64,000 nucleotides of DNA, taken from Hysterangium stoloniferum (taxonomy: Eukaryota; Basidiomycota; Agaricomycetes; Hysterangiales; Hysterangiaceae). The notes under the pieces are model-generated. The model did no database searches, was not told where the DNA came from, and saw nothing but the letters and a program-made list of their open reading frames with translations. Below, piece after piece: positions 1 to 64,000 of the stretch. Made by a program: the position numbers and the translations under genes. The number at the start of each line of letters is the position of its first letter. Position 1 is the first letter of the stretch. The stretch is taken from contig WHVD01000105.1 of the NCBI GenBank assembly GCA_015178975.1, positions 1-64,000 of the forward strand. Reading direction: 5' to 3'.

Positions 1-14
1 GTACAGCTATTTTA

Positions 15-740
15 ATGGAGGGCGGGACAGATCAAGAAGAGTCTTTAGAGGATGACGAACCAATGAGAGAAAACAGGCCCACTCCAGGACAGTACCTCCT
101 GGCTGCTTTGAAAGAGTACTTCACGCCAGAGGAGGCTTTGCAGGAAGGAATTTCCCTGAAGCTCGGTTTCAGGTCCATACAGAAGAGTCTGGCTTGCGGA
201 TTTGGGATGAGTCCAATACTGACTTGCCATTGTTTATGCCGTGGTCTGTGTTCAGGGTTGACGAAGCCATAGAGGATAAAATACAAGCCGTATATGAAGA
301 ACACATACCTGGGTTCACCGAAGATATGCCAGCTTTTCGACGACACTGCCAGGAGGCAATGTGTAAGTTGTTGGAGATTCGTTTTCGAGTCTATTATAAG
401 ACAGGCATCTTGACGGATTTAAATGGGGTGGAGCGACAGCGATTTATCATCCGATTCACGGCAGGATCGTATCAGATTCGTGACCGGGAGTTATCAGTAA
501 CGTACCTGGTTACGAAGGACCATCTCCAACAGGATGAATGGACCGTGCCACACATTGTGGCCAGGGGGAGAAGTCACAGAGGACTTATCAGGGGCAGTTG
601 TGGTTGTCAATGCCGCTCATATGCCTATGAAAAAGGCGTTAGTACATAGGAAAACAAGGCAGTTGCAAATGACGGGGGTTGAAATGGTCCAGCGTACCTC
701 AATGCAACCAAAAGGACTTTACTCGTTGCTTACCGAAACC
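15..740 (+). pseudogene. Gag-like / pre-protease region of the gypsy element, frameshifted
   Basis: Three overlapping open stretches (15-272, 194-649, 534-752) in different frames read best as one ancestral polypeptide with frameshifts near 160-190, near 560 and in an AAAAG run near 712. The predicted product is acidic at its start (DQEESLEDDEP) and then mixed charge. No zinc knuckle is visible. I assign it to the element only by position, just upstream of the protease. It could be the C-terminal part of Gag or a linker domain. Confidence 0.6.
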
Positions 741-1932
741 TGTGGTCATTGAGGCATTCATCAATGAACGACCGGTGAAAGCCCTGATCGATAGTGGATC
801 ACTTGCAGACTTCATGTTGACGACATTAGTCGATCAGCTGCAAGTAGTCAAGGATCCACTAGTAAAGCCACTTACTATCCAGTTGGCTGTTCACGGATCA
901 CAGTCAAAAATTAATTATTCAGCTACTGCTGAGTTTTCATATCAGAAAATAAAGTGCACTCGGCGTTTCGATGTTGCTAACCTTGATTCGTATGACTTGA
1001 TATTAGGGACCCCTTTCATATTTCAACATCAAGTTATGATGGGGTTGAATCCTACAAGGGTCAACATTGGGTCAGCGCAGCCACTTCCCATGGAAGGAGA
1101 CACCATCGAGACTCTCCGTTCTGCGGTAGCGGAAATTTTTGACGATGAGTTAGAGAGGTTAAGGGCAGATTTACGTGCTGAGGCGGCTGACCTGGACCCA
1201 GACACTGCATCAACAGCACTGCCTCCATTAAGGGCTGTTAATCATACCATTCCAATAATTGATGACGCAAAGGCTTACTCATGGAGACCATCCAAATGTC
1301 CCGAAGCAATGAGAGATCTATGGCATGAAAAGAAAACCGCGTATATCAAAAATGGGAGGTGGAGGGTAGCCACGGGAACGAACGCATGTCCTATGCTCAT
1401 TATTCCTAAACCTCCAAAAGTGGATGGCACACTGCGAATACGCACCGTAGTGGATAAGCGTGAGCAGAATGCTAACACATATAAGCTGGCGACCCCCTTG
1501 CCAGATATCAAAGCTATTCTACGAAATGTTGTGCGTCATAAGTATCGGAGTTTGATAGATGGGAAGGATGCCTACGAGCAGATCCGAGTGGTTCCCGAGC
1601 ATGTCCACCGGACATTGTTCACCTCTCCTGATGGCACTATGGAAAGCCTGACGTTACAAATAGGGGATTGCAATGGTCCGTCGACTTACCAGACATTGAT
1701 GAACCACATATTTGCGCCATACATTGGCGTCTTCATGGATGTATATTTGGATGATATTGTTGTCTACTCGGATTCCATCAGTCATCATGTCAAGCATTTA
1801 CGCACTGTGTTTACAGTGCTCTGTCGTGAACAGTTATACCTCGCGGTCAACAAGATGCACCTGTTTGCTTCGGAGTTACCAGTTTTAGGGCATGTGATTA
1901 ACAATAAAGGTATAAAAATGGACCCACATTAA
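679..1932 (+). pseudogene. Gypsy protease-reverse transcriptase segment
   Basis: A retropepsin-like aspartic protease motif ALIDSGS lies near residue 38, followed by the LILGTPF flap-like segment near residue 110. RT begins near residue 220, with the conserved PMLIIPKPPK and LPDIKAI stretches, and carries the catalytic motif YLDDIVVYSD near residue 357. The open frame ends at TAA (1930-1932) directly after GIKMDPH, where family members continue with a residue such as K and then VD. The downstream frame restarts in the same frame nine bases later, so this is a point nonsense mutation inside pol, not a domain boundary. The first Met is not a natural start, because the protease should be expressed as a gag-pol fusion. 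Confidence 0.9.
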
Positions 1933-1941
1933 GTTGATACA

Positions 1942-4900
1942 GTGAGCAACTGGAAGATTCCGACAAATAAGCAACTCCTGGCGGGATTTTTGGGGGCAGT
2001 GGGATATCTCGCTAACAACTGTGAGGGAGTTCGAATCCCAATGGCTATTTTAGCAGCGCAGACAGGAGTAAATAGGCAGTGGCATTGGGGTGCAACAGAG
2101 CAGCGTGCCTTTGAAGACGTCAAGCGGATTGTTCAGGCCCATCGTGACAGTTATAGAATTGCATTGGACTACTCACGAGGTCATCAAACCATTAATTTGG
2201 TAACAGATGCTTCTTTAACAGGTGCGAGTGGCATTCTCAGTCAAGGGGAAGATCTTTGCACTGCCGCAATCGTGTCATTCTGGTCCGGTAAATTCAATTC
2301 GGCACAACAGAACTACCCTGTCCACGAACAGGAGTTGTTGGCTATCGTGGAGTCATTGAAAAGATTCCGGTCACAACTGTTTGGGGTAAAATTTCGAATC
2401 TGTACTGACCATAAAGGGATAGAATATATACTTACACAGAAGAACTTGTCCCCGACACAGACACGGTGGCTGGATCTGCTAAATGAATTCCACTTCGAGA
2501 TTCTATATATCCCTGGAAAGTCAAACACGTTTGCCGATGCTCTATCGAGAATCTATAGCGATGAGCCATTGGGCACCATTAGGGCTGAATCCGAGTACGT
2601 AACTGACATTCCAGGGATGGAAGAGGATACACGGGGGATGCACTACGTTTCAGGGGTTCCTGCCTTCAACAGTGTGTCAACACCACTGTATACAGGGTCT
2701 GCAGCGGTAGCACTGGAGGAAGCACCAAGACAGTCAAGGAGGTTGGCTACCCAAACACGTCCGTCATATGCAACACTCGCAGGGCTGGGAGCAAGAAGGA
2801 AAGGATGTAATGAAGGATCAGGAGAGATGACCGAAAAGACACACAGTGGTCATAGTACATCATCTGGATCGCCCCTGGAGCATCCATCACAAGGAGTGAG
2901 GAGAAAAACAACAAATACGTCTGGTCATCAAGATTATGTTGAACGGCCTGTTTCACGAGAGACAATGGAGGGCGTGTTACCTGAGTTGCCTCCGGATTTT
3001 CTACTAGCAGAAATCCCATTGGAGGGCCATGAGGGATTGGACATCCCAGAAGCTTTACGACGACAGTATGGAGCAGACGTTTTCTTCTCGAGGATATGGG
3101 CAACGCCGCAGGAGTATAAGGGCTTTACGTCGCAGGATGGGTTTCTGTTTTTCAATCTGGAGGGCGTCAAGCTACTTTGCATCCCTGATATTACCATTGG
3201 GAAGCGACGAGTGCGGGAAATTGTTATCTCGCATGCACATTCCATCTTGGCACATCTAGGGGCCAGGAAAACTGCTACATATTTGCGAACCAATGTGTGG
3301 TGGCCATCATTAACCAAGGATGTCGAATTATTTTGCAAGTCATGCAGTGTGTGTGCCACATCGAAATCTGAAACGCAGAAACCACAGGGACACCTTCGCT
3401 CAATGGAAGTGCCATCACAGCCGTGGGAGGCAATTGGGATTGATTTTGTAGGACCCTTGCCAACGTCTAGGAATCGCCTTGGAGAATTCGATAGCATCTG
3501 CGTTATTATTGACCACTTAACTTGCATGGTCCATTTGGTACCGGTGCGCAGCAACTATACTGCTGTTCAAATGGCTGAGGTGATCTTCGACCATGTTTAC
3601 AAGTTGCATGGGCTGCCCAACAAAATTGTTAGCGATCGAGATTCATTATTTACAAGTATCTTTTGGAGGGAGCTTCATCGACTGATAGGAGTCGAACTGC
3701 GGATGTCTTCATCATACCACCCCCAAACAGATGGCGCTACAGAACGTGCAAATTGGACGATGACACAAATGCTTAGGCAATGTGTAGCACCAAACCAGAA
3801 AGATTGGGTGTCGAAGCTGTCAGCTATTGAGTTTGCGATGAATAACGCTACATCGGAAACAACTGGATTCTCACCATTTTTTTTGAATTATGGTCGGCTG
3901 CCACGGCCACTGCTCTGGGACAACAATACGAAGTATCCAGGTGTGCTTGAATTTGCAGAACGGATGAAGCTGGCAATCATGAATGCTCACGATGAGATAC
4001 TGACCGCTAGGGTTAAACAGATGCGTCAGGCAAATCGACACCGGAGGTCTGCGGTATTTAACGTCAATGATTTAGTTTATCTATCCACGAAGAACTTACG
4101 TTTACCAAAAAATCGGGCACGTAAACTGCTGCCAAAATATATAGGACCATTTAGGATTAGCAGGGTACTGGAGCCAGGAGCGACATACCAGTTGGAACTG
4201 TCACGGGAGCTCAAGCAACAGGGGATTAACCCAAGTTTTCATGCCTCGTTGCTTCGGATACATATTCCGAATGACGATCATCTCTTCCCAGGGAGGCAGT
4301 TGAGGCAGATTCCTGGTTTTGGTAGTCAGCCTCGTCAGTGGGCAGTCGAGAAGTTTCTTGCTCATTCAGGAAAGGGTCTCGAGGCCTTCTTTGAGGTCTT
4401 GTGGAACACCGGAGAAACTACCTGGTTGCCATATCAAGCTATTCAGCATGCTCAGTCATTGAAGGCTTACCTGGAGGCACTAGGTGTTCCAAGCGTTCGA
4501 TCATTGCCCAGGGGCCAAGGGCGGCTCTCGAATCGCATCGAAATCGCCAAGATGTCTTTGAGCTCAGACTGTCATCAGGGAGTGTCTTGCAAATCAAGCG
4601 CTGAGGACTTACCTTCTATTTATGTTGGCTCAGCGGTTCCAATCGCCGTGCAAGAACCACCCATGATGGATGCTCAGGATTATCCAACGCAAGTATCCAC
4701 CGAGTTCTTGACGACTACAATGGCTGCCGTTCGCGATAGTGCTCTTCGAGGTGTCCAAGTGGCATGGGACTTGCGTATGGAGCAGTTCGAGACTATGCAG
4801 CGTCAACTCCTCGAAGCACAGCAGAGGAATAACATACCGCAACCCAAATCGACAATCAACCCTCGTGTAAGGGAACGGACCCGTGCCTGGGGAGAGACAA

Positions 4901-5016
4901 CAAACTGCGTCGCTGATAGACAGGTTGTCTCCACGGCGGGAGGTACCTGGGAGCCTACCATCACTACAGGCCTCAAGTGCTATACGTTGCCAAAGAAGGA
5001 GGCGGCAGCAGGGTAG
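1942..5016 (+). pseudogene. Gypsy RNase H-integrase-chromodomain segment
   Basis: Continuation of pol after the TAA at 1930. The RT thumb/connection (QLLAGFLGAVGYLA) leads into RNase H (LVTDASLTGASGILSQ, near residue 86, with the DHKGIEYIL motif further on). The integrase has an H2C2 zinc finger (H-x3-H...CKSCSVC, about residues 431-470) and a DDE core: D in GIDFVGPLP, D in SDRDSLF and E in GATERAN, with 35 residues between the last two. A chromodomain follows near residues 800-835 (WAVEKFL...FFEVLWNTGETTWLP). The last 150 residues are glutamine-rich and unassigned. About 1024 codons are open without an internal stop, so decay of this part is recent. Confidence 0.92.
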
Positions 5017-5026
5017 TTCCGGACCA

Positions 5027-5275
5027 ATGGCATCATCTTCAGTGCACGGCCTAGAAACTCGGCCTGTGAAGGGTGCGCCAGTCTTAAGTCAGCTGCAGGC
5101 CACGGAGGGGTGTGTAAGGGGGTCAGCACAATCTCAGGTGATCAAGAAGGACGGACCACATGCATTAACGCAACAGATTGGTCATGGCCACGAGGAGAAG
5201 ATGGACCTCGATGGTGATTACATGAGTGACGACTTAGACGAGCTGGAACAGGGGGTGAGGGAATTGCATGGCTAA
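5027..5275 (+). CDS. Small ORF at the 3' end of the gypsy element
   Basis: An 82-codon frame starting eleven bases after the pol stop and ending just before the polypurine tract. The product is acidic at the C terminus (DLDGDYMSDDLDELEQ) and has no recognisable domain. It may be a separate small ORF, or the true C terminus of pol reached by a frameshift near 5000, since the frame is open upstream to 4883. Found inside an LTR element, so it is element-encoded rather than a host gene. Confidence 0.35.
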   Translation: MASSSVHGLETRPVKGAPVLSQLQATEGCVRGSAQSQVIKKDGPHALTQQIGHGHEEKMDLDGDYMSDDLDELEQGVRELHG

Positions 5276-5310
5276 ACCAGCCCGCTGTTAATGGCACACT
5301 GCGTTGCAGC

Positions 5311-5323
5311 GTGGGAGGGCGGG
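5311..5323 (+). promoter_or_regulatory. Polypurine tract of the gypsy element
   Basis: Purine-rich stretch GTGGGAGGGCGGG abuts the TGTAACGG start of the 3' LTR. In LTR elements this primes plus-strand DNA synthesis. Position and composition are canonical. Confidence 0.85.
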
Positions 5324-5638
5324 TGTAACGGGAGCGGACCTGGTGGCGGACTTGGCACGGAGCGGTCTACCGCCGTTGTCTCAGGGGGTAAAGAGAGGGT
5401 AGATAATTTTCCGATCAGAACACTGTTTCATTTTTATTATCTGTCGCTAGGGGGTTTAGTCTACGAATGCTAGCATAAATAGGGAAACCACCCATTAGCT
5501 ACAGTAGTTACTACGAATTGGAGCCTATTCCTACTCTGCTCGTTCCTCTTCATAAGAAGCTCAAACCGAAGGATTACGCTATCTTTTTAGCCGAACCTTA
5601 CACTATGTAGCGTGATACAACTTGTAAGTCCGGTTACA
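5324..5638 (+). repeat. 3' LTR of the gypsy element (315 bp)
   Basis: Begins TGTAACGG and ends CCGGTTACA, giving a short inverted terminal repeat TGTAAC/GTTACA. A TATA-like CATAAATAG lies near 5473-5481. The EWL repeat sequence begins right after the LTR. The flanking target duplication cannot be checked because the 5' end is outside the window. Confidence 0.85.
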
Positions 5639-5995
5639 AACGATTTAATCGGAGAGTAATAGCACTATCTCTGCTTGTGTTGATAAAATAGGTCGGCCTT
5701 ATCCAGAGAAATGATTTTATGTCGTGCCTAGATCGTGAGGAGGGCCTTTGACAGCCCAACCATAATTCTTCAAAACTGACGCGGAGTTTGAATGAGAGAG
5801 ACGTTACCGACACACTAGTGAGAGGTATGGCGATCACGGAAAGGAAGGGATGAAGAATGTGATTTACAAAATGTAGGCAGTTACTGCACAATTCGTCGTT
5901 GATTGAGCGGCGCATTATGTTACAATGTAGAAGGAAACGAGGGAGAATGGACATAATATTGAGCCTGCGGACTGTATACAAGACACAACTTGGTC
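5639..5995 (-). pseudogene. EWL family copy 1, C-terminal fragment
   Basis: On the minus strand the frame from about 5980 to 5740 matches the last ~80 residues of the EWL family (RRLNIMSILPRFLLHC, then MRRSIND and FLSVIAIPLTSVSVTS). Sequence below 5740 matches the first part of the downstream D module. Everything 5' of this piece is missing; at 5996 the sequence jumps into the D module of copy 2. The gypsy LTR inserted at, or recombined to, its 3' side. Confidence 0.75.
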
Positions 5996-7047
5996 GAATT
6001 GAAGACTCATCACTACAATGGTTTTGAGCGCTGGGAGGAAGACGGCGATGCTCCAGACGCTCCACCACATCAAGGCGCATGCTATATTACGGGGACTTCC
6101 ATCCGTGAGCCGGGAAGCTCAATTACCAATTCGCTCATCCATCTTCTTCTTCAAGACATCCCGTGTCCTTGGTACTTCTTCCCCTTCATATTCCTTCCTC
6201 AATAATTACGCGACAAAAATCAAATACACTTGTAATGAAGGATATGCAAGCCGCGGTCACAACATATGGGTCATTACATACGTGTCTCCCCGCAGGATTT
6301 GTTATATTTAATTTAGAACAGTTTGCCATCAGTCGTCATGGCATCTAAATTCCTCTCAATCTCCTGTATCGCTAAGCATCAGTTATAGCTGTACCAGGCC
6401 TCAAAGTGCTTTCGGGTGCTCATTTGGCCTTCTTTGGAATATTCTCGAATTTGCCGGTTTCAAGTAGGATCCCATGGGAGCGAGGCGCTCACCCATCGGG
6501 TCAAGGTTTCGACCGGAGAAAAATAGTTTATAAAATCCGCCTAACGCCGTCCGTGTACCTTGTACAGCCCCCTTCCTTTATTCCAGAGCTTTGTGCCTCA
6601 TGACGGCGAATAAGGATATTGAATATATGTTTTGAATACTAGATGAAACTGACCGAGATAATCGTCGCCCTCGAGTAGGGAGTGATTGTTGCGGGTGGTT
6701 TTTTGTCTTCTTCAATGACTTGCTTCATGCGGTCTTAACCGACATGCTGCTTCTTTGAGACTTCGGAGCAGTATTCTATTTGAAGTGATTCTAGGTGATA
6801 AATTCCATCTGATTCTGCGACTACTATCCAAGAATATATACAAGGTGAATATAGCATCAAGAGAAGCTGCCAAGCATACAAAGACGGTACAAAGTGGCTA
6901 TATGCGCTCTTAAATTGGCTCAAAATATGTAACTTTAAATTACCTGTAAATATTTACAAAAGGGGAGTTACGTCAAGAGAAATACTGCTATCCCTGCTCC
7001 AGGGTGGTATAAATTGTGTCGGTGTTATCAAAGAGAAATCATGATAT
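5996..7047 (-). repeat. EWL unit D module (downstream noncoding), copy 2
   Basis: About 1 kb that recurs next to the 3' ends of the EWL copies at 18142, 22331 and 45353 and inverted elsewhere. Landmarks in plus orientation are CACTACAATGGTTTT near 6011, the CTTCTTCAAGACATCCCGTG block near 6143 and the ATGGAACAAG block at its junction with the gene. No conserved long frame is visible. Confidence 0.75.
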
Positions 7048-8982
7048 ATCATGCGGAATGGATGGAACAAGTGGATCGGGAAGGCCAGCCACAGTCCTGA
7101 TCTGGAGTTTGAATTGGATGTTACGTACACACCGGTGACACATTTGGCAATGACGCAAAGGAAGGAATGAGCCATGAGGTGTAATTCCTCCAAGCGGGTA
7201 CGGGTGAACGGATCGCTGATTGAGCCACACATTGCGTCATAATGGGGAAGAAGACGAGCAAGAATGGAGATTATATTAAGGCTGCGCACTGTGGCGCACG
7301 CGAATTCGATGTCGGAAGATGTAGCTATCAGCTTCAGTGTAACCTTAATTAGTTTCTCCCCTGACGAGAGGACCCAGAAATCTGGACTCGTGTGTGCCAG
7401 AATTAGACTGGTAGGATATTTGAGGGCGGATATGAGATTATGCTGGAAGCTAAAACATTGTCAACATACCTTAGGAGGGGCTCAATGAGCGAAGAAACCA
7501 CATTAAGCTGGTTGATATGATCCGTGAGAAGCGTGCTGTCGTCGAAGAAGGTTTTTAGGGCCCAGATTCAATCAAAAAGTGGATATGAATCGTCCTCATA
7601 GATATGAAGTGTCAATGACGCTATATGGGGTTTTGTGTCGTCCATTAGAAGCTGCAATACATCTCCCGCAATATATCGAAACCAGGCATCTTGGTGCATG
7701 CAGCACACTAGGAGCCGTATCTGAAAGTAATGCGAGGATCGTCGGTATAGGTAATTTTCTCTGTTATGGTTTTGGTGGGCAGGATGACATGATTTGATGT
7801 CGCCACGCACGGTTGTAACAAGATTTCAATGAAACCTCTGATCGCATTGAGCTCCTCTACTAACAGTTGACGGACTTCGCAGATGCGTTTCACCATATAC
7901 GCAAATTCGTCAACGAGGAAGGGATATTGATGGCATGACATGTATCGTGCGATTTGTAGAATAAATGTCGACCCAACCTCATCCACGTTGGTGTGTAACG
8001 GTGATTTCATTACAGCATTGTAAAGCGATGACGTAATTGCAGTTGATGCCCGATCTCTATATCCCAAGTGAGTGCCGGGACACCAGTAGAAGGCCGAACC
8101 CAAATATATCATAAGGTTGGCATTGTGACCTCCGTTTCTCCGCTGTATGACCCATGAACTCCAGAAACCCTCTGAGACCACTGACGCCTGTTCTCGAATT
8201 CGAGGCGGGTAAGTGGGTCTAGCAAGACGTGAGTATTTTGAGTTTATTGAATGATTTCCTCAAAGTATCCCCACCTCATTAAGTCCATGGTCTCTTGAAT
8301 TACTATTCCGAGTCTTGGCAGATTGAGATGCTTGCGTAGGAACCTGTTGCAGGCCTTGTCGCCTCCATACACAATTCGCTTGTATATCATCAGCTTTGCC
8401 ATCAGTGCAGCTGTCTTTGCAGTGTAAAGCACACTCTTCCCAACCCTTTCCAAACCGACTCTACAGTAATACCCCGGCTCAATAGTAATACTTGAAGATG
8501 TCGATGAGCTCTCAAACGATGAGACCGCTCCCCACTCCCCGCCATGACTGTCATATGGGCCGAGGTTGGATGTGGAATTGGTGGATCTACCTCGCATATC
8601 AATAATCGTCGGTGGATCATGACAAGTTGTCTCTCCTAGCAACTGAAAGCGTCCAGTTTTTCAAAGTGTACATGGAAGGCTATCTGATTTTGCGCACCCA
8701 TTCCTCAACCCAAACTTCCACATCGTCTTCAGACAGTGCTATATGCTCGTCGTCTTCGGGAACTCGATAACACATACCGTCCCCGTGGTCTATACAGCTC
8801 CATCGGTCTCGAAGCTTGACCCGCAATCTTTCCTTTATCCCAGCGTCAATGATCTCCTCCCGTTCTTCTGAGCTCAATGCAGCTGGGGAGACCAATGGCT
8901 GTAACCACTCAACCTCTTGTAGAAGGCTTTCAGCCCGTCAGATATCGTGGCCGCTCAGAGTCGTTTCGTTTGAAGGTGACAT
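7048..8982 (-). pseudogene. EWL family copy 2, near full length
   Basis: All exon segments are present in order. Exon A runs from the ATG at 8982 (an in-frame TGA replaces a GGA codon near residue 15). Its conserved core reads CIDHGDGMCYR, so the usual second His is Asp here. Exon B (about 8642-8270) has PGYYCRVGLERVGKSVLY. Exon C (about 8190-7830) has TSSLYNAVMKSPLHTNVDEV, and exon D has HQDAWFRYIAGDVL. Exon D is closed by an indel near 7570 and the C-terminal segment runs 7290-7080. The usual short introns lie between A, B and C. Function unknown. This is one of the most complete copies but is not translatable as it stands. Confidence 0.8.
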
Positions 8983-9295
8983 TGGTGGGTAGCAGGTTGT
9001 TGTGATACAGGAAGGAGATTCTGCGCTTTTACGATGCAGACATCAGGGGAATGAATTTCCAGTTTGTCTATGTCAGAGTGCAGATATGGCAGTTAAGAAT
9101 AGTTCGATGACCCTTCACCACATAATGTGGCAACTTCCGACTTCTTGAGCGCTAGATATTTGGCAATTCAGCTTTTACGTTACTTGAGAAGTGACATCGT
9201 AATTGATGGAATATGTAAAGGTAGTGGATGCTATCCATGACAGTGCTTTTCAGGTACAGCCTCGGCCACTCGGGCTATGTCTAACATATACAGTA
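8983..9295 (-). repeat. EWL unit U module (upstream noncoding), copy 2
   Basis: Sequence immediately 5' of the copy 2 start codon, beginning with the conserved TGGTGGGTAGCAGGTTGTTG (plus orientation) and running to the CCTCGGCCACTCGGGC block. The same block precedes the start codons at 20111, 43674, 47241, 48598, 56127 and 59483. It presumably contains the family promoter. Confidence 0.7.
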
Positions 9296-9303
9296 GGCAA
9301 CAA

Positions 9304-9492
9304 AACCCTTACAATGCTTTGTACTTTTTGAAAGACATGGCTATTCCTCCAGAAATAAATTCTGTAAAATTCTGAACATATTATGTAATATACTTCAACA
9401 TCATACCTTCCAGAAATGCACAGCCACAAGGCACCACATTGTTATTTAGTAAGTCCACATCACACACAAACCAATAGCTCATTGTAAGGGTT
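9304..9492. mobile_element. MITE-like element with perfect 13-bp terminal inverted repeats
   Basis: AACCCTTACAATG at 9304-9316 is exactly inverted as CATTGTAAGGGTT at 9480-9492. The 189 bp between contain no reading frame. It sits at the switch between a minus-strand U module and a plus-strand D module. Size and termini suggest a small non-autonomous DNA element. I see no clear target duplication, so it could also be a degenerate LTR-type end. Confidence 0.45.
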
Positions 9493-9499
9493 AGCAATG

Positions 9500-9958
9500 T
9501 GTCAGTGTGTTGAAATGGCATGAAGCAAGTCACTGAAGAACAACAAAAAACACCCGCAATAATCACTCAGTAATCCATTGCTGACGTTAATCTCAGTGAG
9601 ATCCACCTAACCCCCAAACCCCATGTTCAATCTCCCGATTGGTTATGATGGGAAAAAAACTCTGGAATAAAAGGAGGGGCCCCCTTGACAACAGGGAAGG
9701 TGTTGGGCAAATTCCATAATGTCTTTTCCTTCATTCGAAACCTTTACCCCACGCTAGAGTGCCTAGTTCCCATAGGATCTAACTTACAACACAAACAACA
9801 ATTGTGAATATTTCACAGAAGGTCAAATGGGCACCACAAGGCACTTCGGAGATCAGTATAATTTATAACTGATCCTTGGCAATACAAGAGAAGTGTGAGG
9901 AAATCCAGATGCCATGACCACTTGATAGCAAACGTAGCCAAATTAGATATAACAAAGC
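9500..9958 (+). repeat. EWL unit D module, plus orientation, first part
   Basis: From the CATGAAGCAAGTCACTGAAG block (near 9520) through GTTCAATCTCCCGATTGG (near 9625) to ATATAACAAAGC. The copia LTR follows at 9959. The D module resumes near 11165, about 100 bp further along its consensus. Confidence 0.7.
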
Positions 9959-10208
9959 TGTTAGTAATCAAGTCTTTGCATATAAATAATTACAAATAAA
10001 AGAAGATGAAATTTGCCATGTACCTCAGTGAAAGTTATTCACTCACTCACTGAGGTATATGCACAATCATTTATTATCATTCTATTACTTATTAAACATC
10101 TTGTAGCTTCACAAACAGGTACTATAATATACAGTGAAAGTTATTCACTCACTCACTGAGCTTCGCAAACAGGCTCAATCCTTCTGAATTCTTGTCTCCT
10201 ACTCAACA
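9959..10208 (+). repeat. 5' LTR of a Ty1/copia element (about 250 bp)
   Basis: Starts TGTTAGTAATC and ends ACTCAACA, directly followed by a copia-type primer-binding site. A TATA-like CATATAAATAA lies at about 9978-9988. A 29-bp block (CAGTGAAAGTTATTCACTCA...) is duplicated inside it at about 10026 and 10131. The other LTR is missing. Confidence 0.65.
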
Positions 10209-10220
10209 GGTTATGGGCCC
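10209..10220 (+). promoter_or_regulatory. copia-type primer-binding site (internal initiator tRNA-Met match)
   Basis: GGTTATGGGCCC lies immediately after the LTR. It is complementary to the anticodon-stem region of eukaryotic initiator tRNA-Met (GGGCCCATAACC), the half-tRNA priming known for Drosophila copia. The gag ATG overlaps this site. Confidence 0.65.
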
Positions 10221-11178
10221 CGCTATAGTCACACTCGAGAAACTCACCAATAATGGGGAAAATTGGATCGCTTGGAAAAGCTGAATATTATCCATATTGG
10301 AATCAGGTGCACTGGTGAAACACATCAAAGGAAGTGTACAGTGCCCCCCAGATTCTACGATATATGTCACAGGAACTGTATTAACAAATGATCAATTAGA
10401 TCTCAGGGACAAGCAAGAGGAATGTTTGGATCATTACCTTGCACGTGAAGGATGAGTCAAACCTCAAATCTTTTTATCAGTCGGCCCATCTCTTATGCTC
10501 AGTCTGCAAAGACTTAGCATAGCAAGAGAAGTATGGGAGGCCATTTGCCAGGAATTTGAGTCGAAGCCGAAAATGGCCCAAGTCAATTTGCAGCACAGAA
10601 TGTGTGCTCTAAAATGCAAAGAAGGGGAAGATGTCCATTCCCACCTTGACACCCTAATAGAAATGCATCAGTGATTAGCAAGCATGGGAATGAACATAGA
10701 AGATAATGATTTCTTCAATATCATGCTGAGTTCACTCCCGGACTCATATGATGTCATGATGAATGTGGTAATGACTTCTGCAACAGCCACTGGGACTGTT
10801 TTAACCCCAACAAGCCTAATAACAATGATCAAAGCTGAATATGAGTGTAGGAAATCAAAGAAAGCCCCAAACTCAACTAATAACAATAATCAAGCCCTCC
10901 TAGCCAATACTAAAGGCCAGCGACAAAGTACAGGCCTTAGCAGTAACTCCTGGAACTCAAGAAATACCTCTACAGCTCAAAATCGAAATCTAACATGCTT
11001 CAATCTGAATTGCAGACAGATCGGGCATGTCATAGCTGATTGTTGGGCCAAAGGTGGTGGTAAGGAGGGGCAAGGACCAAGATATATGCACAGAAATTCA
11101 AGGCACAATAGCACAAACCAAAGGGTATACAATACAGGCAACAACAGGAATGCAAATATCGCAAATGAAGAGTCATAG
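10213..11178 (+). pseudogene. Ty1/copia Gag (UBN2-like) with zinc knuckle, inactivated
   Basis: The frame from ATG 10213 reads through three in-frame stops (about 10282, 10453 and 10672). The first and third fit TGG-to-TGA changes. Typical copia Gag features follow: NWIAWK near the start, a helical central region with AREVWEAICQEFESKPK and DFFNIMLSSLPDSYD, and a C-terminal zinc knuckle. The knuckle is oddly spaced as C-x4-C-x4-H-x4-C (CFNLNCRQIGHVIADC) instead of C-x2-C-x4-H-x4-C. No protease, integrase or RT follows; the element is cut at about 11162 where EWL D-module sequence resumes. Confidence 0.85.
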
Positions 11179-12052
11179 AAGCAGCAAAGACACGGGATGT
11201 CTTGAAGAAGACGAAGCATCAGTAAGTTGGTATTTGATCCGGGTCGCGCACGTAAGGAAGTCCCCGTGATCTAGAATGTGCCCGGATATGATGTAGCGTG
11301 TAAGGCTGTCGGTATCAGCCTCACTCGGTCAACACGGACAGGACTAAGTTTTCTTTATTTTTACATCTCAGTAGGATACAAGGTGAATGCGAGGTTCCCT
11401 AGGGAAGAGTGGGGAAAGGATTAATGGTCAAGGAGAAGATATTCTATCACTATAAGATATGGGGTTTTTATATAGAGTCAAGGTGAATGGGGTGGAAGAA
11501 CAAGGAACCGCATGATCAGGCACAGGGGTGCTACTTAACAATAAAGTGGCGGATCAATGAGTGGCTGATGGGAGAGGTTGGTGATGATGACCGCATGATA
11601 AGGCACAAGGGTGCTACCAAATGGCAGAACAATGAGTGGTTGATGGGAGAGGTTGGTGATGACGTATGTGGTAAGGTGGCCAGGCTTACATAGCGTCTGG
11701 AACAGCCTGGAGTATCCCAGAGAGCCGTTCTTCCTCCCAGCGCTTAACCATTTTAGTGATGAGTCTTCAATTGGTATAAGTCGTTTCTTACATTTAAATG
11801 GAAACCTCTTTGTGCGCCCGGATGGCGTTATGCTCATATTTCCACACACAAGCAACACAGTGAGACATCCAGTGGCCATTTTCCGGGTGAGTGCGGTCGG
11901 CCGCATCCGAGCACCTTTTGACATCTCGCACAGATAATTTCACGATTCCTGGTGATTCATAGTTGTCATCATTATTTATCTAAGGTTATTAGGCCTCCTC
12001 ACGTGGGGTTCAAGTAGCTATACTCCAAGTTGGGCCAGCGACTCCCTAATTG
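11165..12052 (+). repeat. EWL unit D module, plus orientation, second part (interrupted by a solo LTR)
   Basis: Resumes at GGACACGGGATGTC blocks (about 11188) and continues on both sides of the LTR at 11299-11690 to the CTAATTGACACAGATATA end. At 12053 it joins minus-strand EWL gene sequence, so this is an inversion or recombination junction. Confidence 0.7.
11299..11690 (+). repeat. Solo LTR, TGTAAGGCTG family (392 bp), TSD TAGCG
   Basis: Ends TGTAAGG...GGCTTACA and is flanked by the 5-bp duplication TAGCG (11294-11298 and 11691-11695). A relative lies in reverse at 51704-52015. This copy is 80 bp longer because an internal block beginning GCATGAT (about 11511 and 11593) is tandemly duplicated. 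Confidence 0.88.
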
Positions 12053-13275
12053 ACACAGATATAGAGGCGATCACGGAAAGGAAGGAAAGTACAATGTCAT
12101 TTACAAAATTTAGGCAGCTACTGCAAATTTGATCGTTGATTGAGTGGCGCATTGTGTCACAATGTGGACGAAGATGAGTGAGCATGGCGATTATATCGAG
12201 GTTGCGCACTGTCGTACATGCGGATTTGATGTCGGAAGGTCCAGCTATCATGTTGAGAGTCACCTCAATGAGTGTCTCGCTTGACAAGAAACCATATTAA
12301 TCTGGTTTAGATGATCCGTGACAAGCGTGCTGTCGTCGAAGAATGTGTCTAGGGCCCAGATATCATGCCACAGTGAAAGTGACCTGTCTTCATCGATCTG
12401 ACGTGTAAATGACGCTATATGGATGTTTATGTCGTCCACTATAGCCTTCAATACATCACCGGAAATATCTCGAAACCACGCATCTTGGTGCATGCAACGC
12501 ACGAGAAGCTGTATAACAGATTCATACTAGCAAAGTTGGTGTGAGTAATATGGTCTATTGTGGTTTTGGTGGGCAGGATGAAATGATGTGATGTCGTTAC
12601 GCACGGTTGTACCCATAATTCAATGCAACCTCTGAGCTCCTCTACAGACAGTTGACAGACGTAGCAGATGTTTTCGACAAGATACCCAAGTCGTCGAGGT
12701 GCAAGGGAGAATTGCATGGGGATGATATATATCCGACGATTTGTAGAATAAATGTCGACGCAACCTCATCCAGGTTGGTGTGTAAAGGTGATTTTATTAA
12801 AAATAGTATGAGTTGACTCTATTGCAATACACAATATACAAGGGTTTAATAAGCTTGTAATAAAAGTATTTGTTTCTCAATATCTTGTGTCAGTTAGTGT
12901 AGCACCTCCTGACTATATAGGTTGGATGCTCTGGGAGGTGTATAGTGGTTCTGACACACATTAACCTCCAAAAGCATGGTCCACAATTAGCATCTTCATA
13001 TGAAAAGTTGCAATAATTGGTGGACTCCCCCTATAAAAAGGTGTGTTTCATCATCAAATTTAACAGATTTGATGAGACCATAGTAAAGCGATGACGTAAT
13101 TCCAGTTGATGGCCGATCTCAATTTCCCCATCGAGCGCCGGGACACCGGTAGAAGGCCGCAGCCAAATATACCACACGCTTCGCAGTGTGACCTTCGTTC
13201 CTCCGCCGTATACCACTTGAATGGAACCCCTTTCAGACCACGAACGCATCTCGAATTCGACGCGGGCACCTTGGT
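12053..13275 (-). pseudogene. EWL family copy 3, exons C to C-terminus, split by a solo LTR
   Basis: Minus-strand sequence matches exon C (EFEMRSWSERG... down to 13070, resuming below 12794), exon D (MHQDAWFRDISGDVLKAIVDD at about 12502) and the C-terminal segment (RNLDIIAMLTHLRPHC at about 12220, then FLSVIASI). Exons A and B are missing. The copia-type solo LTR at 12795-13065 sits inside exon C. The frame shifts between 12700 and 12500. Confidence 0.75.
12795..13065. repeat. Solo copia-type LTR, TATTAAAAATAG family (271 bp), TSD GATTT
   Basis: Runs from TATTAAAAATAGTATGAGTTG to ATCAAATTTAACA and is flanked by GATTT (12790-12794 and 13066-13070). Other EWL copies read straight through this position, which proves the insertion. 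The start TATTA for the usual TGTTG fits G-to-A decay. A second copy is at 36723-36991. Confidence 0.9.
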
Positions 13276-13560
13276 ATGATCGTACTTTGTCATGATTATG
13301 CTCCTCGTTTCCCTCCCTGGACATTGAAGGTTCATGATGCGAACAGGATATGTAATATCTTGCCGCGTGTTATCATTGTATTTTCATTTTTCTATCGCCC
13401 TAGTGTGTTAATATATTGTGTAAAGTGTATATATTTTAATGCTTTTAAGCTTGCTTGTGTGTGTGGATTAGTCCATCATTGCATTCATTGTTATATGCAA
13501 GTTCAGAAGTTGACAGCTGGGTATCTCACTTGACGTGCCTTACCCGCATTTTATAGCACC
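13276..13560 (-). repeat. EWL D module, distal end, minus orientation
   Basis: Begins with the TTTGTCATGATTATGCTCCTCG end also seen at about 15935 and 20824, then the ATGCAAGTTCAGAAGTTGACAG block. At about 13560 it switches to plus-strand family sequence, an inverted join. Confidence 0.65.
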
Positions 13561-14915
13561 TTTGACGGGTGTGTCGGTTTCTCTCTAATCCGCACGCCAC
13601 ATCAGTGTTGAAGAATAATGGCTGGCGTGTCGAACGCCTTGATCCATGATACAGGCACGACATATAATTATTTCTTTGGATAATGGCAACACATCTTATC
13701 AAAACCAGGAGGATAGACAGTGCTCTTACTCCCTACTCGAATCTTTTTGTAACCGGATTTAAAAGTTGTGTAACCCTACATAGTGTGGGTAATTGATAGC
13801 GCATACATTCACTTTTTAGCATCGTCAGGTTTTTCGTAGCTCCTCGTTCATTCCAAACACATGTAAAATAATATTCGCGAGGCTTAGCGGTGGCTAGAAT
13901 CGCCCAGGATTTATGAAAGACAACGAGTCCACATAGAATAAGGCCATTGAAGGGAACCAAAGAACACCCGCAACAATCACTCACTAATCCATGGCCACGT
14001 GTATCTCGGTCAGACTCATCTAACCTTCAAAGGCCATATTCAATCTCCGGATCGGGTATCACGAGGCACAAAACTCGGGTCTTTAGACCATACAGGGACC
14101 GTGTTAGGCGGATTCCATCAAGTATTTCTCTCCATTGGAAACCTGGACCCGACGTGGGAGCGCATTGTTCCCATGGGATCCGACTTGGAACAAACGATAG
14201 TCGTAAATATTGCAGAGAAGGTCAAACGAGCACCTCGAGTCACTTTGAGACCGGTGTAATGTATAACTGATGCCCGGGATACAGGAGAAGTGCGATAAAT
14301 CTAGATGCCATGAGCACAGGTCGAAAACGGTTCTTCATCAGATATAACAAAGCCTGCCGGGTGACACACCGTTATATGTCCAATATCCTATGTGCGCGGC
14401 TTCAACATCTTTGATCACAAGTGTAGTTGATTGGTTGTCCGAAATTTCGTGAGGGACGGAAATGAAGCGAAAGAAGCACCACGGACACGGGATATTTTGA
14501 AGAAGACGAAGCATCTGTAAATTGGTATTCGATCCGGACGGTTCAAGCAGGGAGGTCCCGGCAATTTACAATGCCTTGGAGCATCCCAGATAGCCGGACT
14601 TCCTCACAGCGCTTACAACCATTTTACTCGTGAGTTTTCAATTTGACCAACTCATTGATAAACACTTTCCTTAAGCGGAACATTTTTGAGCACCTGCCGG
14701 CATTCGTGTTCCGAGTACGGCAAACAAGGACCAGTGTGAGAGATGTTGTCGCCATTTTCCGGGAGAATACGCTCCTCGGCCTCCGAACTCCTTTTGCCAT
14801 CTCTCACCGACCATTGCACGATTCTTGGCGATTCAGAGGTCTCGGGATTATCTCTCTAAAGGTTTTAAGCCTCATCAGGCGGGATTCAAGTGACCATTCT
14901 CAAGTTATCATTACC
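13561..14915 (+). repeat. EWL C-terminal tip plus D module, plus orientation
   Basis: Opens with a decayed copy of the last exon tip (GGGTGTGTCGGTTTC near 13566) and continues through about 1.3 kb of D module in sense orientation: CCAGGAGGATAGACAG at about 13707, CCCATGGGATCCGACTTGG at about 14172 and GGGATATTTTGAAGAAGACG at about 14489. It ends with CATCAGGCGGGATTCAAGTG. No conserved frame. Confidence 0.65.
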
Positions 14916-15924
14916 GGAGGCATAAGGTTCATAGCATGAAGTTTTTCTACCACTGTCACTCTGGGTGCTGGTTTTGTGGCATCATATCTCATGCCGCAGA
15001 CTTTTTTTCCACACTTCTCCGCTCGGAGCCTTATGCTTTCCGACGAGCCTTTCCCTTGTTAGCTGACGCAAAATACTTCACTCAGAAGGCGGGTGCAATA
15101 ATAGTTCGCCATCCATTACTCGGCGGCATTAAAAATATCGTGAAAAATATCTGCAATGTCACAATGCCACTATATTTGTCCAGGCGGTATTCGTATATTT
15201 GGGCTTATTTTCATATGAAATGAATGAAATTTGATTGCTTTGATGTGTTTTTCTCAGCCGTAATGTTATTTATGGAGTTGAAGGCCATCGTCGGACTCAA
15301 TCGTGCACTCTGTCCCGATCGTAGTTTAATTGAGAGGTTGTCGCTAAAAAAAAGCATGTGAGGCCGACCCCGTAACTGATTCCTACCCCAGGCAGTATCA
15401 AAATGGAGATTTGGTGAGAACATAAAGTAACAACAAAGGTCGCTAATATCTTTGCAGCGTCTCACCAGTGTCTTATAATCTTTGGTGACCGCCCATTCCA
15501 CCTCCACCCCCTCCTCATGTGAGGATTGTAACCACAAGCGGACATTCCTCGGCTCTTGCTCCCAATAACCATCCTATGGCAGCACGTAAGAACAGGTGCA
15601 ATTCAAAGCCATCTTCAAAACTGCTTAGGAATAGCATTAGCGAGCCCTCGTGTTCAGCCAGCCTCAAGATCCTGACTTCTACCCACGATCAAAAGCTGTG
15701 GCCCGCCCTCACCAGCACAATGAAAATACATGACCTTCACCCTTCCTTCCTCCCCCGCTCTTTTTCACTTAAACCCGCCGAGCAGGAGTCCTATCGACGG
15801 AAGCGTCGCTAGTCCAAAGTCGCAATCACTCCTCCGCTTCCTCTCTTTCCAGCTTGAGTTGGAGTCCTCTGTCTTTTCCCAGCCACCTGGATACCTATCG
15901 TGACGGGAATATTGATATTATTGA
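14916..15924. other. Unassigned spacer, no gene recognised
   Basis: About 1 kb that does not match the EWL modules. Short frames of up to 108 codons exist on both strands (such as 15211-15537 minus) but none has recognisable composition or domain. It may be unique sequence or a very old repeat. Confidence 0.4.
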
Positions 15925-18141
15925 ATTTTGTCATGATTATACTTCTCATTTCCCTTCCTGGACCTCCAAGGTTCATGATCCGAACAGCATATGTAATATC
16001 CTGCCCGCCTGATTTATTGTTGTATTGTCATTTTTTATCGCCCTAGTTTTTCAATATATATTGTGTAAAGTGGATATACTTTTATACTTTGAAGCTTGGG
16101 TGGTTTTTGCGTATTAGTGCATAATTACATAGATTATTATATGCAAGTTCAGAAGTTGACACCGGGTACCTCGCCTGACGTGCCTGACCCGCATGTTATA
16201 TCTATATCTTTGTCAATGAAAGAGTGGCTGGTGGTCTCACCTGGAGTATAGTCACTTGAAACTGACCTGAGGAGGCCTTTAGATAGATAATGATTAAAAC
16301 GCTGAATCGCCAGGAATCGTGCAATGTTCGGTGAGAGATGGGAAGAGGTGCTCGGACGGCGAGCACCTCCCCTCAATAATGGCGACCTGATGTCTCATTC
16401 TGTTGCTTCTTTGTGGCAATAGGAGCACAAAGCCAGGCTGCTCAAAGCGGTTCCGTTTAAATAAAAGAAAAGACTTGTTCGAATTGAAAACTCATCACTA
16501 CAATGGTTTTAAGCGCGAGGAGGAAGACTGCTCCAGACGCTACACCGTGTCCAGGCGCGCATTCTAGATTACGGGGACTTCCTTCCGCCCGGATCAAATA
16601 CCACTTGACTGATGCTTCGTCTTCTTCAAGACATCCCGTGTCCTTGGTGCTTCTTCCTCTTCATTTTCCTCCCTCAAGCCGTAGTCATAGAATATCAGTC
16701 ATAGACATGTGTGCCACCCGGTACGCCTTTTTATGTCTAATTTAGACCCATTTCCTATCAAGTGGTCATGGCCTCTGGCTTTCTCACACTTCTCATGTAT
16801 TGCTAAGCATCAGTATACACTATACCGGTCTCAAAAGTGCCTTGAGGTGCTCGTGTGACCTTCTTTGCAATAGTCTAAATGGTCCTTTTCCTCAAGTCGG
16901 ATCCCATGGGAGCGCCACGCTCCAGCATCCGGTCAAGGTTTCGGATGGGGCGAAATACTGAATGTAATGTGCCCAACGCCATCGCTGTACGTTTCAAAGG
17001 CCCATTTTCTCATTCCAGAGTTTGTTTGGAGATTAAGTGAATCTGACAGAGATAACCGTCCGCATGTATTGGTGGATTGCCGGTGTTGTTTGCTGCTCTT
17101 CAATAACTTGCTTCATGCTATCCCCACTAACTGCCAGGCTTCTTCCTTTGAAATGTCCGAGTGGTATAAATATTTTAAGTGATTCTCGTTGAGAAATCGG
17201 ATGTGATTCTTGCCACTACTAAGGCCCCCCAATATATGCAATGTGGGCATAGCATCGACGAGAACCTGGCAAGGACACAAGGGCGGTTGGGAGTGACTAT
17301 ATGCGCTCTTGAATTCGCTCTAACTATGTAGCTGTTCATAAATTAGGAATATTGCCAAAAGGGGAGTTAACTAAAGAGTAATAGTACTATCCTTCCTTTG
17401 GTTCGCATAAGGTGTCTGTGCTCTCCAAGAGAAGAGGTGATATAACATGCAGAATGGATGGAACAGCAGGCTGTTTATCTCTCATTTCGAACCGTTTGTT
17501 ATCGAGTGGTCATGGCAACTAGATTGTTCTGACATCTCCTACATCGCTAACCATCAGCTATACATTATATCGGATATCGGTCTCAAAAGGGTCTCGGGGT
17601 GCTCGTTTGACCTTCTTTGCATTATTCGCGATTGTCGTTTTTTTTTTTTTGAAGTCGGATCCAATGGGAGTGAGGGACTCCATCATGGTGTCAAGGTTTC
17701 GAATGGAGAGACATAGTTTGTGGAATCTTCTCAACGCCATCCCTGAACGCTTTCAAGGCCACTCCTTTCAGTCTAGATTTTTGTGTCTCATGATGGCCAA
17801 TCAGGAGATTGAGCATATATTTGAAATATTAGATTAATTTGACCGAGATAACACACTTCTTTCTTTGACACCTTCGAGTGGTATTCTATTTGAGGTGATT
17901 CTCGTTGATATGTCAGATGTGATTATAACCACTACCAAGGCCGACGAATATATCCAACGTGTACATAGCATCAACGAGAAGCTGCCAAGCACACAAAGGC
18001 GGAAATGGGTGACTATATGCGCTCTTGAAATAGCTCAAACTATGTCGCTTTACATAAATTAGAACTATTTATCAAAGACGAGAGTAATATGACTATTCCT
18101 CCTCTTGGTTCGGATAATGTGTCAGTGTTATCCAAGAGAAA
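15925..18141 (-). repeat. EWL D module, full length plus partial duplicate, minus orientation
   Basis: The most complete D module: distal end at GAATTTTGTCATGATTATAC (about 15932), then TGCAAGTTCAGAAGTTGACA at about 16142, GGTTTTAAGCGCGAGGAGG at about 16505 and CCAATATATGCAATGTGGGC at about 17230. At about 17470, right after the ATGGAACAG block that should lead into the gene, it jumps back and repeats the proximal ~650 bp of D (17470-18141) before the gene of copy 4. This is a partial tandem duplication. Confidence 0.75.
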
Positions 18142-20111
18142 TTATGATATATCGGACGGAATGTATGGAGCAGGAGAATAGGCAGGCCAGCCATAATCCT
18201 CCAACACTGATCTGGAGTCTAAGTTAGATGTTACGCACACACCGGTGAAAGGTGTGGCAATGACAGAAAGTAAGGAGTGAGCCGCAAAGTTTAATTGTTC
18301 AAGGGAGGCACCGAGGTATTGAGCGCTGGTTGAACCACGCATCGCCTCACAAAGTGGAAGAAGGCGAGTGATAATGGGGATTATATTGAGGCTGAGCATT
18401 GTGGTACACGAGGAATCGATGTCGGAAGATGCAGCTATCAGCTTCAGAGTAACCTCAATTAGTCCCCCGCCTGACGAGAAAAGCCAGTAATTTGAACTCG
18501 GTCTTGTCAGAATCAGACTGGGATGATATTTTCAAGGGCGAATATTAGATGATGCTGGTAGGTAAAACACTCTCAACATACCGTAGGAGGGGCTCAATTA
18601 GCCAAGGGACAACATTCAGTTGTTTGATATGATGCGTGCGAAGCGTGCTGTCGTCGAAGAAGCTGTTCAGAGCCAAGATACGATGCAACAATGAATATGC
18701 TGTGTCGTCATCCATCATAAGAGTCAAGGACGCTATATGGTGGTTTGTGTCATCCACTATAACCTTCAATACATCTCCAGCAATATCTTGAAACCAATCA
18801 TCTTCGTGGATGCAAGACACGAGAACTTTATAGGACATGCCTGCAAGGAACGTCGGTGGGGGTAATTCTGGTCTGTTGTAGTTTTGGTGGGAAGGATGAA
18901 ATGATGTGATGTCGGGACGCACGGTTTCAACCAGAATTCAATGCAACCTCTGATCCCAGTGAGCTCCACTGCAGACAGTTGACGCACGTGGGAGATGTGG
19001 TCCACGATATACCCAAGGTCACTGAAGAGGAAACTTGGAGAAGGAAAGGATGATGAATGATATTCGGCGATTTGTACAATGAATGTGGACGCAGCCTCAT
19101 CCACGTTGGTGTGTAGTGGTGATCTGATGACAGCCTTGTAAAGGAAAGACGTAATTGAAGTTGATCGCCGATCTACATCTGACCATAGAGCGCCTGGACA
19201 CCAGAGGAAGGCCGAAGCCAAATCAGTCATAAGCTTGGCAGTATGAACTCCGTTTCTCCGCTGTATACCACTTGAATAACACATCCGGTGTAAGAACGTC
19301 CACTCCCGTAAGACCACAGACGCCTGTTGTCTAATTCGAAGGGGATAGGTGGGTCTAAAAAGGCGTGAGTATGTTGAGTAATCAATGGTTGACGCGGTTG
19401 TATCCCTACTTCATCAAATCGATGGTCTCTTGAATTACCATTCCCAGTCTTGGAAGAGTGAGAAACTTGTCTAGACACTTGTTAAAGGGCTTGTTGCTTC
19501 CATATCCACGGGCTATTCCCCCGTATATCATCAACTTTGCCATCAGCGAAGTTCTCTGTGCGCTGTGAAGCACGCCCATCCCAATCCTGTCCATGACAAT
19601 ACCTAGGTAATACCCGGGACTAATTTCAACACTTGAAGACGAGCTATCAGCCAGTGAAACTACTCCCCAGTTGATGTTATTATGACTGCGATATGGACTC
19701 ATGTTCGATGTCGTGTTGGTGGATCTACCTCGCATTTTAATAATAGTCGGTGGGTCTTGACAATGTGCCTCTCCTAGGGACTAAAAGCGTCCAGTTTGTC
19801 AACAGTGTACACCAAAGGCTATTATATTTTGCGCACCCATTCCTCAACCCAAATTTCCACATCTTCTTCAGACAGTGGTATATGCTCGCCGTCTTCGGGA
19901 CCTCGATAACACACACCATGCCCATCTTCGATACAGTTCCATCGGTCTCGAAGCTTTCCCCGGAATCTTTCCCTTCTCACCGCGTCAAATCTCTATTCCC
20001 GTTCTTCTGCGCTCAATGCAGTTGGGGTTGTAGCCGATGAACTTCTTGTAGGAGGCTTTCAGCCCGTACGACATCGTTGCTGCTCAGAGTCCTCTCGTTT
20101 GAAGTCGCCAT
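18142..20111 (-). pseudogene. EWL family copy 4, near full length
   Basis: The start codon is at 20111. Exon A is frameshifted; its core is CIEDGHGVCYRGPEDGEHIP, with Asp at the first usual His. Exon B spans about 19735-19410 (PGYYLGIVMDRIGMGVL, a divergent subfamily). Exon C spans about 19330-18990 and exon D about 18850-18545 (HEDDWFQDIAGDVLKVIVDD). The C-terminal segment ends at 18142. Exons C and D are long and open while exon A is broken. The copy belongs to the DSSSSSVEISPGYYLG subfamily shared with copies 5 and 13. Confidence 0.8.
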
Positions 20112-20808
20112 TGCTGGGTAGCAGGTGGTTGTGATACCGGAGGGGGATGCTGCGCTTTTAAGTTACAGTTATCAAGGGAATGAATTTCAAAGTATCGCAT
20201 TGTGGCGGTGCTTTGTACAGGATACTCAGCTATTCATCCCTTCCTTTTACACAACTTCAAGCCTTAACCTCCTTCATTTATACATGCTCCAGGATTGTCT
20301 CAAGTTCTCTCACTATGGTATACACCAATTCCTTGGCCTTCAACAGGTTGTCTACGGCAGAGAGCAGTGATGGCAGTCAAGAATAGTTCGATGAACCTTC
20401 ACCGCATAATGTGGGAACTTCCGACTTCTCAAGCGTTAGAGTTTTGGGAATTAATCTCTTACGTTAGTTGAGAAGTGAAATGTCAATTGATAAAATATGT
20501 AAATGCAGTGGATGCTATCCATGACAGCGCTTCTCAGGTAGAGCCCCGCCACTCCGGCTATATTTAGCGGAAGCATCCGCTTCGTGTTCAATTCTTTCAG
20601 ACTTCCAACGAACATCCCATTTTAATAATTCTTTACTTGGGCTAATTGGCGTAGAAAGTAAATATGCCTGTTTGTGGCGAGTCCGTCAGATTTTCATTAA
20701 CAAATTGTGCATGTAATCTATATTCAGTCAGAATTAAATAACGCTAGAATTAGTATTACCCGGTCCTTGTGAGCGGAGTAATGGGGAACCCCTTATGATT
20801 GAATGGTA
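20112..20808 (-). repeat. EWL U module, copy 4
   Basis: Conserved upstream block from the start codon to the GGACCGGGTAATACTAATTC end (minus strand). It contains CTCAAGTTCTCTCACTATGG (about 20299) and GTCAATTGATAAAATATGTA (about 20481). At about 20808 it abuts the distal end of the next D module, giving a direct head-to-tail join between two units. Confidence 0.75.
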
Positions 20809-22330
20809 TCATGGTTTTGCTCCTCATTTCCCGTCCTGGACCTGCAAGGTTCATGATCAAAACAGCATATGTAATATCCTACTCGTGTGACTTATCGTGC
20901 TATTTTATATTTCTATCACCCTATTTTTGTTAATATATTGTGTAAACAGGACATATTTAATGCTTTGAAACTTGCCGATGTATGTGTATTAGTACATAAT
21001 TAACTTTATTATTATATGCAAGTTCAGAAGTTGACAGCTAGGTATCTCACTTGACGTGCCTAACTAGCATTTTATGTATCTTTGTCAATTCAAGAGTGGC
21101 TGGTGGCCTAACGTGGGGTATAGTCACTTTAATCCCACGCGATGAGGCCAAAAAACCTAGATACATACTAACGAAAACTCTGAATCGCCAGGAATCGTTC
21201 AAAGTTGGGTGAGAGATGGCAAAACGTGCTCCGGCGCCGAGGACCGTATTCACCTGGATAATGACGACATTATGTCTCATTAAGTTGCTTGTTTGTGGTA
21301 ATAGCAGCACCAATCCAGCCAGGTGCTCAAAAGGGATCCGTTTAAATCAAAGAAAAGACTTGTTCAAATTGAGAACTCATCACTACAATGGTTTCAGGCG
21401 CTCGGAGGAAGAACGGCTATCTGGGATGCTCCAGGCTGTTCCAGACGGTACACCATGTCCAGGCGCGCATTCTAGATTACGGGGCCTTCCTTCCTTCCGT
21501 GAGCAGCCCGAATCAAATACCAATTTACTGATACTTCGTCTTCTTCAAGACATCCCGTGTCCCTGGGGCTTCTTCCTCTTCATTTTCCTCCTTCAAGCAG
21601 CGGTCACAGAATATTGGGGATATACAGGTGTGTCATTCGATAGGCTTACTATACCAAATTTACCCCCGTTGGCTATCAAGTGGTTATGGCCTCTGGGTTC
21701 CTCGCATATCGCTACGCATCAGTTATACCTTATAGCGCTCTCACAAGTGCCTTTGGATGCTCGTTGACCTTTTTTGCAATATTCGCCTTGTCCTTATCCT
21801 CAAATCTGATCGCATGGGAGCGAGGCGGTCCAGCATCGAGGGGAGGTTTCGAATGGAGGGAAATACTTAATAGAACGCGCCCAACGCAGTCGCTGTACGT
21901 TTTAAAGGCTCCTCCTTGCAATCCAGAGGTTGTGCCCCACGATAGCCAATCAGGAGATTGAACATAGATTTTGAATATTAGGTGAATATGACCGAGATAA
22001 CCGTCTGCATGGATTAGTGAGTTGTGGGTGTTGTTTGCTGCTATTCAGTGACTGGCTTCATGCTATCCCAACTAACTGATACGCTGCTATCTGCGAAACT
22101 TCCGAGGGTGATATCAATGTGCGGATAGCATCAACGAGAAGCTTCCAGGCACACAAAGGCGGTCAAAAGTGACCATATGCACTGTATGTAGCTTTACATA
22201 AATGAGAAATATCGCCACAGGGCGAGTGAAGGAAAGAGTAATAATACTATCCTTCCTCCTGGTTCGGATAGTGTATCAGTGCTATCCAAGAGACATTATG
22301 CGTGCGGAATGGATGGACCAAGGGCATTAA
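20809..22330 (-). repeat. EWL D module, copy 5, minus orientation
   Basis: Complete D module of about 1.5 kb from ATCATGGTTTTGCTCCTC to the ATGGATGGACCAAGG junction. A 183-codon plus-strand frame lies at 21216-21767, but other D copies break it with stops and indels, so I do not call it a gene. Confidence 0.75.
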
Positions 22331-23884
22331 CACGCTAGTCATGGTCCTCCAACACTAATATGGATGTTGGATGGGATGGTACAGACAGACCGGTGAAAGG
22401 TGTGGCGATGACACAAAGGAAGGAATGAGCCGCGACAGTTACTCGTTCAAGGGAAGCACCGAGGTTTTGATCGGTGATTGAGCCGCGCATTGCGTCACAA
22501 AGTGGAAGAAGACGGGCGAGAATGGGGATGATATTGAGGTTGCACACTGTGGTACACGCGGAATTGATGTCGTAAGATGCAGCTATTAGCTTCAGGTGAC
22601 CTCGATTAGTCGTTTGCCTAACCACAGGCCCCACGAATTTGGACACATGTGTGTCAGAATCAGACTGGTAGGATATTGTGATGGGGAGGATATGAGATGA
22701 TGCTGGAAGGTAAAACAATATCAACACACCTTAGGAGGGGCTCATTGAGCGAGGAAACCACATTCAGCTGGTTGATATGATCCAAGAGGAGTGTGCTGTC
22801 ATCGAAAAATATTTCTAGGGAAAATATATCGCGCCACAGTGAATGTGACGTGTTCTCATCGATGTGAAATGTCAAGGACGCTATATCTAGGTTTATGTCG
22901 TCCACTACAACTCTCAATACATCACCAGCAATAGGTCGAAACCAGGTATCTTGGTGGATGCAGCACACGAGAAGCTGTATCAGAGATTCATAGAAGGAAA
23001 GTCGGTGTGAGTAATTTTGTCTGTTGTGGTTTTGGTGAGCAGGACAAAAGGATGTGATGTTGGGACGCACGGTTGTACCCAGAATTCAATGAAGCCTCTG
23101 ATCGCAGTGAGCTCCACTACAGACAGTTGACGCACGTGACAAGTCATGTTCACGATAACCGCAAGGTGCTTAAGGAGGAAGGGAGGTGTATTGGATGACA
23201 AATATCGGGCGATTTGAAGAATAAATGTCGATGCAACCTCATTAACGTTCGTGTGTAGTGGTGATTTTATGACAGCATTCTAAAGTGAAGACGTAATAGA
23301 AGCTGATCGCCGATCTACATCCGACGATCGAGCGCCGGGACGCCAGAGGAAGGCCGAACCCAAAGATGCTATCAGTTTGTCAGTGTATCCTCCCTTCCTC
23401 CGCTGTATGACACTTGAACTATAGAACCCCCCTATACCACTTCCTGTTGTCGAATTCGGAGTGGGTATATAGGTCTACATGCATTGACTAAGTATGTTCG
23501 GTGTTTAATCATTGCCATGTTGTGGCCCTACCTCATCAAATCAATGCTCTCTTGAATACTATTCCCAGTCTTTTCAGCGTAATATACCTTTGTAGAAGCT
23601 TGTTAAAGCCCTTGTCGTCTCCGTATCCACGCGCCATTCGCTTGTATAGCGTCAACTTTGCCATCAGCAAAACCTTCTTTGCGTTGAGCAGCACTTTTAT
23701 TCCAATCCTTTCCAAACCGACTCCTAAGAAATATCCTGGAGCAATTTCAATACTTGAAGATGAGCTCTCAGGAAGTGAGCCCCCTCCCCAGTCGATATTA
23801 TGGCTCTGATATGCACCGAGATTTGATTTCTCAGTTCTTGAGCGTTGGATTTCAGGCCAATCCAGCTTTCCCATCATTTCAGAC
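22331..23884 (-). pseudogene. EWL family copy 5, exons B to C-terminus
   Basis: The C-terminal segment ends with SILVLEDHD at 22335. Exon D spans about 23000-22660 (HQDTWFRPIAGDVLRVVVDD), exon C about 23480-23090 and exon B 23877-23536 (PGYFLGVGLERIGIKVLL). Exon A is absent: U-module sequence follows exon B directly, so about 400 bp including the start codon are deleted. Confidence 0.8.
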
Positions 23885-24020
23885 GTGACATATCGATGGA
23901 TAGAATGTGTAAATGGACGATATGCTATCCATGGCAGTGCTTCTCAGGTACAGCCTCAGGCGCTTCGTTTCACCATTCCAACGAGGAACCCATTTTAATA
24001 ATTCCTTAATTATGCTAATT
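23885..24020 (-). repeat. EWL U module fragment, copy 5
   Basis: Short piece around GATAGAATGTGTAAATGGAC and GCTATCCATGGCAGTGCTTC, matching the middle of other U modules. Confidence 0.65.
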
Positions 24021-25359
24021 GCGGTCACACCTGAATATCACGTTGTGTTTTTCCTTTTCAGTTTCTTGGGTTCGGAATCAATGAGTACTCTCAGTCGGAA
24101 TGAACTTCTAAGGGGACATCTGGTGGTGTCTCCTGGGCTAGAACCACCATTTGGGCTCACGTTCCAACAGCATACTTGATGGGAGGGTCTGAAGCCTCAT
24201 GGCCATATTCCCGGAGTTTTCCTCTCAAAGTTATATCATCCTTCTCGCTGCAGTATTTTCATCCCCACTATCCTTTCCCGATCCGTCCATGCAGTACTTA
24301 GAGTCCACCTGCGCATTCGTTTTGGCTACTTCATAGAAAGACACAGCACCCATGCCGGATTGCCCGTATTATCTCGACTGGAATTGAGCACCACCTCCTG
24401 TGTGTGCAAACGTTTTTGCCATTGATGATCCGTCTATTAGTGGAGGCTTGTATGCATTGATCCAGAGTTTGACGATGCACAAGAGTTTCGTTGGTAAGTG
24501 CAAGTCCTAAGTCTTGCAGCTCACAATTTTTTAATTTTCTTAAATCTAGTCCAATGTCACAAGTGATATTATTTATCCAGCAGATATTCCAGTCTATCTA
24601 AAAGCTGGCTAATAGCTTCACGGCGATAGAGTCGTATTTGTGAGTTGAGAACTTGACATCTCGGGATCTATCTGACTTGATGTGCTTGACTCGGATTTTT
24701 GATGTACTTCTATAAACATTAATGAGGGGCTGGTGGTCTTGTATCCGAGGGAGTCGACCTTGTGTGCCTTCCCCTGATATTATTATATCTGGAAGGACAT
24801 ACGAAAGGGATAAATCGACCCATATCACCACGCAATGGAGGAAGAAAGTCTTCCTACGTTTATCCGCCGGCGTGTGACTGTTTTCTATAACAAAGGCGGA
24901 TATAGTGAGTGCCAACATGGAGATCGTGCAATGGTCGGTGAGAGATGTCGAAAGAGGCGCGAACGCCAAGGAACATATTTATTTATTAGGACAATGGAAG
25001 AACTTCTCCTACTTTGCGCTTGCCAGGTGGTCAAAGAGTGTCATTTTGGATAAAAGGGAGATTTGGTCAATGAGCAACGTCGCCTCGTTCAAGATATTCG
25101 ATATTCTGTATCATTGGGGTCGTTCTTCGGATTCCTCGCTGAAGAACCACCAGCGTTGTCAGGGTCATCATCCGATAAAAAATCGACTACATTTATGATC
25201 GAGTACATTCATGCCGCTCTCTAACACACAATTCAGATGTGTGATATATCTCCTATGCATCCCTTTCGGCTCTAAATCCACATCTTAGCAACATTTGCAG
25301 TTGTAGAACGAAAGCCATTTTTTATACATTAAGGGTGATGCCACAACATCGGCGATGGC
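24021..25359. other. Spacer with a strongly diverged D-module remnant (about 24480-25000)
   Basis: No gene recognised. Within 24480-25000, phrases such as GCAAGTCC...GAGTTGAGAACTTGACATC, GACTTGATGTGCTTGAC, GGGGCTGGTGGTCTTG and GTCGGTGAGAGATGTCG follow the D-module order in minus orientation at clearly lower identity than the other copies, so this is an older insertion. The rest (24021-24480, 25000-25359) shows nothing I can assign. Confidence 0.45.
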
Positions 25360-26700
25360 AATGTGTGTCGTCGGACTCCTCCCTACAACCCTTGACAGAT
25401 GCGCTCAATGGGAAGATACAGATCGGGCATCAACTGCAATTAGGTCACCGCTTTACAATGCTGTCATGAAATCACCGTTACACACCAATGAGGATGAGGT
25501 TGCGTCAACATTTATTCTCCAAATTGCGGGATATTTATCATCCTCATGTACTGAGCCTCCCTTCCTCCTCCGCGACCTTGTGGGTATTGTAGAAAACATC
25601 TGCCACGTGCGTCAACTATCTGTAGTGGATCTCACTGTGATCAGAGGCTGCATTGAAATCTGGATACATGCATCGCGACCCCTCATTATTTTCTGAATGA
25701 GGTTGCGTCGGCATTCATTCTACACATCGCCGGATATTTATCATCCTTTTGTAACCGTACCTCCTCACCGAACTTGGGCAGATCGTGGAACAAACTTCCC
25801 ACGTGTGTCAACTGTCTGTAGAGGAGCTCACTGCGATCAGAGGGTGTATTTAATTCTGGATACATCAGTCCATGGCGACCTCTCATCATTTTAGCCTGCC
25901 CACCAAACCACAACAGACAAGATCACCCAAACTGACTCCCCTCTCATCCATCTGTTGAAATATGATATATATAATTAGTAATCTTGCATTCTTTTGTAAA
26001 TAAATAAGTAACTACTGTATAGCTGCTTAGTAATACTAATGCTTTTTGCTTGCGTCCACGACGTACTGACGCATACCTGCACCTTAATTCTAACACCATC
26101 TCCTATGCACATTCTGTGTTTCATCCACCAAGCTGCCTTGTTTCGACATATTATTGGAGATGCATTGAAGGTTATAGTGGAGGACACAAATCTCCATATA
26201 ATGGTGTGATATCTTTACCCTGAAAACCTTCTTCGATGACAGCATGCTCCGCACAGATCATATCAACCAGCTGAACATGGTTTCTTCGCTCATTGAGCCC
26301 CTCCTATGGTATATTGACAATGTTTTACCTTCCAGCATCATCTCATATCCACGCATTCAAATATCCCACCAGTATGATTCCGACACACACGCATCAACAT
26401 TTCTGGCTCCTCTTGTCAAGCAGGAAACTCATTGAGGTTATTCTGACGCTAATGGCTGCATCTTCCAACATCGACTCCACGTGTACCACAGTGGGCAGCA
26501 GCAATATAACCGCCATTCTCGCTCGTCTTAGTCGACATTGTGACTCAATGTGGGGATCAATCAATGATCCACCCACCCATCCACTTTGAGAAATTAAACA
26601 TCATGGCTCATTCCCTCCTTTGAGTTATCACCACACCTTTTACTGGTGTGTCGGTACCCTCTAATTAGAACTCCACATCAGTGTTAAAAGATAATTTTTG
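25360..26700 (+). pseudogene. EWL family copy 6, exons C to C-terminus with an internal exon C duplication
   Basis: Exon C is open at 25402-25696 (SPLYNAVMKSPLHTNEDEVA...ICHVRQLSVVDLTVIRGCIE). A second, decayed copy of its second half follows at 25697-25930 (LHIAGYLSSFCNRTS). About 200 bp of foreign AT-rich sequence (25955-26150) comes next, then exon D remnants (26150-26370) and a C-terminal segment (LIEVILTLMAASSNIDSTCT at about 26427). Exons A and B are missing. Confidence 0.75.
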
Positions 26701-26955
26701 CCCAGCTGATGCTCTTGTTCCATCCATTCCGCACGATATATCATAATTTCTCTTAGCTAACACAGACACATTATGTGAACCAGGAGGAAGAATAGTACTA
26801 TTACTCTTTACTTAGCTTCCTTTTTGGAAATATTTATAATCTATGTAAAGCTACATACTTTGAGCGAATTCAGGAGCGCTTATAGTCACCTTTTACCGCA
26901 TATGTGTGGTTGGTAGCTTCTCGTTGATGCTATCCACACATTGCATATATTTGTG
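26701..26955 (+). repeat. EWL D module fragment, plus orientation
   Basis: Proximal D sequence (CCATTCCGCACGATATATCA to ATTGCATATATTTGTG) directly after copy 6. It ends at about 26955, where the NLR-containing segment begins. Confidence 0.7.
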
Positions 26956-27008
26956 AATCCAGCGATGGTTTTCATTTCCATAGGGAACCACATGGTCAAA
27001 AAAATGCT

Positions 27009-27114
27009 CCAAAGCATTCAAATTTCATGTATTTCATGTGGAGAACATCTGCCCGCATATCGTCTGGACAAATAATATCTCCCTATGACACCGGGCTAGA
27101 TTTAACCGAGTTAA
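27009..27114 (+). repeat. Left copy of the direct repeat bounding the NLR segment
   Basis: AAAGCATTCAAATTTCATGTATTTCATG... through CCCGCATATCGTCTG...ACCGAGTTAA. The right copy is at 33688-33786 in the same orientation with about 85% identity by eye. Nature unknown. Confidence 0.75.
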
Positions 27115-28890
27115 GAATAAATACCCAGAAATATTGCATGAAAATTGAAAACCTCATAGCTCCTTCAAATGTTGACTGATCACCTTGTGGTTTGTATATG
27201 TGTACAATATATTTTAATACTACACATCTATTAAATTATCATATCACAATTCCAAATTTTGGCCTGTAGCATATTTCCCAAAATTGAAGTCCATTTGAAC
27301 TTGTAATATATTATTGGGGATGTAGTTGGGTAATAAGCAATGACCTTTCCAATGGTTTCAGTGCAATTACCAGCCCAACCCACCAGGTACAAACCAGCTT
27401 CATACAGCTCTATGGCTGGAATTTGGACCACAACCACTGGAGCAATCATTCTTTACTATGGAGGATGGTCACAATTTATTGAATATACAAAATTTTATGA
27501 AAAAGTCCTCATATTTTTAAGTAAGACTATTCCCTCTGGCTTTGACTACATGTTTGAGGAGTTTAAATTTCATCACCCCAAAATTTCATCTTTAAGACTT
27601 ATATGCTCTTTTAAAATATGTACTATGCAAACTTTCAAATATAGTTCATATTAGAAAACCAGAACTATCTGGCCTACCAATCTACTTCATGGAATTTATC
27701 CCCAAAAGGATAATCTACATATGATTGTTTGACTAAGGAGGATATCTGAAGACTATTAAGTATATCAAATTTTAATATACTCTAAAGGTCATTTGAATAT
27801 CTGGGATGTGATTCAAACATAATTTGGGTTTTCAAACTTTGGGAATGTTTAAAACTTATTTGTATATTATGAAACAAAGCATCTTTCAGGACCTGAATAG
27901 ATTATGAAAGAGCTTAGTAGATTAACACATCAAGACTTCTAAAAAGCATATCCTATTAAATGGTCCATTTCATGCACATGCATGTTATTGACACCTCTGA
28001 ATACATATGTATTGTATTGGAATGGGTCTGTCAATCTGAACAGATTTCTACTTGATTCAACATACTGTACCAAGAATACATATATAGGTGGTTTCACTTA
28101 ATGATGAAAGTTATAGGATGAAAAATCTCCAATGATATCTCACATATTTTAATAGGAAATAATCACAGTTCAGCTTTTAAAAAAAAACATACCAACAACA
28201 GTATTAGCAAGTATGTATAAAACTTTGAAAACCATATACCAATAGGTTTTATTAATTGACTCTGAATTGTATAGGATGTAATATGGAGAACTGTTTCTCG
28301 TAGTGGGTGGTTAACAATATAATTGTAAGCTCATGTGGTTTGGTGTAGCAGTTGGCTCACAGATGAGTTCACAAGCTCAAATAGACTCAAAGTTTGGGAA
28401 ATATGCTACAGGTCAAATTTTAAAGTTGTAACATTATAATTCACTAGATATATACCACCAAAATATATACAAAGTTACAAGGTGATTGGTCGGCATTTTC
28501 AGCAGCCCTGAGGTTCACAATTTGCATGTGATATTTCCAGGTATTCTAATAAATGTGAACATTCTTGGAGAAACTTTATATGCAAGGAATTAAAGAGCAC
28601 ATTCAGAGATCCTGAATTTGAGTGTCAGTGCTGGGATTGTATTCAGTTTAATTGAAATTAATTCAGATCTATAATTGGGTAAATTTAAATATTCCAAGAT
28701 GATGCATGTACTCAGCATAGCAAATCTCAGATCACAGATGGGGCATATTCCATTCAAAGTTGACATTCTACTTATGCATATAATCATCATGGCAGAATTA
28801 AATTGATACACTCTATAAACAGCTTTGGGATTGAAAGAAGATTTGGACTAATCTGAAATGGCCTATGAACTGCAATGAAATAATCCACCT
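27115..28890. other. AT-rich stretch with inverted repeat arms, no gene
   Basis: About 1.8 kb, much richer in A+T than its surroundings and without coding signal. Arms at 27236-27305 and 28368-28440 are inverted copies of each other around the shared core CTGTAGCATATTTCCCAAA, about 75-80% alike by eye. This may be a decayed DNA transposon or a RIP-degraded element lying 3' of the NLR gene. Confidence 0.5.
27236..28440. repeat. Inverted-repeat pair enclosing 1.06 kb (arms 27236-27305 and 28368-28440)
   Basis: Aligned over ~66 bases with an exact 19-base core in each arm. They may be terminal repeats of a decayed element. Target duplication not visible. Confidence 0.45.
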
Positions 28891-28896
28891 ATGAAA

Positions 28897-30580
28897 CTAT
28901 AATGGCCTATTGTTTGAATTAGCATTTGCCCAAACATGTAGTAATTGAATTATCTCTGGACAATAACATTTCTCTGCTGCTAATACTGCAGCATCAAAGT
29001 AGTCCCACAAGTTCACACCAATATTCAGGAGCAATTGGACTATGATGATATGACCTTGGCATATTGCTGCTAGGAGAGCTGTGCTGGGGTGACCAGTGGT
29101 GACATTTATGTTTATATCAGCACCATTTTTCAGAAGCAGATGGACTATCTTAATCCTTCCTGTCCAGCATGCAGCAATCAGTGCTGTTCTACAATAGTCA
29201 CCTGCCTGTGCATTGATTGCATTGATATCTGCACCCTGTTCCAGGAACAGCTGGACTATCTCATTCATTCCTAGCTGGCATGCAGCAATCAGTGCTGTGC
29301 CATAACAGCCACCTGCCTGTGCATTGATATCTGCACCCTCTTTCAGGAGTAGCTGTAGTAGCTCAATCCTTCCTTGCCAGCATGCAGCAATCAGTGCTGT
29401 GCTATCATAGATACCTGTCTGTGCATTGATATTTGCACCCTCTTTCAGGAGTAGCTGGACTATCTCAATCCTTCCTTTCTGGCATGCAGCAATCAGTCCT
29501 GTTCTACCAGAGCGACCTGTCTGTGCATTGATTGGATTAATATCTGCACCCTCTTTCAGGAGTAGCTGGACTATCTCAATCCTTCCTTCACAGCATGCAG
29601 CAATCAGTGCTGTTCTATAATAGCTACCTGCCTGTGCATTGATATCTGCACCATGTTCCAGGAGCAGCTGGACTATCTCAATCCTTTCTTGCAGGGATGC
29701 AGCAATCAGTGCTGTGCTATAATTGCCACCTCCCTGTGCATTGATATTTGCACCCTGTTCCAGGAGCAGTGTAAGACTAGTATCTGCTGCAGGTGCAGAC
29801 AGACACTAGAATGAGTGATGGGGAATAAACCACTACTGTATTGAAATCCACATGTACATAATATATACTAATGGAGAACAATAGGATGTAAGCACAATAG
29901 GATGTGGACTACAATAGGATGTGGACTACAATAGAGTGGGTAACAATGGAGACTCAATATTACCAAATCACAGTGTAGGGAGTCTCACTCCCTTACAGCA
30001 GCTGGACTATCTCAATCCTTCCTTGCTGGCATGCATCAATCAGTGCTGTGCCATGATGGGTACCTGCCTGTGCATTGATATCTGCACCCTCTTTCAGGAG
30101 CAGCCGGACTATCTCAATCCTTTCTTTCCAGCATGCAGCAATCAGTGCTGTTCTACAAGAGCCACCTGCCTGTTCATTGATTACATTGATATCTGCACCC
30201 TCTTTCAGGAGTAGCTGGACTATCTCGATCCTTCCCTCCCAGCATGCAGCAATCAGTGCTGTGCCATAACGGCCACCTGCCTGTGCATTGATATCTGCAC
30301 CCTGTTCCAGGAGCAGCTGGACTATCTCAATCCTCCCATGCTGGCATGCAGCATTCAGTGCTGTGCTATAATTGCCACCTGCCTGTGCATTGATATCTGC
30401 ACCCTGTTCCAGGAGCAGCTGGACCATCTCAATCCTTCCTTGCCAGCATGCAGCAATCAGTACTGTGCCATATTTGGTACCTGTCTGTGCATTAATATCT
30501 GCACCATCTTGGAGTAGCAATTTTCCTACAGATGCCAGACAATGCTTGACAGCTACCAGCAATGGTGAATCCCATATTGT
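28897..30580 (-). repeat. Ankyrin repeat array of the NLR (14 units)
   Basis: Fourteen units, mostly of 34 residues, with three of 37 that carry an extra NPINAQ-type triplet. The consensus is built on TALIAACWQGRIEIVQLLL and KEGADINAQ. Inner units are nearly identical in DNA (CTGGACTATCTCAATCCTTC recurs on the plus strand), while the last two are divergent. The solo LTR splits unit 6. Such homogenised repeats point to unequal exchange, as known for highly variable fungal NLR repeat domains. Confidence 0.88.
29770..29997 (+). repeat. Solo LTR, TGTAAGACTAG family (228 bp), TSD GCAG, inside the NLR
   Basis: Begins TGTAAGACTAGTATCTGC and ends CTCCCTTACA. Flanked by GCAG (29766-29769 and 29998-30001). 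Removing the LTR and one GCAG restores the ankyrin frame. The sister copy at 61617-61829 is inserted in another gene. Internal ACAATAGGATGTGGACT units are tandemly repeated near 29890-29930. Confidence 0.9.
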
Positions 30581-32011
30581 AACATTTTCTACAGAATTCC
30601 TAGCTATACAGTTCTGCCATATCTTAAACTGTTGACTCTGTTCTAAAAACAGTGTTCTCAGGAGCTCCGGTTTTATGAGACATGCTATCTTCAGAAAACT
30701 GATAGTGGGAAATCCATTGATAGGCACAATAGTCAAATAAAGTCTGGGCATAGCAAATATGATATATCTCTAATTTAGAGCCTGAATATTTTACTCGAAA
30801 TTGAAGCAAGTAGACCAAACACATTTGTGCTATGGAGACATGTGATAGCCTCTCTTCCAGATGAAAGCCTACAGGTGGTCCTCCTGCACCAGCATTTGAC
30901 ATGAGATATTCTTTTACAGAGAAATGAGCCAGTTTGATATAGCCTAACCAGGTAGGTGGGTTACATATCCTTATATACAGACATACTATTTCTTACCTTT
31001 ACTATGTACAACAAAGCTTGAGCAGACCCAAAGAATGTCCTCTGAATTATGATATACTGCTTTAGGATTGAAGGGAGGCTTGGATCCACCAACTTCAAAA
31101 TCACAATTAATTCCAGGAATTTCCCTTAACTCCTCTGGCTTTAAAGGGCGAAATGAAAAAGCAAGCCATTGAAGAAATTTTATAGCATCCTTTTGACATT
31201 GTTCAGGGATTTTGTCAATAACTTGTGTATATGCGTTATAGAGATCAGTTGGGAGATTTTCAAGCTGCTCCTCAATATGGTAATCACTGCGGCATTTCAC
31301 CAGATTATCAAGTTGAAGTGCAACCCATCAAAACCTAATATAAAGAATTAATATAAAAGTGTATTGCTCATGCATTTTGAAATTCTTACATTCCTTTGGC
31401 CTTGTTGTGAAGTGTGTTAACAACATTCTGTCTGACATCCATAGAAAATTTAGAGAAATCACCAGAAACAAGGACTTTATCTCTAATATATGAATCTATA
31501 TCATTGTTTCCAGAAGTATTGTCAAAGTCTATGAATTGTGAGCTGAGATCCAAAGACTTCAACATTGTGATGACCTCTGGTCGAGTAGTGCCTAGAATAT
31601 GTATTTTTCCACCATTTTGACCAACCACATGTTGAATCCACCTTAACACCTGTTGATGGTCTTTACATTCATCCAAGGCATCTAAAATAATATAAACATG
31701 ATCAAAGACAGCCAAGAGATGATTGACCATATCAGGAAGAGAGTTATATTTTGGTGGCTGGTGTCCATTGTTATATATACACAAAATTGATGGAGGAACC
31801 AGAGGACATTGTGCAAGCAATTGCTTGATGATTGAACGAAGCAATTTGTGATGAAAATGGAATCCTTCCTGTGCATCTCTAGAATCAAAGAAGAAATATG
31901 CCACTGCATGTAATGACTTTGCATTACAATATTTTTCTATATCCATGATGATGGTGGAACTATTTGAGGTGATTGTAAAAAAAGATATACAGAAAATTAG
32001 TGTGTTCTTAC

Positions 32012-32036
32012 CACAACATTGATTTCCCACATCCCA
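32012..32036 (-). other. 25-nt micro-exon carrying the NACHT P-loop
   Basis: Exon 7 of the NLR encodes most of GSMGCGKS. On the minus strand it is bounded by ...GGACAG before and GTAAGA after, with flanking introns of 48 bp (32037-32084) and 52 bp (31960-32011). Joining exon 6 (phase 1), this exon and exon 8 (phase 2) gives an uninterrupted NACHT start, LWIYGSMGCGKSMLCSTII. Confidence 0.82.
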
Positions 32037-33454
32037 CTGTCCATTTTGATGAGTATAGAGTGTCACTTGTACCCATCTACTTACTGCTTCCATATATCCA
32101 CAAACAAGGTTGAGTACCATACTTCCATTGGATGAATTTATCACTAGTAGTAAACCAAGTCCCTGTGCCCTCCATGCAGAGTCTTTGCGCCTCAAAATAA
32201 TTCTCTGATGGATCGGGAGCGGCGAGCCAATTAGAAATATTTTTACAAAGCTCTACCATATCTTTTGACAAGTTTTTGAACTCAGCACTGGTTCACAGGA
32301 GCAAACTGAAAATTACCTGGATCCATAACCCGTCTGTTTTCAGACATACACGGTAGGAAAATACTATGCTTCATCCAATTCATTTCAACATGAGGAGCAA
32401 CATCTGACATTTGTTGCAAACGGAAGACTATATTCCTATAGTCTCCATCCTCCTTTGATGGGAACTTTACCATTTCTATGTGAGTCTTGTGAATGGCAAC
32501 AGACTCAGCATTAACAGCCCCGGGGACTCTGGCGGAAGAGGCCGGGATATGCTGGGAAGAGTCAACTAAGCAGTATGTCGGAACGTTATACAGGACTCAC
32601 TTGATTTCTGACCAATCCTGGTGTAGTATACAGTTCATAGCAAAATACGGTTTTGAACCGGGCACTAATGGAATTGTACTGTGTCAGTTGTTGTTGCAAT
32701 GCTTCCGAACCTAAAAGCAAATGCTGAAGTAACGGCTCCACTTGCAGAGATTCAAGTGATCGCCCATCCATGTGTGTCTGAGTCCATTCAACAAGGTCGA
32801 CACCCTGATGGGGAGTACCCATGAAAATTACACCATACGTTGATATTTCGACTGCCTTGTGAGCATGAAGATGGCCCATATGAGCCGTGCTTGCATGGAT
32901 AAGTGCCTAACCAATGTGAGTCGGGACAAATATTATCGTATGGGATTACTGACATTTTTCAATATGATTCCGCCGAAGCTGTGCGCAATAAATATCAACG
33001 GCCGATCCTGCATTACAACAATTGTCAGAAAATTATAATAAACGAATCGAGCCACGGACATTCGTCCTCGTATGTGTTCTGAAGGCAGACAATTTGGCTA
33101 CGAAATCCACAGATACATCGTACATTGTCTGCTGTGCTTTATTCTCGCCGTGGGTGCAGGCATCGTAACCGTAAGTAAGGATTCTGGCAGAAGATAACGT
33201 CTCTGGCAAGAGATCGCGAAGCCAAAGGACACCAGTATCTGCAGTGAAGGAGGCCTCCCGGTGCCCGTCGAGGCCGTGTATCGCAACAATACTGTGAGGA
33301 GATTGAGAAGATCAACAACGACCAGATGTGATAGAGGACATATCACTTACTCGACAGTGGGAGATTCACCTCCAGACGCAAGCTCTTTCAACCCGAAATT
33401 GCATGTTCCGGGAGTAGAGATGATAGGTTTAGAAGGAGATAGAATGGTCAACAT

Positions 33455-33687
33455 GTTAGAACGATTGATAAAGGACGATGGTGTCAGGTGAAGGTCAGCG
33501 GCGTGTGTTATGTCACGGTGATCCTGTCACCCAAGGTGACCATGACAACGCAAGGTCACAGCGTCCACCAGAGCGCCGCTGGGCAGACCACCTTATCACT
33601 CGCCGCAATCAGTTGTCTCCGAAATCAGTTGTCTCCGAAGATTGAACTTTGTCAGCTAAGGGGCTAGGGGAAACGGACGTAAACGCG
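33455..33687 (-). promoter_or_regulatory. 5' region of the NLR gene with a 16-bp direct duplication
   Basis: The ~230 bp between the NLR start and the right flanking repeat is GC-richer than the rest of the island. AATCAGTTGTCTCCGA is repeated exactly at 33607-33622 and 33623-33638, and GTCAC/GGTGAC elements recur at 33515-33575. No clear TATA box. A promoter role is inferred from position only. Confidence 0.4.
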
Positions 33688-33786
33688 CCAAAGCATTCAA
33701 ATTTCATGTATTTCATGCGGAGATATGCCCGCATATCGTCTGCACAGATAATATGTCCCTATTACATGGGGCGCTAACCGAGTTAA
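33688..33786 (+). repeat. Right copy of the direct repeat bounding the NLR segment
   Basis: Partner of 27009-27114, same orientation, spanning AAAGCATTCAAATTTCATG to ACCGAGTTAA. Confidence 0.75.
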
Positions 33787-34650
33787 AAATTGTGAGCTGC
33801 GAGATTTAGGACCAGCACTCACTACAAAAATCCTTGTGCCTTGTAAAACTCTCGATCAAAGTATACAATATTCAAGAGTTCTTGCCAATAGCTGGACTAT
33901 GCATGGCACAAACGTGTTCATAAACAAGAATGGTGCTCAGTACAAACGGAGGATATCTCCTTTCATCTCAGTTGGAGCATATTGCATGGTGTACCATAAC
34001 CACCTTTTCTGCCAAAGGTGAGCAGTTCTGAATGTGAAAATGAGACCAGAAGGTATACTGCAACATGACTTCAATTCAAGTTGGTTCAACCCTGATGTGA
34101 GCTATAAGAACGTTCGAAGGGGGTTTAGCGTCCCGGAAAAACACTAGCCTTTGGAGAAATCAAGTAATTAGTGAGGAGAAGAAGAGATGATGGCCGAAAG
34201 GAACGCACAGATCAAGCTCTAATCATTGCGTGTACAGATCGTATAAGGATAGTGAAATCAAATGCTACTGCGGAGAGCATGGCATAGCTTTGAGATGGAA
34301 ATTCCGAGAAAATACCAATGATGCTTGCAGGCCCTCCCATCAAGTAGGATGTTAGCAAGGGAGGCCAAATATGGTTCTAGCAAGGACAGACCAACGGATG
34401 TGAGCTTAGAAGTTGATACAGACTTACAGCATCAATTCGGTCCGAACACAAGAATCATGAAAACAAGTGAATGGGTCAACTGGAATAACACCCCCGGATA
34501 CGATAGGAAATCACTATAGTGGGAGGGAATAAAGATTGCTACAACAACCTTTGTGAAATGACCAGGGACAATGAAGCGACCGGCTTCGAAGGGGGGACAA
34601 GTTGGCAGGAAAAGGGCACGGAAAAGCATATGGAGTATGGTGAATATTTA
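33787..34650. other. Unassigned spacer upstream of EWL copy 7
   Basis: No recognisable gene. Several frames of 60-65 codons occur without family resemblance. It may be a distal part of a longer U module, but I see no second copy of it in the window. Confidence 0.35.
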
Positions 34651-35877
34651 CAGACCTGAAGAGCTCTGCCTCCAGGAGGTCAATCTATGGTGACTCACAA
34701 TGTTTCATCTGCCTTGACATTGTCGATTCGGATAGACAATTGCTTGAGAAATAAGGTGAGCTTGGGGAGGATTAGTTTACTGAGAAGGTCAGGGTAATAA
34801 TAAGACTAGCGTGTAATTAATAGTCACTGAATATTTATTACACACACAATTTGTTGATAAAAAGCTGACGGAGTCGACACAAAGAAGGATAGTCAGGATT
34901 GATGCCCATTAGCATCAGTAATGAATTATTGGAACGGATTTCTCGTTGCCATTATGAAAGAATTCAACATGAAGAGCACATTCTGTAATCCTGGTGCCCC
35001 CAGTCTTACGCACGGACCCTTTAGTTTTCCATTTTCATTTCAAACAACACGTGATTACATAATTACCGTGTTGCACCGTATAAGTAGCCGGGAAGTTTTC
35101 AGGACCTTAGATCTTACCGTATGCTGCACTTGCCTGTATCTTGTTCTGCTCTGGACAATACACCGTGGTCCTGTCAACTTGTGTGACCGCCAGTGATCCC
35201 AATTGACGACGGGATTACACATTCCGTGAGATGCAGCCGGATTCCAAAACGGCTGGTGCTGTACCCAATAAGCACTGCTATGTATAGCCTCCACTGCACT
35301 TACATACATATTCAATCCTTGGCGATCTTTTGACAGAAAGCTGGATTGCCCTGAAAGCTAGCACTCAAGAACTCGCAAAGGTAGCATATTGCGCGGTGAC
35401 GTCTGTCAATTGATTCTCAGCTCCCATGTGTGTTTTATGCAGGAGATGATCTGATGAAGTGTAAGGAATATGTGTAAAGATGGTATGGTTATTGGGAACT
35501 TGCGCAGATTACAGTAGATATTAGAATATAACTTGGCTTCTATCTATGAATGAACTACTGGGGATTATATATATCTACAGGGAAGAAGGTTCTGGAAGTG
35601 ATGACAGAGATATTACTAAAGCTATGTTAAGTATATTCCAAGCTATTCTATAATATTCTAGGGATGTCAGGTTGATTACCAACAAAAGTAACTTGAGAGT
35701 ATCCTCCCTGTATTATTCAAGGAGGATGAGTGGAACGTCAAGTTGTTTACAAGGAAAGGATGGAATGGTGTGTATCCTGAAGAGCACGGCGACACTATGC
35801 CTGGAAATCGACTCTCAGGCTAACTTCAGCTTCAAAAGCGCAGCATTCCCTTCCGCTCCGTGTGCGACTGCTACCCA
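34651..35877 (+). repeat. EWL U module, copy 7 (extended, with inserted sequence)
   Basis: Matches the U module at 50831-51600: CTCTGCCTCCAGGAGG against CTCCGCCTGCAAGAGG, then CTGCCTTGACATT, CTGAATATTTATTACAC, CTTGAGAGTATCC (about 35691) and GGAAAGGATGGAATGGTG. About 300 bp at 35010-35310 and other parts are foreign or too diverged to align. Confidence 0.6.
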
Positions 35878-36577
35878 CCAACGTCAACTTCCAACGAGAT
35901 AGATCCGAGTGGGCAGGATATCCTATCCCTCCTTCAAGAGGTTGGCTACAACCCTTGGTTTCCCGGGCTGTATTGAGGATGGAACGACAGGAGATCGATG
36001 ACACTGGAATGAGGGAAAGATCCCGGATGAAGCTTCGAGAGCGATGTAGCTGTCTCCAACATGGGCACTGTTTATGTTGCCGAGCACATGATGACGACCA
36101 GCACATAGCACTGTCGGAAGAAGACGTGGAAGTTGATGTGGAGGAATTGGTGCGCAAACTAAACATCCATTTTATGGAGACTGTTCACAGACCGGATGTT
36201 GTCAGTGCCAAGGAGAGAGAAATTGCCATGACCCACCGAATAATATTCAGATTCGAGGGAGATCCAACAACGCCACATCCAAACTCAGCCCATATCGTAG
36301 GCGTGCCATAGACTGGGGAGTCGTCTCATCACCGGATAGCTCATCTTCACGTCTGGAAATTAGCCCCGGGTATTACTGTGGAGTCGGTTTGGAAAGGGTT
36401 GGGAGGAATGTGCTTTATAACACAAAGACAGCTGCACTGATGGCAAAGTTGATGATATACAAGCGAATGGTGTATGGAGACGATAGGGCATTTAACAACT
36501 TAACAAGAAATAATCTCACTCTGAGAAGAATCGGAATAGTAATTCAAGAGACCATCGACTTAATGAGGTGGAGCTGA
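35878..36577 (+). pseudogene. EWL family copy 7, exons A and B, start codon lost
   Basis: The usual start ATGTC is ACGTC here (about 35880). Exon A continues in frame: GWLQPLVSRAVLRMERQEI, then the Cys/His module CLQHGHCLCCR and DDDQHIALSEEDVEVDVEE to about 36160. Exon B has PGYYCGVGLERVGRNVLY at about 36366 and ends at LMRW (36577). Exons C to E are missing; unrelated sequence follows. The intron 1 sequence belongs to the second subfamily (VVSAKEREIAMTHRI). Confidence 0.78.
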
Positions 36578-36722
36578 TGAAATCATCATGTGAAAATGCA
36601 AATTTCGTGTAGGCATGGAAGGCACGGGAGAAATTTTGTTTAATTTGTGCCCTAGCAGCAGCGACACTGCGAGTAAGTGTGTAACTTGGTTTCTGAACCA
36701 GAGTCCCGAGGCAAATACAGAT

Positions 36723-36991
36723 TATTAAAAATAGTATGAGTTGGCTTATTGTAATACACAATCTACAACTGGGTAATAGACCTGTAATAATAGTACTTGT
36801 TTGTCAATCAATGTGTCAGTTAGTGAATCACCTTCTGACATGATAGGTAGGATGGTAGTTTAGGTGAACACTGGTTCTGGCATGCATTAACCTCAGAAAA
36901 CATGGTCCACAATTAGCATCCTCCTATGAAACAGTGAAGAAATGGGTGAACTGCCCCTAGGAAAAGGGTGGTTTCATCACCAATTCCAACA
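36723..36991. repeat. Solo copia-type LTR, TATTAAAAATAG family (269 bp), TSD CAGAT
   Basis: Second copy of the LTR at 12795-13065. Runs TATTAAAAATAGTATGAG to CACCAATTCCAACA and is flanked by CAGAT at 36718-36722 and 36992-36996. Confidence 0.9.
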
Positions 36992-37038
36992 CAGATGACA
37001 ATAACAAGAATCCAAGCAACAAAGGTGTATGGAAATAA

Positions 37039-37263
37039 TCATGGATCGCATTCCGCAAAGAGGCAGTCAGTGTGGTATCTATCTTCCCTTTTATAGCTCC
37101 AAGATGAATTAATGGCCTCAATATCTGGCAAGGGGGTCACTAGCTTATATATGTATGTGTTAGGATTCTGCTCACACTTGTCTACTACAGTGCATATTCT
37201 CAATATTCCATCAGCTTTTGGAGGTTTAGGAATAATGAGCATAGGACATGTGTTTGTGCCCAT
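37039..37263 (-). pseudogene. Gypsy reverse transcriptase fragment, inverted
   Basis: About 50 residues nearly identical to the RT at 1375-1520 of the first element (GTNTCPMLIIPKPPKADG, VVDKCEQN, TPLPDIEAI), with a two-residue duplication at YIYKL. Surrounding sequence (37264-37780) does not extend the similarity on either side. Confidence 0.8.
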
Positions 37264-37784
37264 GGCTACCCTCTATGTGCTCACATTCTCCACACTGCCA
37301 CACCAAGGATATGCTGCCCACCTTATGCACTGCCTCGTCCCTGAAAACCCAAGCACACTGGAGTGATGAAGTGGCCCCTGGAAAGCCAAGTGAACTGGAG
37401 TGATGTGGTGATATCATCAGGGTGAAATATCTGGAGTGGGAGCAGGTGGTTGGACCTGGTTATCATCATAGGGAGTGATATTGGAAGGCCCACTTGATTG
37501 ATGAAGGGTAAGTGAGTTTAGCTCACTTTGTTTGTCACTGAATTGGTAGTGCAGGGTGATCAGAACACCATCGGGATGATCATATACTGATTGCAGCCAT
37601 ACAAGTGTTATGCAATGCATGAGGGACTATACAAAGTGTGAAGAGCAGGAAAGTATATTTGAACTTTTATCAGTGTATCTGAAACTTCAAAACAAACAAG
37701 ATTCACAATGCACCAAAGCTACACCAGTCAAGACCACCAAACATCCTCATAAAGCAAAGACTGCAATCAAAGACTGACCCAACT
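37264..37784. other. Spacer, no gene seen
   Basis: Short frames only. AACTGGAGTGATG-type phrases recur near 37355 and 37391, suggesting a small local duplication. Nothing else assignable. Confidence 0.3.
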
Positions 37785-38235
37785 TGTTTGTATAGTAATG
37801 GGATTATTGGAATATTACCAGAGTACAGATGGACTTGGCTTCAGCTTATGTGCTGCACCCTCGTGCACTCACTCATGAATATATGTTGGAATGTTTACAG
37901 GTACTCAGAAGTTCTGGGAGTTCCAGATATCCAGGGTCCAGAGAGTTCTGAAGATTGAGTGTACAGAAAGACAGAAGAGATACAAACTAATTCGAGATTA
38001 AAACTAAAGTGCAAGTACATGACTATGGAAGACTATATAGATATTCCAATAATTGTACTACCCATCTAGAAGTATAATAAGACAGATTAGGATGAAGATT
38101 CCAAAATGGGAATACAACAAGAACAATAAACAAGTGAATGAATAACTGTTAACCTGTCAGTTGCCAAATATGGAACAAGGATGAGGTTCGGAAATATGGA
38201 AACTATAAATGTTCCATAGTCGGAAGTCGGGTCAG
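37785..38235 (-). repeat. Gypsy-type LTR, minus orientation, truncated
   Basis: Starts TGTTTGTATAG and shares with the LTR at 41033-41575 the order of the conserved GGACTTGGCTTCAGCTTATG box (37831), GTACAGAAAGACAG and the TGTTCCATAGT...GGAAGTCGGG block near 38211. The expected TCGTAACA terminus is missing. Confidence 0.65.
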
Positions 38236-38654
38236 ATATTGAGTCAAAAGGTCAGTATGCAGGAGTATTTGTGACACTGTGGGAGTATTTGTTGCATGCA
38301 TGGTAGCATTTCCTGCAACCTCAAGATCACATTTCCCATGGACCTGCCAGATTAATTTCCTGCACCCCTCATAGCTACTGTACAGTTCACCTGGCTCTGC
38401 CAGGTGAATTTTCTGCACCTGTCATAGACAATATTCCCACAGGTCTGCCTGAAGAATTTCCCATGACCTTTCAGGAACAATTTCCCACACCATGTGGAAG
38501 CACTAGATATATAACAAAGATTGAATATTGCTATGAAATCAGCTGAGTTTGGTCAAAAAGAGAGGTTGGATGATATTGATCACGAGTCTACAACAATATT
38601 GCTGCCTTGTACAGCTTTTATATGTATCTAGTCAGTGATTGAACTATACATATG
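38236..38654. other. Degenerate tandem motif region with a 23-nt perfect hairpin
   Basis: Phrases of the type ACCTGCCAG/ATTTCCTGCAC/ATTTCCCA recur five or six times between 38300 and 38490. TTCACCTGGC TCT GCCAGGTGAA at 38386-38408 is a perfect 10-bp stem with a 3-nt loop. No gene. Confidence 0.5.
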
Positions 38655-39472
38655 TGTTACGACCGGACAATCCCACCAGACGCTGGGCACTAACCTGTAT
38701 GCCACAATGCCCTACATGCACTAAATGTCTGTTTATAGGATTTCCCACCCGGACTCCGTACATCAAGACTTGTTACGTTCAACCTCATTACGACACATAT
38801 CAGTCACCAGACTTCCCCCAGACTCCGTCTCTGTCTATGTTCGTCTTCGTCCCACGCATCAGTCACCGGACCCCACTCAGAATCCCGTCACCGCTCTAAT
38901 TGAGCCCCATTCCCATTTTAGTCAAATGACCTGTCACGATTTAGGACTCTGCTCCCACTCCGTTTCCCGTTATGGGTTATGCTTTGTCACGATTCGGACT
39001 CCACTCTGTTCCGTCCCATTCCTAACACCAAACTTGGTGTTTATTATTCCCATTTTATGTTTTGTTAGTTTCATTTCATCATTACTGGATTTGGTATGTC
39101 ATTCACTCCACGGTCTATATAAACTGGCAGATGTTGTACATACAATCCAGTCAGAAAATTAGCTTAGATTCCCCCCAGTAATCTTATCCATTTTCTGCTC
39201 TAAACCCTTGGTTGATTCACATCGCTCTCACTAGTCGGAGCCCATGGGCTCCGGCGCATCTATCTCTCTCAACTATCTCGACTCACAACTCACGACCTCC
39301 AACTTACGACCTACGACCCATGAACCCCGCCTGGACTCCCCGGGATTCCCGTCTGCCTGTTCGAAATTGGACAACACGATCTAGTGAGGGCGCAGCCTAT
39401 AAGCTGAAGCCAAGTCCTACTGGATATCCTGTGGGTTTCTCTGGAAACCCACCCTGTGTGTGTATCCTAACA
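38655..39472 (+). repeat. 5' LTR of the second gypsy element (818 bp)
   Basis: Runs TGTTACGACCGG to ATCCTAACA. Its first and last bases match, in reverse, the LTRs at 41033-41575 and 52949-53702. It contains a TATA box (39116-39123) and the conserved LTR box GAGGGCGCAGCC...AAGCC (39386-39417). Confidence 0.82.
39116..39150 (+). promoter_or_regulatory. LTR promoter: TATA box and predicted transcript start
   Basis: TATATAAA at 39116-39123. GTCAGAAAAT begins 34 bp downstream of the TATA box, at 39150, and is the exact complement of the primer-binding site at 39475. In Tf1/sushi-type elements the RNA 5' end folds back as primer, so the start of the RNA is predicted at or near 39150. Confidence 0.6.
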
Positions 39473-39474
39473 GT

Positions 39475-39484
39475 ATTTTCTGAC
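39475..39484 (+). promoter_or_regulatory. Self-complementary primer-binding site
   Basis: ATTTTCTGAC, two bases after the LTR end, is the reverse complement of GTCAGAAAAT at 39150-39159, ten of ten bases. This fits self-priming of reverse transcription as in Tf1-like gypsy elements. No tRNA 3'-end match is evident. Confidence 0.6.
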
Positions 39485-39508
39485 TACCACTCGCAGATTG
39501 TTTTCATT

Positions 39509-40783
39509 ATGCCACCAAGAAGAAGTACACACACACAGGCATCAGGACCTGGACCGTCCACTCTTCATTCCCCGTTAACTCTGTATACCAGTCAGACATT
39601 TGCGAACCAATTGGAAACCACAGAAGACGCCCGTATCGAAGAAGTCCCAGAAAACCAGGACAAATCTGTGGCCCCCGACAAGGGCAAAGGTGTCGAAAAT
39701 CCTCTTGAAAATACTCCGCCTATCGAACGACCACACTCGAGGGATCCTATTTCTGAAATTTTAACAGGTACCATAGATAAATTCATGACACACCTGCTCG
39801 AAGAACGAAAGAAAAAGGAACAAGAACCTCCACGGTCAAAAGTCAATGCTCAGGAACCCTTCATGGGTTCCAACCCAAACAAACTCTCTACTTTCCTCAT
39901 GCAAGGTCGCTTCAATTTCTGTGATCATGCCGCTGCATTCTCCATGGACTCCCAAAAAGTCAACTATGCACTTTCATATTTGTCGGGATCTGCATTGAAA
40001 TGGGTCGAACTGGCTTTTAGCAGGATTTCCGAGGAAGAGCTGCTCTGGCTCAAAAATTGGGAGGCTTTTGTTGAGGAGCTTGAAACCAACTTCAGCCCAT
40101 ATGACCCAACAGGAGAAGCCAAGAATAGTCTCACAAATCTTTGTATGAAGGACATGCAGTGCATCATGGACTATATTGTCCAATTCAATAATCTTGCAGC
40201 TTGTTGTCAGTGGGGTGATCCCGCTCTCCGCCACCAATTCTATGCTGGTCTGCCATCCCGCCTTCAAGACGAAGTCTCGAAAGGAGAAGATGGCAAGGCA
40301 AAAACCCTGTCCCGTATGCGCCTCAAAGCTCAAAACATGGACGCACATTATTGGGAATGTCATGCAGAAGTTGCCTCCGAGACCTCCGCGGACAAAGTAA
40401 ACAAGTCCACGGCAAATAAAAACAACAACAATAATTCGTCAACCAGCAACCAGAACTCCACACAATCCGACAATAAGAACGATAAAAAGTCTTCAAACAA
40501 CAACAACAACAAGGACAACAAGGACAATAACAAGGGTCAACAGTCCAGCAAGCAAGCCAGAAAACCCGACCTCTCAGGCAAACTTGGACACGATGGCAAA
40601 TTGACTCCACAGGAAAGACAACATCGTATGGACAACAACCTCTGTCTCTTCTGTGGGAAACCCGGTCATCGAGTCCCGGAATGTCTGCTGGCAAAAGCAA
40701 ACTCTTCAAAGGGTCGAACAGCCAAGGCCTCCACGGAAACCCCATCGAAGGACAAACCAGCTGCCAATTCGAAAAAAGAGTAA
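39509..40783 (+). CDS. Gypsy Gag with zinc knuckle, 424 residues, intact
   Basis: The start is the ATG at 39509 (MPPRRSTHTQ), 37 bp after the LTR; the open frame upstream to 39212 is LTR sequence. Residues ~115-270 form the capsid-like retrotrans_gag region (FMGSNPNKLSTFLMQ, YLSGSALKWVE, then FYAGLPSRLQDEVS). A strongly Asn/Lys/Ser-rich low-complexity stretch covers ~300-350. A canonical zinc knuckle C-x2-C-x4-H-x4-C (CLFCGKPGHRVPEC) lies near 390-403. The basic C terminus ends in KKE. No internal stop, so this gag decayed little. Pol overlaps in the -1 frame. Confidence 0.92.
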   Translation: MPPRRSTHTQASGPGPSTLHSPLTLYTSQTFANQLETTEDARIEEVPENQDKSVAPDKGKGVENPLENTPPIERPHSRDPISEILTGTIDKFMTHLLEERKKKEQEPPRSKVNAQEPFMGSNPNKLSTFLMQGRFNFCDHAAAFSMDSQKVNYALSYLSGSALKWVELAFSRISEEELLWLKNWEAFVEELETNFSPYDPTGEAKNSLTNLCMKDMQCIMDYIVQFNNLAACCQWGDPALRHQFYAGLPSRLQDEVSKGEDGKAKTLSRMRLKAQNMDAHYWECHAEVASETSADKVNKSTANKNNNNNSSTSNQNSTQSDNKNDKKSSNNNNNKDNKDNNKGQQSSKQARKPDLSGKLGHDGKLTPQERQHRMDNNLCLFCGKPGHRVPECLLAKANSSKGRTAKASTETPSKDKPAANSKKE

Positions 40784-41032
40784 GCAATCCTGCAGACTCC
40801 GTGCGGGTTGGGCGTTGTGTTGCCTCTCCACGCATTCAAGAGTTTACTCACCTCAATGCATCTGCTCTTTCACATTCTGATTCATTTTTCATTAAACTTC
40901 TGTCTAATATGATCCCGAAATTCATTTTTTCAGCTCTCATAGATTCCGGCTCGACTCATTGTTTTTTACAAAATTCACGCAAAAAAATTCTTTGTCAACT
41001 TATTTGGTAAATCCTGTCAGTCTCCGCCTCTT
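40681..41032 (+). pseudogene. Start of pol with aspartic protease motif, truncated
   Basis: The frame is -1 relative to gag and open before the gag stop. Ribosomes could enter at the A-run 40772-40777, six bases before the gag stop. The protease signature ALIDSGSTHCF is at about 40939-40970. A 1-nt indel in the T-run/A-run near 40966-40990 shifts the frame, after which KKFFVNLFGKSCQSPPL reads on up to the inverted LTR at 41033, where homology ends. Confidence 0.8.
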
Positions 41033-41575
41033 TGTTAAGTGCCATGGTGGGAACTTATTCCGGAACTATCGGAAAGTCACCGGGAAGTTGGAAACTATTC
41101 GATAGGGTCAGGACGTCAGCTTCAGCTTATGTGCTGCACCTCTACGCAAACGCTCAAAGTCCTTAATTTTGGAAGTAAGGATTACGATGGAAGATACGGA
41201 TATTCAGAGTTCCGAAGAGTTCCGAATATCGAGCGTACAGAAAGACGGGAGGAGGAATAAGAAACTAAGTCGATATCAGATCTAAGGTAAAGTACAAATT
41301 CGTGGAAACTAATATAAGTCTACTCGTTATTGTACTACAAACTAAGACCATAATAAGATGGAAATGGAAGTGTTCTTAAAACGGAAATACAATAAGACAT
41401 ATTAGGGAGACAATATTCCGAAACGGGAATATAACAACAAACGAGTGAATACTTGTCAACGGACAAATTACCAAATGCGGAACAAGGGAAGAATGCGGAT
41501 GATACGGTAACTATGATGTTCCGTAGTTGGAGATCGGAAGTCGGATATTGAAACATCCGGGAACGGGTCGTAACA
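41033..41575 (-). repeat. Gypsy 3' LTR, minus orientation (543 bp)
   Basis: Plus-strand TGTTAAGTGCC...GGGTCGTAACA, that is TGTTACGACCC...TAACA on the minus strand. A minus-strand polypurine tract abuts its start, so it is the 3' LTR of an inverted element. No 5-bp duplication links 41028-41032 to 41576-41580, in agreement with a truncated element rather than a solo LTR. Confidence 0.82.
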
Positions 41576-41720
41576 GTACCCCCCTGTTAGGCTGAAATCC
41601 CATAGAGGCAATTAGGTACTGAGTGATTGAAGCGACGGCTGATTATTATGTGTCGTGAAATTTACGCAATTCTGGAGGTGAGAGTTTCGGCTGATGTTAT
41701 GAGTATAAAAACCTCCAAAT
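41576..41720 (-). mobile_element. 3' internal end of the inverted gypsy element, with polypurine tract
   Basis: On the minus strand AGGGGGGTAC (41576-41586) precedes the LTR and serves as polypurine tract. The adjoining ~130 bp is noncoding element sequence. The rest of this element is absent. Confidence 0.7.
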
Positions 41721-41933
41721 ATGCGAATTAATGTTTTTGTTTCTTCATCCACAACTTGTATGTCGATACGTCGGCCACTGTTCATCACTACCCCGAAAGA
41801 TTCAGATACCGAAATTGCCGTGCTTCAAAAAATGTCGAAGGTTGCAGAACTTCAACAAAAACGACAAAGGATGGAGGAGTTGAAGCGACGACAGGAGGAA
41901 GAGGAAAAGGCACTGGAAAGAGGGAAATATAGC
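41721..41933 (+). pseudogene. Charged coiled-coil fragment fused to EWL copy 8
   Basis: An open frame with KMSKVAELQQKRQRMEELKR and then RQEEEEKALE, a highly charged alpha-helical coiled coil. It runs in frame into the subfamily-2 exon B sequence QREIAMTQQIIFRF. It may be the N terminus of another gene, joined by rearrangement. I do not recognise the source. Confidence 0.4.
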
Positions 41934-42345
41934 AAGCAGAGAGAAATTGCCATGACGCAACAAATAATATTCAGATTCGAGAGAGCTCTACCAACGCCAC
42001 ATCCAAAATCAGCCCATATCGTAGGCGTGCCATAGACTAGGGAGTTGGCCCATCGCCGGATAGCTCATCATCGAGTGTGCAAATTAGCCCCGGGTATTAC
42101 TGCGGAGTCGGTTTGGAAACGGTTGGGAGGACTGTGCTTCACAACGCAAAGACAGCTGCACTGATGGCAAAGTTGATGATATACAAGTGAATGGTGTATG
42201 AGACGATAGGGCCTTTAACAAGTTAGTGAGAAAGCATCTCACTTTGCGAAGAATCGGAATATTAATGCAAGAGACCATCGACTTAATGAGGTGGGGATAC
42301 TTTAGGGCCAATCATTGAATACATTCAAAATACTCACGTCTAGAA
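41934..42345 (+). pseudogene. EWL family copy 8, exon B fragment
   Basis: Matches exon B of subfamily 2: TPHPKSAHIVGVP, then in another frame VGRTVLHNAKTAALMAKLMI, up to the conserved intron 2 region (GGTGGGGATAC...TCTAG). At about 42345 it joins copy 9 in opposite orientation. Confidence 0.75.
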
Positions 42346-43674
42346 ATAGCACGAAACCAGGCATCTTGGTGGATGCAACACACGAGAAGGCGTACAGGAG
42401 ATTTATTAAAGGTTTGTCGGTGTAGGAAATTTTCTCTGTTATGGTTTTTGTGGGCAGGATAAAATGATATGATGTCGCGACGCACGGTTGTACCCAGAAT
42501 TCAATGCAACCTCTGATCGCAGTGAGCTCCTCTACAGACAATTGTCGCACGTGGCAAATATTTTCCACGATAACCGCAAGCTTGGCGCCGAGGATGAAGG
42601 GAGGTGGATTGCATGGGGATGATAGATACCCGGCGATTTGTAGAATGTATGTCGACACAACGGTATCCACGATCGTGTGTAGCGTTGATTTGATGACAGC
42701 ATTGTAAAGCGAAGACGTCATTGGAGTTAATCCGAGTCGCCGATCGACATCTGCCCATCGAGCGCAGGAACACGTGAAGAAGGCCCAAGCCAAAGTTGTC
42801 AGAAGCCTGGCAGTGGCTCCTCCGTTCCTCCGGTGTATAAGCCTTGAATACCAGACCGCATCTAAGACCCCATACGCCCGTCTTTGAATTCGATCCGGAT
42901 AAGTGGGTCTAGAAAGCCGTGAGTATTTTGACTGTATGCAATGATTGGCGCTGAAGTATCCCCACCTCATGAAGTCAATGGTCTCTTGAATTACTATTCC
43001 GAGTCTTGACATAGTGCGGTGTTTGCGTAGGAACTTGTTACAGTCCTCGTCGTGTCCATACACCATTCGCTTGTATATCATCAACTTTGCCATCAGTGCA
43101 GCTGTCTTTGCAGTGTAAAGCACATTCCTCCCAACCCTTTCCAAACCGACCCCACAGTAATACCCCGGCTCAATGTTAACACTTGACGATGTCGATGAGT
43201 TATCATACAGTGAGACCACTCCCCAGTCCACGTTGTGACTGTAATATGGACTGAGGTTGGATGTGGCGTTGGTGGATCTACGTCGCACTTTAATAAAATT
43301 CGGTGGATCATGACAATTTGTCTCTCCCAGGAACTGAAAGCTTCGGGTTTGTAAACGGTATACATTAAAGGTTATCCCATTTTGCGCACCCATTCCTCAG
43401 CCCAAAATTCCACATCTTCTACCGACAATGGTATATGCTGGTCATTTTAGCGAACTCGATCACACACACCGTGCCCGTGTTCGACACAGCTCCATCTTTC
43501 TCGAAGCTTTCCCCTGAATCTTTCCCTTATCGCCGCGTCAACCACCCCCTCCCGTTCTTCTGAGCCCATTGCAGCTGGGGAGACCAAGGGTTGTAGCCAC
43601 TCAACCTCTTGTAGGGGGCTTTCAGCCCGTCCGATATCGTGGCTACTCAGAGCAGTTTCGTTTGGAGTCGACAT
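42346..43674 (-). pseudogene. EWL family copy 9, exons A to D start; longest uninterrupted frame
   Basis: The start codon is at 43674. Exon A has EVEWLQPLVSPAAMGSEER and CVEHGHGVCDRVR, but an indel at about 43450 ends it early. From 43393 to 42302 a 363-codon frame covers exons B and C without a stop: GYYCGVGLERVGRNVLYTAK, DFMRW, then TSSLYNAVIKS, ICHVRQLSVEELTAIRGCIE and FILPTKTITEKI. The 57-bp intron 2 is a multiple of three and open, so spliced and unspliced forms both read. The C-terminal half of exon D and exon E are lost at the inverted junction. Confidence 0.82.
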
Positions 43675-44212
43675 TGATGGGTGGCAGGTTATTGTGATAC
43701 CGGAAGGGGATGCTGCGCTTTTAAGCTGCCATTATCAGGGGTCTGAATTTCATGGTATAGCATTGTGGCGGTGCTTCATGTTGGACACCCAGGGTTTCCT
43801 GCCTTCATTTTAAACAACTTGAAGCCGCTCAACCTCCTTAATGCATACACGCTCCACGTTACTCTCAGGTTCACTCGATATTTTAGAGTCTAATTTCTTA
43901 CTCTTCAACAGTTCGCCTACGGCAAAGCGCACATATGGCAGCCACGATACGTTTGAAGAGCCTTCACGTGGCCACTTCCGGCTTCTTGAGCGGTAGAATT
44001 TTGGGTAATTCAGCTTTTACGTTAGTTGAGAAGTGACATGTCGATTGATAGAATATGTAAATGCAGTGCATTACAATGTTTGTCAGGTACAGCCTCGGGC
44101 GCTTTCGATTCGGGCTATGTCTAAGAGACATGTGCGCCTCGTTTTCAATTCATTCTGAATTTCAACTTCGATAATTCTTTACTCAGGCGAATTGGCGTCG
44201 ATCGTGAATGCA
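43675..44212 (-). repeat. EWL U module, copy 9
   Basis: Upstream block with GGTTATTGTGATACCGGAAG, TAGCATTGTGGCGGTGCTTC, GAGAAGTGACATGTCGATTG and ACTCAGGCGAATTGGCGTCG in the usual order (plus orientation). It joins mid-D-module sequence at about 44213. Confidence 0.72.
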
Positions 44213-45352
44213 TGAGTAAGCACTGTGAGGAAGTCCGGCTATCTGGGATGCTCCAAGGTATTCCAGTTCGGCCGCATTCTAGATTGCCGGGACTTCCCTA
44301 CCGTCCGGATCAAATACCAATTTACAAATGCTTCATCTTCTTCAAAACATCCTGTGTCCTTAGTTCTTCATCCTCTCCATTTCCTACCCTCAAGAACTTT
44401 CGGTCAACCAATCAACTGCACTTGTCATCACAGATATTGCACTTGCGGTCACAGAGTATCCGTCCTATACAGGTGTCGTCTGGCCAATTTTGTTTTGGCT
44501 AATTTACCACCGTTTGCGATCAAGTGGTCATGGCATCTAGATTCCTTGCACGTCTCCTGTATTTCCAAGCACCAGCTATACATTATCCCGGTCCAAATTA
44601 GGAACGTTTGTAGAAAGTGATGGATGGTATCTACATTCCTCCCAGTTCGCCCGTAGCGCTACCTAGGGGGGACATTTATCTTTCTATGGGATGTTTTGGT
44701 AGGAAGAATTTGAGAAATATAATTCTATTTTTCAAATCTGAACCCAAGGGAAGGAGGCGCTACAGGGTCGGGTTATGACAGATAATACAGAGACATGCGT
44801 TATGAAATCTGTCCCATGCTGTCCCCGTGTGCTTTGAAGGTCCCTCAGTTTATTCTAGAGTGTTTTGCCTCAAGAACGCGGATTTTGAGATTGAACATTG
44901 GATTTTGATCGCAAGATGAGCTTGAACGAGCGAATCGTCGGCATGGATTTATGCGTGATTGTAGCCAGTGTTCTTTGTTGTTCTCCTGTAACTTGTTTCG
45001 TCCTATCCCAAACTATCGCGCTGCTTTCTTTGAGAACTCCGAGGATATTCCATTTGACATTAGTTTTTTTTCGTAAATCGCATGTGATTCTAGCCACTAA
45101 TAGGGAACCACGACTATATGCAACTACGTGTGGATAGGATCAGAAATAAGCTACAAAGCTGAAAAGGTGACTTTATGCGCTCTTTAATTGGCTAACCTTT
45201 TGTAGCTTTAAAGAACTTTGAAATATTGCCAAAGGCGGATTAAGTAAAGAGTGATAGCACTATCCTTCCTCCTGGTTCGGATAATGTGTCGGTATTATGC
45301 AAGGGACATTATTGTATATCGTGCGGAATGGATGGAACAAAGCATGGGCAGG
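44213..45352 (-). repeat. EWL D module, copy 10 (partial)
   Basis: From GGAAGTCCGGCTATCTGGGA through CATCTTCTTCAAAACATCC and TTGCCAAAGGCGGATTAAG to the ATGGATGGAACAAAGC junction. The distal ~500 bp of D is missing. Confidence 0.72.
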
Positions 45353-47241
45353 CTAGTCATGGTTCTCCAACACTGATCTGGAGTTTGAATTAGATTTTGC
45401 CCACACACCTGTTGAAGGTGTGGCGATGACAGAAAGGAGGGAATGAGCCGCGACGGTTATTGGTTCAAGGTAGGTACCGACGTATTGATCGTTGATTGAG
45501 CCACGCATTGCGTCACAATGTGAAAGAAACGGGATTATATTGAGGTTCCGCATTGTGGTACACGCTGATTCGATGTCTGAAGATGCGGCAATCAGCTTCA
45601 GAGTAACCTCGATTAATCTTTCGCCTGACCAGAGGAGGCACACATTTGCACTCGTATACGTCAGAATCAGACTGGTAGGATATTGTCACGGGCAGATATG
45701 AGATGATGGCGAAAGGTAAAACAATTCTCGACATACCATAGGAGGGGCTTAATGAGTGAAGAAGCCACATTCAGCTGGTTGATATGATTCGTGAGAAGGG
45801 CGGTGTCGTCGAAGAAGGTTGTCAGGGCCCGGATATCATGACACAGTGAATACGATGTGTCCGCATCGATGTGAAGAGTCAAGAACGCTATATGGAGGTT
45901 TGTGTCTTCCACTATAACCATCAATACATCTCCAGCAATATATCGAAACCAGTCATCTTGGTGGATGCAACACACGAGAAGCTGTATAGATGATTCATAC
46001 GAGGAAAGTCCGCGCGGGTAATTGTGTCTGTTGTAGTATTGGTAGGCAGGATGAAATGATGTGAAAATGCGGCGACGAACGGTTGTACCCAGAATTCAAT
46101 GCAACCTCTGACCGCGGTGAACTCCTCTATAGACAGTTGACGGACGTGGCAGATGTTTTTCACAATATCCCCAAGGTAGCCGAAGAGGACGGTACATTTC
46201 ACAAAAGACGATAAATATCCGGCGATTTGTAGAATGAATATCGACGCAACCTCATCCAGGTTGGTGGCGGTGATTTGATGACAGCATTATAAAGCGATGA
46301 CGTAATTGCAGTTGACAGCCGATCTCTATCTGCCCATCGGGCTCCGGGACAGAATACGAAGGCCCAAGCCAAATATGTCATAAGCTGGGCAGTGTGACAT
46401 TCGTTCCTCAGCTGATAATGCCACATCCTCCCTAAGACTACCCACACCTGTTGTCGAATTCGAAGGGGATAGGTGGGTCTAGAAAGACGCCAGTATTTTG
46501 AATGAATTCAATGATTGACGCTGTTGTGTCCCCACCTCAACAAATCAATGGTCTCTTGAATTCCTAGTCCGAGTCTTGACAGAGAGAGATGCTTGCGTAT
46601 ACCTGTTAAAGGTCATGTCGTCTCCATCCACCATTCGCTTGTATATCATCAACTTTGTCATCAGTGAAGCCTTCTTTGCGTTGTAAAGCACACTCACCCC
46701 AACCCTTTCCAAACCGACTCCACAGTAATACCCCGGTTCAATTTTAATACTTGAATATGTCGATGACCTCTCATAGAGTGAATCCACGGCCCAGTCCACG
46801 TTATGACTGTAATTTGGACTTAGTTGGATGTGGCATTGGCGGAACTACCTCGCATTTTAATAATAGTCGGTGGATCATGACAATTTGTCTCTCCCAGGCA
46901 CTGAAAGCGTCGAATGGGTCAACAGTGTACTTGAAAGGCTATCTCATTTTGCGTACCCATTCCTCAACCAAAACGTTCACATCTTCTTCAGCCAATGGTA
47001 TATGCTGGTCGTCTTCGGGAACTCGATAGCACATACCGTGTTGATGTTCAATACAGCTCCACTGTTGTCGAAGCTTTACCCGAAATCGTTCCCTCATCCC
47101 CGTGTCAATGATGCCCTCCCGTTCCTCTGAGCTCAATGGACCTGGGGAAACCAAGGGCTGTAACCACTCAACCTCTTGTAGCAGGCTTTCAGCCCGAACG
47201 ATATCGTGGCTTCTCAGATTCGTCTCGTTTGAAGTTGACAT
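45353..47241 (-). pseudogene. EWL family copy 10, near full length
   Basis: Exon A is intact, 47241-46957, 95 codons: EVEWLQPLVSPGPLSSEER, then CIEHQHGMCYRVPEDDQHIP. The donor is GTACGC and the acceptor is before 46900 (intron 56 bp). Exon B opens with CLGETNCHDPPTIIKMRG and is then closed by a 2-nt deletion near 46825; its remainder reads GYYCGVGLERVGVSVLYNAK. Exon C spans about 46480-46090 and exon D about 46000-45680 (HQDDWFRYIAGDVLMVIVED). The C-terminal segment ends at 45353 with SVLENHD. Few lesions, so this is one of the youngest copies. Confidence 0.83.
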
Positions 47242-47900
47242 TGGTGGGTAGAAGGTTGTTGTGATACCAAAAGGGGATCCTGCGCTTTTGAGGTGGAGTC
47301 ATCAGGGGAATTTATTTCTAGGTATAGCATTGTGGCGGTGCTTTATACCAAGTGTTTCATCCCTTCCTTTTAACCGACTTGAAGCCCCTCAACCACCTTC
47401 ATTCATGCAGGTTCCAGGATACTCTCAAGTTTCCCAACTATGTGATACTATAATGTCTTACTCTTCAACAGCTCGTCTACGGCAGAGAAAAGATATAGCA
47501 GCTACGAATAGTTTGATAGTCTTCACCGCATAATGTGGCAACTTCCGACTTCTTGAGCGCTAGACCTTTGGGAAATTCGGCATTTGCGTTGATTGAGAAG
47601 TGACATCTCGATTGATAGAATATGTAAATGCAGGGGATGCTATCCATGAAGTCCTTCTTTTGTACAGCCTTGGGCGCTGTCCACTCGGGCTACATCTAAC
47701 GGAAACATCCGCTTCGTGTTCAATTCTTTCAGAATGCCAACAAAGCAATAATTCATTACTTAGGGTAGTTGGCGTCGAGCGTGAATATGCCTGTTTGTGG
47801 CGAGTCTCTCAGCCTTTCATTACCAAATTGTGCATGTAATATATAATCAGTAATTAATAACTCATGTTATTTATCAGGGACTTGTTTTAATGATCATGGA
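47242..47900 (-). repeat. EWL U module, copy 10
   Basis: Full U block from GGTGGGTAGAAGGTTGTTG to the GTAATATATAATCAGTAATT end. Between 47900 and 48069 no module is recognised. Confidence 0.72.
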
Positions 47901-48069
47901 TGTGAGTAGGCAACGGAGCTCAACCTCTTGCATGCGGAGCTCGTCGGGTTTTTAAAGATTCGGCATTCTCGTTATGTTTTGAGGTGACCTTTTACTACCA
48001 CCTTGTCGACCCCTACGGCGCTGCCCACTCCATTCTTCCCTGGAACTTCACAAAAGTTCTTGAACTTTC

Positions 48070-48597
48070 ATTTGTTGCCAAAAGTGATCTCTGTTGTAGA
48101 CGATCTGTTGAAGGGTAAGGAATTAGTGTATGCCATGGTTAGTGGGCCTGAGAGTATTCTGGAGCCTGTATCAATGCCGAGGTTGAGAGGCTTCAAGTTG
48201 TTTAAAGGAAGGGATGAAACGCTGTTTATCCTGTGTTCAGCACCGCCAAAATGTTAGAAAGTAGGATCTAATAGTGAACTCAGTCCCGTATAATAGATAT
48301 AACGGCCTGAGTATTCTGGCTATAGTATATATACTAAGAACAGCAATTAGTGATATGAACGAAGGTGATATGTAGTAAGGGGAATACGAGACAACGAGGC
48401 AACGAGACATGCGGCCCACACCTTTGTTCCTTATGTGCCCGCATGGTCCCTGCATACTCTTGTTCGTCTAAATATAGCAAGAGGTTTTACGGTGTTATCC
48501 AACACAAAATGATATGGCTGGAAATTCATTCCCCTGCTAACTGATCGTTAAAAGTAAAAAATGCCCTTTCTGTATCACAATAACCTGCTACCCACCA
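48070..48597 (+). repeat. EWL U module, copy 11, interrupted by a solo LTR
   Basis: GTAGACGATCTGTTGAAGGG, GAGAGTATTCTGGAGCCTG and GAAGGGATGAAACGCTG lead to the LTR. After it, GGAAATTCATTCCCCTGC and CAATAACCTGCTACCCACCA abut the start codon. Confidence 0.75.
48252..48504. repeat. Solo LTR, TGTTAGAAAG family (253 bp), TSD CAAAA
   Basis: TGTTAGAAAGTAGG...TTATCCAACA flanked by CAAAA (48247-48251 and 48505-48509). Other U modules read through this site uninterrupted. It lies about 100 bp upstream of the copy 11 start codon, in the presumed promoter. Confidence 0.88.
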
Positions 48598-50490
48598 ATG
48601 CCAACTTCAAACGAAACGACTCCGAGTTGCCACGACATCGGACGGGCTGACAGTCTCCTACAAGTGGTTGAGTGGTTACAACCCTTTGTCTCCCCAGCTG
48701 CATTGAGTTCAGAAGACCGGGAGGGGATCATTGACACGGGGATAAGGGAAAGATTGCGGGTAAAGCTTCGGGACCGTTGGGGCTGTATCGACCATGGGCA
48801 CGTTGTGTGTTATCGAGTTCCCGAAGACGACGAGCATATACCACTGTCTGAAGATGATGTCTAAGTTTGGGTTGAGGAATGGGTGCGCAAAATGACATAG
48901 CCTTTCATGTACATTGTTGAAAATTGGACCCTCTCAGTGGCTAGGAGAGACAACGTGTCATGATCCACCGACGATTATTAACATGCGAGGTAGATCCACC
49001 AACGCCACATCCAACCTCAGCTCACATTACAGTCATGATGTGGACTGGGGAGTGGTTTCGCTGTACGAGAGCTCATCGACATCTTCAAGTATTAAAATTG
49101 AGCCGGGGTATTATTGTAGAGTCGGTTTGGAAAGGGTTGGGAGGAATGTGCGTTACGCTGCAAAGACAGCAAAGTTGATGATATACAAGCGAATGGCGCA
49201 TGGAGATGACAAGGCCTGTAACAGGTTCCTACGCAGGAATCTCACTCTTCCAAGACTGGGAATAGTAATTCAAGAGACCATTGACTTATTGAGGTGGGAT
49301 ACTTCAGAGCCAATGATTGAATACATTCAAAATACTCACGTCTTTCTAGACCCACTTATCCGCCTCGAATTCAAAAACAGGCGTCGCAGATCTTAGAGGG
49401 GTTCTGGAATTCAAGTGTTATATAGCAGAGGAGCGGAGGACACACTGCCAAGCTTATGGCATCTTTGGGTTTGGCCTTCTACTGGCCTCCTGGCGGTCCA
49501 TGGGGGAATAGAGATCGCCCATCAATTGCAATTACGTCATCGCTTTACAATGCTGCCATCAAATCACCTTTTCACAACAACGTGGATGAGGTTGCTTCGA
49601 CATTCATTCTGCAAATCGCCGGAAATTTATCATCCTTTTGTGAAAGTACCTTCCTCCTCACCCAACTTGGGTTCATCGTGAATGATCTTTGCTGGGTGAG
49701 TCAATTGTCTGTAGAGGAGCTCGCTGCTATCAGAGGTTGCTTTGAATTCTGGGTACAACCGTGCGTCGCGACATCACATCATTTTATCCTGACCACCCAA
49801 ACAATGACAGACAAAATTCACCACGCCAACATTCCTTGCGTCTCCTATATTGCTTCTCCTTTGTTGCATACCCCAGGATGCCTGGTTTCGGGATATTTCT
49901 GGAGATGTATTGAAGTTCTAGTGGACGACACCAACCTCCATATAGCGTCCCTGACTCATTATATCGATGAGGGCACATCGTATTCACTGTTTTGTGATAT
50001 CTGTGCCCTGAAATCCTCTTCAACGACAGCACACATTGCACGGATTACATCAACCAGTTTAATGTGATTTCCTCCCTCATTGAACCCCTCCTCCGGTACG
50101 TTGACAATGTTTTACCTTCCATCATCGTCTCATATCCTCCCATGAAAATACCCTGCCAGTCTGATTCTGACACACAAGCGTCCAAATGACTGGCTCCTGT
50201 GTGCAGGCGAAGCCCTGATTGACGTCACTCTGAAGCTGATAGCTGGATCTTCCGCCATCTAATCCGCGTGTACCACAGTGCGCACCCTCGATATAATCGC
50301 CATTCTCAATCTTTTTCCCCAACATTGTGACGCAATGTGTGGCCCCATCAACGATAAATTCACCCGTAGCCGCTTTGAGACATTACACCTCATTGGTCAT
50401 TCCCTCCTTTCCGTCATCGCCACACCTTTTACCGGCGTGTCGGTAACCTCTAATTCGAACTGCGCATCTGCGCTAGAGCATTATGGTTGA
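48598..50490 (+). pseudogene. EWL family copy 11, best gene model of the family
   Basis: Exon A is 48598-48882 (285 nt), intron 1 48883-48937 (GTGCGC...CTCAG, 55 bp), exon B 48938-49293 (356 nt), intron 2 49294-49349 (GTGGGA...TTCTAG, 56 bp) and exon C 49350-49752 (403 nt). Phases are 0, 2 and 0, and the joined frame reads EEW-WLGETTCHDPPTI and DLLR-PTYPPRI. A third intron probably starts GTACAA at 49753; exons D/E follow to 50490. Exon A has CIDHGHVVCYRVPEDDEHIP. Lesions are GAA-to-TAA at DDV-*-VW, CAG-to-TAG in exon C (NSSVI*), and a 1-nt loss near 49916. The predicted product of ~550 residues is soluble, without signal peptide, membrane segment or domain I know. Function unknown. Confidence 0.83.
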
Positions 50491-50830
50491 CCTTCCATGC
50501 CACACGTTGTTTCTCTTGGATAAAACCGATCCATTATCCGATCCCGGAGGAAGGGCAGTGCTATTACTCTTTACTTAATCGCCTATGGGAATATTCTTAA
50601 TTTATGTCAAGCTGCATAGTTTGAGCCAATTCAAGAGCGCATATAGTCACTTTTTACCGCCCTTGTGTGCTTGGGAGCTTCTCGTTGATGGTATAAAGAC
50701 GTCGCATATATTGGTGGGCCCTAGTAGTGATTAGAATGATATACGATTTATCAACAATAATCACTTCAAATATAATACCACTCGGAGGTCTCAAAGCAAG
50801 CAGCGTGTCAATTAGTTGGCATTACACACC
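50491..50830 (+). repeat. EWL D module, copy 11 (proximal part)
   Basis: GAGGAAGGGCAGTGCTATTA, TTCAAGAGCGCATATAGTC and ACCACTCGGAGGTCTCAAAG, then at about 50830 an abrupt switch to U-module sequence of the next copy. A deleted unit boundary. Confidence 0.72.
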
Positions 50831-51600
50831 CGAAGGGCTCCGCCTGCAAGAGGACCAAGCTACAGTGGCTCACAATCGTTGATCTGCCTTGACATTTTCG
50901 CATCGACAAGGCAAGTCCCTGATAAATAACTAGAGCCCCGAGAGAAGAGGTTCAATCATCGGGATAGGGGAATAATGAAACCAGGTGTCCAATTAAGAAT
51001 GACTGAATATAGATTACACATAATTTGTTAGTCAAAACACTGATGGACTGACCGCAACCAAGAATATTCAGGTTTGATCACAAGTAGCATAACTAATTAA
51101 TTACTGAAATGGATTGATCTTTGGAATTCTGAAAGAAATGAACACGGAACGCATATTTCCGTCGGATATAGCCGGAGTCGGAAGTGCTAAAGGCACGGAC
51201 CTGCATTTACATATTCCATCCATGGAGATGTCACTTCTCAACTATTAGAAAACCTGGATTGCCCTGAAATCTGCGTTCATGAACGCGGAAGTTCCGACCT
51301 TATGCGGTGAGACCTGTTCAATGTATTCCCAACGGCCACATGTGTCGTCTGCAGTATGCGATCTGATGAAGTTAAGCAATAGCGGCAAACGAAAATGGGA
51401 AGGTAACTTGAGAGTATCCTGGCTGTATTTTTGGAAAAGGACGAACGGGCCTTCAAGTGATTTCAAGGGAAGGGATGAAACGCTAGGTATCCTGTATAAC
51501 GTGCCGCCATAATGCCGTACCTGGAAAATTATTCCCCTCATAACTGCACGTTAAAAGGCGCAGCGTTCTCTTCGGGATCACACCAATCTGCTACCCACCA
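50831..51600 (+). repeat. EWL U module, copy 12
   Basis: From CCCGAAGGGCTCCGCCTGC through GACTGAATATAGATTACAC, GAACGCGGAAGTTCCGAC and GAGAGTATCCTGGCTG to AATCTGCTACCCACCA before the start codon. Confidence 0.72.
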
Positions 51601-52190
51601 ATGTCAACCTTAAATGAGACGACTCTGAACAGCTACAGTATTGGAGGGGCTGAACGCCTCCTACAAGACCTGTGTGGCTACAACGCTTGGTTTCCCCGGC
51701 TATTGTAAGGCCACCTTACCACATACATCATCACCAACCTCTTCCATCAACCACTGATTGTCCCGCCACTTGATTGTTAAGTAGCGCCCTTGTGCCTGAT
51801 CATGCAGTTCTTTGTTCTCCCGCCACATTCACCTTGACTACATAAAAACCCATGTCCTATAGTGATAGAATCAATCTTCTCTTTGACCATTAATCCTTTC
51901 CCCACTCTCCCTAGGGAACCTCACATTCACCTTGTATCCTAGTGATATTTAAAAATAAAGAAAACTTAGTCCTGTCCGTGTTGACCAAGTGAGGCTGATA
52001 CTGACAGCCTTACAGCTATATTGAGTTTGGAATCCCAGGACATCAATGACACGGGAATGAGGGAAAGATTCCAGATGAAGCTTTGAGAACGATGTAGCTG
52101 TCTCCAACACCAGGATTGTTTATGTTCTCAAGTACCCAATGACGACCAGCACATACCACTGTCTTAAGAAGATGTGGAAGTTTGGAGGGT
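51601..52190 (+). pseudogene. EWL family copy 12, exon A split by a solo LTR
   Basis: ATGTCAACCTTAAATG starts exon A at 51601. The LTR at 51704-52015 separates it from the remainder, which reads DTGMRERFQMKL, then a TGA, then CSCLQHQDCLC and HIPLS. It is cut at about 52188, before the end of exon A. No later exon follows. Confidence 0.78.
51704..52015 (-). repeat. Solo LTR, TGTAAGGCTG family, minus orientation (312 bp), TSD GCTAT
   Basis: Reverse complement of the family at 11299-11690. Flanked by GCTAT (51699-51703 and 52016-52020). Inserted into EWL exon A. Confidence 0.88.
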
Positions 52191-52224
52191 CGACAAGCTC
52201 CCAGGTACTAGCAGTCCGTAGTGT

Positions 52225-52420
52225 TTCTAACTCTTTGAAGAAAAAAAGAATTGCCACCTTGTGTGGTGAAAGCTTGTCAAATCATTCCTCATGTATTTAT
52301 TAGCATAGAAAATAATAGGGGAACTGGACAGTAGCAGAGTCTATATGGTTGAAAGAGGGCGAGTGGGGTGCCAAGGTATTTAAAAGGCAGGGATGAAGCA
52401 CTAGGTATCCTGGTCAAGAA
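52225..52420 (+). repeat. EWL U module fragment
   Basis: ATTGCCACCTTGTGTGGTG and AAAAGGCAGGGATGAAGCAC match the middle and late part of U modules. No gene copy follows; D-module sequence starts at about 52540. Confidence 0.6.
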
Positions 52421-52539
52421 GTCAAGACATACATCTCATTTTATATAGGTTAGAGCATGTTTAATGATGTATGTAATATAACCACCTTTTCTGGCCTTTC
52501 TCTACGAGTTGTCACATATCTGGAATAGGAGTAGAGATC

Positions 52540-53750
52540 AATTGGGACAAGTCTTTTCTTTTATTTAAATGGAACCTCTTTGAGCACTGGCTGGCATTAT
52601 GCTCCTAATTCCACACACAAGCAACAGAGTGAGACATCCCGTCACCATTATTCAGGTGAGTGTATTTGTCATTGTCTGATTTTGCCATCTTACACTAACC
52701 ATTGTACAATTATTGGAAATTCAGAGTTGTCATCATTATGTATCTAAGGTTAGTAGGCCTCCTCATGTGGGGTTCAAGTAACTATCCTTCAATTTGGGCC
52801 ACCAGCCACTCTCTAATTGACACAGATATGTATAGATATACATACCACATGGGTAAGGCATGGCAAGTGAGATTCCTAACTGTCAACTTCTGAACTTGCA
52901 TATAACAAGCAATGGAATGATAGGATAAATACACACATACACACAAGCTGTTAAGAACAGAAAACTGACTAATGTTGGTTGGCCAACAGGGACTGATCAG
53001 AAGGACTTGGCTTCAGCTTATGTGCTGCACCCTCACAAGTTACCATGAGGTGTCCTTAAATTTCAGGCAGGCAAAGACTAGTCCTAACGAGTTCCTCATG
53101 GTGAGTTACCAATCAGAGTCGAAGGATAAGTCGTGTGTCAGGCCAAGGGGTCAGAGGCCGAAGAGAGGTGAGCACACGCAGAGGTGGGGAGTGGGATACT
53201 TAGTGGAAGGCTTATAGAGATGTATTTGGGTGTTCTGAGTCAATATTCTGATTGCCTAGTAACTACAGCTACAGTGGATTTATATACGAGTCATTGGCAT
53301 CTAGAAAATACTAACTAAGGGAAGAGTGGAAAATGCTATTGACAAATAAGCTTGACTAGGAACTGGAAGGTTACGATAAGTTTGGAGGCTGTGATTTATC
53401 TGAGAGAGGAGTTATGAGAAAAGAAAATAGTCCACGGGTTACAAGTATATACAGGCATATGTGAAACATGGAGTAGAATGGATCATCATAATAAAGAAAG
53501 GGATGTATCAAAACATAACCAGATAGTACGAGTATAACTTGACAGGGGCGTAAATGGGTTTGATTGCCATGAAAGCATATGTTAGCATTGGGCAACTGAC
53601 AGCTTCCAATGTGATGACTTGATTGATAACTTGAAACATCGATAGGCAGCAATAACCTTGAAGACCATTGGGTTGCGACACAGTTGCGCCATGGTCGTAA
53701 CACAAGCTCAGAGCATTAAAATATAACTACTTTACAAAATATCTTAAAAA
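52540..53750 (+). repeat. EWL D module, distal part, split by a solo gypsy LTR
   Basis: GTCTTTTCTTTTATTTAAAT through CTGTCAACTTCTGAACTTGC to ACACACAAGC. After the LTR (52949-53702) it resumes as CAAGCTCAGAGCATTAAAAT and stops at about 53750, where the minisatellite begins. Confidence 0.72.
52949..53702 (-). repeat. Solo gypsy LTR, minus orientation (754 bp), TSD CAAGC
   Basis: TGTTAAGAACAG...GGTCGTAACA on the plus strand, flanked by CAAGC (52944-52948 and 53703-53707). Same terminus family as 38655-39472. It contains the conserved LTR box at 53003-53033 and, on the minus strand, a TATATAAA box at about 53279-53286. Confidence 0.88.
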
Positions 53751-53763
53751 TCAGTCACGGTTT

Positions 53764-54019
53764 GGTCATGGTAGTAGTATTGGTCATGGTAGCAGTATTG
53801 GTCACAGTAGCAGTATTGGTCACAGTAGTTGTATTGGTCATGGTAGCAGTATTGGTCACAGTAGTGATATCAGTCACAGTAGCGATATCAGTCATGGTAG
53901 CAGTATCAGTCATGGTAGCAGTATCAGTCATAGTAGTGGTATCAGTCATGTAGCAGTATCAGTCATGGTAGTGGTAATGGTATTGGTAATGGTAATGGTA
54001 GTGGTAGTGGTAGTAGTGG
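53764..54019. repeat. 18-bp minisatellite, 12 units plus degenerate TGG-rich tail
   Basis: The unit is close to GGTCATGGTAGCAGTATT. Twelve units run 53764-53978 (one is 17 bp), with CATGG/CACAG and ATT/ATC variants in blocks. A (GGTAGT/GGTAAT)n tail follows to 54019. The 18-bp period keeps both strands open (VMVAVL and TDTATM repeats), which has no coding meaning here. Confidence 0.9.
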
Positions 54020-54079
54020 CCCAGACAGTGTACTATGCCTTGGAAATATTGAGGCAGTAGTTTGGGGATGCTAACAAGG

Positions 54080-54320
54080 TGTTAAGTTTGTGAACAAAGC
54101 TCCACAGATAGTCCTGCAGAGGTTTCCAGTAATTATTCTGAACACACACTTGCTTCCAGGAATTGTTCCACAGAGTCCCCAGGTAATAAGTCTGGGGGAG
54201 TTTCCAGGGATTATTAGTACAAGGGAAGGTGGTATCAGGATAATTACCAGAAAGGTATGGTATGGACTTGGCTTCAGCTTATGGGCTGTGCCCTCGTACA
54301 CTCATTCAGGCATCCATATT
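54080..54320 (-). repeat. Gypsy-type LTR fragment, minus orientation
   Basis: Starts TGTTAAGTTTG and carries the conserved box GGACTTGGCTTCAGCTTATG at 54264-54295. It ends at about 54320-54340, where EWL copy 13 begins. A repeated TTTCCAG-A-TTATT phrase occurs three times (54123, 54204 and the variant near 54155). Confidence 0.6.
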
Positions 54321-54344
54321 TGGAAATGACAGAATGTATGCAGG

Positions 54345-56127
54345 AAGATGCAATGTGGGAGAAGACGTTCGAGAATGGCAATCATATCGAGGTTGCGCAC
54401 TGTGGTACATGCGGATTCGATGTCGGAAGATCCACCTATCAGGTTCAGAGTGATCTTAATATGTTGCTCGCCTGACCAGAGGAGCCACGAAGGTGGACTC
54501 GTGTGCGTCAGAATCAGACTGATTGGATAGTTTCATGGGCATATATGAGACGATTCTGGAAGGTAAACCATTACCACGGGAGCGGCTCAATGAAAGAAGA
54601 AACAACATTCAGCTGGTTTATGTGATCGCTGCTGAGCGTGCTGTCCTTGAAGAAGGTTTGCAGGGCCCAGATATCATGCCGCAGTGAATACGATGTGTCC
54701 TCATCGATATTCACACTCAAGGACGTTATATGGAGGGCTTTTTCGTCCACTATACCCTTCAAAAAATCTCCAGCAATGTCTCGAAACCAGGGATCTTGGT
54801 GCATACGACACACGAGAAGCTGTATCGGAGATTCATACAAAAGACCTCGGTGGGGGGATTTTGTCTGTTGTGGTTTGGTGGGCAGGATGAAAGGATGTGA
54901 TATCGCGACGCATGGTTGTAACCAAAATTAAATACAACCTCTGATCGCAGTGAGCTCCTCTACAGACAATTGACCTTGGTCATCTTCCATCAATAGACCG
55001 CATTTTGAAAAGCGAGTCAACGTGGCTGACCAATTTCACAATATCCCCAAGGTAGCCGAGGAGAACGGTACTTTTAGACAAGGATGATAAATATCCGGCG
55101 ATTTTTACGATAAATGTCGACGCAACGTCATCAAGGGTGGTGTGTAACGGTGATTCGATGACCGCATTGTAAAGCCATGACGTAATTGCAGTTGATGGTC
55201 GATCTACATCTGACAATCGAGCTCCAGGACAAAATAGTAAGGTAAAACCTAAACAAGTCATCAGTTTTGCAGTGTGACCGTCCCCCCTCCACTGTTCAAC
55301 ACTTGAAAACCAGAACCCATCTAAGACCACTGACGCCTGGTGTCGAATCCGAGACGGGTAAGTTGGTCTACAAAAACGTGAGTGTTTTGAGTGTATTCAA
55401 TGATTGACGGTGCTTTATCCCTACCTCATCAAATCAACGCTCTCTTGAATTATTCTTCCCAGTCTTGGCGGCGTACGATACTTCTGTAAAAACTTGCTAA
55501 AGTACTTGTCGTTTCCATATGCACGTGCTATTCTCTCGTATATCGTCAACTTTGCCATCAGCGCAGCATTCCTTGCGGTGAAAAGCACTTTCATCCCAAC
55601 ATTTTCCAACCCGACTCCTAAGTAATATCCTGGGCCAATTTCAATACTTGAAGATGAGCTATCAGCCAGGGAGCCCACTTTCCAGCCGATTTTATGGCTA
55701 CGATATGGACTGATGTTTGATGTCGTGTTGGTGGATCTTCCTCGTGTTTTAATAATACTTGGTGGGTCATGTCAATTTCTCTCTCCTTGACACTGAAAAC
55801 ATTTGTTGTTAACAGTGTACATTTGACAGGAAATTTCATGTTGCGCACCCATTCCTTCACTTCGACTTCTTCTTCAGACAGTGGTGTGTGCTGGGCCTCT
55901 TCAGCTGCTCGGTCACATAAACCGTGCCCATGTTCGGGACAGCTCCATCGTTGTCGAAGCTTCACCCGGAATCTCTCCTTTATGCGCGCCTCAATTATCT
56001 CCTCCCGTTCTTCTGCGTTCAATGCAGCTGGGGAAACCAAGGGTTTGAGCCACTCAACCTCTTGTAGGAGGGTCTCATCAGGTACGATATCGTGTCTGCT
56101 CAGAGTCGTCTCGTTTGACGTTGACAT
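54345..56127 (-). pseudogene. EWL family copy 13, exons A to part of the C-terminal segment
   Basis: The start codon is at 56127. Exon A is open (EVEWLKPLVSPAALNAEER, then CPEHGHGLCDRAAEEAQHTP), with VW deleted near its end. Exon B has PGYYLGVGLENVGMKVLF at about 55650-55590 and closes at LMR (55421). Exon C spans 55330-54980 (TAITSWLYNAVIESPLHTTL) and exon D about 54870-54590. The C-terminal segment is cut by the LTR fragment at about 54340. Exon A, most of exon B and exon C are individually uninterrupted. Confidence 0.82.
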
Positions 56128-56885
56128 TGGTGGGTAGCAAGTCGTTCTCACACCGGAAATGGATGCTGTCGTTTAAGGTGCTGTTATCAGGAGGTAAATG
56201 TCCAGCTATAGCATTGTGGCGGGGCTTTATACAGGATACCCAGGGTTTCATCCCTTCTTTGTAAAATAACTTGCAAACCCACTCAACCTCCTTCAATAAT
56301 ACAGACTCTGGGATACTCTCAAGTTCCCTTTCTATTTTCTAAACTAATTTCTTCTGATCGTCTACCACAAAAACACCCATGGCAGCCAGGAATAGTTTGA
56401 CAAGCTGCTGCCACCGCATAATGTGGCGATTTCAGTGTTCTTCAGTGCTATTTTTGTGGACAATTCAGCATTTTGCGCAGGCAGACGCAGAGCCGGTTTC
56501 AAGCTATAGCCTCGCGGCTGTTCTTGCACCGGGTATTGAAGGGGTCCGTTCACCCTTCTTGAATCATCCACCTGCAGGACAGTCTCAAATGAACTTCCTA
56601 ATTTCTTATACTAATTTCTGATCCTTCGTGAAATAGATTACCACAGGATGCACACATGGAAACTAATAATAGTCTAGTGAGTTGACATCGCATAATGCAA
56701 CAATTCTTTGGAGTTCTTGAGCGCCAGAAGCCTAGAACGAACGCCAGTCGGCCTGTTCTGATGTTTGAGAAGTGGCATCACCATGGATAATACGTATGAA
56801 TGCAGTGTATGCTATCCTGAACGATACTCAAAGGCCACTTTAACCATATTTGTATTCAATTCTCTCTATATTTTTACCCTACAAA
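56128..56885 (-). repeat. EWL U module, copy 13
   Basis: GGTGGGTAGCAAGTCGTTC, ATAGCATTGTGGCGGGGC and CACCGCATAATGTGGCGATT in the usual order; strongly diverged after 56400. Confidence 0.65.
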
Positions 56886-57144
56886 ATCTAGGTTAAATTA
56901 TCCCCATCCGCCCAATGCGAATGCGGTGCTTCGTGAACTCTTATCAAATTATGCGCACAACAACTGGGCCGCCCTGAAAACGACTCACAGTCTCGACCCT
57001 GCATTGGCCCACGACCTCGTCGATATGATTTACGGCATAGAAAAAAATATATATGGGACCACGAAAAGTCGATATCAGGGACACCGTCATGCGAAGAACA
57101 GTGGGGTGGCCGTCATTGATGCATTCCAGTGGTTTTCTATTTAA
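56881..57144 (+). pseudogene. Orphan coding-like fragment (NNWAALKTTHSLDPALAHDL)
   Basis: An open frame of about 88 codons without an evident start, reading TKSRLNYPHPPNANAV, then LRELLSNYAHNNWAALKTTH and YGTTKSRYQGHRHAKN. Its composition looks like a real protein rather than translated repeat. It occurs once in the window, between a U module and a D module, so it may be a captured exon of a host gene. Not recognised. Confidence 0.35.
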
Positions 57145-57395
57145 AGTAATTGTCGCTCATAAATCGGATGTCAAACTAACGCTCAATACTATTCCATATG
57201 TAGTGCATATAGTCACTTTTGACCGCCTTCAGTTGCTTGGCAGCTTCTCGTTCATGCTACACACACGTGGCAAATATTCGTAGGCAGTAGTAGTGGCTAG
57301 AATCACATCCGATTTATCCACGAGAATCACTTAAATGGGATACCACTCGGAGGTCTCAAATAAAGTAGCATGTCAGTTAGTTAGGATAACGTGAA
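57145..57395 (+). repeat. EWL D module fragment, plus orientation
   Basis: CTTGGCAGCTTCTCGTTCATG, GTAGTGGCTAGAATCACATC and CCACTCGGAGGTCTCAAAT lead to the ATAACGTGAAG end. Confidence 0.65.
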
Positions 57396-57399
57396 GAAA

Positions 57400-58420
57400 A
57401 TATTTCCATGGCAGATAGTTTGGAACGACAGGCGTTCAATGATACGGAAATGAGGCAAAGGGTCTGGGTAAAGCCTCGATAACTATGGAGTTGTCTCCAA
57501 CATGGGCACGGTTTATGTGACCGAGCACCTGAAGACGACCAGTCAAACTGTTTGAAGAAGTTGTGGCCGTTTGGGGGGAAGAATGGATGGATAAAACGAA
57601 ATATCCTTTTTATTTCCACTTTTCACATACCGGATGTTTTCAGTTCCCAGGAGACAGAAATTACCATGACACCCCCAGCGAGTATTAAGATGCGAGGGAT
57701 ATCTACTAACAACACATCTAACCTCAGTCCACATGAAAGACATAACATGGACTGGGGAGCGGCCTCATTGAATGAGAGCTCATCTTCAAGTATTGAAATT
57801 GGCTGGGTGTTACTGTGGAGTCGGGTCGGAAAGGGTTCGGATGAATGTCTTTACAACGCCAAGAGCACTTCACCTACTGCACAGTTGGCGACATAAGAGC
57901 GAATTGCGCGTGGACCAGGGCGAGACCAGAAGGTCATCGACAAGTTTCTACACAAGTATCTCAATCTGTAAGACTGGGAATACTAATTCAAGAGACCGTG
58001 GATTTCACGGGGCAAGGATACAACAGTGTCACTCATTAAACACGCAGAATATACTTAATGTTTGTAGACCCATATACTTTCCGAATTTGACAACAGGAGT
58101 CAGTGGTCTTAAGGGGGAGGTCTGCATTTCAGATGATATACAGCGGAGGAACGAGGGACACACTGCCAAGCTTTATGACAGCTTTGGGCTTTGCCTTGAA
58201 GTGGTGTCCCGGCGCTCGATGGTCAGATACAGATCGGCCAACAACTGCAATTACGACATTCCTTGATAATATTAGAAGCAAATCACCGCTACACACCAGG
58301 TTGCATCAAGGTTTATCGTAAAAATCGTTGGGGATTTGTCATGGAATACATCCTTTCCTGGCAACACCTTCCGTCTGATTCGAACTCCACATCAGTATTG
58401 GAGGCACATGCATGGTTCCC
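57400..58420 (+). pseudogene. EWL family copy 14, parts of exons A, B, C and the C-terminal tip
   Basis: Exon A lacks its first third and is frameshifted (GTTGTCTCCAACATGGGCAC encodes the Cys/His module). Exon B is open at about 57645-57895 (PPASIKMRGISTNNTSNLSP). Exon C (58080-58330) has decayed AKLYDSFGLC-type text. Exon D is skipped: the sequence jumps at about 58360 to the C-terminal SNSTSVLEAHAW tip. Confidence 0.72.
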
Positions 58421-58800
58421 CTGCAGAGGGCGGTGCACCAGCCATTCGGCACAATATATAATCGTTTCTTTTGGATCACGCAGGCACATCTCATCAAAAC
58501 TAGAAGGAGGAATAGTATTATTTCTTTTCAATTAACTCGGTTTGTAACAGGATCTGTCCCACCCACATCACTTGAGCCAATTTAAGACCGCAAACAGTCA
58601 TATGGTACCATCACCCCGTGCTTTCAACTTCTCCTTAATGACATGCATATGCAGAATAATATTGACGAACGTTAGTTTGACTCCCGATTTATTAACAACA
58701 ATTATTTCAAATAGAACACCGCTGGAAGGTCTCAAAGACAGCCACGCCACTGTTATGCACATGTGCCTTAGTTAGGATAGCACCAAGCAAGCCATTGACG
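58420..58800 (+). repeat. EWL D module fragment, copy 14
   Basis: GCACAATATATAATCGTTTC, AAGGAGGAATAGTATTATTTC and GCTGGAAGGTCTCAAAGAC lead to GGATAGCACCAAGCAAGCC. Confidence 0.65.
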
Positions 58801-58947
58801 AAAAACACAGGACATCGGCCATAATAATTCCAATCCAACTACCAATCACCCAGCTCTGTCATCGAAGAATCATTCGGCTCTGCTCTCTTCCCCCGTCACG
58901 CCTTCTTCATCCTATCCTTCGAAAAGCCGCCATTGGGGTTAAATATC

Positions 58948-59148
58948 ATGAAGCCCCCAATATATGACCTCCTGGAGACGTTCCCTATTGGGCAGACACC
59001 GACACCGGGGGAAACTATAGCTGCGATCAGAGTTCATCTGCCATGATGCAGGAAATTCATCACATGTGTCGATGCGCCAGAGGAGGGTGCCATAATGACA
59101 ATTCATGATCTGTCGTCACATCTTCGCGTCACCCAAACGAGTCCTTGA
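58948..59148 (+). pseudogene. Orphan coding-like fragment (MKPPIYDLLETFPIGQTPTP)
   Basis: Sixty-six codons from ATG 58948 to TGA 59146-59148 with one in-frame TGA (59044-59046) at a CA/TG site. The text before and after that stop (GETIAAIRVHLP; KFITCVDAPEEGAIMTIHDL) looks coding, so this may be a captured exon with a C-to-T nonsense change. Single copy here. Not recognised. Confidence 0.35.
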
Positions 59149-59482
59149 TAGATAACGTGAGCCTGAATTGCGCAAAGATATAGCGCTCAAGAAGTCGTAA
59201 GTTGCCACATTATGCGGTGAAGGCTCATCAAACTATTCGTAGGTGTCATATGTGCCCTCTGCCGTAGACGAACCGTAGACGATTTGTTGAAGAGCAAGAA
59301 ATTATCCATAGTGAGTGAACTTGAGAGAACAGCTTCAAGTCGTGTAACAGGAAGGGAAGAAACGCTGTGTACGCTGCATAAAACACCGCCACAATGCTAT
59401 ACCTTGAGATTCATGCTCCTGATAACTGAAACTTACAAGCGCAGCATCCCCTTCCAGTATAACAACAACCTGCTACCCACCA
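59149..59482 (+). repeat. EWL U module, copy 15
   Basis: CAAGAAGTCGTAAGTTGCCACATTATG begins the block. GTAGACGATTTGTTGAAGAG, GAAGGGAAGAAACGCTG and CAACCTGCTACCCACCA follow, before the start codon. Confidence 0.72.
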
Positions 59483-60205
59483 ATGTCAATTTCAAACGAA
59501 ACGACTCTGAGCAGCGACGATGTCGAAGAGGCTGAAAGTCTCCTACCAGAGGTTGAGTGGCTACAACCCTTGGTCTCCCCAGCTGCAATGATCTCAGTAG
59601 AAGGGGAGGAGGTAGTTGATGCGGCGATAAGGGAGAGATTCCGGGTAAGGCTTCGAGACCGATGGAGCTGTATCGAACATGGGCACGGTGTGTGTTATCG
59701 AGTTCCCGAAGACGACCAGCATATACCACTGTCTGCAGAAGATGTGGAGGTTTGGGCTGAGAAATGGGTGCGCCAAATGGGATAGCATTTAATGCATACT
59801 ATTGACAAACTGGACGCATTCAGTGGCTAGGAGAGACAAATTGTCATGATCCACCGATTATTATTAAAATGCGAGGTAGATCCACCACCGCCACATCCAA
59901 CCTCAGTCCGCATTATAGTCATGACGTGGACTGGACTGGGGAGTGGGTTCACTGTATGAGAGCTCGTCGACATCTTCAAGTATTAAAATTGAGCCGGGGT
60001 ATTACTGTGGAGTCGTGTTGGAAAGCGTTGGGAAGACTGTGCTTTACAGTGCAAAGACAGCTGCACTGGTGGCAAAGTTCATGCTATACGAGCGAATGGT
60101 GTATGCAAACGACAAGGCCTGCCTTCAATTGGTGTCTCAGCGCTCGATGGGCAGATAGAGATCGGACATCAAGTGCAATTACGTCATCGCTTTACAATGC
60201 TTTAA
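59483..60205 (+). pseudogene. EWL family copy 15, exons A, B and a piece of C
   Basis: Exon A is uninterrupted (59483-59770: EVEWLQPLVSPAAM, then CIEHGHGVCYRVPEDDQHIP). Intron 1 is present. Exon B has a 6-bp duplication (GTGGACTGGACTGGGGAG) and reads GYYCGVVLESVGKTVLYSAK to about 60118. At about 60120 it jumps into the middle of exon C (RWADRDRTSSAITSSLYNAL) and at about 60206 into the end of another exon A. Two in-unit deletions. Confidence 0.78.
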
Positions 60206-60935
60206 TCAAATCACTGTGTGGAGGAATGGGTGCGTAAAAAGAAATGCCATTTTTATGTACACTGTTCACAGACAGGATGTTTTCAGTCCCAAGGAGACAA
60301 ATTGCCACGAACCACCGAATAATATCAAAGGATGAGGGAGATCCACAACGCCACATGGATACTTAGTCTATCTCATACGCATGACATGGCCTGGGGAGTC
60401 GTCTCATCGCCGGATAGCTCATAGTCCAGTGTGTAAATTAGCCCTGAGTATTCCTGTGGAGTCGGTTTGGAAAGCGTTGGGATGAAAGTGCTTTACAGAG
60501 CAAAGAAAGCTTCGCAAATAACAAAATTGATGATATACGAAAGAATGACGTGTGGACCACGGGAAGGCCATAACGTCGTTGACATGTTTCTCCTCAGGTC
60601 TGTCACGCCGCCACGACTGGGAATAATCGTTCAAGAGAGCGTTGATCTAATGAGGCAGGGATAACACAGCATCAATCAGTGAATACACGTACAATCCTTA
60701 CGTTTTTCTAGACCCACTTACCCCCCTCCAATTCTACAACAGCCGTCAGTGGTATTAGGGGGGATCTGGAATTCGAGTGATATGCAGTGGACAAACCATG
60801 GCTTGGGCCTTCAATTGGTGTCCCGGCGCTCGATGGGCAGATAGAGATCGGACATCGACTGCAAATACGTCATCGCTTTAATCAAATCACCGCCACACGC
60901 CAACTTGGATGAGGTTGCATCAACATTAGATGACT
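60206..60935 (+). pseudogene. EWL family copy 16, end of exon A, exon B, part of exon C
   Basis: Starts with the last codons of exon A (GGAGGAATGGGTGCGT). Exon B of the second subfamily is 60260-60660 (MESVGMKVLYRAKKASQITK, RLGIIVQESVDLMRQG). Exon C remnants follow (CCCGGCGCTCGATGGGCAG at about 60823), ending at about 60935 in GAGGTTGCATCAACATTAGA. The family's clustered run ends here. Confidence 0.75.
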
Positions 60936-61492
60936 CTCCGTAGCGCTAGAATTCTAAATTCCCAGTTCTAAGTGATACTGCCGGTATGCCGATGGTTAAG
61001 CGACGACAGGGAAGCTGTCACGTCACCTTTCGAAGGTGGATGATTCGTCCTAAACGAAAAATTATGAACGAGGGTCAGTCGTTCATAATTTTTGTGAGTA
61101 CCTAATTCTCAATGTGTCATATATTAATCTATATATCCTTTTCAGTCATTTGCTTCCACTGCTGCCACCTGGCTGGCTGCCCTCTATGTATTGGTCTGCA
61201 GCTGCGACTCCTGCTTCGTTCATTGCTATGCTATACCCTTTTTGTCTGGAAAGTCCTTCAAGTTTTACTGGTGAGCAAAACACTATTTAACATTCAGTGA
61301 AATGTGTCAAACAATTTACACAAATAAATACAAAGGTTACAAACATATAGGGGCTGTAGATTGAAATACGAGTCAACCTTTCAACGGTGGTAACATCTCT
61401 GCTTTGCTATTCCTTTTAAATGTCTTACAGCACCTTTGAACCATGTCCAACATGGTCTGTATCCTTTCCTTCCACCAAGCTGGATGCCCCTA
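60936..61492. other. Spacer with a perfect 15-bp hairpin, no gene
   Basis: Nothing coding recognised. A perfect stem-loop lies at 61057-61093, and CCTTTCGAAGG at 61027-61037 is a short palindrome. Confidence 0.4.
61057..61093. repeat. Perfect 15-bp inverted repeat (stem-loop)
   Basis: AAAAATTATGAACGA (61057-61071), a 7-nt loop, then TCGTTCATAATTTTT (61079-61093). It may be a transcript 3'-end structure or an extruding element tip; the role is unknown. Confidence 0.7.
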
Positions 61493-62908
61493 CTGACATA
61501 TACACTACTCGACTTCCCCCTCTCAATTCATTATTTCCTACTCCCCCTGCTTGGAGCCAACATCATTCTCTTACACAAGTTCCATCCATCCTACTGATCA
61601 GCCCTCCCTGAATCAGTGTAAGACTAGTATCTGCTGCAGGTGCAGACAGACACTAGAATGAGTGATGGGAAATAAAACCACTACTGTATTATAATCCACA
61701 TGTACAGAATATATACAAGTGAAGAACAATGGGAATGAGTGAGAACAAGGGAAGTGGAACAATGGGAAATGGTGAACAATGGGATCAAATATTACCAAAT
61801 CACAGTGTAGGGAGTGACACTCCCTTACATCAGCACGAATGTTGTCCATCTCTCCCCCTCTCTCCTTCCAACTTCTCATCCACAAACATTGATGATACAA
61901 TACCAACAAAGCCTAAGCCCCACCCCACCAACAAACCATTCATTTTTCCACAAGGTGCATCTGACAAGAATGACCTGCCTGGCCCAACAATCGCAGCTAT
62001 CTCTATGAGAGCAAAATGTAATGTGACTACCAGACCAAGGAAGCGTATTGCCCCTGCAGGTCATAGGGGATGTGGAGGACATGGAAATGAGCCTATATCA
62101 AAGAGAAAGTGGGATACTTTTGATAATGACTATGAGGATGATGTGGGAGATGAAGGTTTATCTCTAAGGTGGGGTAGAGCACTGGGGGCAAAAAAGTGGA
62201 GTCAGGCTGATCTTGAGGCACTGATGGAATTCACAGAAGAGATCTTGCCAGCTGGACCTAAGGAATGGGCATTATTTTATAAAAGGTTTGAGGCTTGGGC
62301 TATTTCGAATGGACAGCCAATTAGAGGGGCTGATGCAGTGGAGAAACATTTCAAAAAGGTATGTTATTAACAAACTCCCACAGCCACACCTAATATCATA
62401 CAACTTCTAGTTGGTGTGTGTAACGAAACCAACTGGAAATTCAGAATGTCCATGGGAGATAGAGCATGCTCATCAGATTGAGCATTACATCAACAACTGA
62501 GTTGTATCTGATGTTGTACATGATGAAGAGATGGAAGAGGATGTGATTGTCATCTCATCTGACCATTCACCTGCATGTTCACCAATTAAACACAACACGA
62601 AGAGCTACATTGCCCATCAACTCAAACATGAACCACAATCATAGGGATGTGGATTACACACAACATCATCACAGCTTCATGGTACATTGGCCAACATAGC
62701 ATGTGTCTTTGATCCAGAGGTTCAGGCAGCACGAGAGGACAACTGTCAGGCTTGTAGATTTGAAAATTTTCAATTACATTCTCTAACGACTCAACTTCAT
62801 GAGGCAGAGGGCCAGATTAGGCAGTTACAGCAGGATGTGGATTGCAAGACTAGATGTACAGATATGGCAGAGAGGGATTTACAGATGTTTGAGATGTTGT
62901 GTAATTAG
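61493..62908 (+). pseudogene. SANT/Myb-like (DUF6818-like) protein, two exons, broken
   Basis: Exon 1 is open from about 61493 to 62358 once the solo LTR (61617-61829) is removed. Intron 62359-62410 (GTATGT...TTCTAG, 52 bp). Exon 2 is 62411-62908, phase 0. A basic region (RPRKRIAPAGHRG) and an acidic stretch precede a trihelix/Myb-like domain, KKWSQADLEALMEF, EEILPAGPKEW and ADAVEKHFKKLVCVTKPTG, which resembles DUF6818 from memory. A C-terminal coiled coil (LTTQLHEAEGQIRQLQQDV) follows. Stops TGA (62498-62500) and TAG (62642-62644) fit C-to-T changes of CGA and CAG. DNA binding is inferred from the fold. The upstream start is unresolved. Confidence 0.72.
61617..61829 (+). repeat. Solo LTR, TGTAAGACTAG family (213 bp), TSD TCAG
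   Basis: TGTAAGACTAGTATCTGC...CACTCCCTTACA, flanked by TCAG (61613-61616 and 61830-61833). Same family as the LTR in the NLR gene. Confidence 0.9.
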
Positions 62909-63433
62909 CCCCACTATCCACAACCCTCACACCCTCAGTTCAATATGACTAATGCCCATGTTCCAATAATCTGCTCCCCACTCCATCATTATTCTCATCA
63001 CTCCCTTCTCCTGTTCTCCATACCCGATCTGTCACTTCTGACATTGCCATTTATGACAACAAGCCATTTTGATTAGAGATAAATAGCTTCTATTTCTTGA
63101 TAACCGCACTCCATTTCTTGTGTACCACTAAATACTACTCTATAACATGTTTTCAATTGTCTATACTAGACCTGTTATGTATTTTTAAAGGTTTTTCTAT
63201 TTTTCACAATTTCCCCAAAACGAGATTCTTAACAAAAGGCTCTAAAAATGTACTTATATCGCTATGGTAAAATTGTACAATATTCTCTCGATTTATATTG
63301 AATTTATGCAATTTAATTTGTATTTTCATCTTATAAATTGAGGGAGATACGAAATTTGTACTTTTATTCTTTTTTAACAAATATATCTTCAAACCGGCCA
63401 CCTGGCACTAATTACATAATGCGCGGGAATATT
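62909..63433. other. Spacer downstream of the DUF6818-like gene
   Basis: AT-rich, with only short frames. No gene, RNA or repeat recognised. Confidence 0.35.
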
Positions 63434-63535
63434 CATCACAAAGAGTGACCGGTCGTCACAACGAGTGACCATCACAAGAGTGCATGACAGTCACAAGGGC
63501 GCGTAACAGTCACAAAGCGCGACGGGTGTCACACA
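63434..63535 (+). repeat. Degenerate GTCACAA repeats
   Basis: CATCACAAAGAGTGACC, GTCACAACGAGTGACC, ATCACAAGAGTGCATGAC, GTCACAAGGGCGCGTAAC and GTCACAAAGCGCGACG follow one another at 16-19 bp spacing. They may be binding-site repeats in an LTR U3 region. Confidence 0.6.
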
Positions 63536-63703
63536 TGCACTAGCATGGAAATATATATCATACATTATGTCATCTGGGAATATTATGTCATCATATATGC
63601 TACAGTAGAGAATGGCAGAAATGTCTAAAACATTCCAAGTAATATAGCTAAAATAGGATAGAAATAAAGTTCAGTATGTCTCTAAATATCTCAGATCTCA
63701 GTG

Positions 63704-63711
63704 TATATAAG
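63704..63711 (+). promoter_or_regulatory. TATA box of a probable LTR or gene at the window end
   Basis: TATATAAG in GTGTATATAAGGAGCTCTGC, followed about 30 bp on by a plausible start region. With the GTCACAA repeats upstream it looks like an LTR promoter, but no LTR ends can be fixed before the window ends. Confidence 0.4.
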
Positions 63712-63797
63712 GAGCTCTGCTCCAGCCATGAAATATAACCAATTTTATCAACCCATTTATCAACACATCAGTGTGTCACTGCAGCTAGCAGTTTATT

Positions 63798-63960
63798 GCC
63801 ACCTCTTAGTTGAGCATCTGGCACCTAGGATTCCCTGTCACCTCTTGTTGAGTAATTTGACAGTAATTCTAACAATCAGGATTCCCTGCCACCTCTTGTT
63901 GAGTAATTTGGCATTAATCCTTTGTACTACAGTCACCTCTTGTTGAGTAATTTGACTGAT
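63798..63960 (+). repeat. Degenerate tandem repeat, core CACCTCTTGTTGAGTAATTT
   Basis: Four copies starting at 63798, 63837, 63888 and 63932 with spacing 39, 51 and 44 bp. Three share GGATTCCCTG before the core or its equivalent. Located in the leader downstream of the TATA box. Confidence 0.7.
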
Positions 63961-64000
63961 TATTACATTGCAAATAATTCTTGTTATATTTCTTGTTATT

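Follow-up and report, generated by a model that had tools for sequence, protein, structure and literature searches.

The first 64,000 nucleotides of contig WHVD01000105.1 of Hysterangium stoloniferum, a truffle-like fungus that lives underground, are the whole stretch analysed, hereafter called the window, and contain one intron-containing gene many times over. What kind of gene is this, and do the copies represent a functional family or the remains of one?

Copies in the window

Using blastn with one intact gene as the query, and grouping the matches into long copies and fragments, we found about 17 copies or fragments between positions 5748 and 60927, seven of them long and about ten fragmentary. 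A preliminary description of the window had counted sixteen copies, which is near this tally, but only the seven are long. All four introns, each with GT-AG ends, were found in four of these seven: 7039-8982 on the minus strand (introns of 55, 56, 50 and 62 bp), 18142-20111 (minus; 56, 55, 50 and 64 bp), 45309-47241 (minus; 56, 57, 53 and 65 bp) and 48598-50590 (plus; 55, 56, 50 and 64 bp), in the last of which similarity stops at about 50497. The other three have three of the four introns. Exons 2-5 are recognisable and exon 1 is not in the copy at 22305-23796 (minus); the truncated copy at 42353-43674 (minus) comprises exons 1-3 and part of exon 4, and has a 363-aa ORF (42302-43393) that runs through a stop-free intron 2 of 57 bp; and in the copy at 54351-56127 (minus) the donor of intron 3 has been lost (it reads AT) and the end of exon 5 is not recognisable. 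The gene is spliced, as had been proposed, but it has four introns rather than two. The lengths of 55 and 56 bp reported earlier for one copy are matched exactly by the first two introns at 7039-8982 and at 48598-50590. Each of the seven long copies carries 2-7 frameshifts and 1-8 in-frame stops, counts that include unrelated sequence for the two incomplete long copies; therefore none is intact.

The remaining copies are partial. On the minus strand lie a 3' fragment at 5748-5982 (71-76% by blastn), which corresponds to positions 1670-1901 of the reference gene, and a copy at 12129-13210 that matches in three pieces (12129-12273, 12303-12797 and 13066-13210). The plus strand carries a short 3' fragment at 13557-13629 (75%); a rearranged copy at 25401-26746, whose exon 3 segment is partly duplicated (25401-25691 and 25693-25923); a clade A copy represented by its 5' part at 35883-36571, with 91% identity to an intact gene on contig C149 (52599-54536) and with homology continuing upstream, with gaps, to 34252; an exon 2-3 fragment at 41932-42337 (90% to clade A), which adjoins a copy in the opposite orientation; exon 1 fragments at 51657-52182 (51657-51701 and 52015-52182); the 5' half of a diverged copy at 57421-58298 (71%); a 5' fragment with a short exon 3 piece (60121-60214) at 59540-60214; and a fragment of exons 1-3 at 60216-60927 (73%). 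Retroelement ORFs adjoin family copies within the window. A second repeated block lies between copies (for example at 13945-15105), and no conserved full-length ORF was found in it.

A large family with intact members

A 28-base pattern of the family gave 451 matches in the genome at up to three mismatches (214 in one orientation and 237 in the other), against none for the reversed pattern used as a control, which excludes chance. Family copies number in the hundreds and are dense where sampled. We mapped 64 copies, namely 56 of the 67 loci L010-L076, the gene on contig C149 and the seven long window copies; eight loci were omitted as overlaps (L021, L029, L030, L032, L038, L042, L046 and L048) and three were skipped as partial copies (L033, L036 and L040). 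Nineteen of the 64 are intact, with all splice sites present, and 45 are not, a proportion that is not a genome-wide estimate because the loci were picked from the best protein matches; some calls of 'not intact' may reflect the early end of a fetched piece or a slip in the pairwise alignment (e.g. L066 and L070). Deposited proteins are letter-for-letter identical to four of the 19 spliced products. What the window holds are dead members of a family that is very large and has been found so far in a single species. The earlier proposal of a clustered multigene family holds. The dead copies in the window are consistent with selection that lasted until recently, as had also been suggested, but intact genes with signatures of selection exist elsewhere in the genome.

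Two of the mapped copies, L015 and L020, are mosaics, which reflects exchange of sequence between family members, and in the one block pair compared the duplicated unit measures about 16 kb and contains several genes. Copies are homologous over about 3.4 kb, past the limits of the gene itself, and an inverted repeat surrounds the gene (196 columns, 68%). Among the junctions listed, those on the upstream side differ between loci. An antisense fragment of exon 3 is found downstream of the gene at eight of 12 loci and in the reference.

Protein architecture and selection

The protein of intact members is about 570 aa long and has a conserved N-terminal C-x4-H-x2-C-x8-H (CHCH) module. The CHCH residues are invariant, the module is mainly under purifying selection, and it is likely to bind zinc; we presume that it resembles a widespread uncharacterised basidiomycete pattern. 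Long relatives have three or four such N-terminal modules each under strict matching. The C-terminal region is predicted to be helical and, with moderate confidence, to resemble armadillo/HEAT solenoids. Foldseek ranks armadillo proteins highest, and VIA often lists armadillo and HEAT proteins, with identities of 6-14% in the listed rows and poor global superposition; a viral structure library gave weak matches only (best E 0.075). An AlphaFold model built from five sequences had a pLDDT of 42 and was excluded from the fold searches. In its predicted helical solenoid the family may resemble importin alpha, beta-catenin, CAND1 and transportin, but it differs from these armadillo/HEAT proteins in its hypervariability, its low identity to them and the lack of a Pfam Arm or HEAT match.

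No credible match to the family proteins was found in Pfam, NCBIfam or PDB sequences, in agreement with the preliminary description, which recognised no known transposon or host family for the full-length protein. Pfam scans of 11 proteins returned only COQ9_N (E = 0.17, P0004) and three models at 0.11-0.25 (P0013) for P0001-P0005 and P0013 at E up to 1, and only CBM9_1 (0.17) for P0014-P0018 at E up to 0.5; these scans detected no NACHT or NB-ARC domain, no Arm or HEAT profile and no recognisable WD, ANK or TPR repeats, although the helical solenoid fold that is predicted leaves room for strongly diverged TPRs. The PDB sequence search gave only RBM22, at E = 0.65. Limited-sensitivity searches of protein databases revealed no relative outside H. 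stoloniferum; because they required shared 5-residue words and two of them scored only the best 7994 and best 7989 candidates by shared words, distant relatives may exist.

We computed the mean dN/dS among 13 intact genes, pairwise, as 0.71-0.79; in broken copies, any codon with a gap or a stop was left out of this comparison. By the yardstick of the preliminary description, which took values near 1 with no spliced reads to count against a functional family, this looks near neutral, but site models resolve the mean into a mixture. Among the 19 intact genes, in gap-free columns, 36% of codons have omega 0.17, 56% omega 1 and 8% omega 4.0. Across the site models, 8-11% of codons fall at omega 3.4-4 (2dlnL 188, against at most 7.2 in 20 null simulations); the alignments had 565 and 539 codon columns once gapped ones were removed, and that of clade B excluded L014, which is nearly identical to L012. 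The positively selected codons lie in the C-terminal part, and the earlier view that amino-acid differences between copies are largely conservative does not hold there. They occur mostly in clusters 47-61 residues apart within the predicted solenoid and tend to one helix face, as judged on a helical wheel of 100 degrees per residue, which is not a structural surface. When the overlap is counted, selected sites recur between three clades in part. Particular solenoid positions are under strong diversifying selection.

A probable recognition repertoire and alternatives

On balance, if by no wide measure, we think it probable that the family is a repertoire for recognition inside the cell, acting as the repeat domains of fungal NOD-like receptors do although it has no NOD domain. 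The literature describes these receptors as combining NACHT or NB-ARC domains with WD, ANK or TPR repeats, hypervariable repeats serving self/non-self recognition (PMC4986451), and describes them, including Podospora het-d/het-e/hnwd, as a large multigene family with superstructure-forming repeats, exchange between members and positive selection at fixed positions on the binding surface (PMC4986451, PMC1805685, PMC2873952). The Hysterangium family is likewise large, with predicted repeats, positive selection at repeated positions and sequence exchange; unlike those receptors, it has no detected NOD domain, a predicted ARM/HEAT-like helical repeat fold that Pfam does not match, a CHCH module in place of a known effector domain, and hundreds of copies, dense where sampled. 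From what was computed (how the gene is built, which members are intact, where selection acts, that genes are mosaic and that one block is duplicated) and from the predicted fold, we infer that the protein of intact members is probably intracellular, that the solenoid face would bind variable targets (non-self, parasite or mobile-element products), and that the conserved N-terminal module would pass the signal on or recruit a partner. The family would expand at least partly by segmental duplication and be shuffled by recombination between copies, many copies being lost to decay.

It is unlikely that the copies are selfish killer/protector genes or meiotic drivers, which would amplify by drive and keep diverging such that each protector matches its own killer alone. 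The wtf genes of fission yeast and Spok genes of Podospora are lineage-restricted, mosaic and fast evolving, with many dead copies; the Hysterangium family, so far species-restricted, resembles them in all these respects, and its diversifying selection also speaks for this reading. However, no killer/protector pair is evident, no two-product gene or membrane segment was noticed when the sequences were read by eye, and selection that tends to one face of the predicted solenoid fits the binding of varied partners better than drive.

Genome defence, in which the solenoid would bind nucleic acid and track evolving transposons, strikes us as rather improbable. Armadillo-like solenoids can bind nucleic acid, as in Pumilio, and KRAB zinc-finger proteins track evolving transposons in mammals; the CHCH module, the retroelement ORFs beside window copies and the fairly regular spacing of the hypervariable patch along the predicted solenoid are consistent with such a role. 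Against it, Pfam detected no nucleic-acid domain in the family proteins, and residues at the hypervariable sites include W, Y, R, S, D and many others, in which no base-reading code is obvious by eye.

We consider it very improbable that the family is functionless amplified sequence in decay, its pattern produced by neutral drift and gene conversion. The broken state of all seven long window copies and of 45 of the 64 mapped copies, the mean dN/dS and a dS that is likewise raised in hypervariable segments would fit; yet sites under purifying selection coexist with sites of omega about 4 in a repeated pattern, the CHCH residues do not vary, and 19 genes are intact with every splice site. That the gene supplies the coding sequence of a mobile element not yet recognised is scarcely probable: the 3.4-kb homology, the flanking inverted repeat and the matches in both orientations could suggest one, but Pfam and NCBIfam scans found no transposase, reverse transcriptase or integrase in family proteins, the upstream junctions listed vary by locus, and in the one block pair compared the duplication spans several genes.

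Returning to the recognition repertoire, we put forward, tentatively and as a serious possibility, that Hysterangium possesses a fungal system of immunity or allorecognition that does not depend on NOD-like receptors. Its genes, which number in the hundreds, many of them intact, and extend over more than a megabase of one contig, would encode armadillo-like solenoids with the CHCH module as the constant end, and both recombination between copies and positive selection on one face would have diversified them. In the open-licence literature searched we found no account of this family or of any hypervariable fungal family of armadillo type. If the proposal is true, this repeat fold is one for which we found no immune or allorecognition role reported in that literature; a family of this size in an ectomycorrhizal basidiomycete, with selection of the kind described for NOD-like receptors but with another predicted scaffold and no NOD domain, would extend the known designs of receptors.

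Intact genes and the decayed copies of the window

Hysterangium stoloniferum, an agaricomycete of the order Hysterangiales whose genome appears in a listing of ectomycorrhizal Phallomycetidae genomes (PMC7550596), is assembled as 111 Mb in 554 contigs; contig C8, whose first 64 kb form the window, has 303,632 bp. The intact reference gene on contig C149 starts at position 52599 and reaches its stop codon at 54536. Its introns (56, 55, 50 and 64 bp) have GT-AG ends, and splicing yields 570 residues identical to the deposited protein P0003. Four proteins spliced from contigs C522, C8, C106 and C149 are, letter for letter, P0001, P0005, P0002 and P0003. Among the 64 mapped copies, a non-random sample chosen from the best matches, 14 (13 loci and the C149 gene) are intact by a strict rule and a further five are intact but one codon shorter at the end, giving 19 in total.

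Matches to one intact gene on both strands of the window (blastn) group into seven long copies and about ten fragments. All seven long copies carry frameshifts and stops and none is intact; four retain the complete set of four introns, each bounded by GT-AG. Exon 1 is unrecognisable in the long copy at 22-24 kb, the one at 42.4-43.7 kb is truncated in exon 4, and the one at 54-56 kb has lost a splice donor.

Also in the window are consecutive forward-strand LTR-retroelement ORFs in one frame (679-1932 and 1942-5016), with aspartyl protease, reverse transcriptase, RNase H, integrase zinc-binding and Tf2-1-like domains, a make-up of Gypsy type. A retrotransposon gag ORF (39212-40783) and a copia-type gag remnant (10684-11178) lie on the same strand. 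On the reverse strand, 28897-32195 holds an NPHP3_N segment and long ORFs of ankyrin repeats that are about 80-90% similar to one another; this is a NOD-like-receptor-like gene between family copies, split by decay or by introns over several ORFs, with NACHT itself below its cut-off. A second repeated block (5990-6717, 9518-9958, 11164-12031, 13945-15105, 16239-16776, 21109-22106, 44217-44597 and 52538-52829) is interspersed with the gene copies and present also 3' of the C149 gene. It is possibly a second decayed gene; a search of the block for a conserved full ORF found none.

Abundance, spread and exchange

A 28-base pattern that represents the end of exon 3, allowing up to three mismatches, matches the whole genome 214 times forward and 237 times in reverse; the reversed pattern, as a control under the same conditions, gave no match in either orientation. 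Of the pattern matches listed, about four-fifths are on C522, C8, C106 and C149. Family matches on C522 span 14 kb to 1.28 Mb, and a sampled 17.5-kb stretch there holds five copies (one partial), or about one per 3.5 kb. As this stretch recurs at a distance of 500 kb, with 90-98% identity across about 16 kb interrupted by short gaps, the family has expanded at least partly by block duplication.

Intact genes fall into clades A, B (including B1) and C, and some are mosaic. The first 150 codons of locus L015 are nearest to clade B1 (mean 85-90%, versus 70-76% to clade A) and its last codons are closer to clade A, while L020 belongs to clade A apart from 289-347, where it is nearest to clade C. 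A fragment of the hypervariable segment of exon 3 recurs in antisense orientation 353 bp 3' of the reference gene (C149, about 54890-54980), and 8 of 12 loci (L049, L051-L054, L058-L060) have an antisense exon 3 match outside their own exon 3; the fragment could be a gene-conversion donor, a hairpin former or a relic.

Members of a long subfamily (P0015-P0021, 763-1005 aa) have three to four strict C-x4-H-x2-C-x8-H (CHCH) modules in series, followed by a C-terminal helical part related to that of the short family; by eye, this part is less variable in P0015-P0018 than in the short clades. Intact copy L026 has ten consecutive MRGS-like tetrapeptides from residue 505, the other 18 intact copies having one or none, and in the relative P0013 the C-terminal repeat block appears, by eye, to be duplicated in tandem.

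Selection on the predicted helical solenoid

Among 13 intact genes, mean dN/dS comes to 0.79 in both clade A and clade B, and to 0.71 for comparisons across the two. Divergence is lower in introns than in exons (0.092 versus 0.103 in clade A, 0.096 versus 0.157 in clade B, 0.217 versus 0.277 between), which is unusual for plain purifying selection, although short introns do contain constrained splice motifs. Site models on the 19 intact genes place 9.5% of codons at omega 3.9 (2ΔlnL = 212), or 8.4% at omega 4.0 using gap-free columns only (2ΔlnL = 188); on the latter, M8 versus M8a gives 10.7% at omega 3.35 (2ΔlnL = 183). The signal persists in clades A, B and C alone (2ΔlnL = 89.8, 37.8 and 28.0) and after removal of the strongest block (100.4); 20 data sets simulated under M1a reached at most 7.2.

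The 26 whole-gene sites fall at residues 224-262, 309-319, 358-363, 406-414, 455-460 and 517-520. Selected sites partly recur between clades: of the 11 sites in clade C and the six in clade B, four and one, respectively, coincide exactly with clade A sites, and seven (P = 0.0006) and four (P = 0.012) lie within three residues of one; clades B and C have no site exactly in common. Because copies recombine, the gene was cut into nine segments, each refitted with its own tree. Six were significant, all inside residues 204-560; segments 1-93, 94-203 and 348-400 (P = 0.098 for the last) were not.

Within clades (28 pairs), dN/dS is 1.33 around selected sites, compared with 0.66 for the remaining solenoid and 0.55 for residues 1-159, although this is not an independent test, as the hypervariable stretches were drawn around those sites. 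Counting against a simple reading, dS is 1.9-fold higher in these stretches; the bootstrap interval of their pooled pN/pS is 0.99-1.73, and the three B1 genes are at 1.17 even outside them. Thus, the signal resides in particular codons, probably with a contribution from the exchange of old variants.

Family identity and proposed role

Pfam yielded no match above its cut-offs for the family proteins, nor did NCBIfam for four of them, and the sole match among PDB sequences was RBM22 (E = 0.65). A database of 5.8 billion proteins, searched with sensitivity limited to shared short words, returned 13, 15 and 10 matches, all to H. stoloniferum hypothetical proteins. Fungal NOD-like receptors are described as having the same evolutionary regime in their WD, ANK and TPR repeats (PMC4986451), and by analogy the family may work in a similar way; however, no NOD domain was found in the family proteins, so the family is not classed with those receptors. 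Less likely alternatives are that the genes are killer-type drivers or that they act in nucleic-acid-binding genome defence. The family combines a conserved CHCH end with a variable face of the predicted solenoid, and its many genes are shuffled and undergo rapid birth and death, as would be expected of a binding repertoire. Most likely, then, the family is such a repertoire, in which the variable solenoid face would bind variable targets and the constant CHCH module would couple to a partner.
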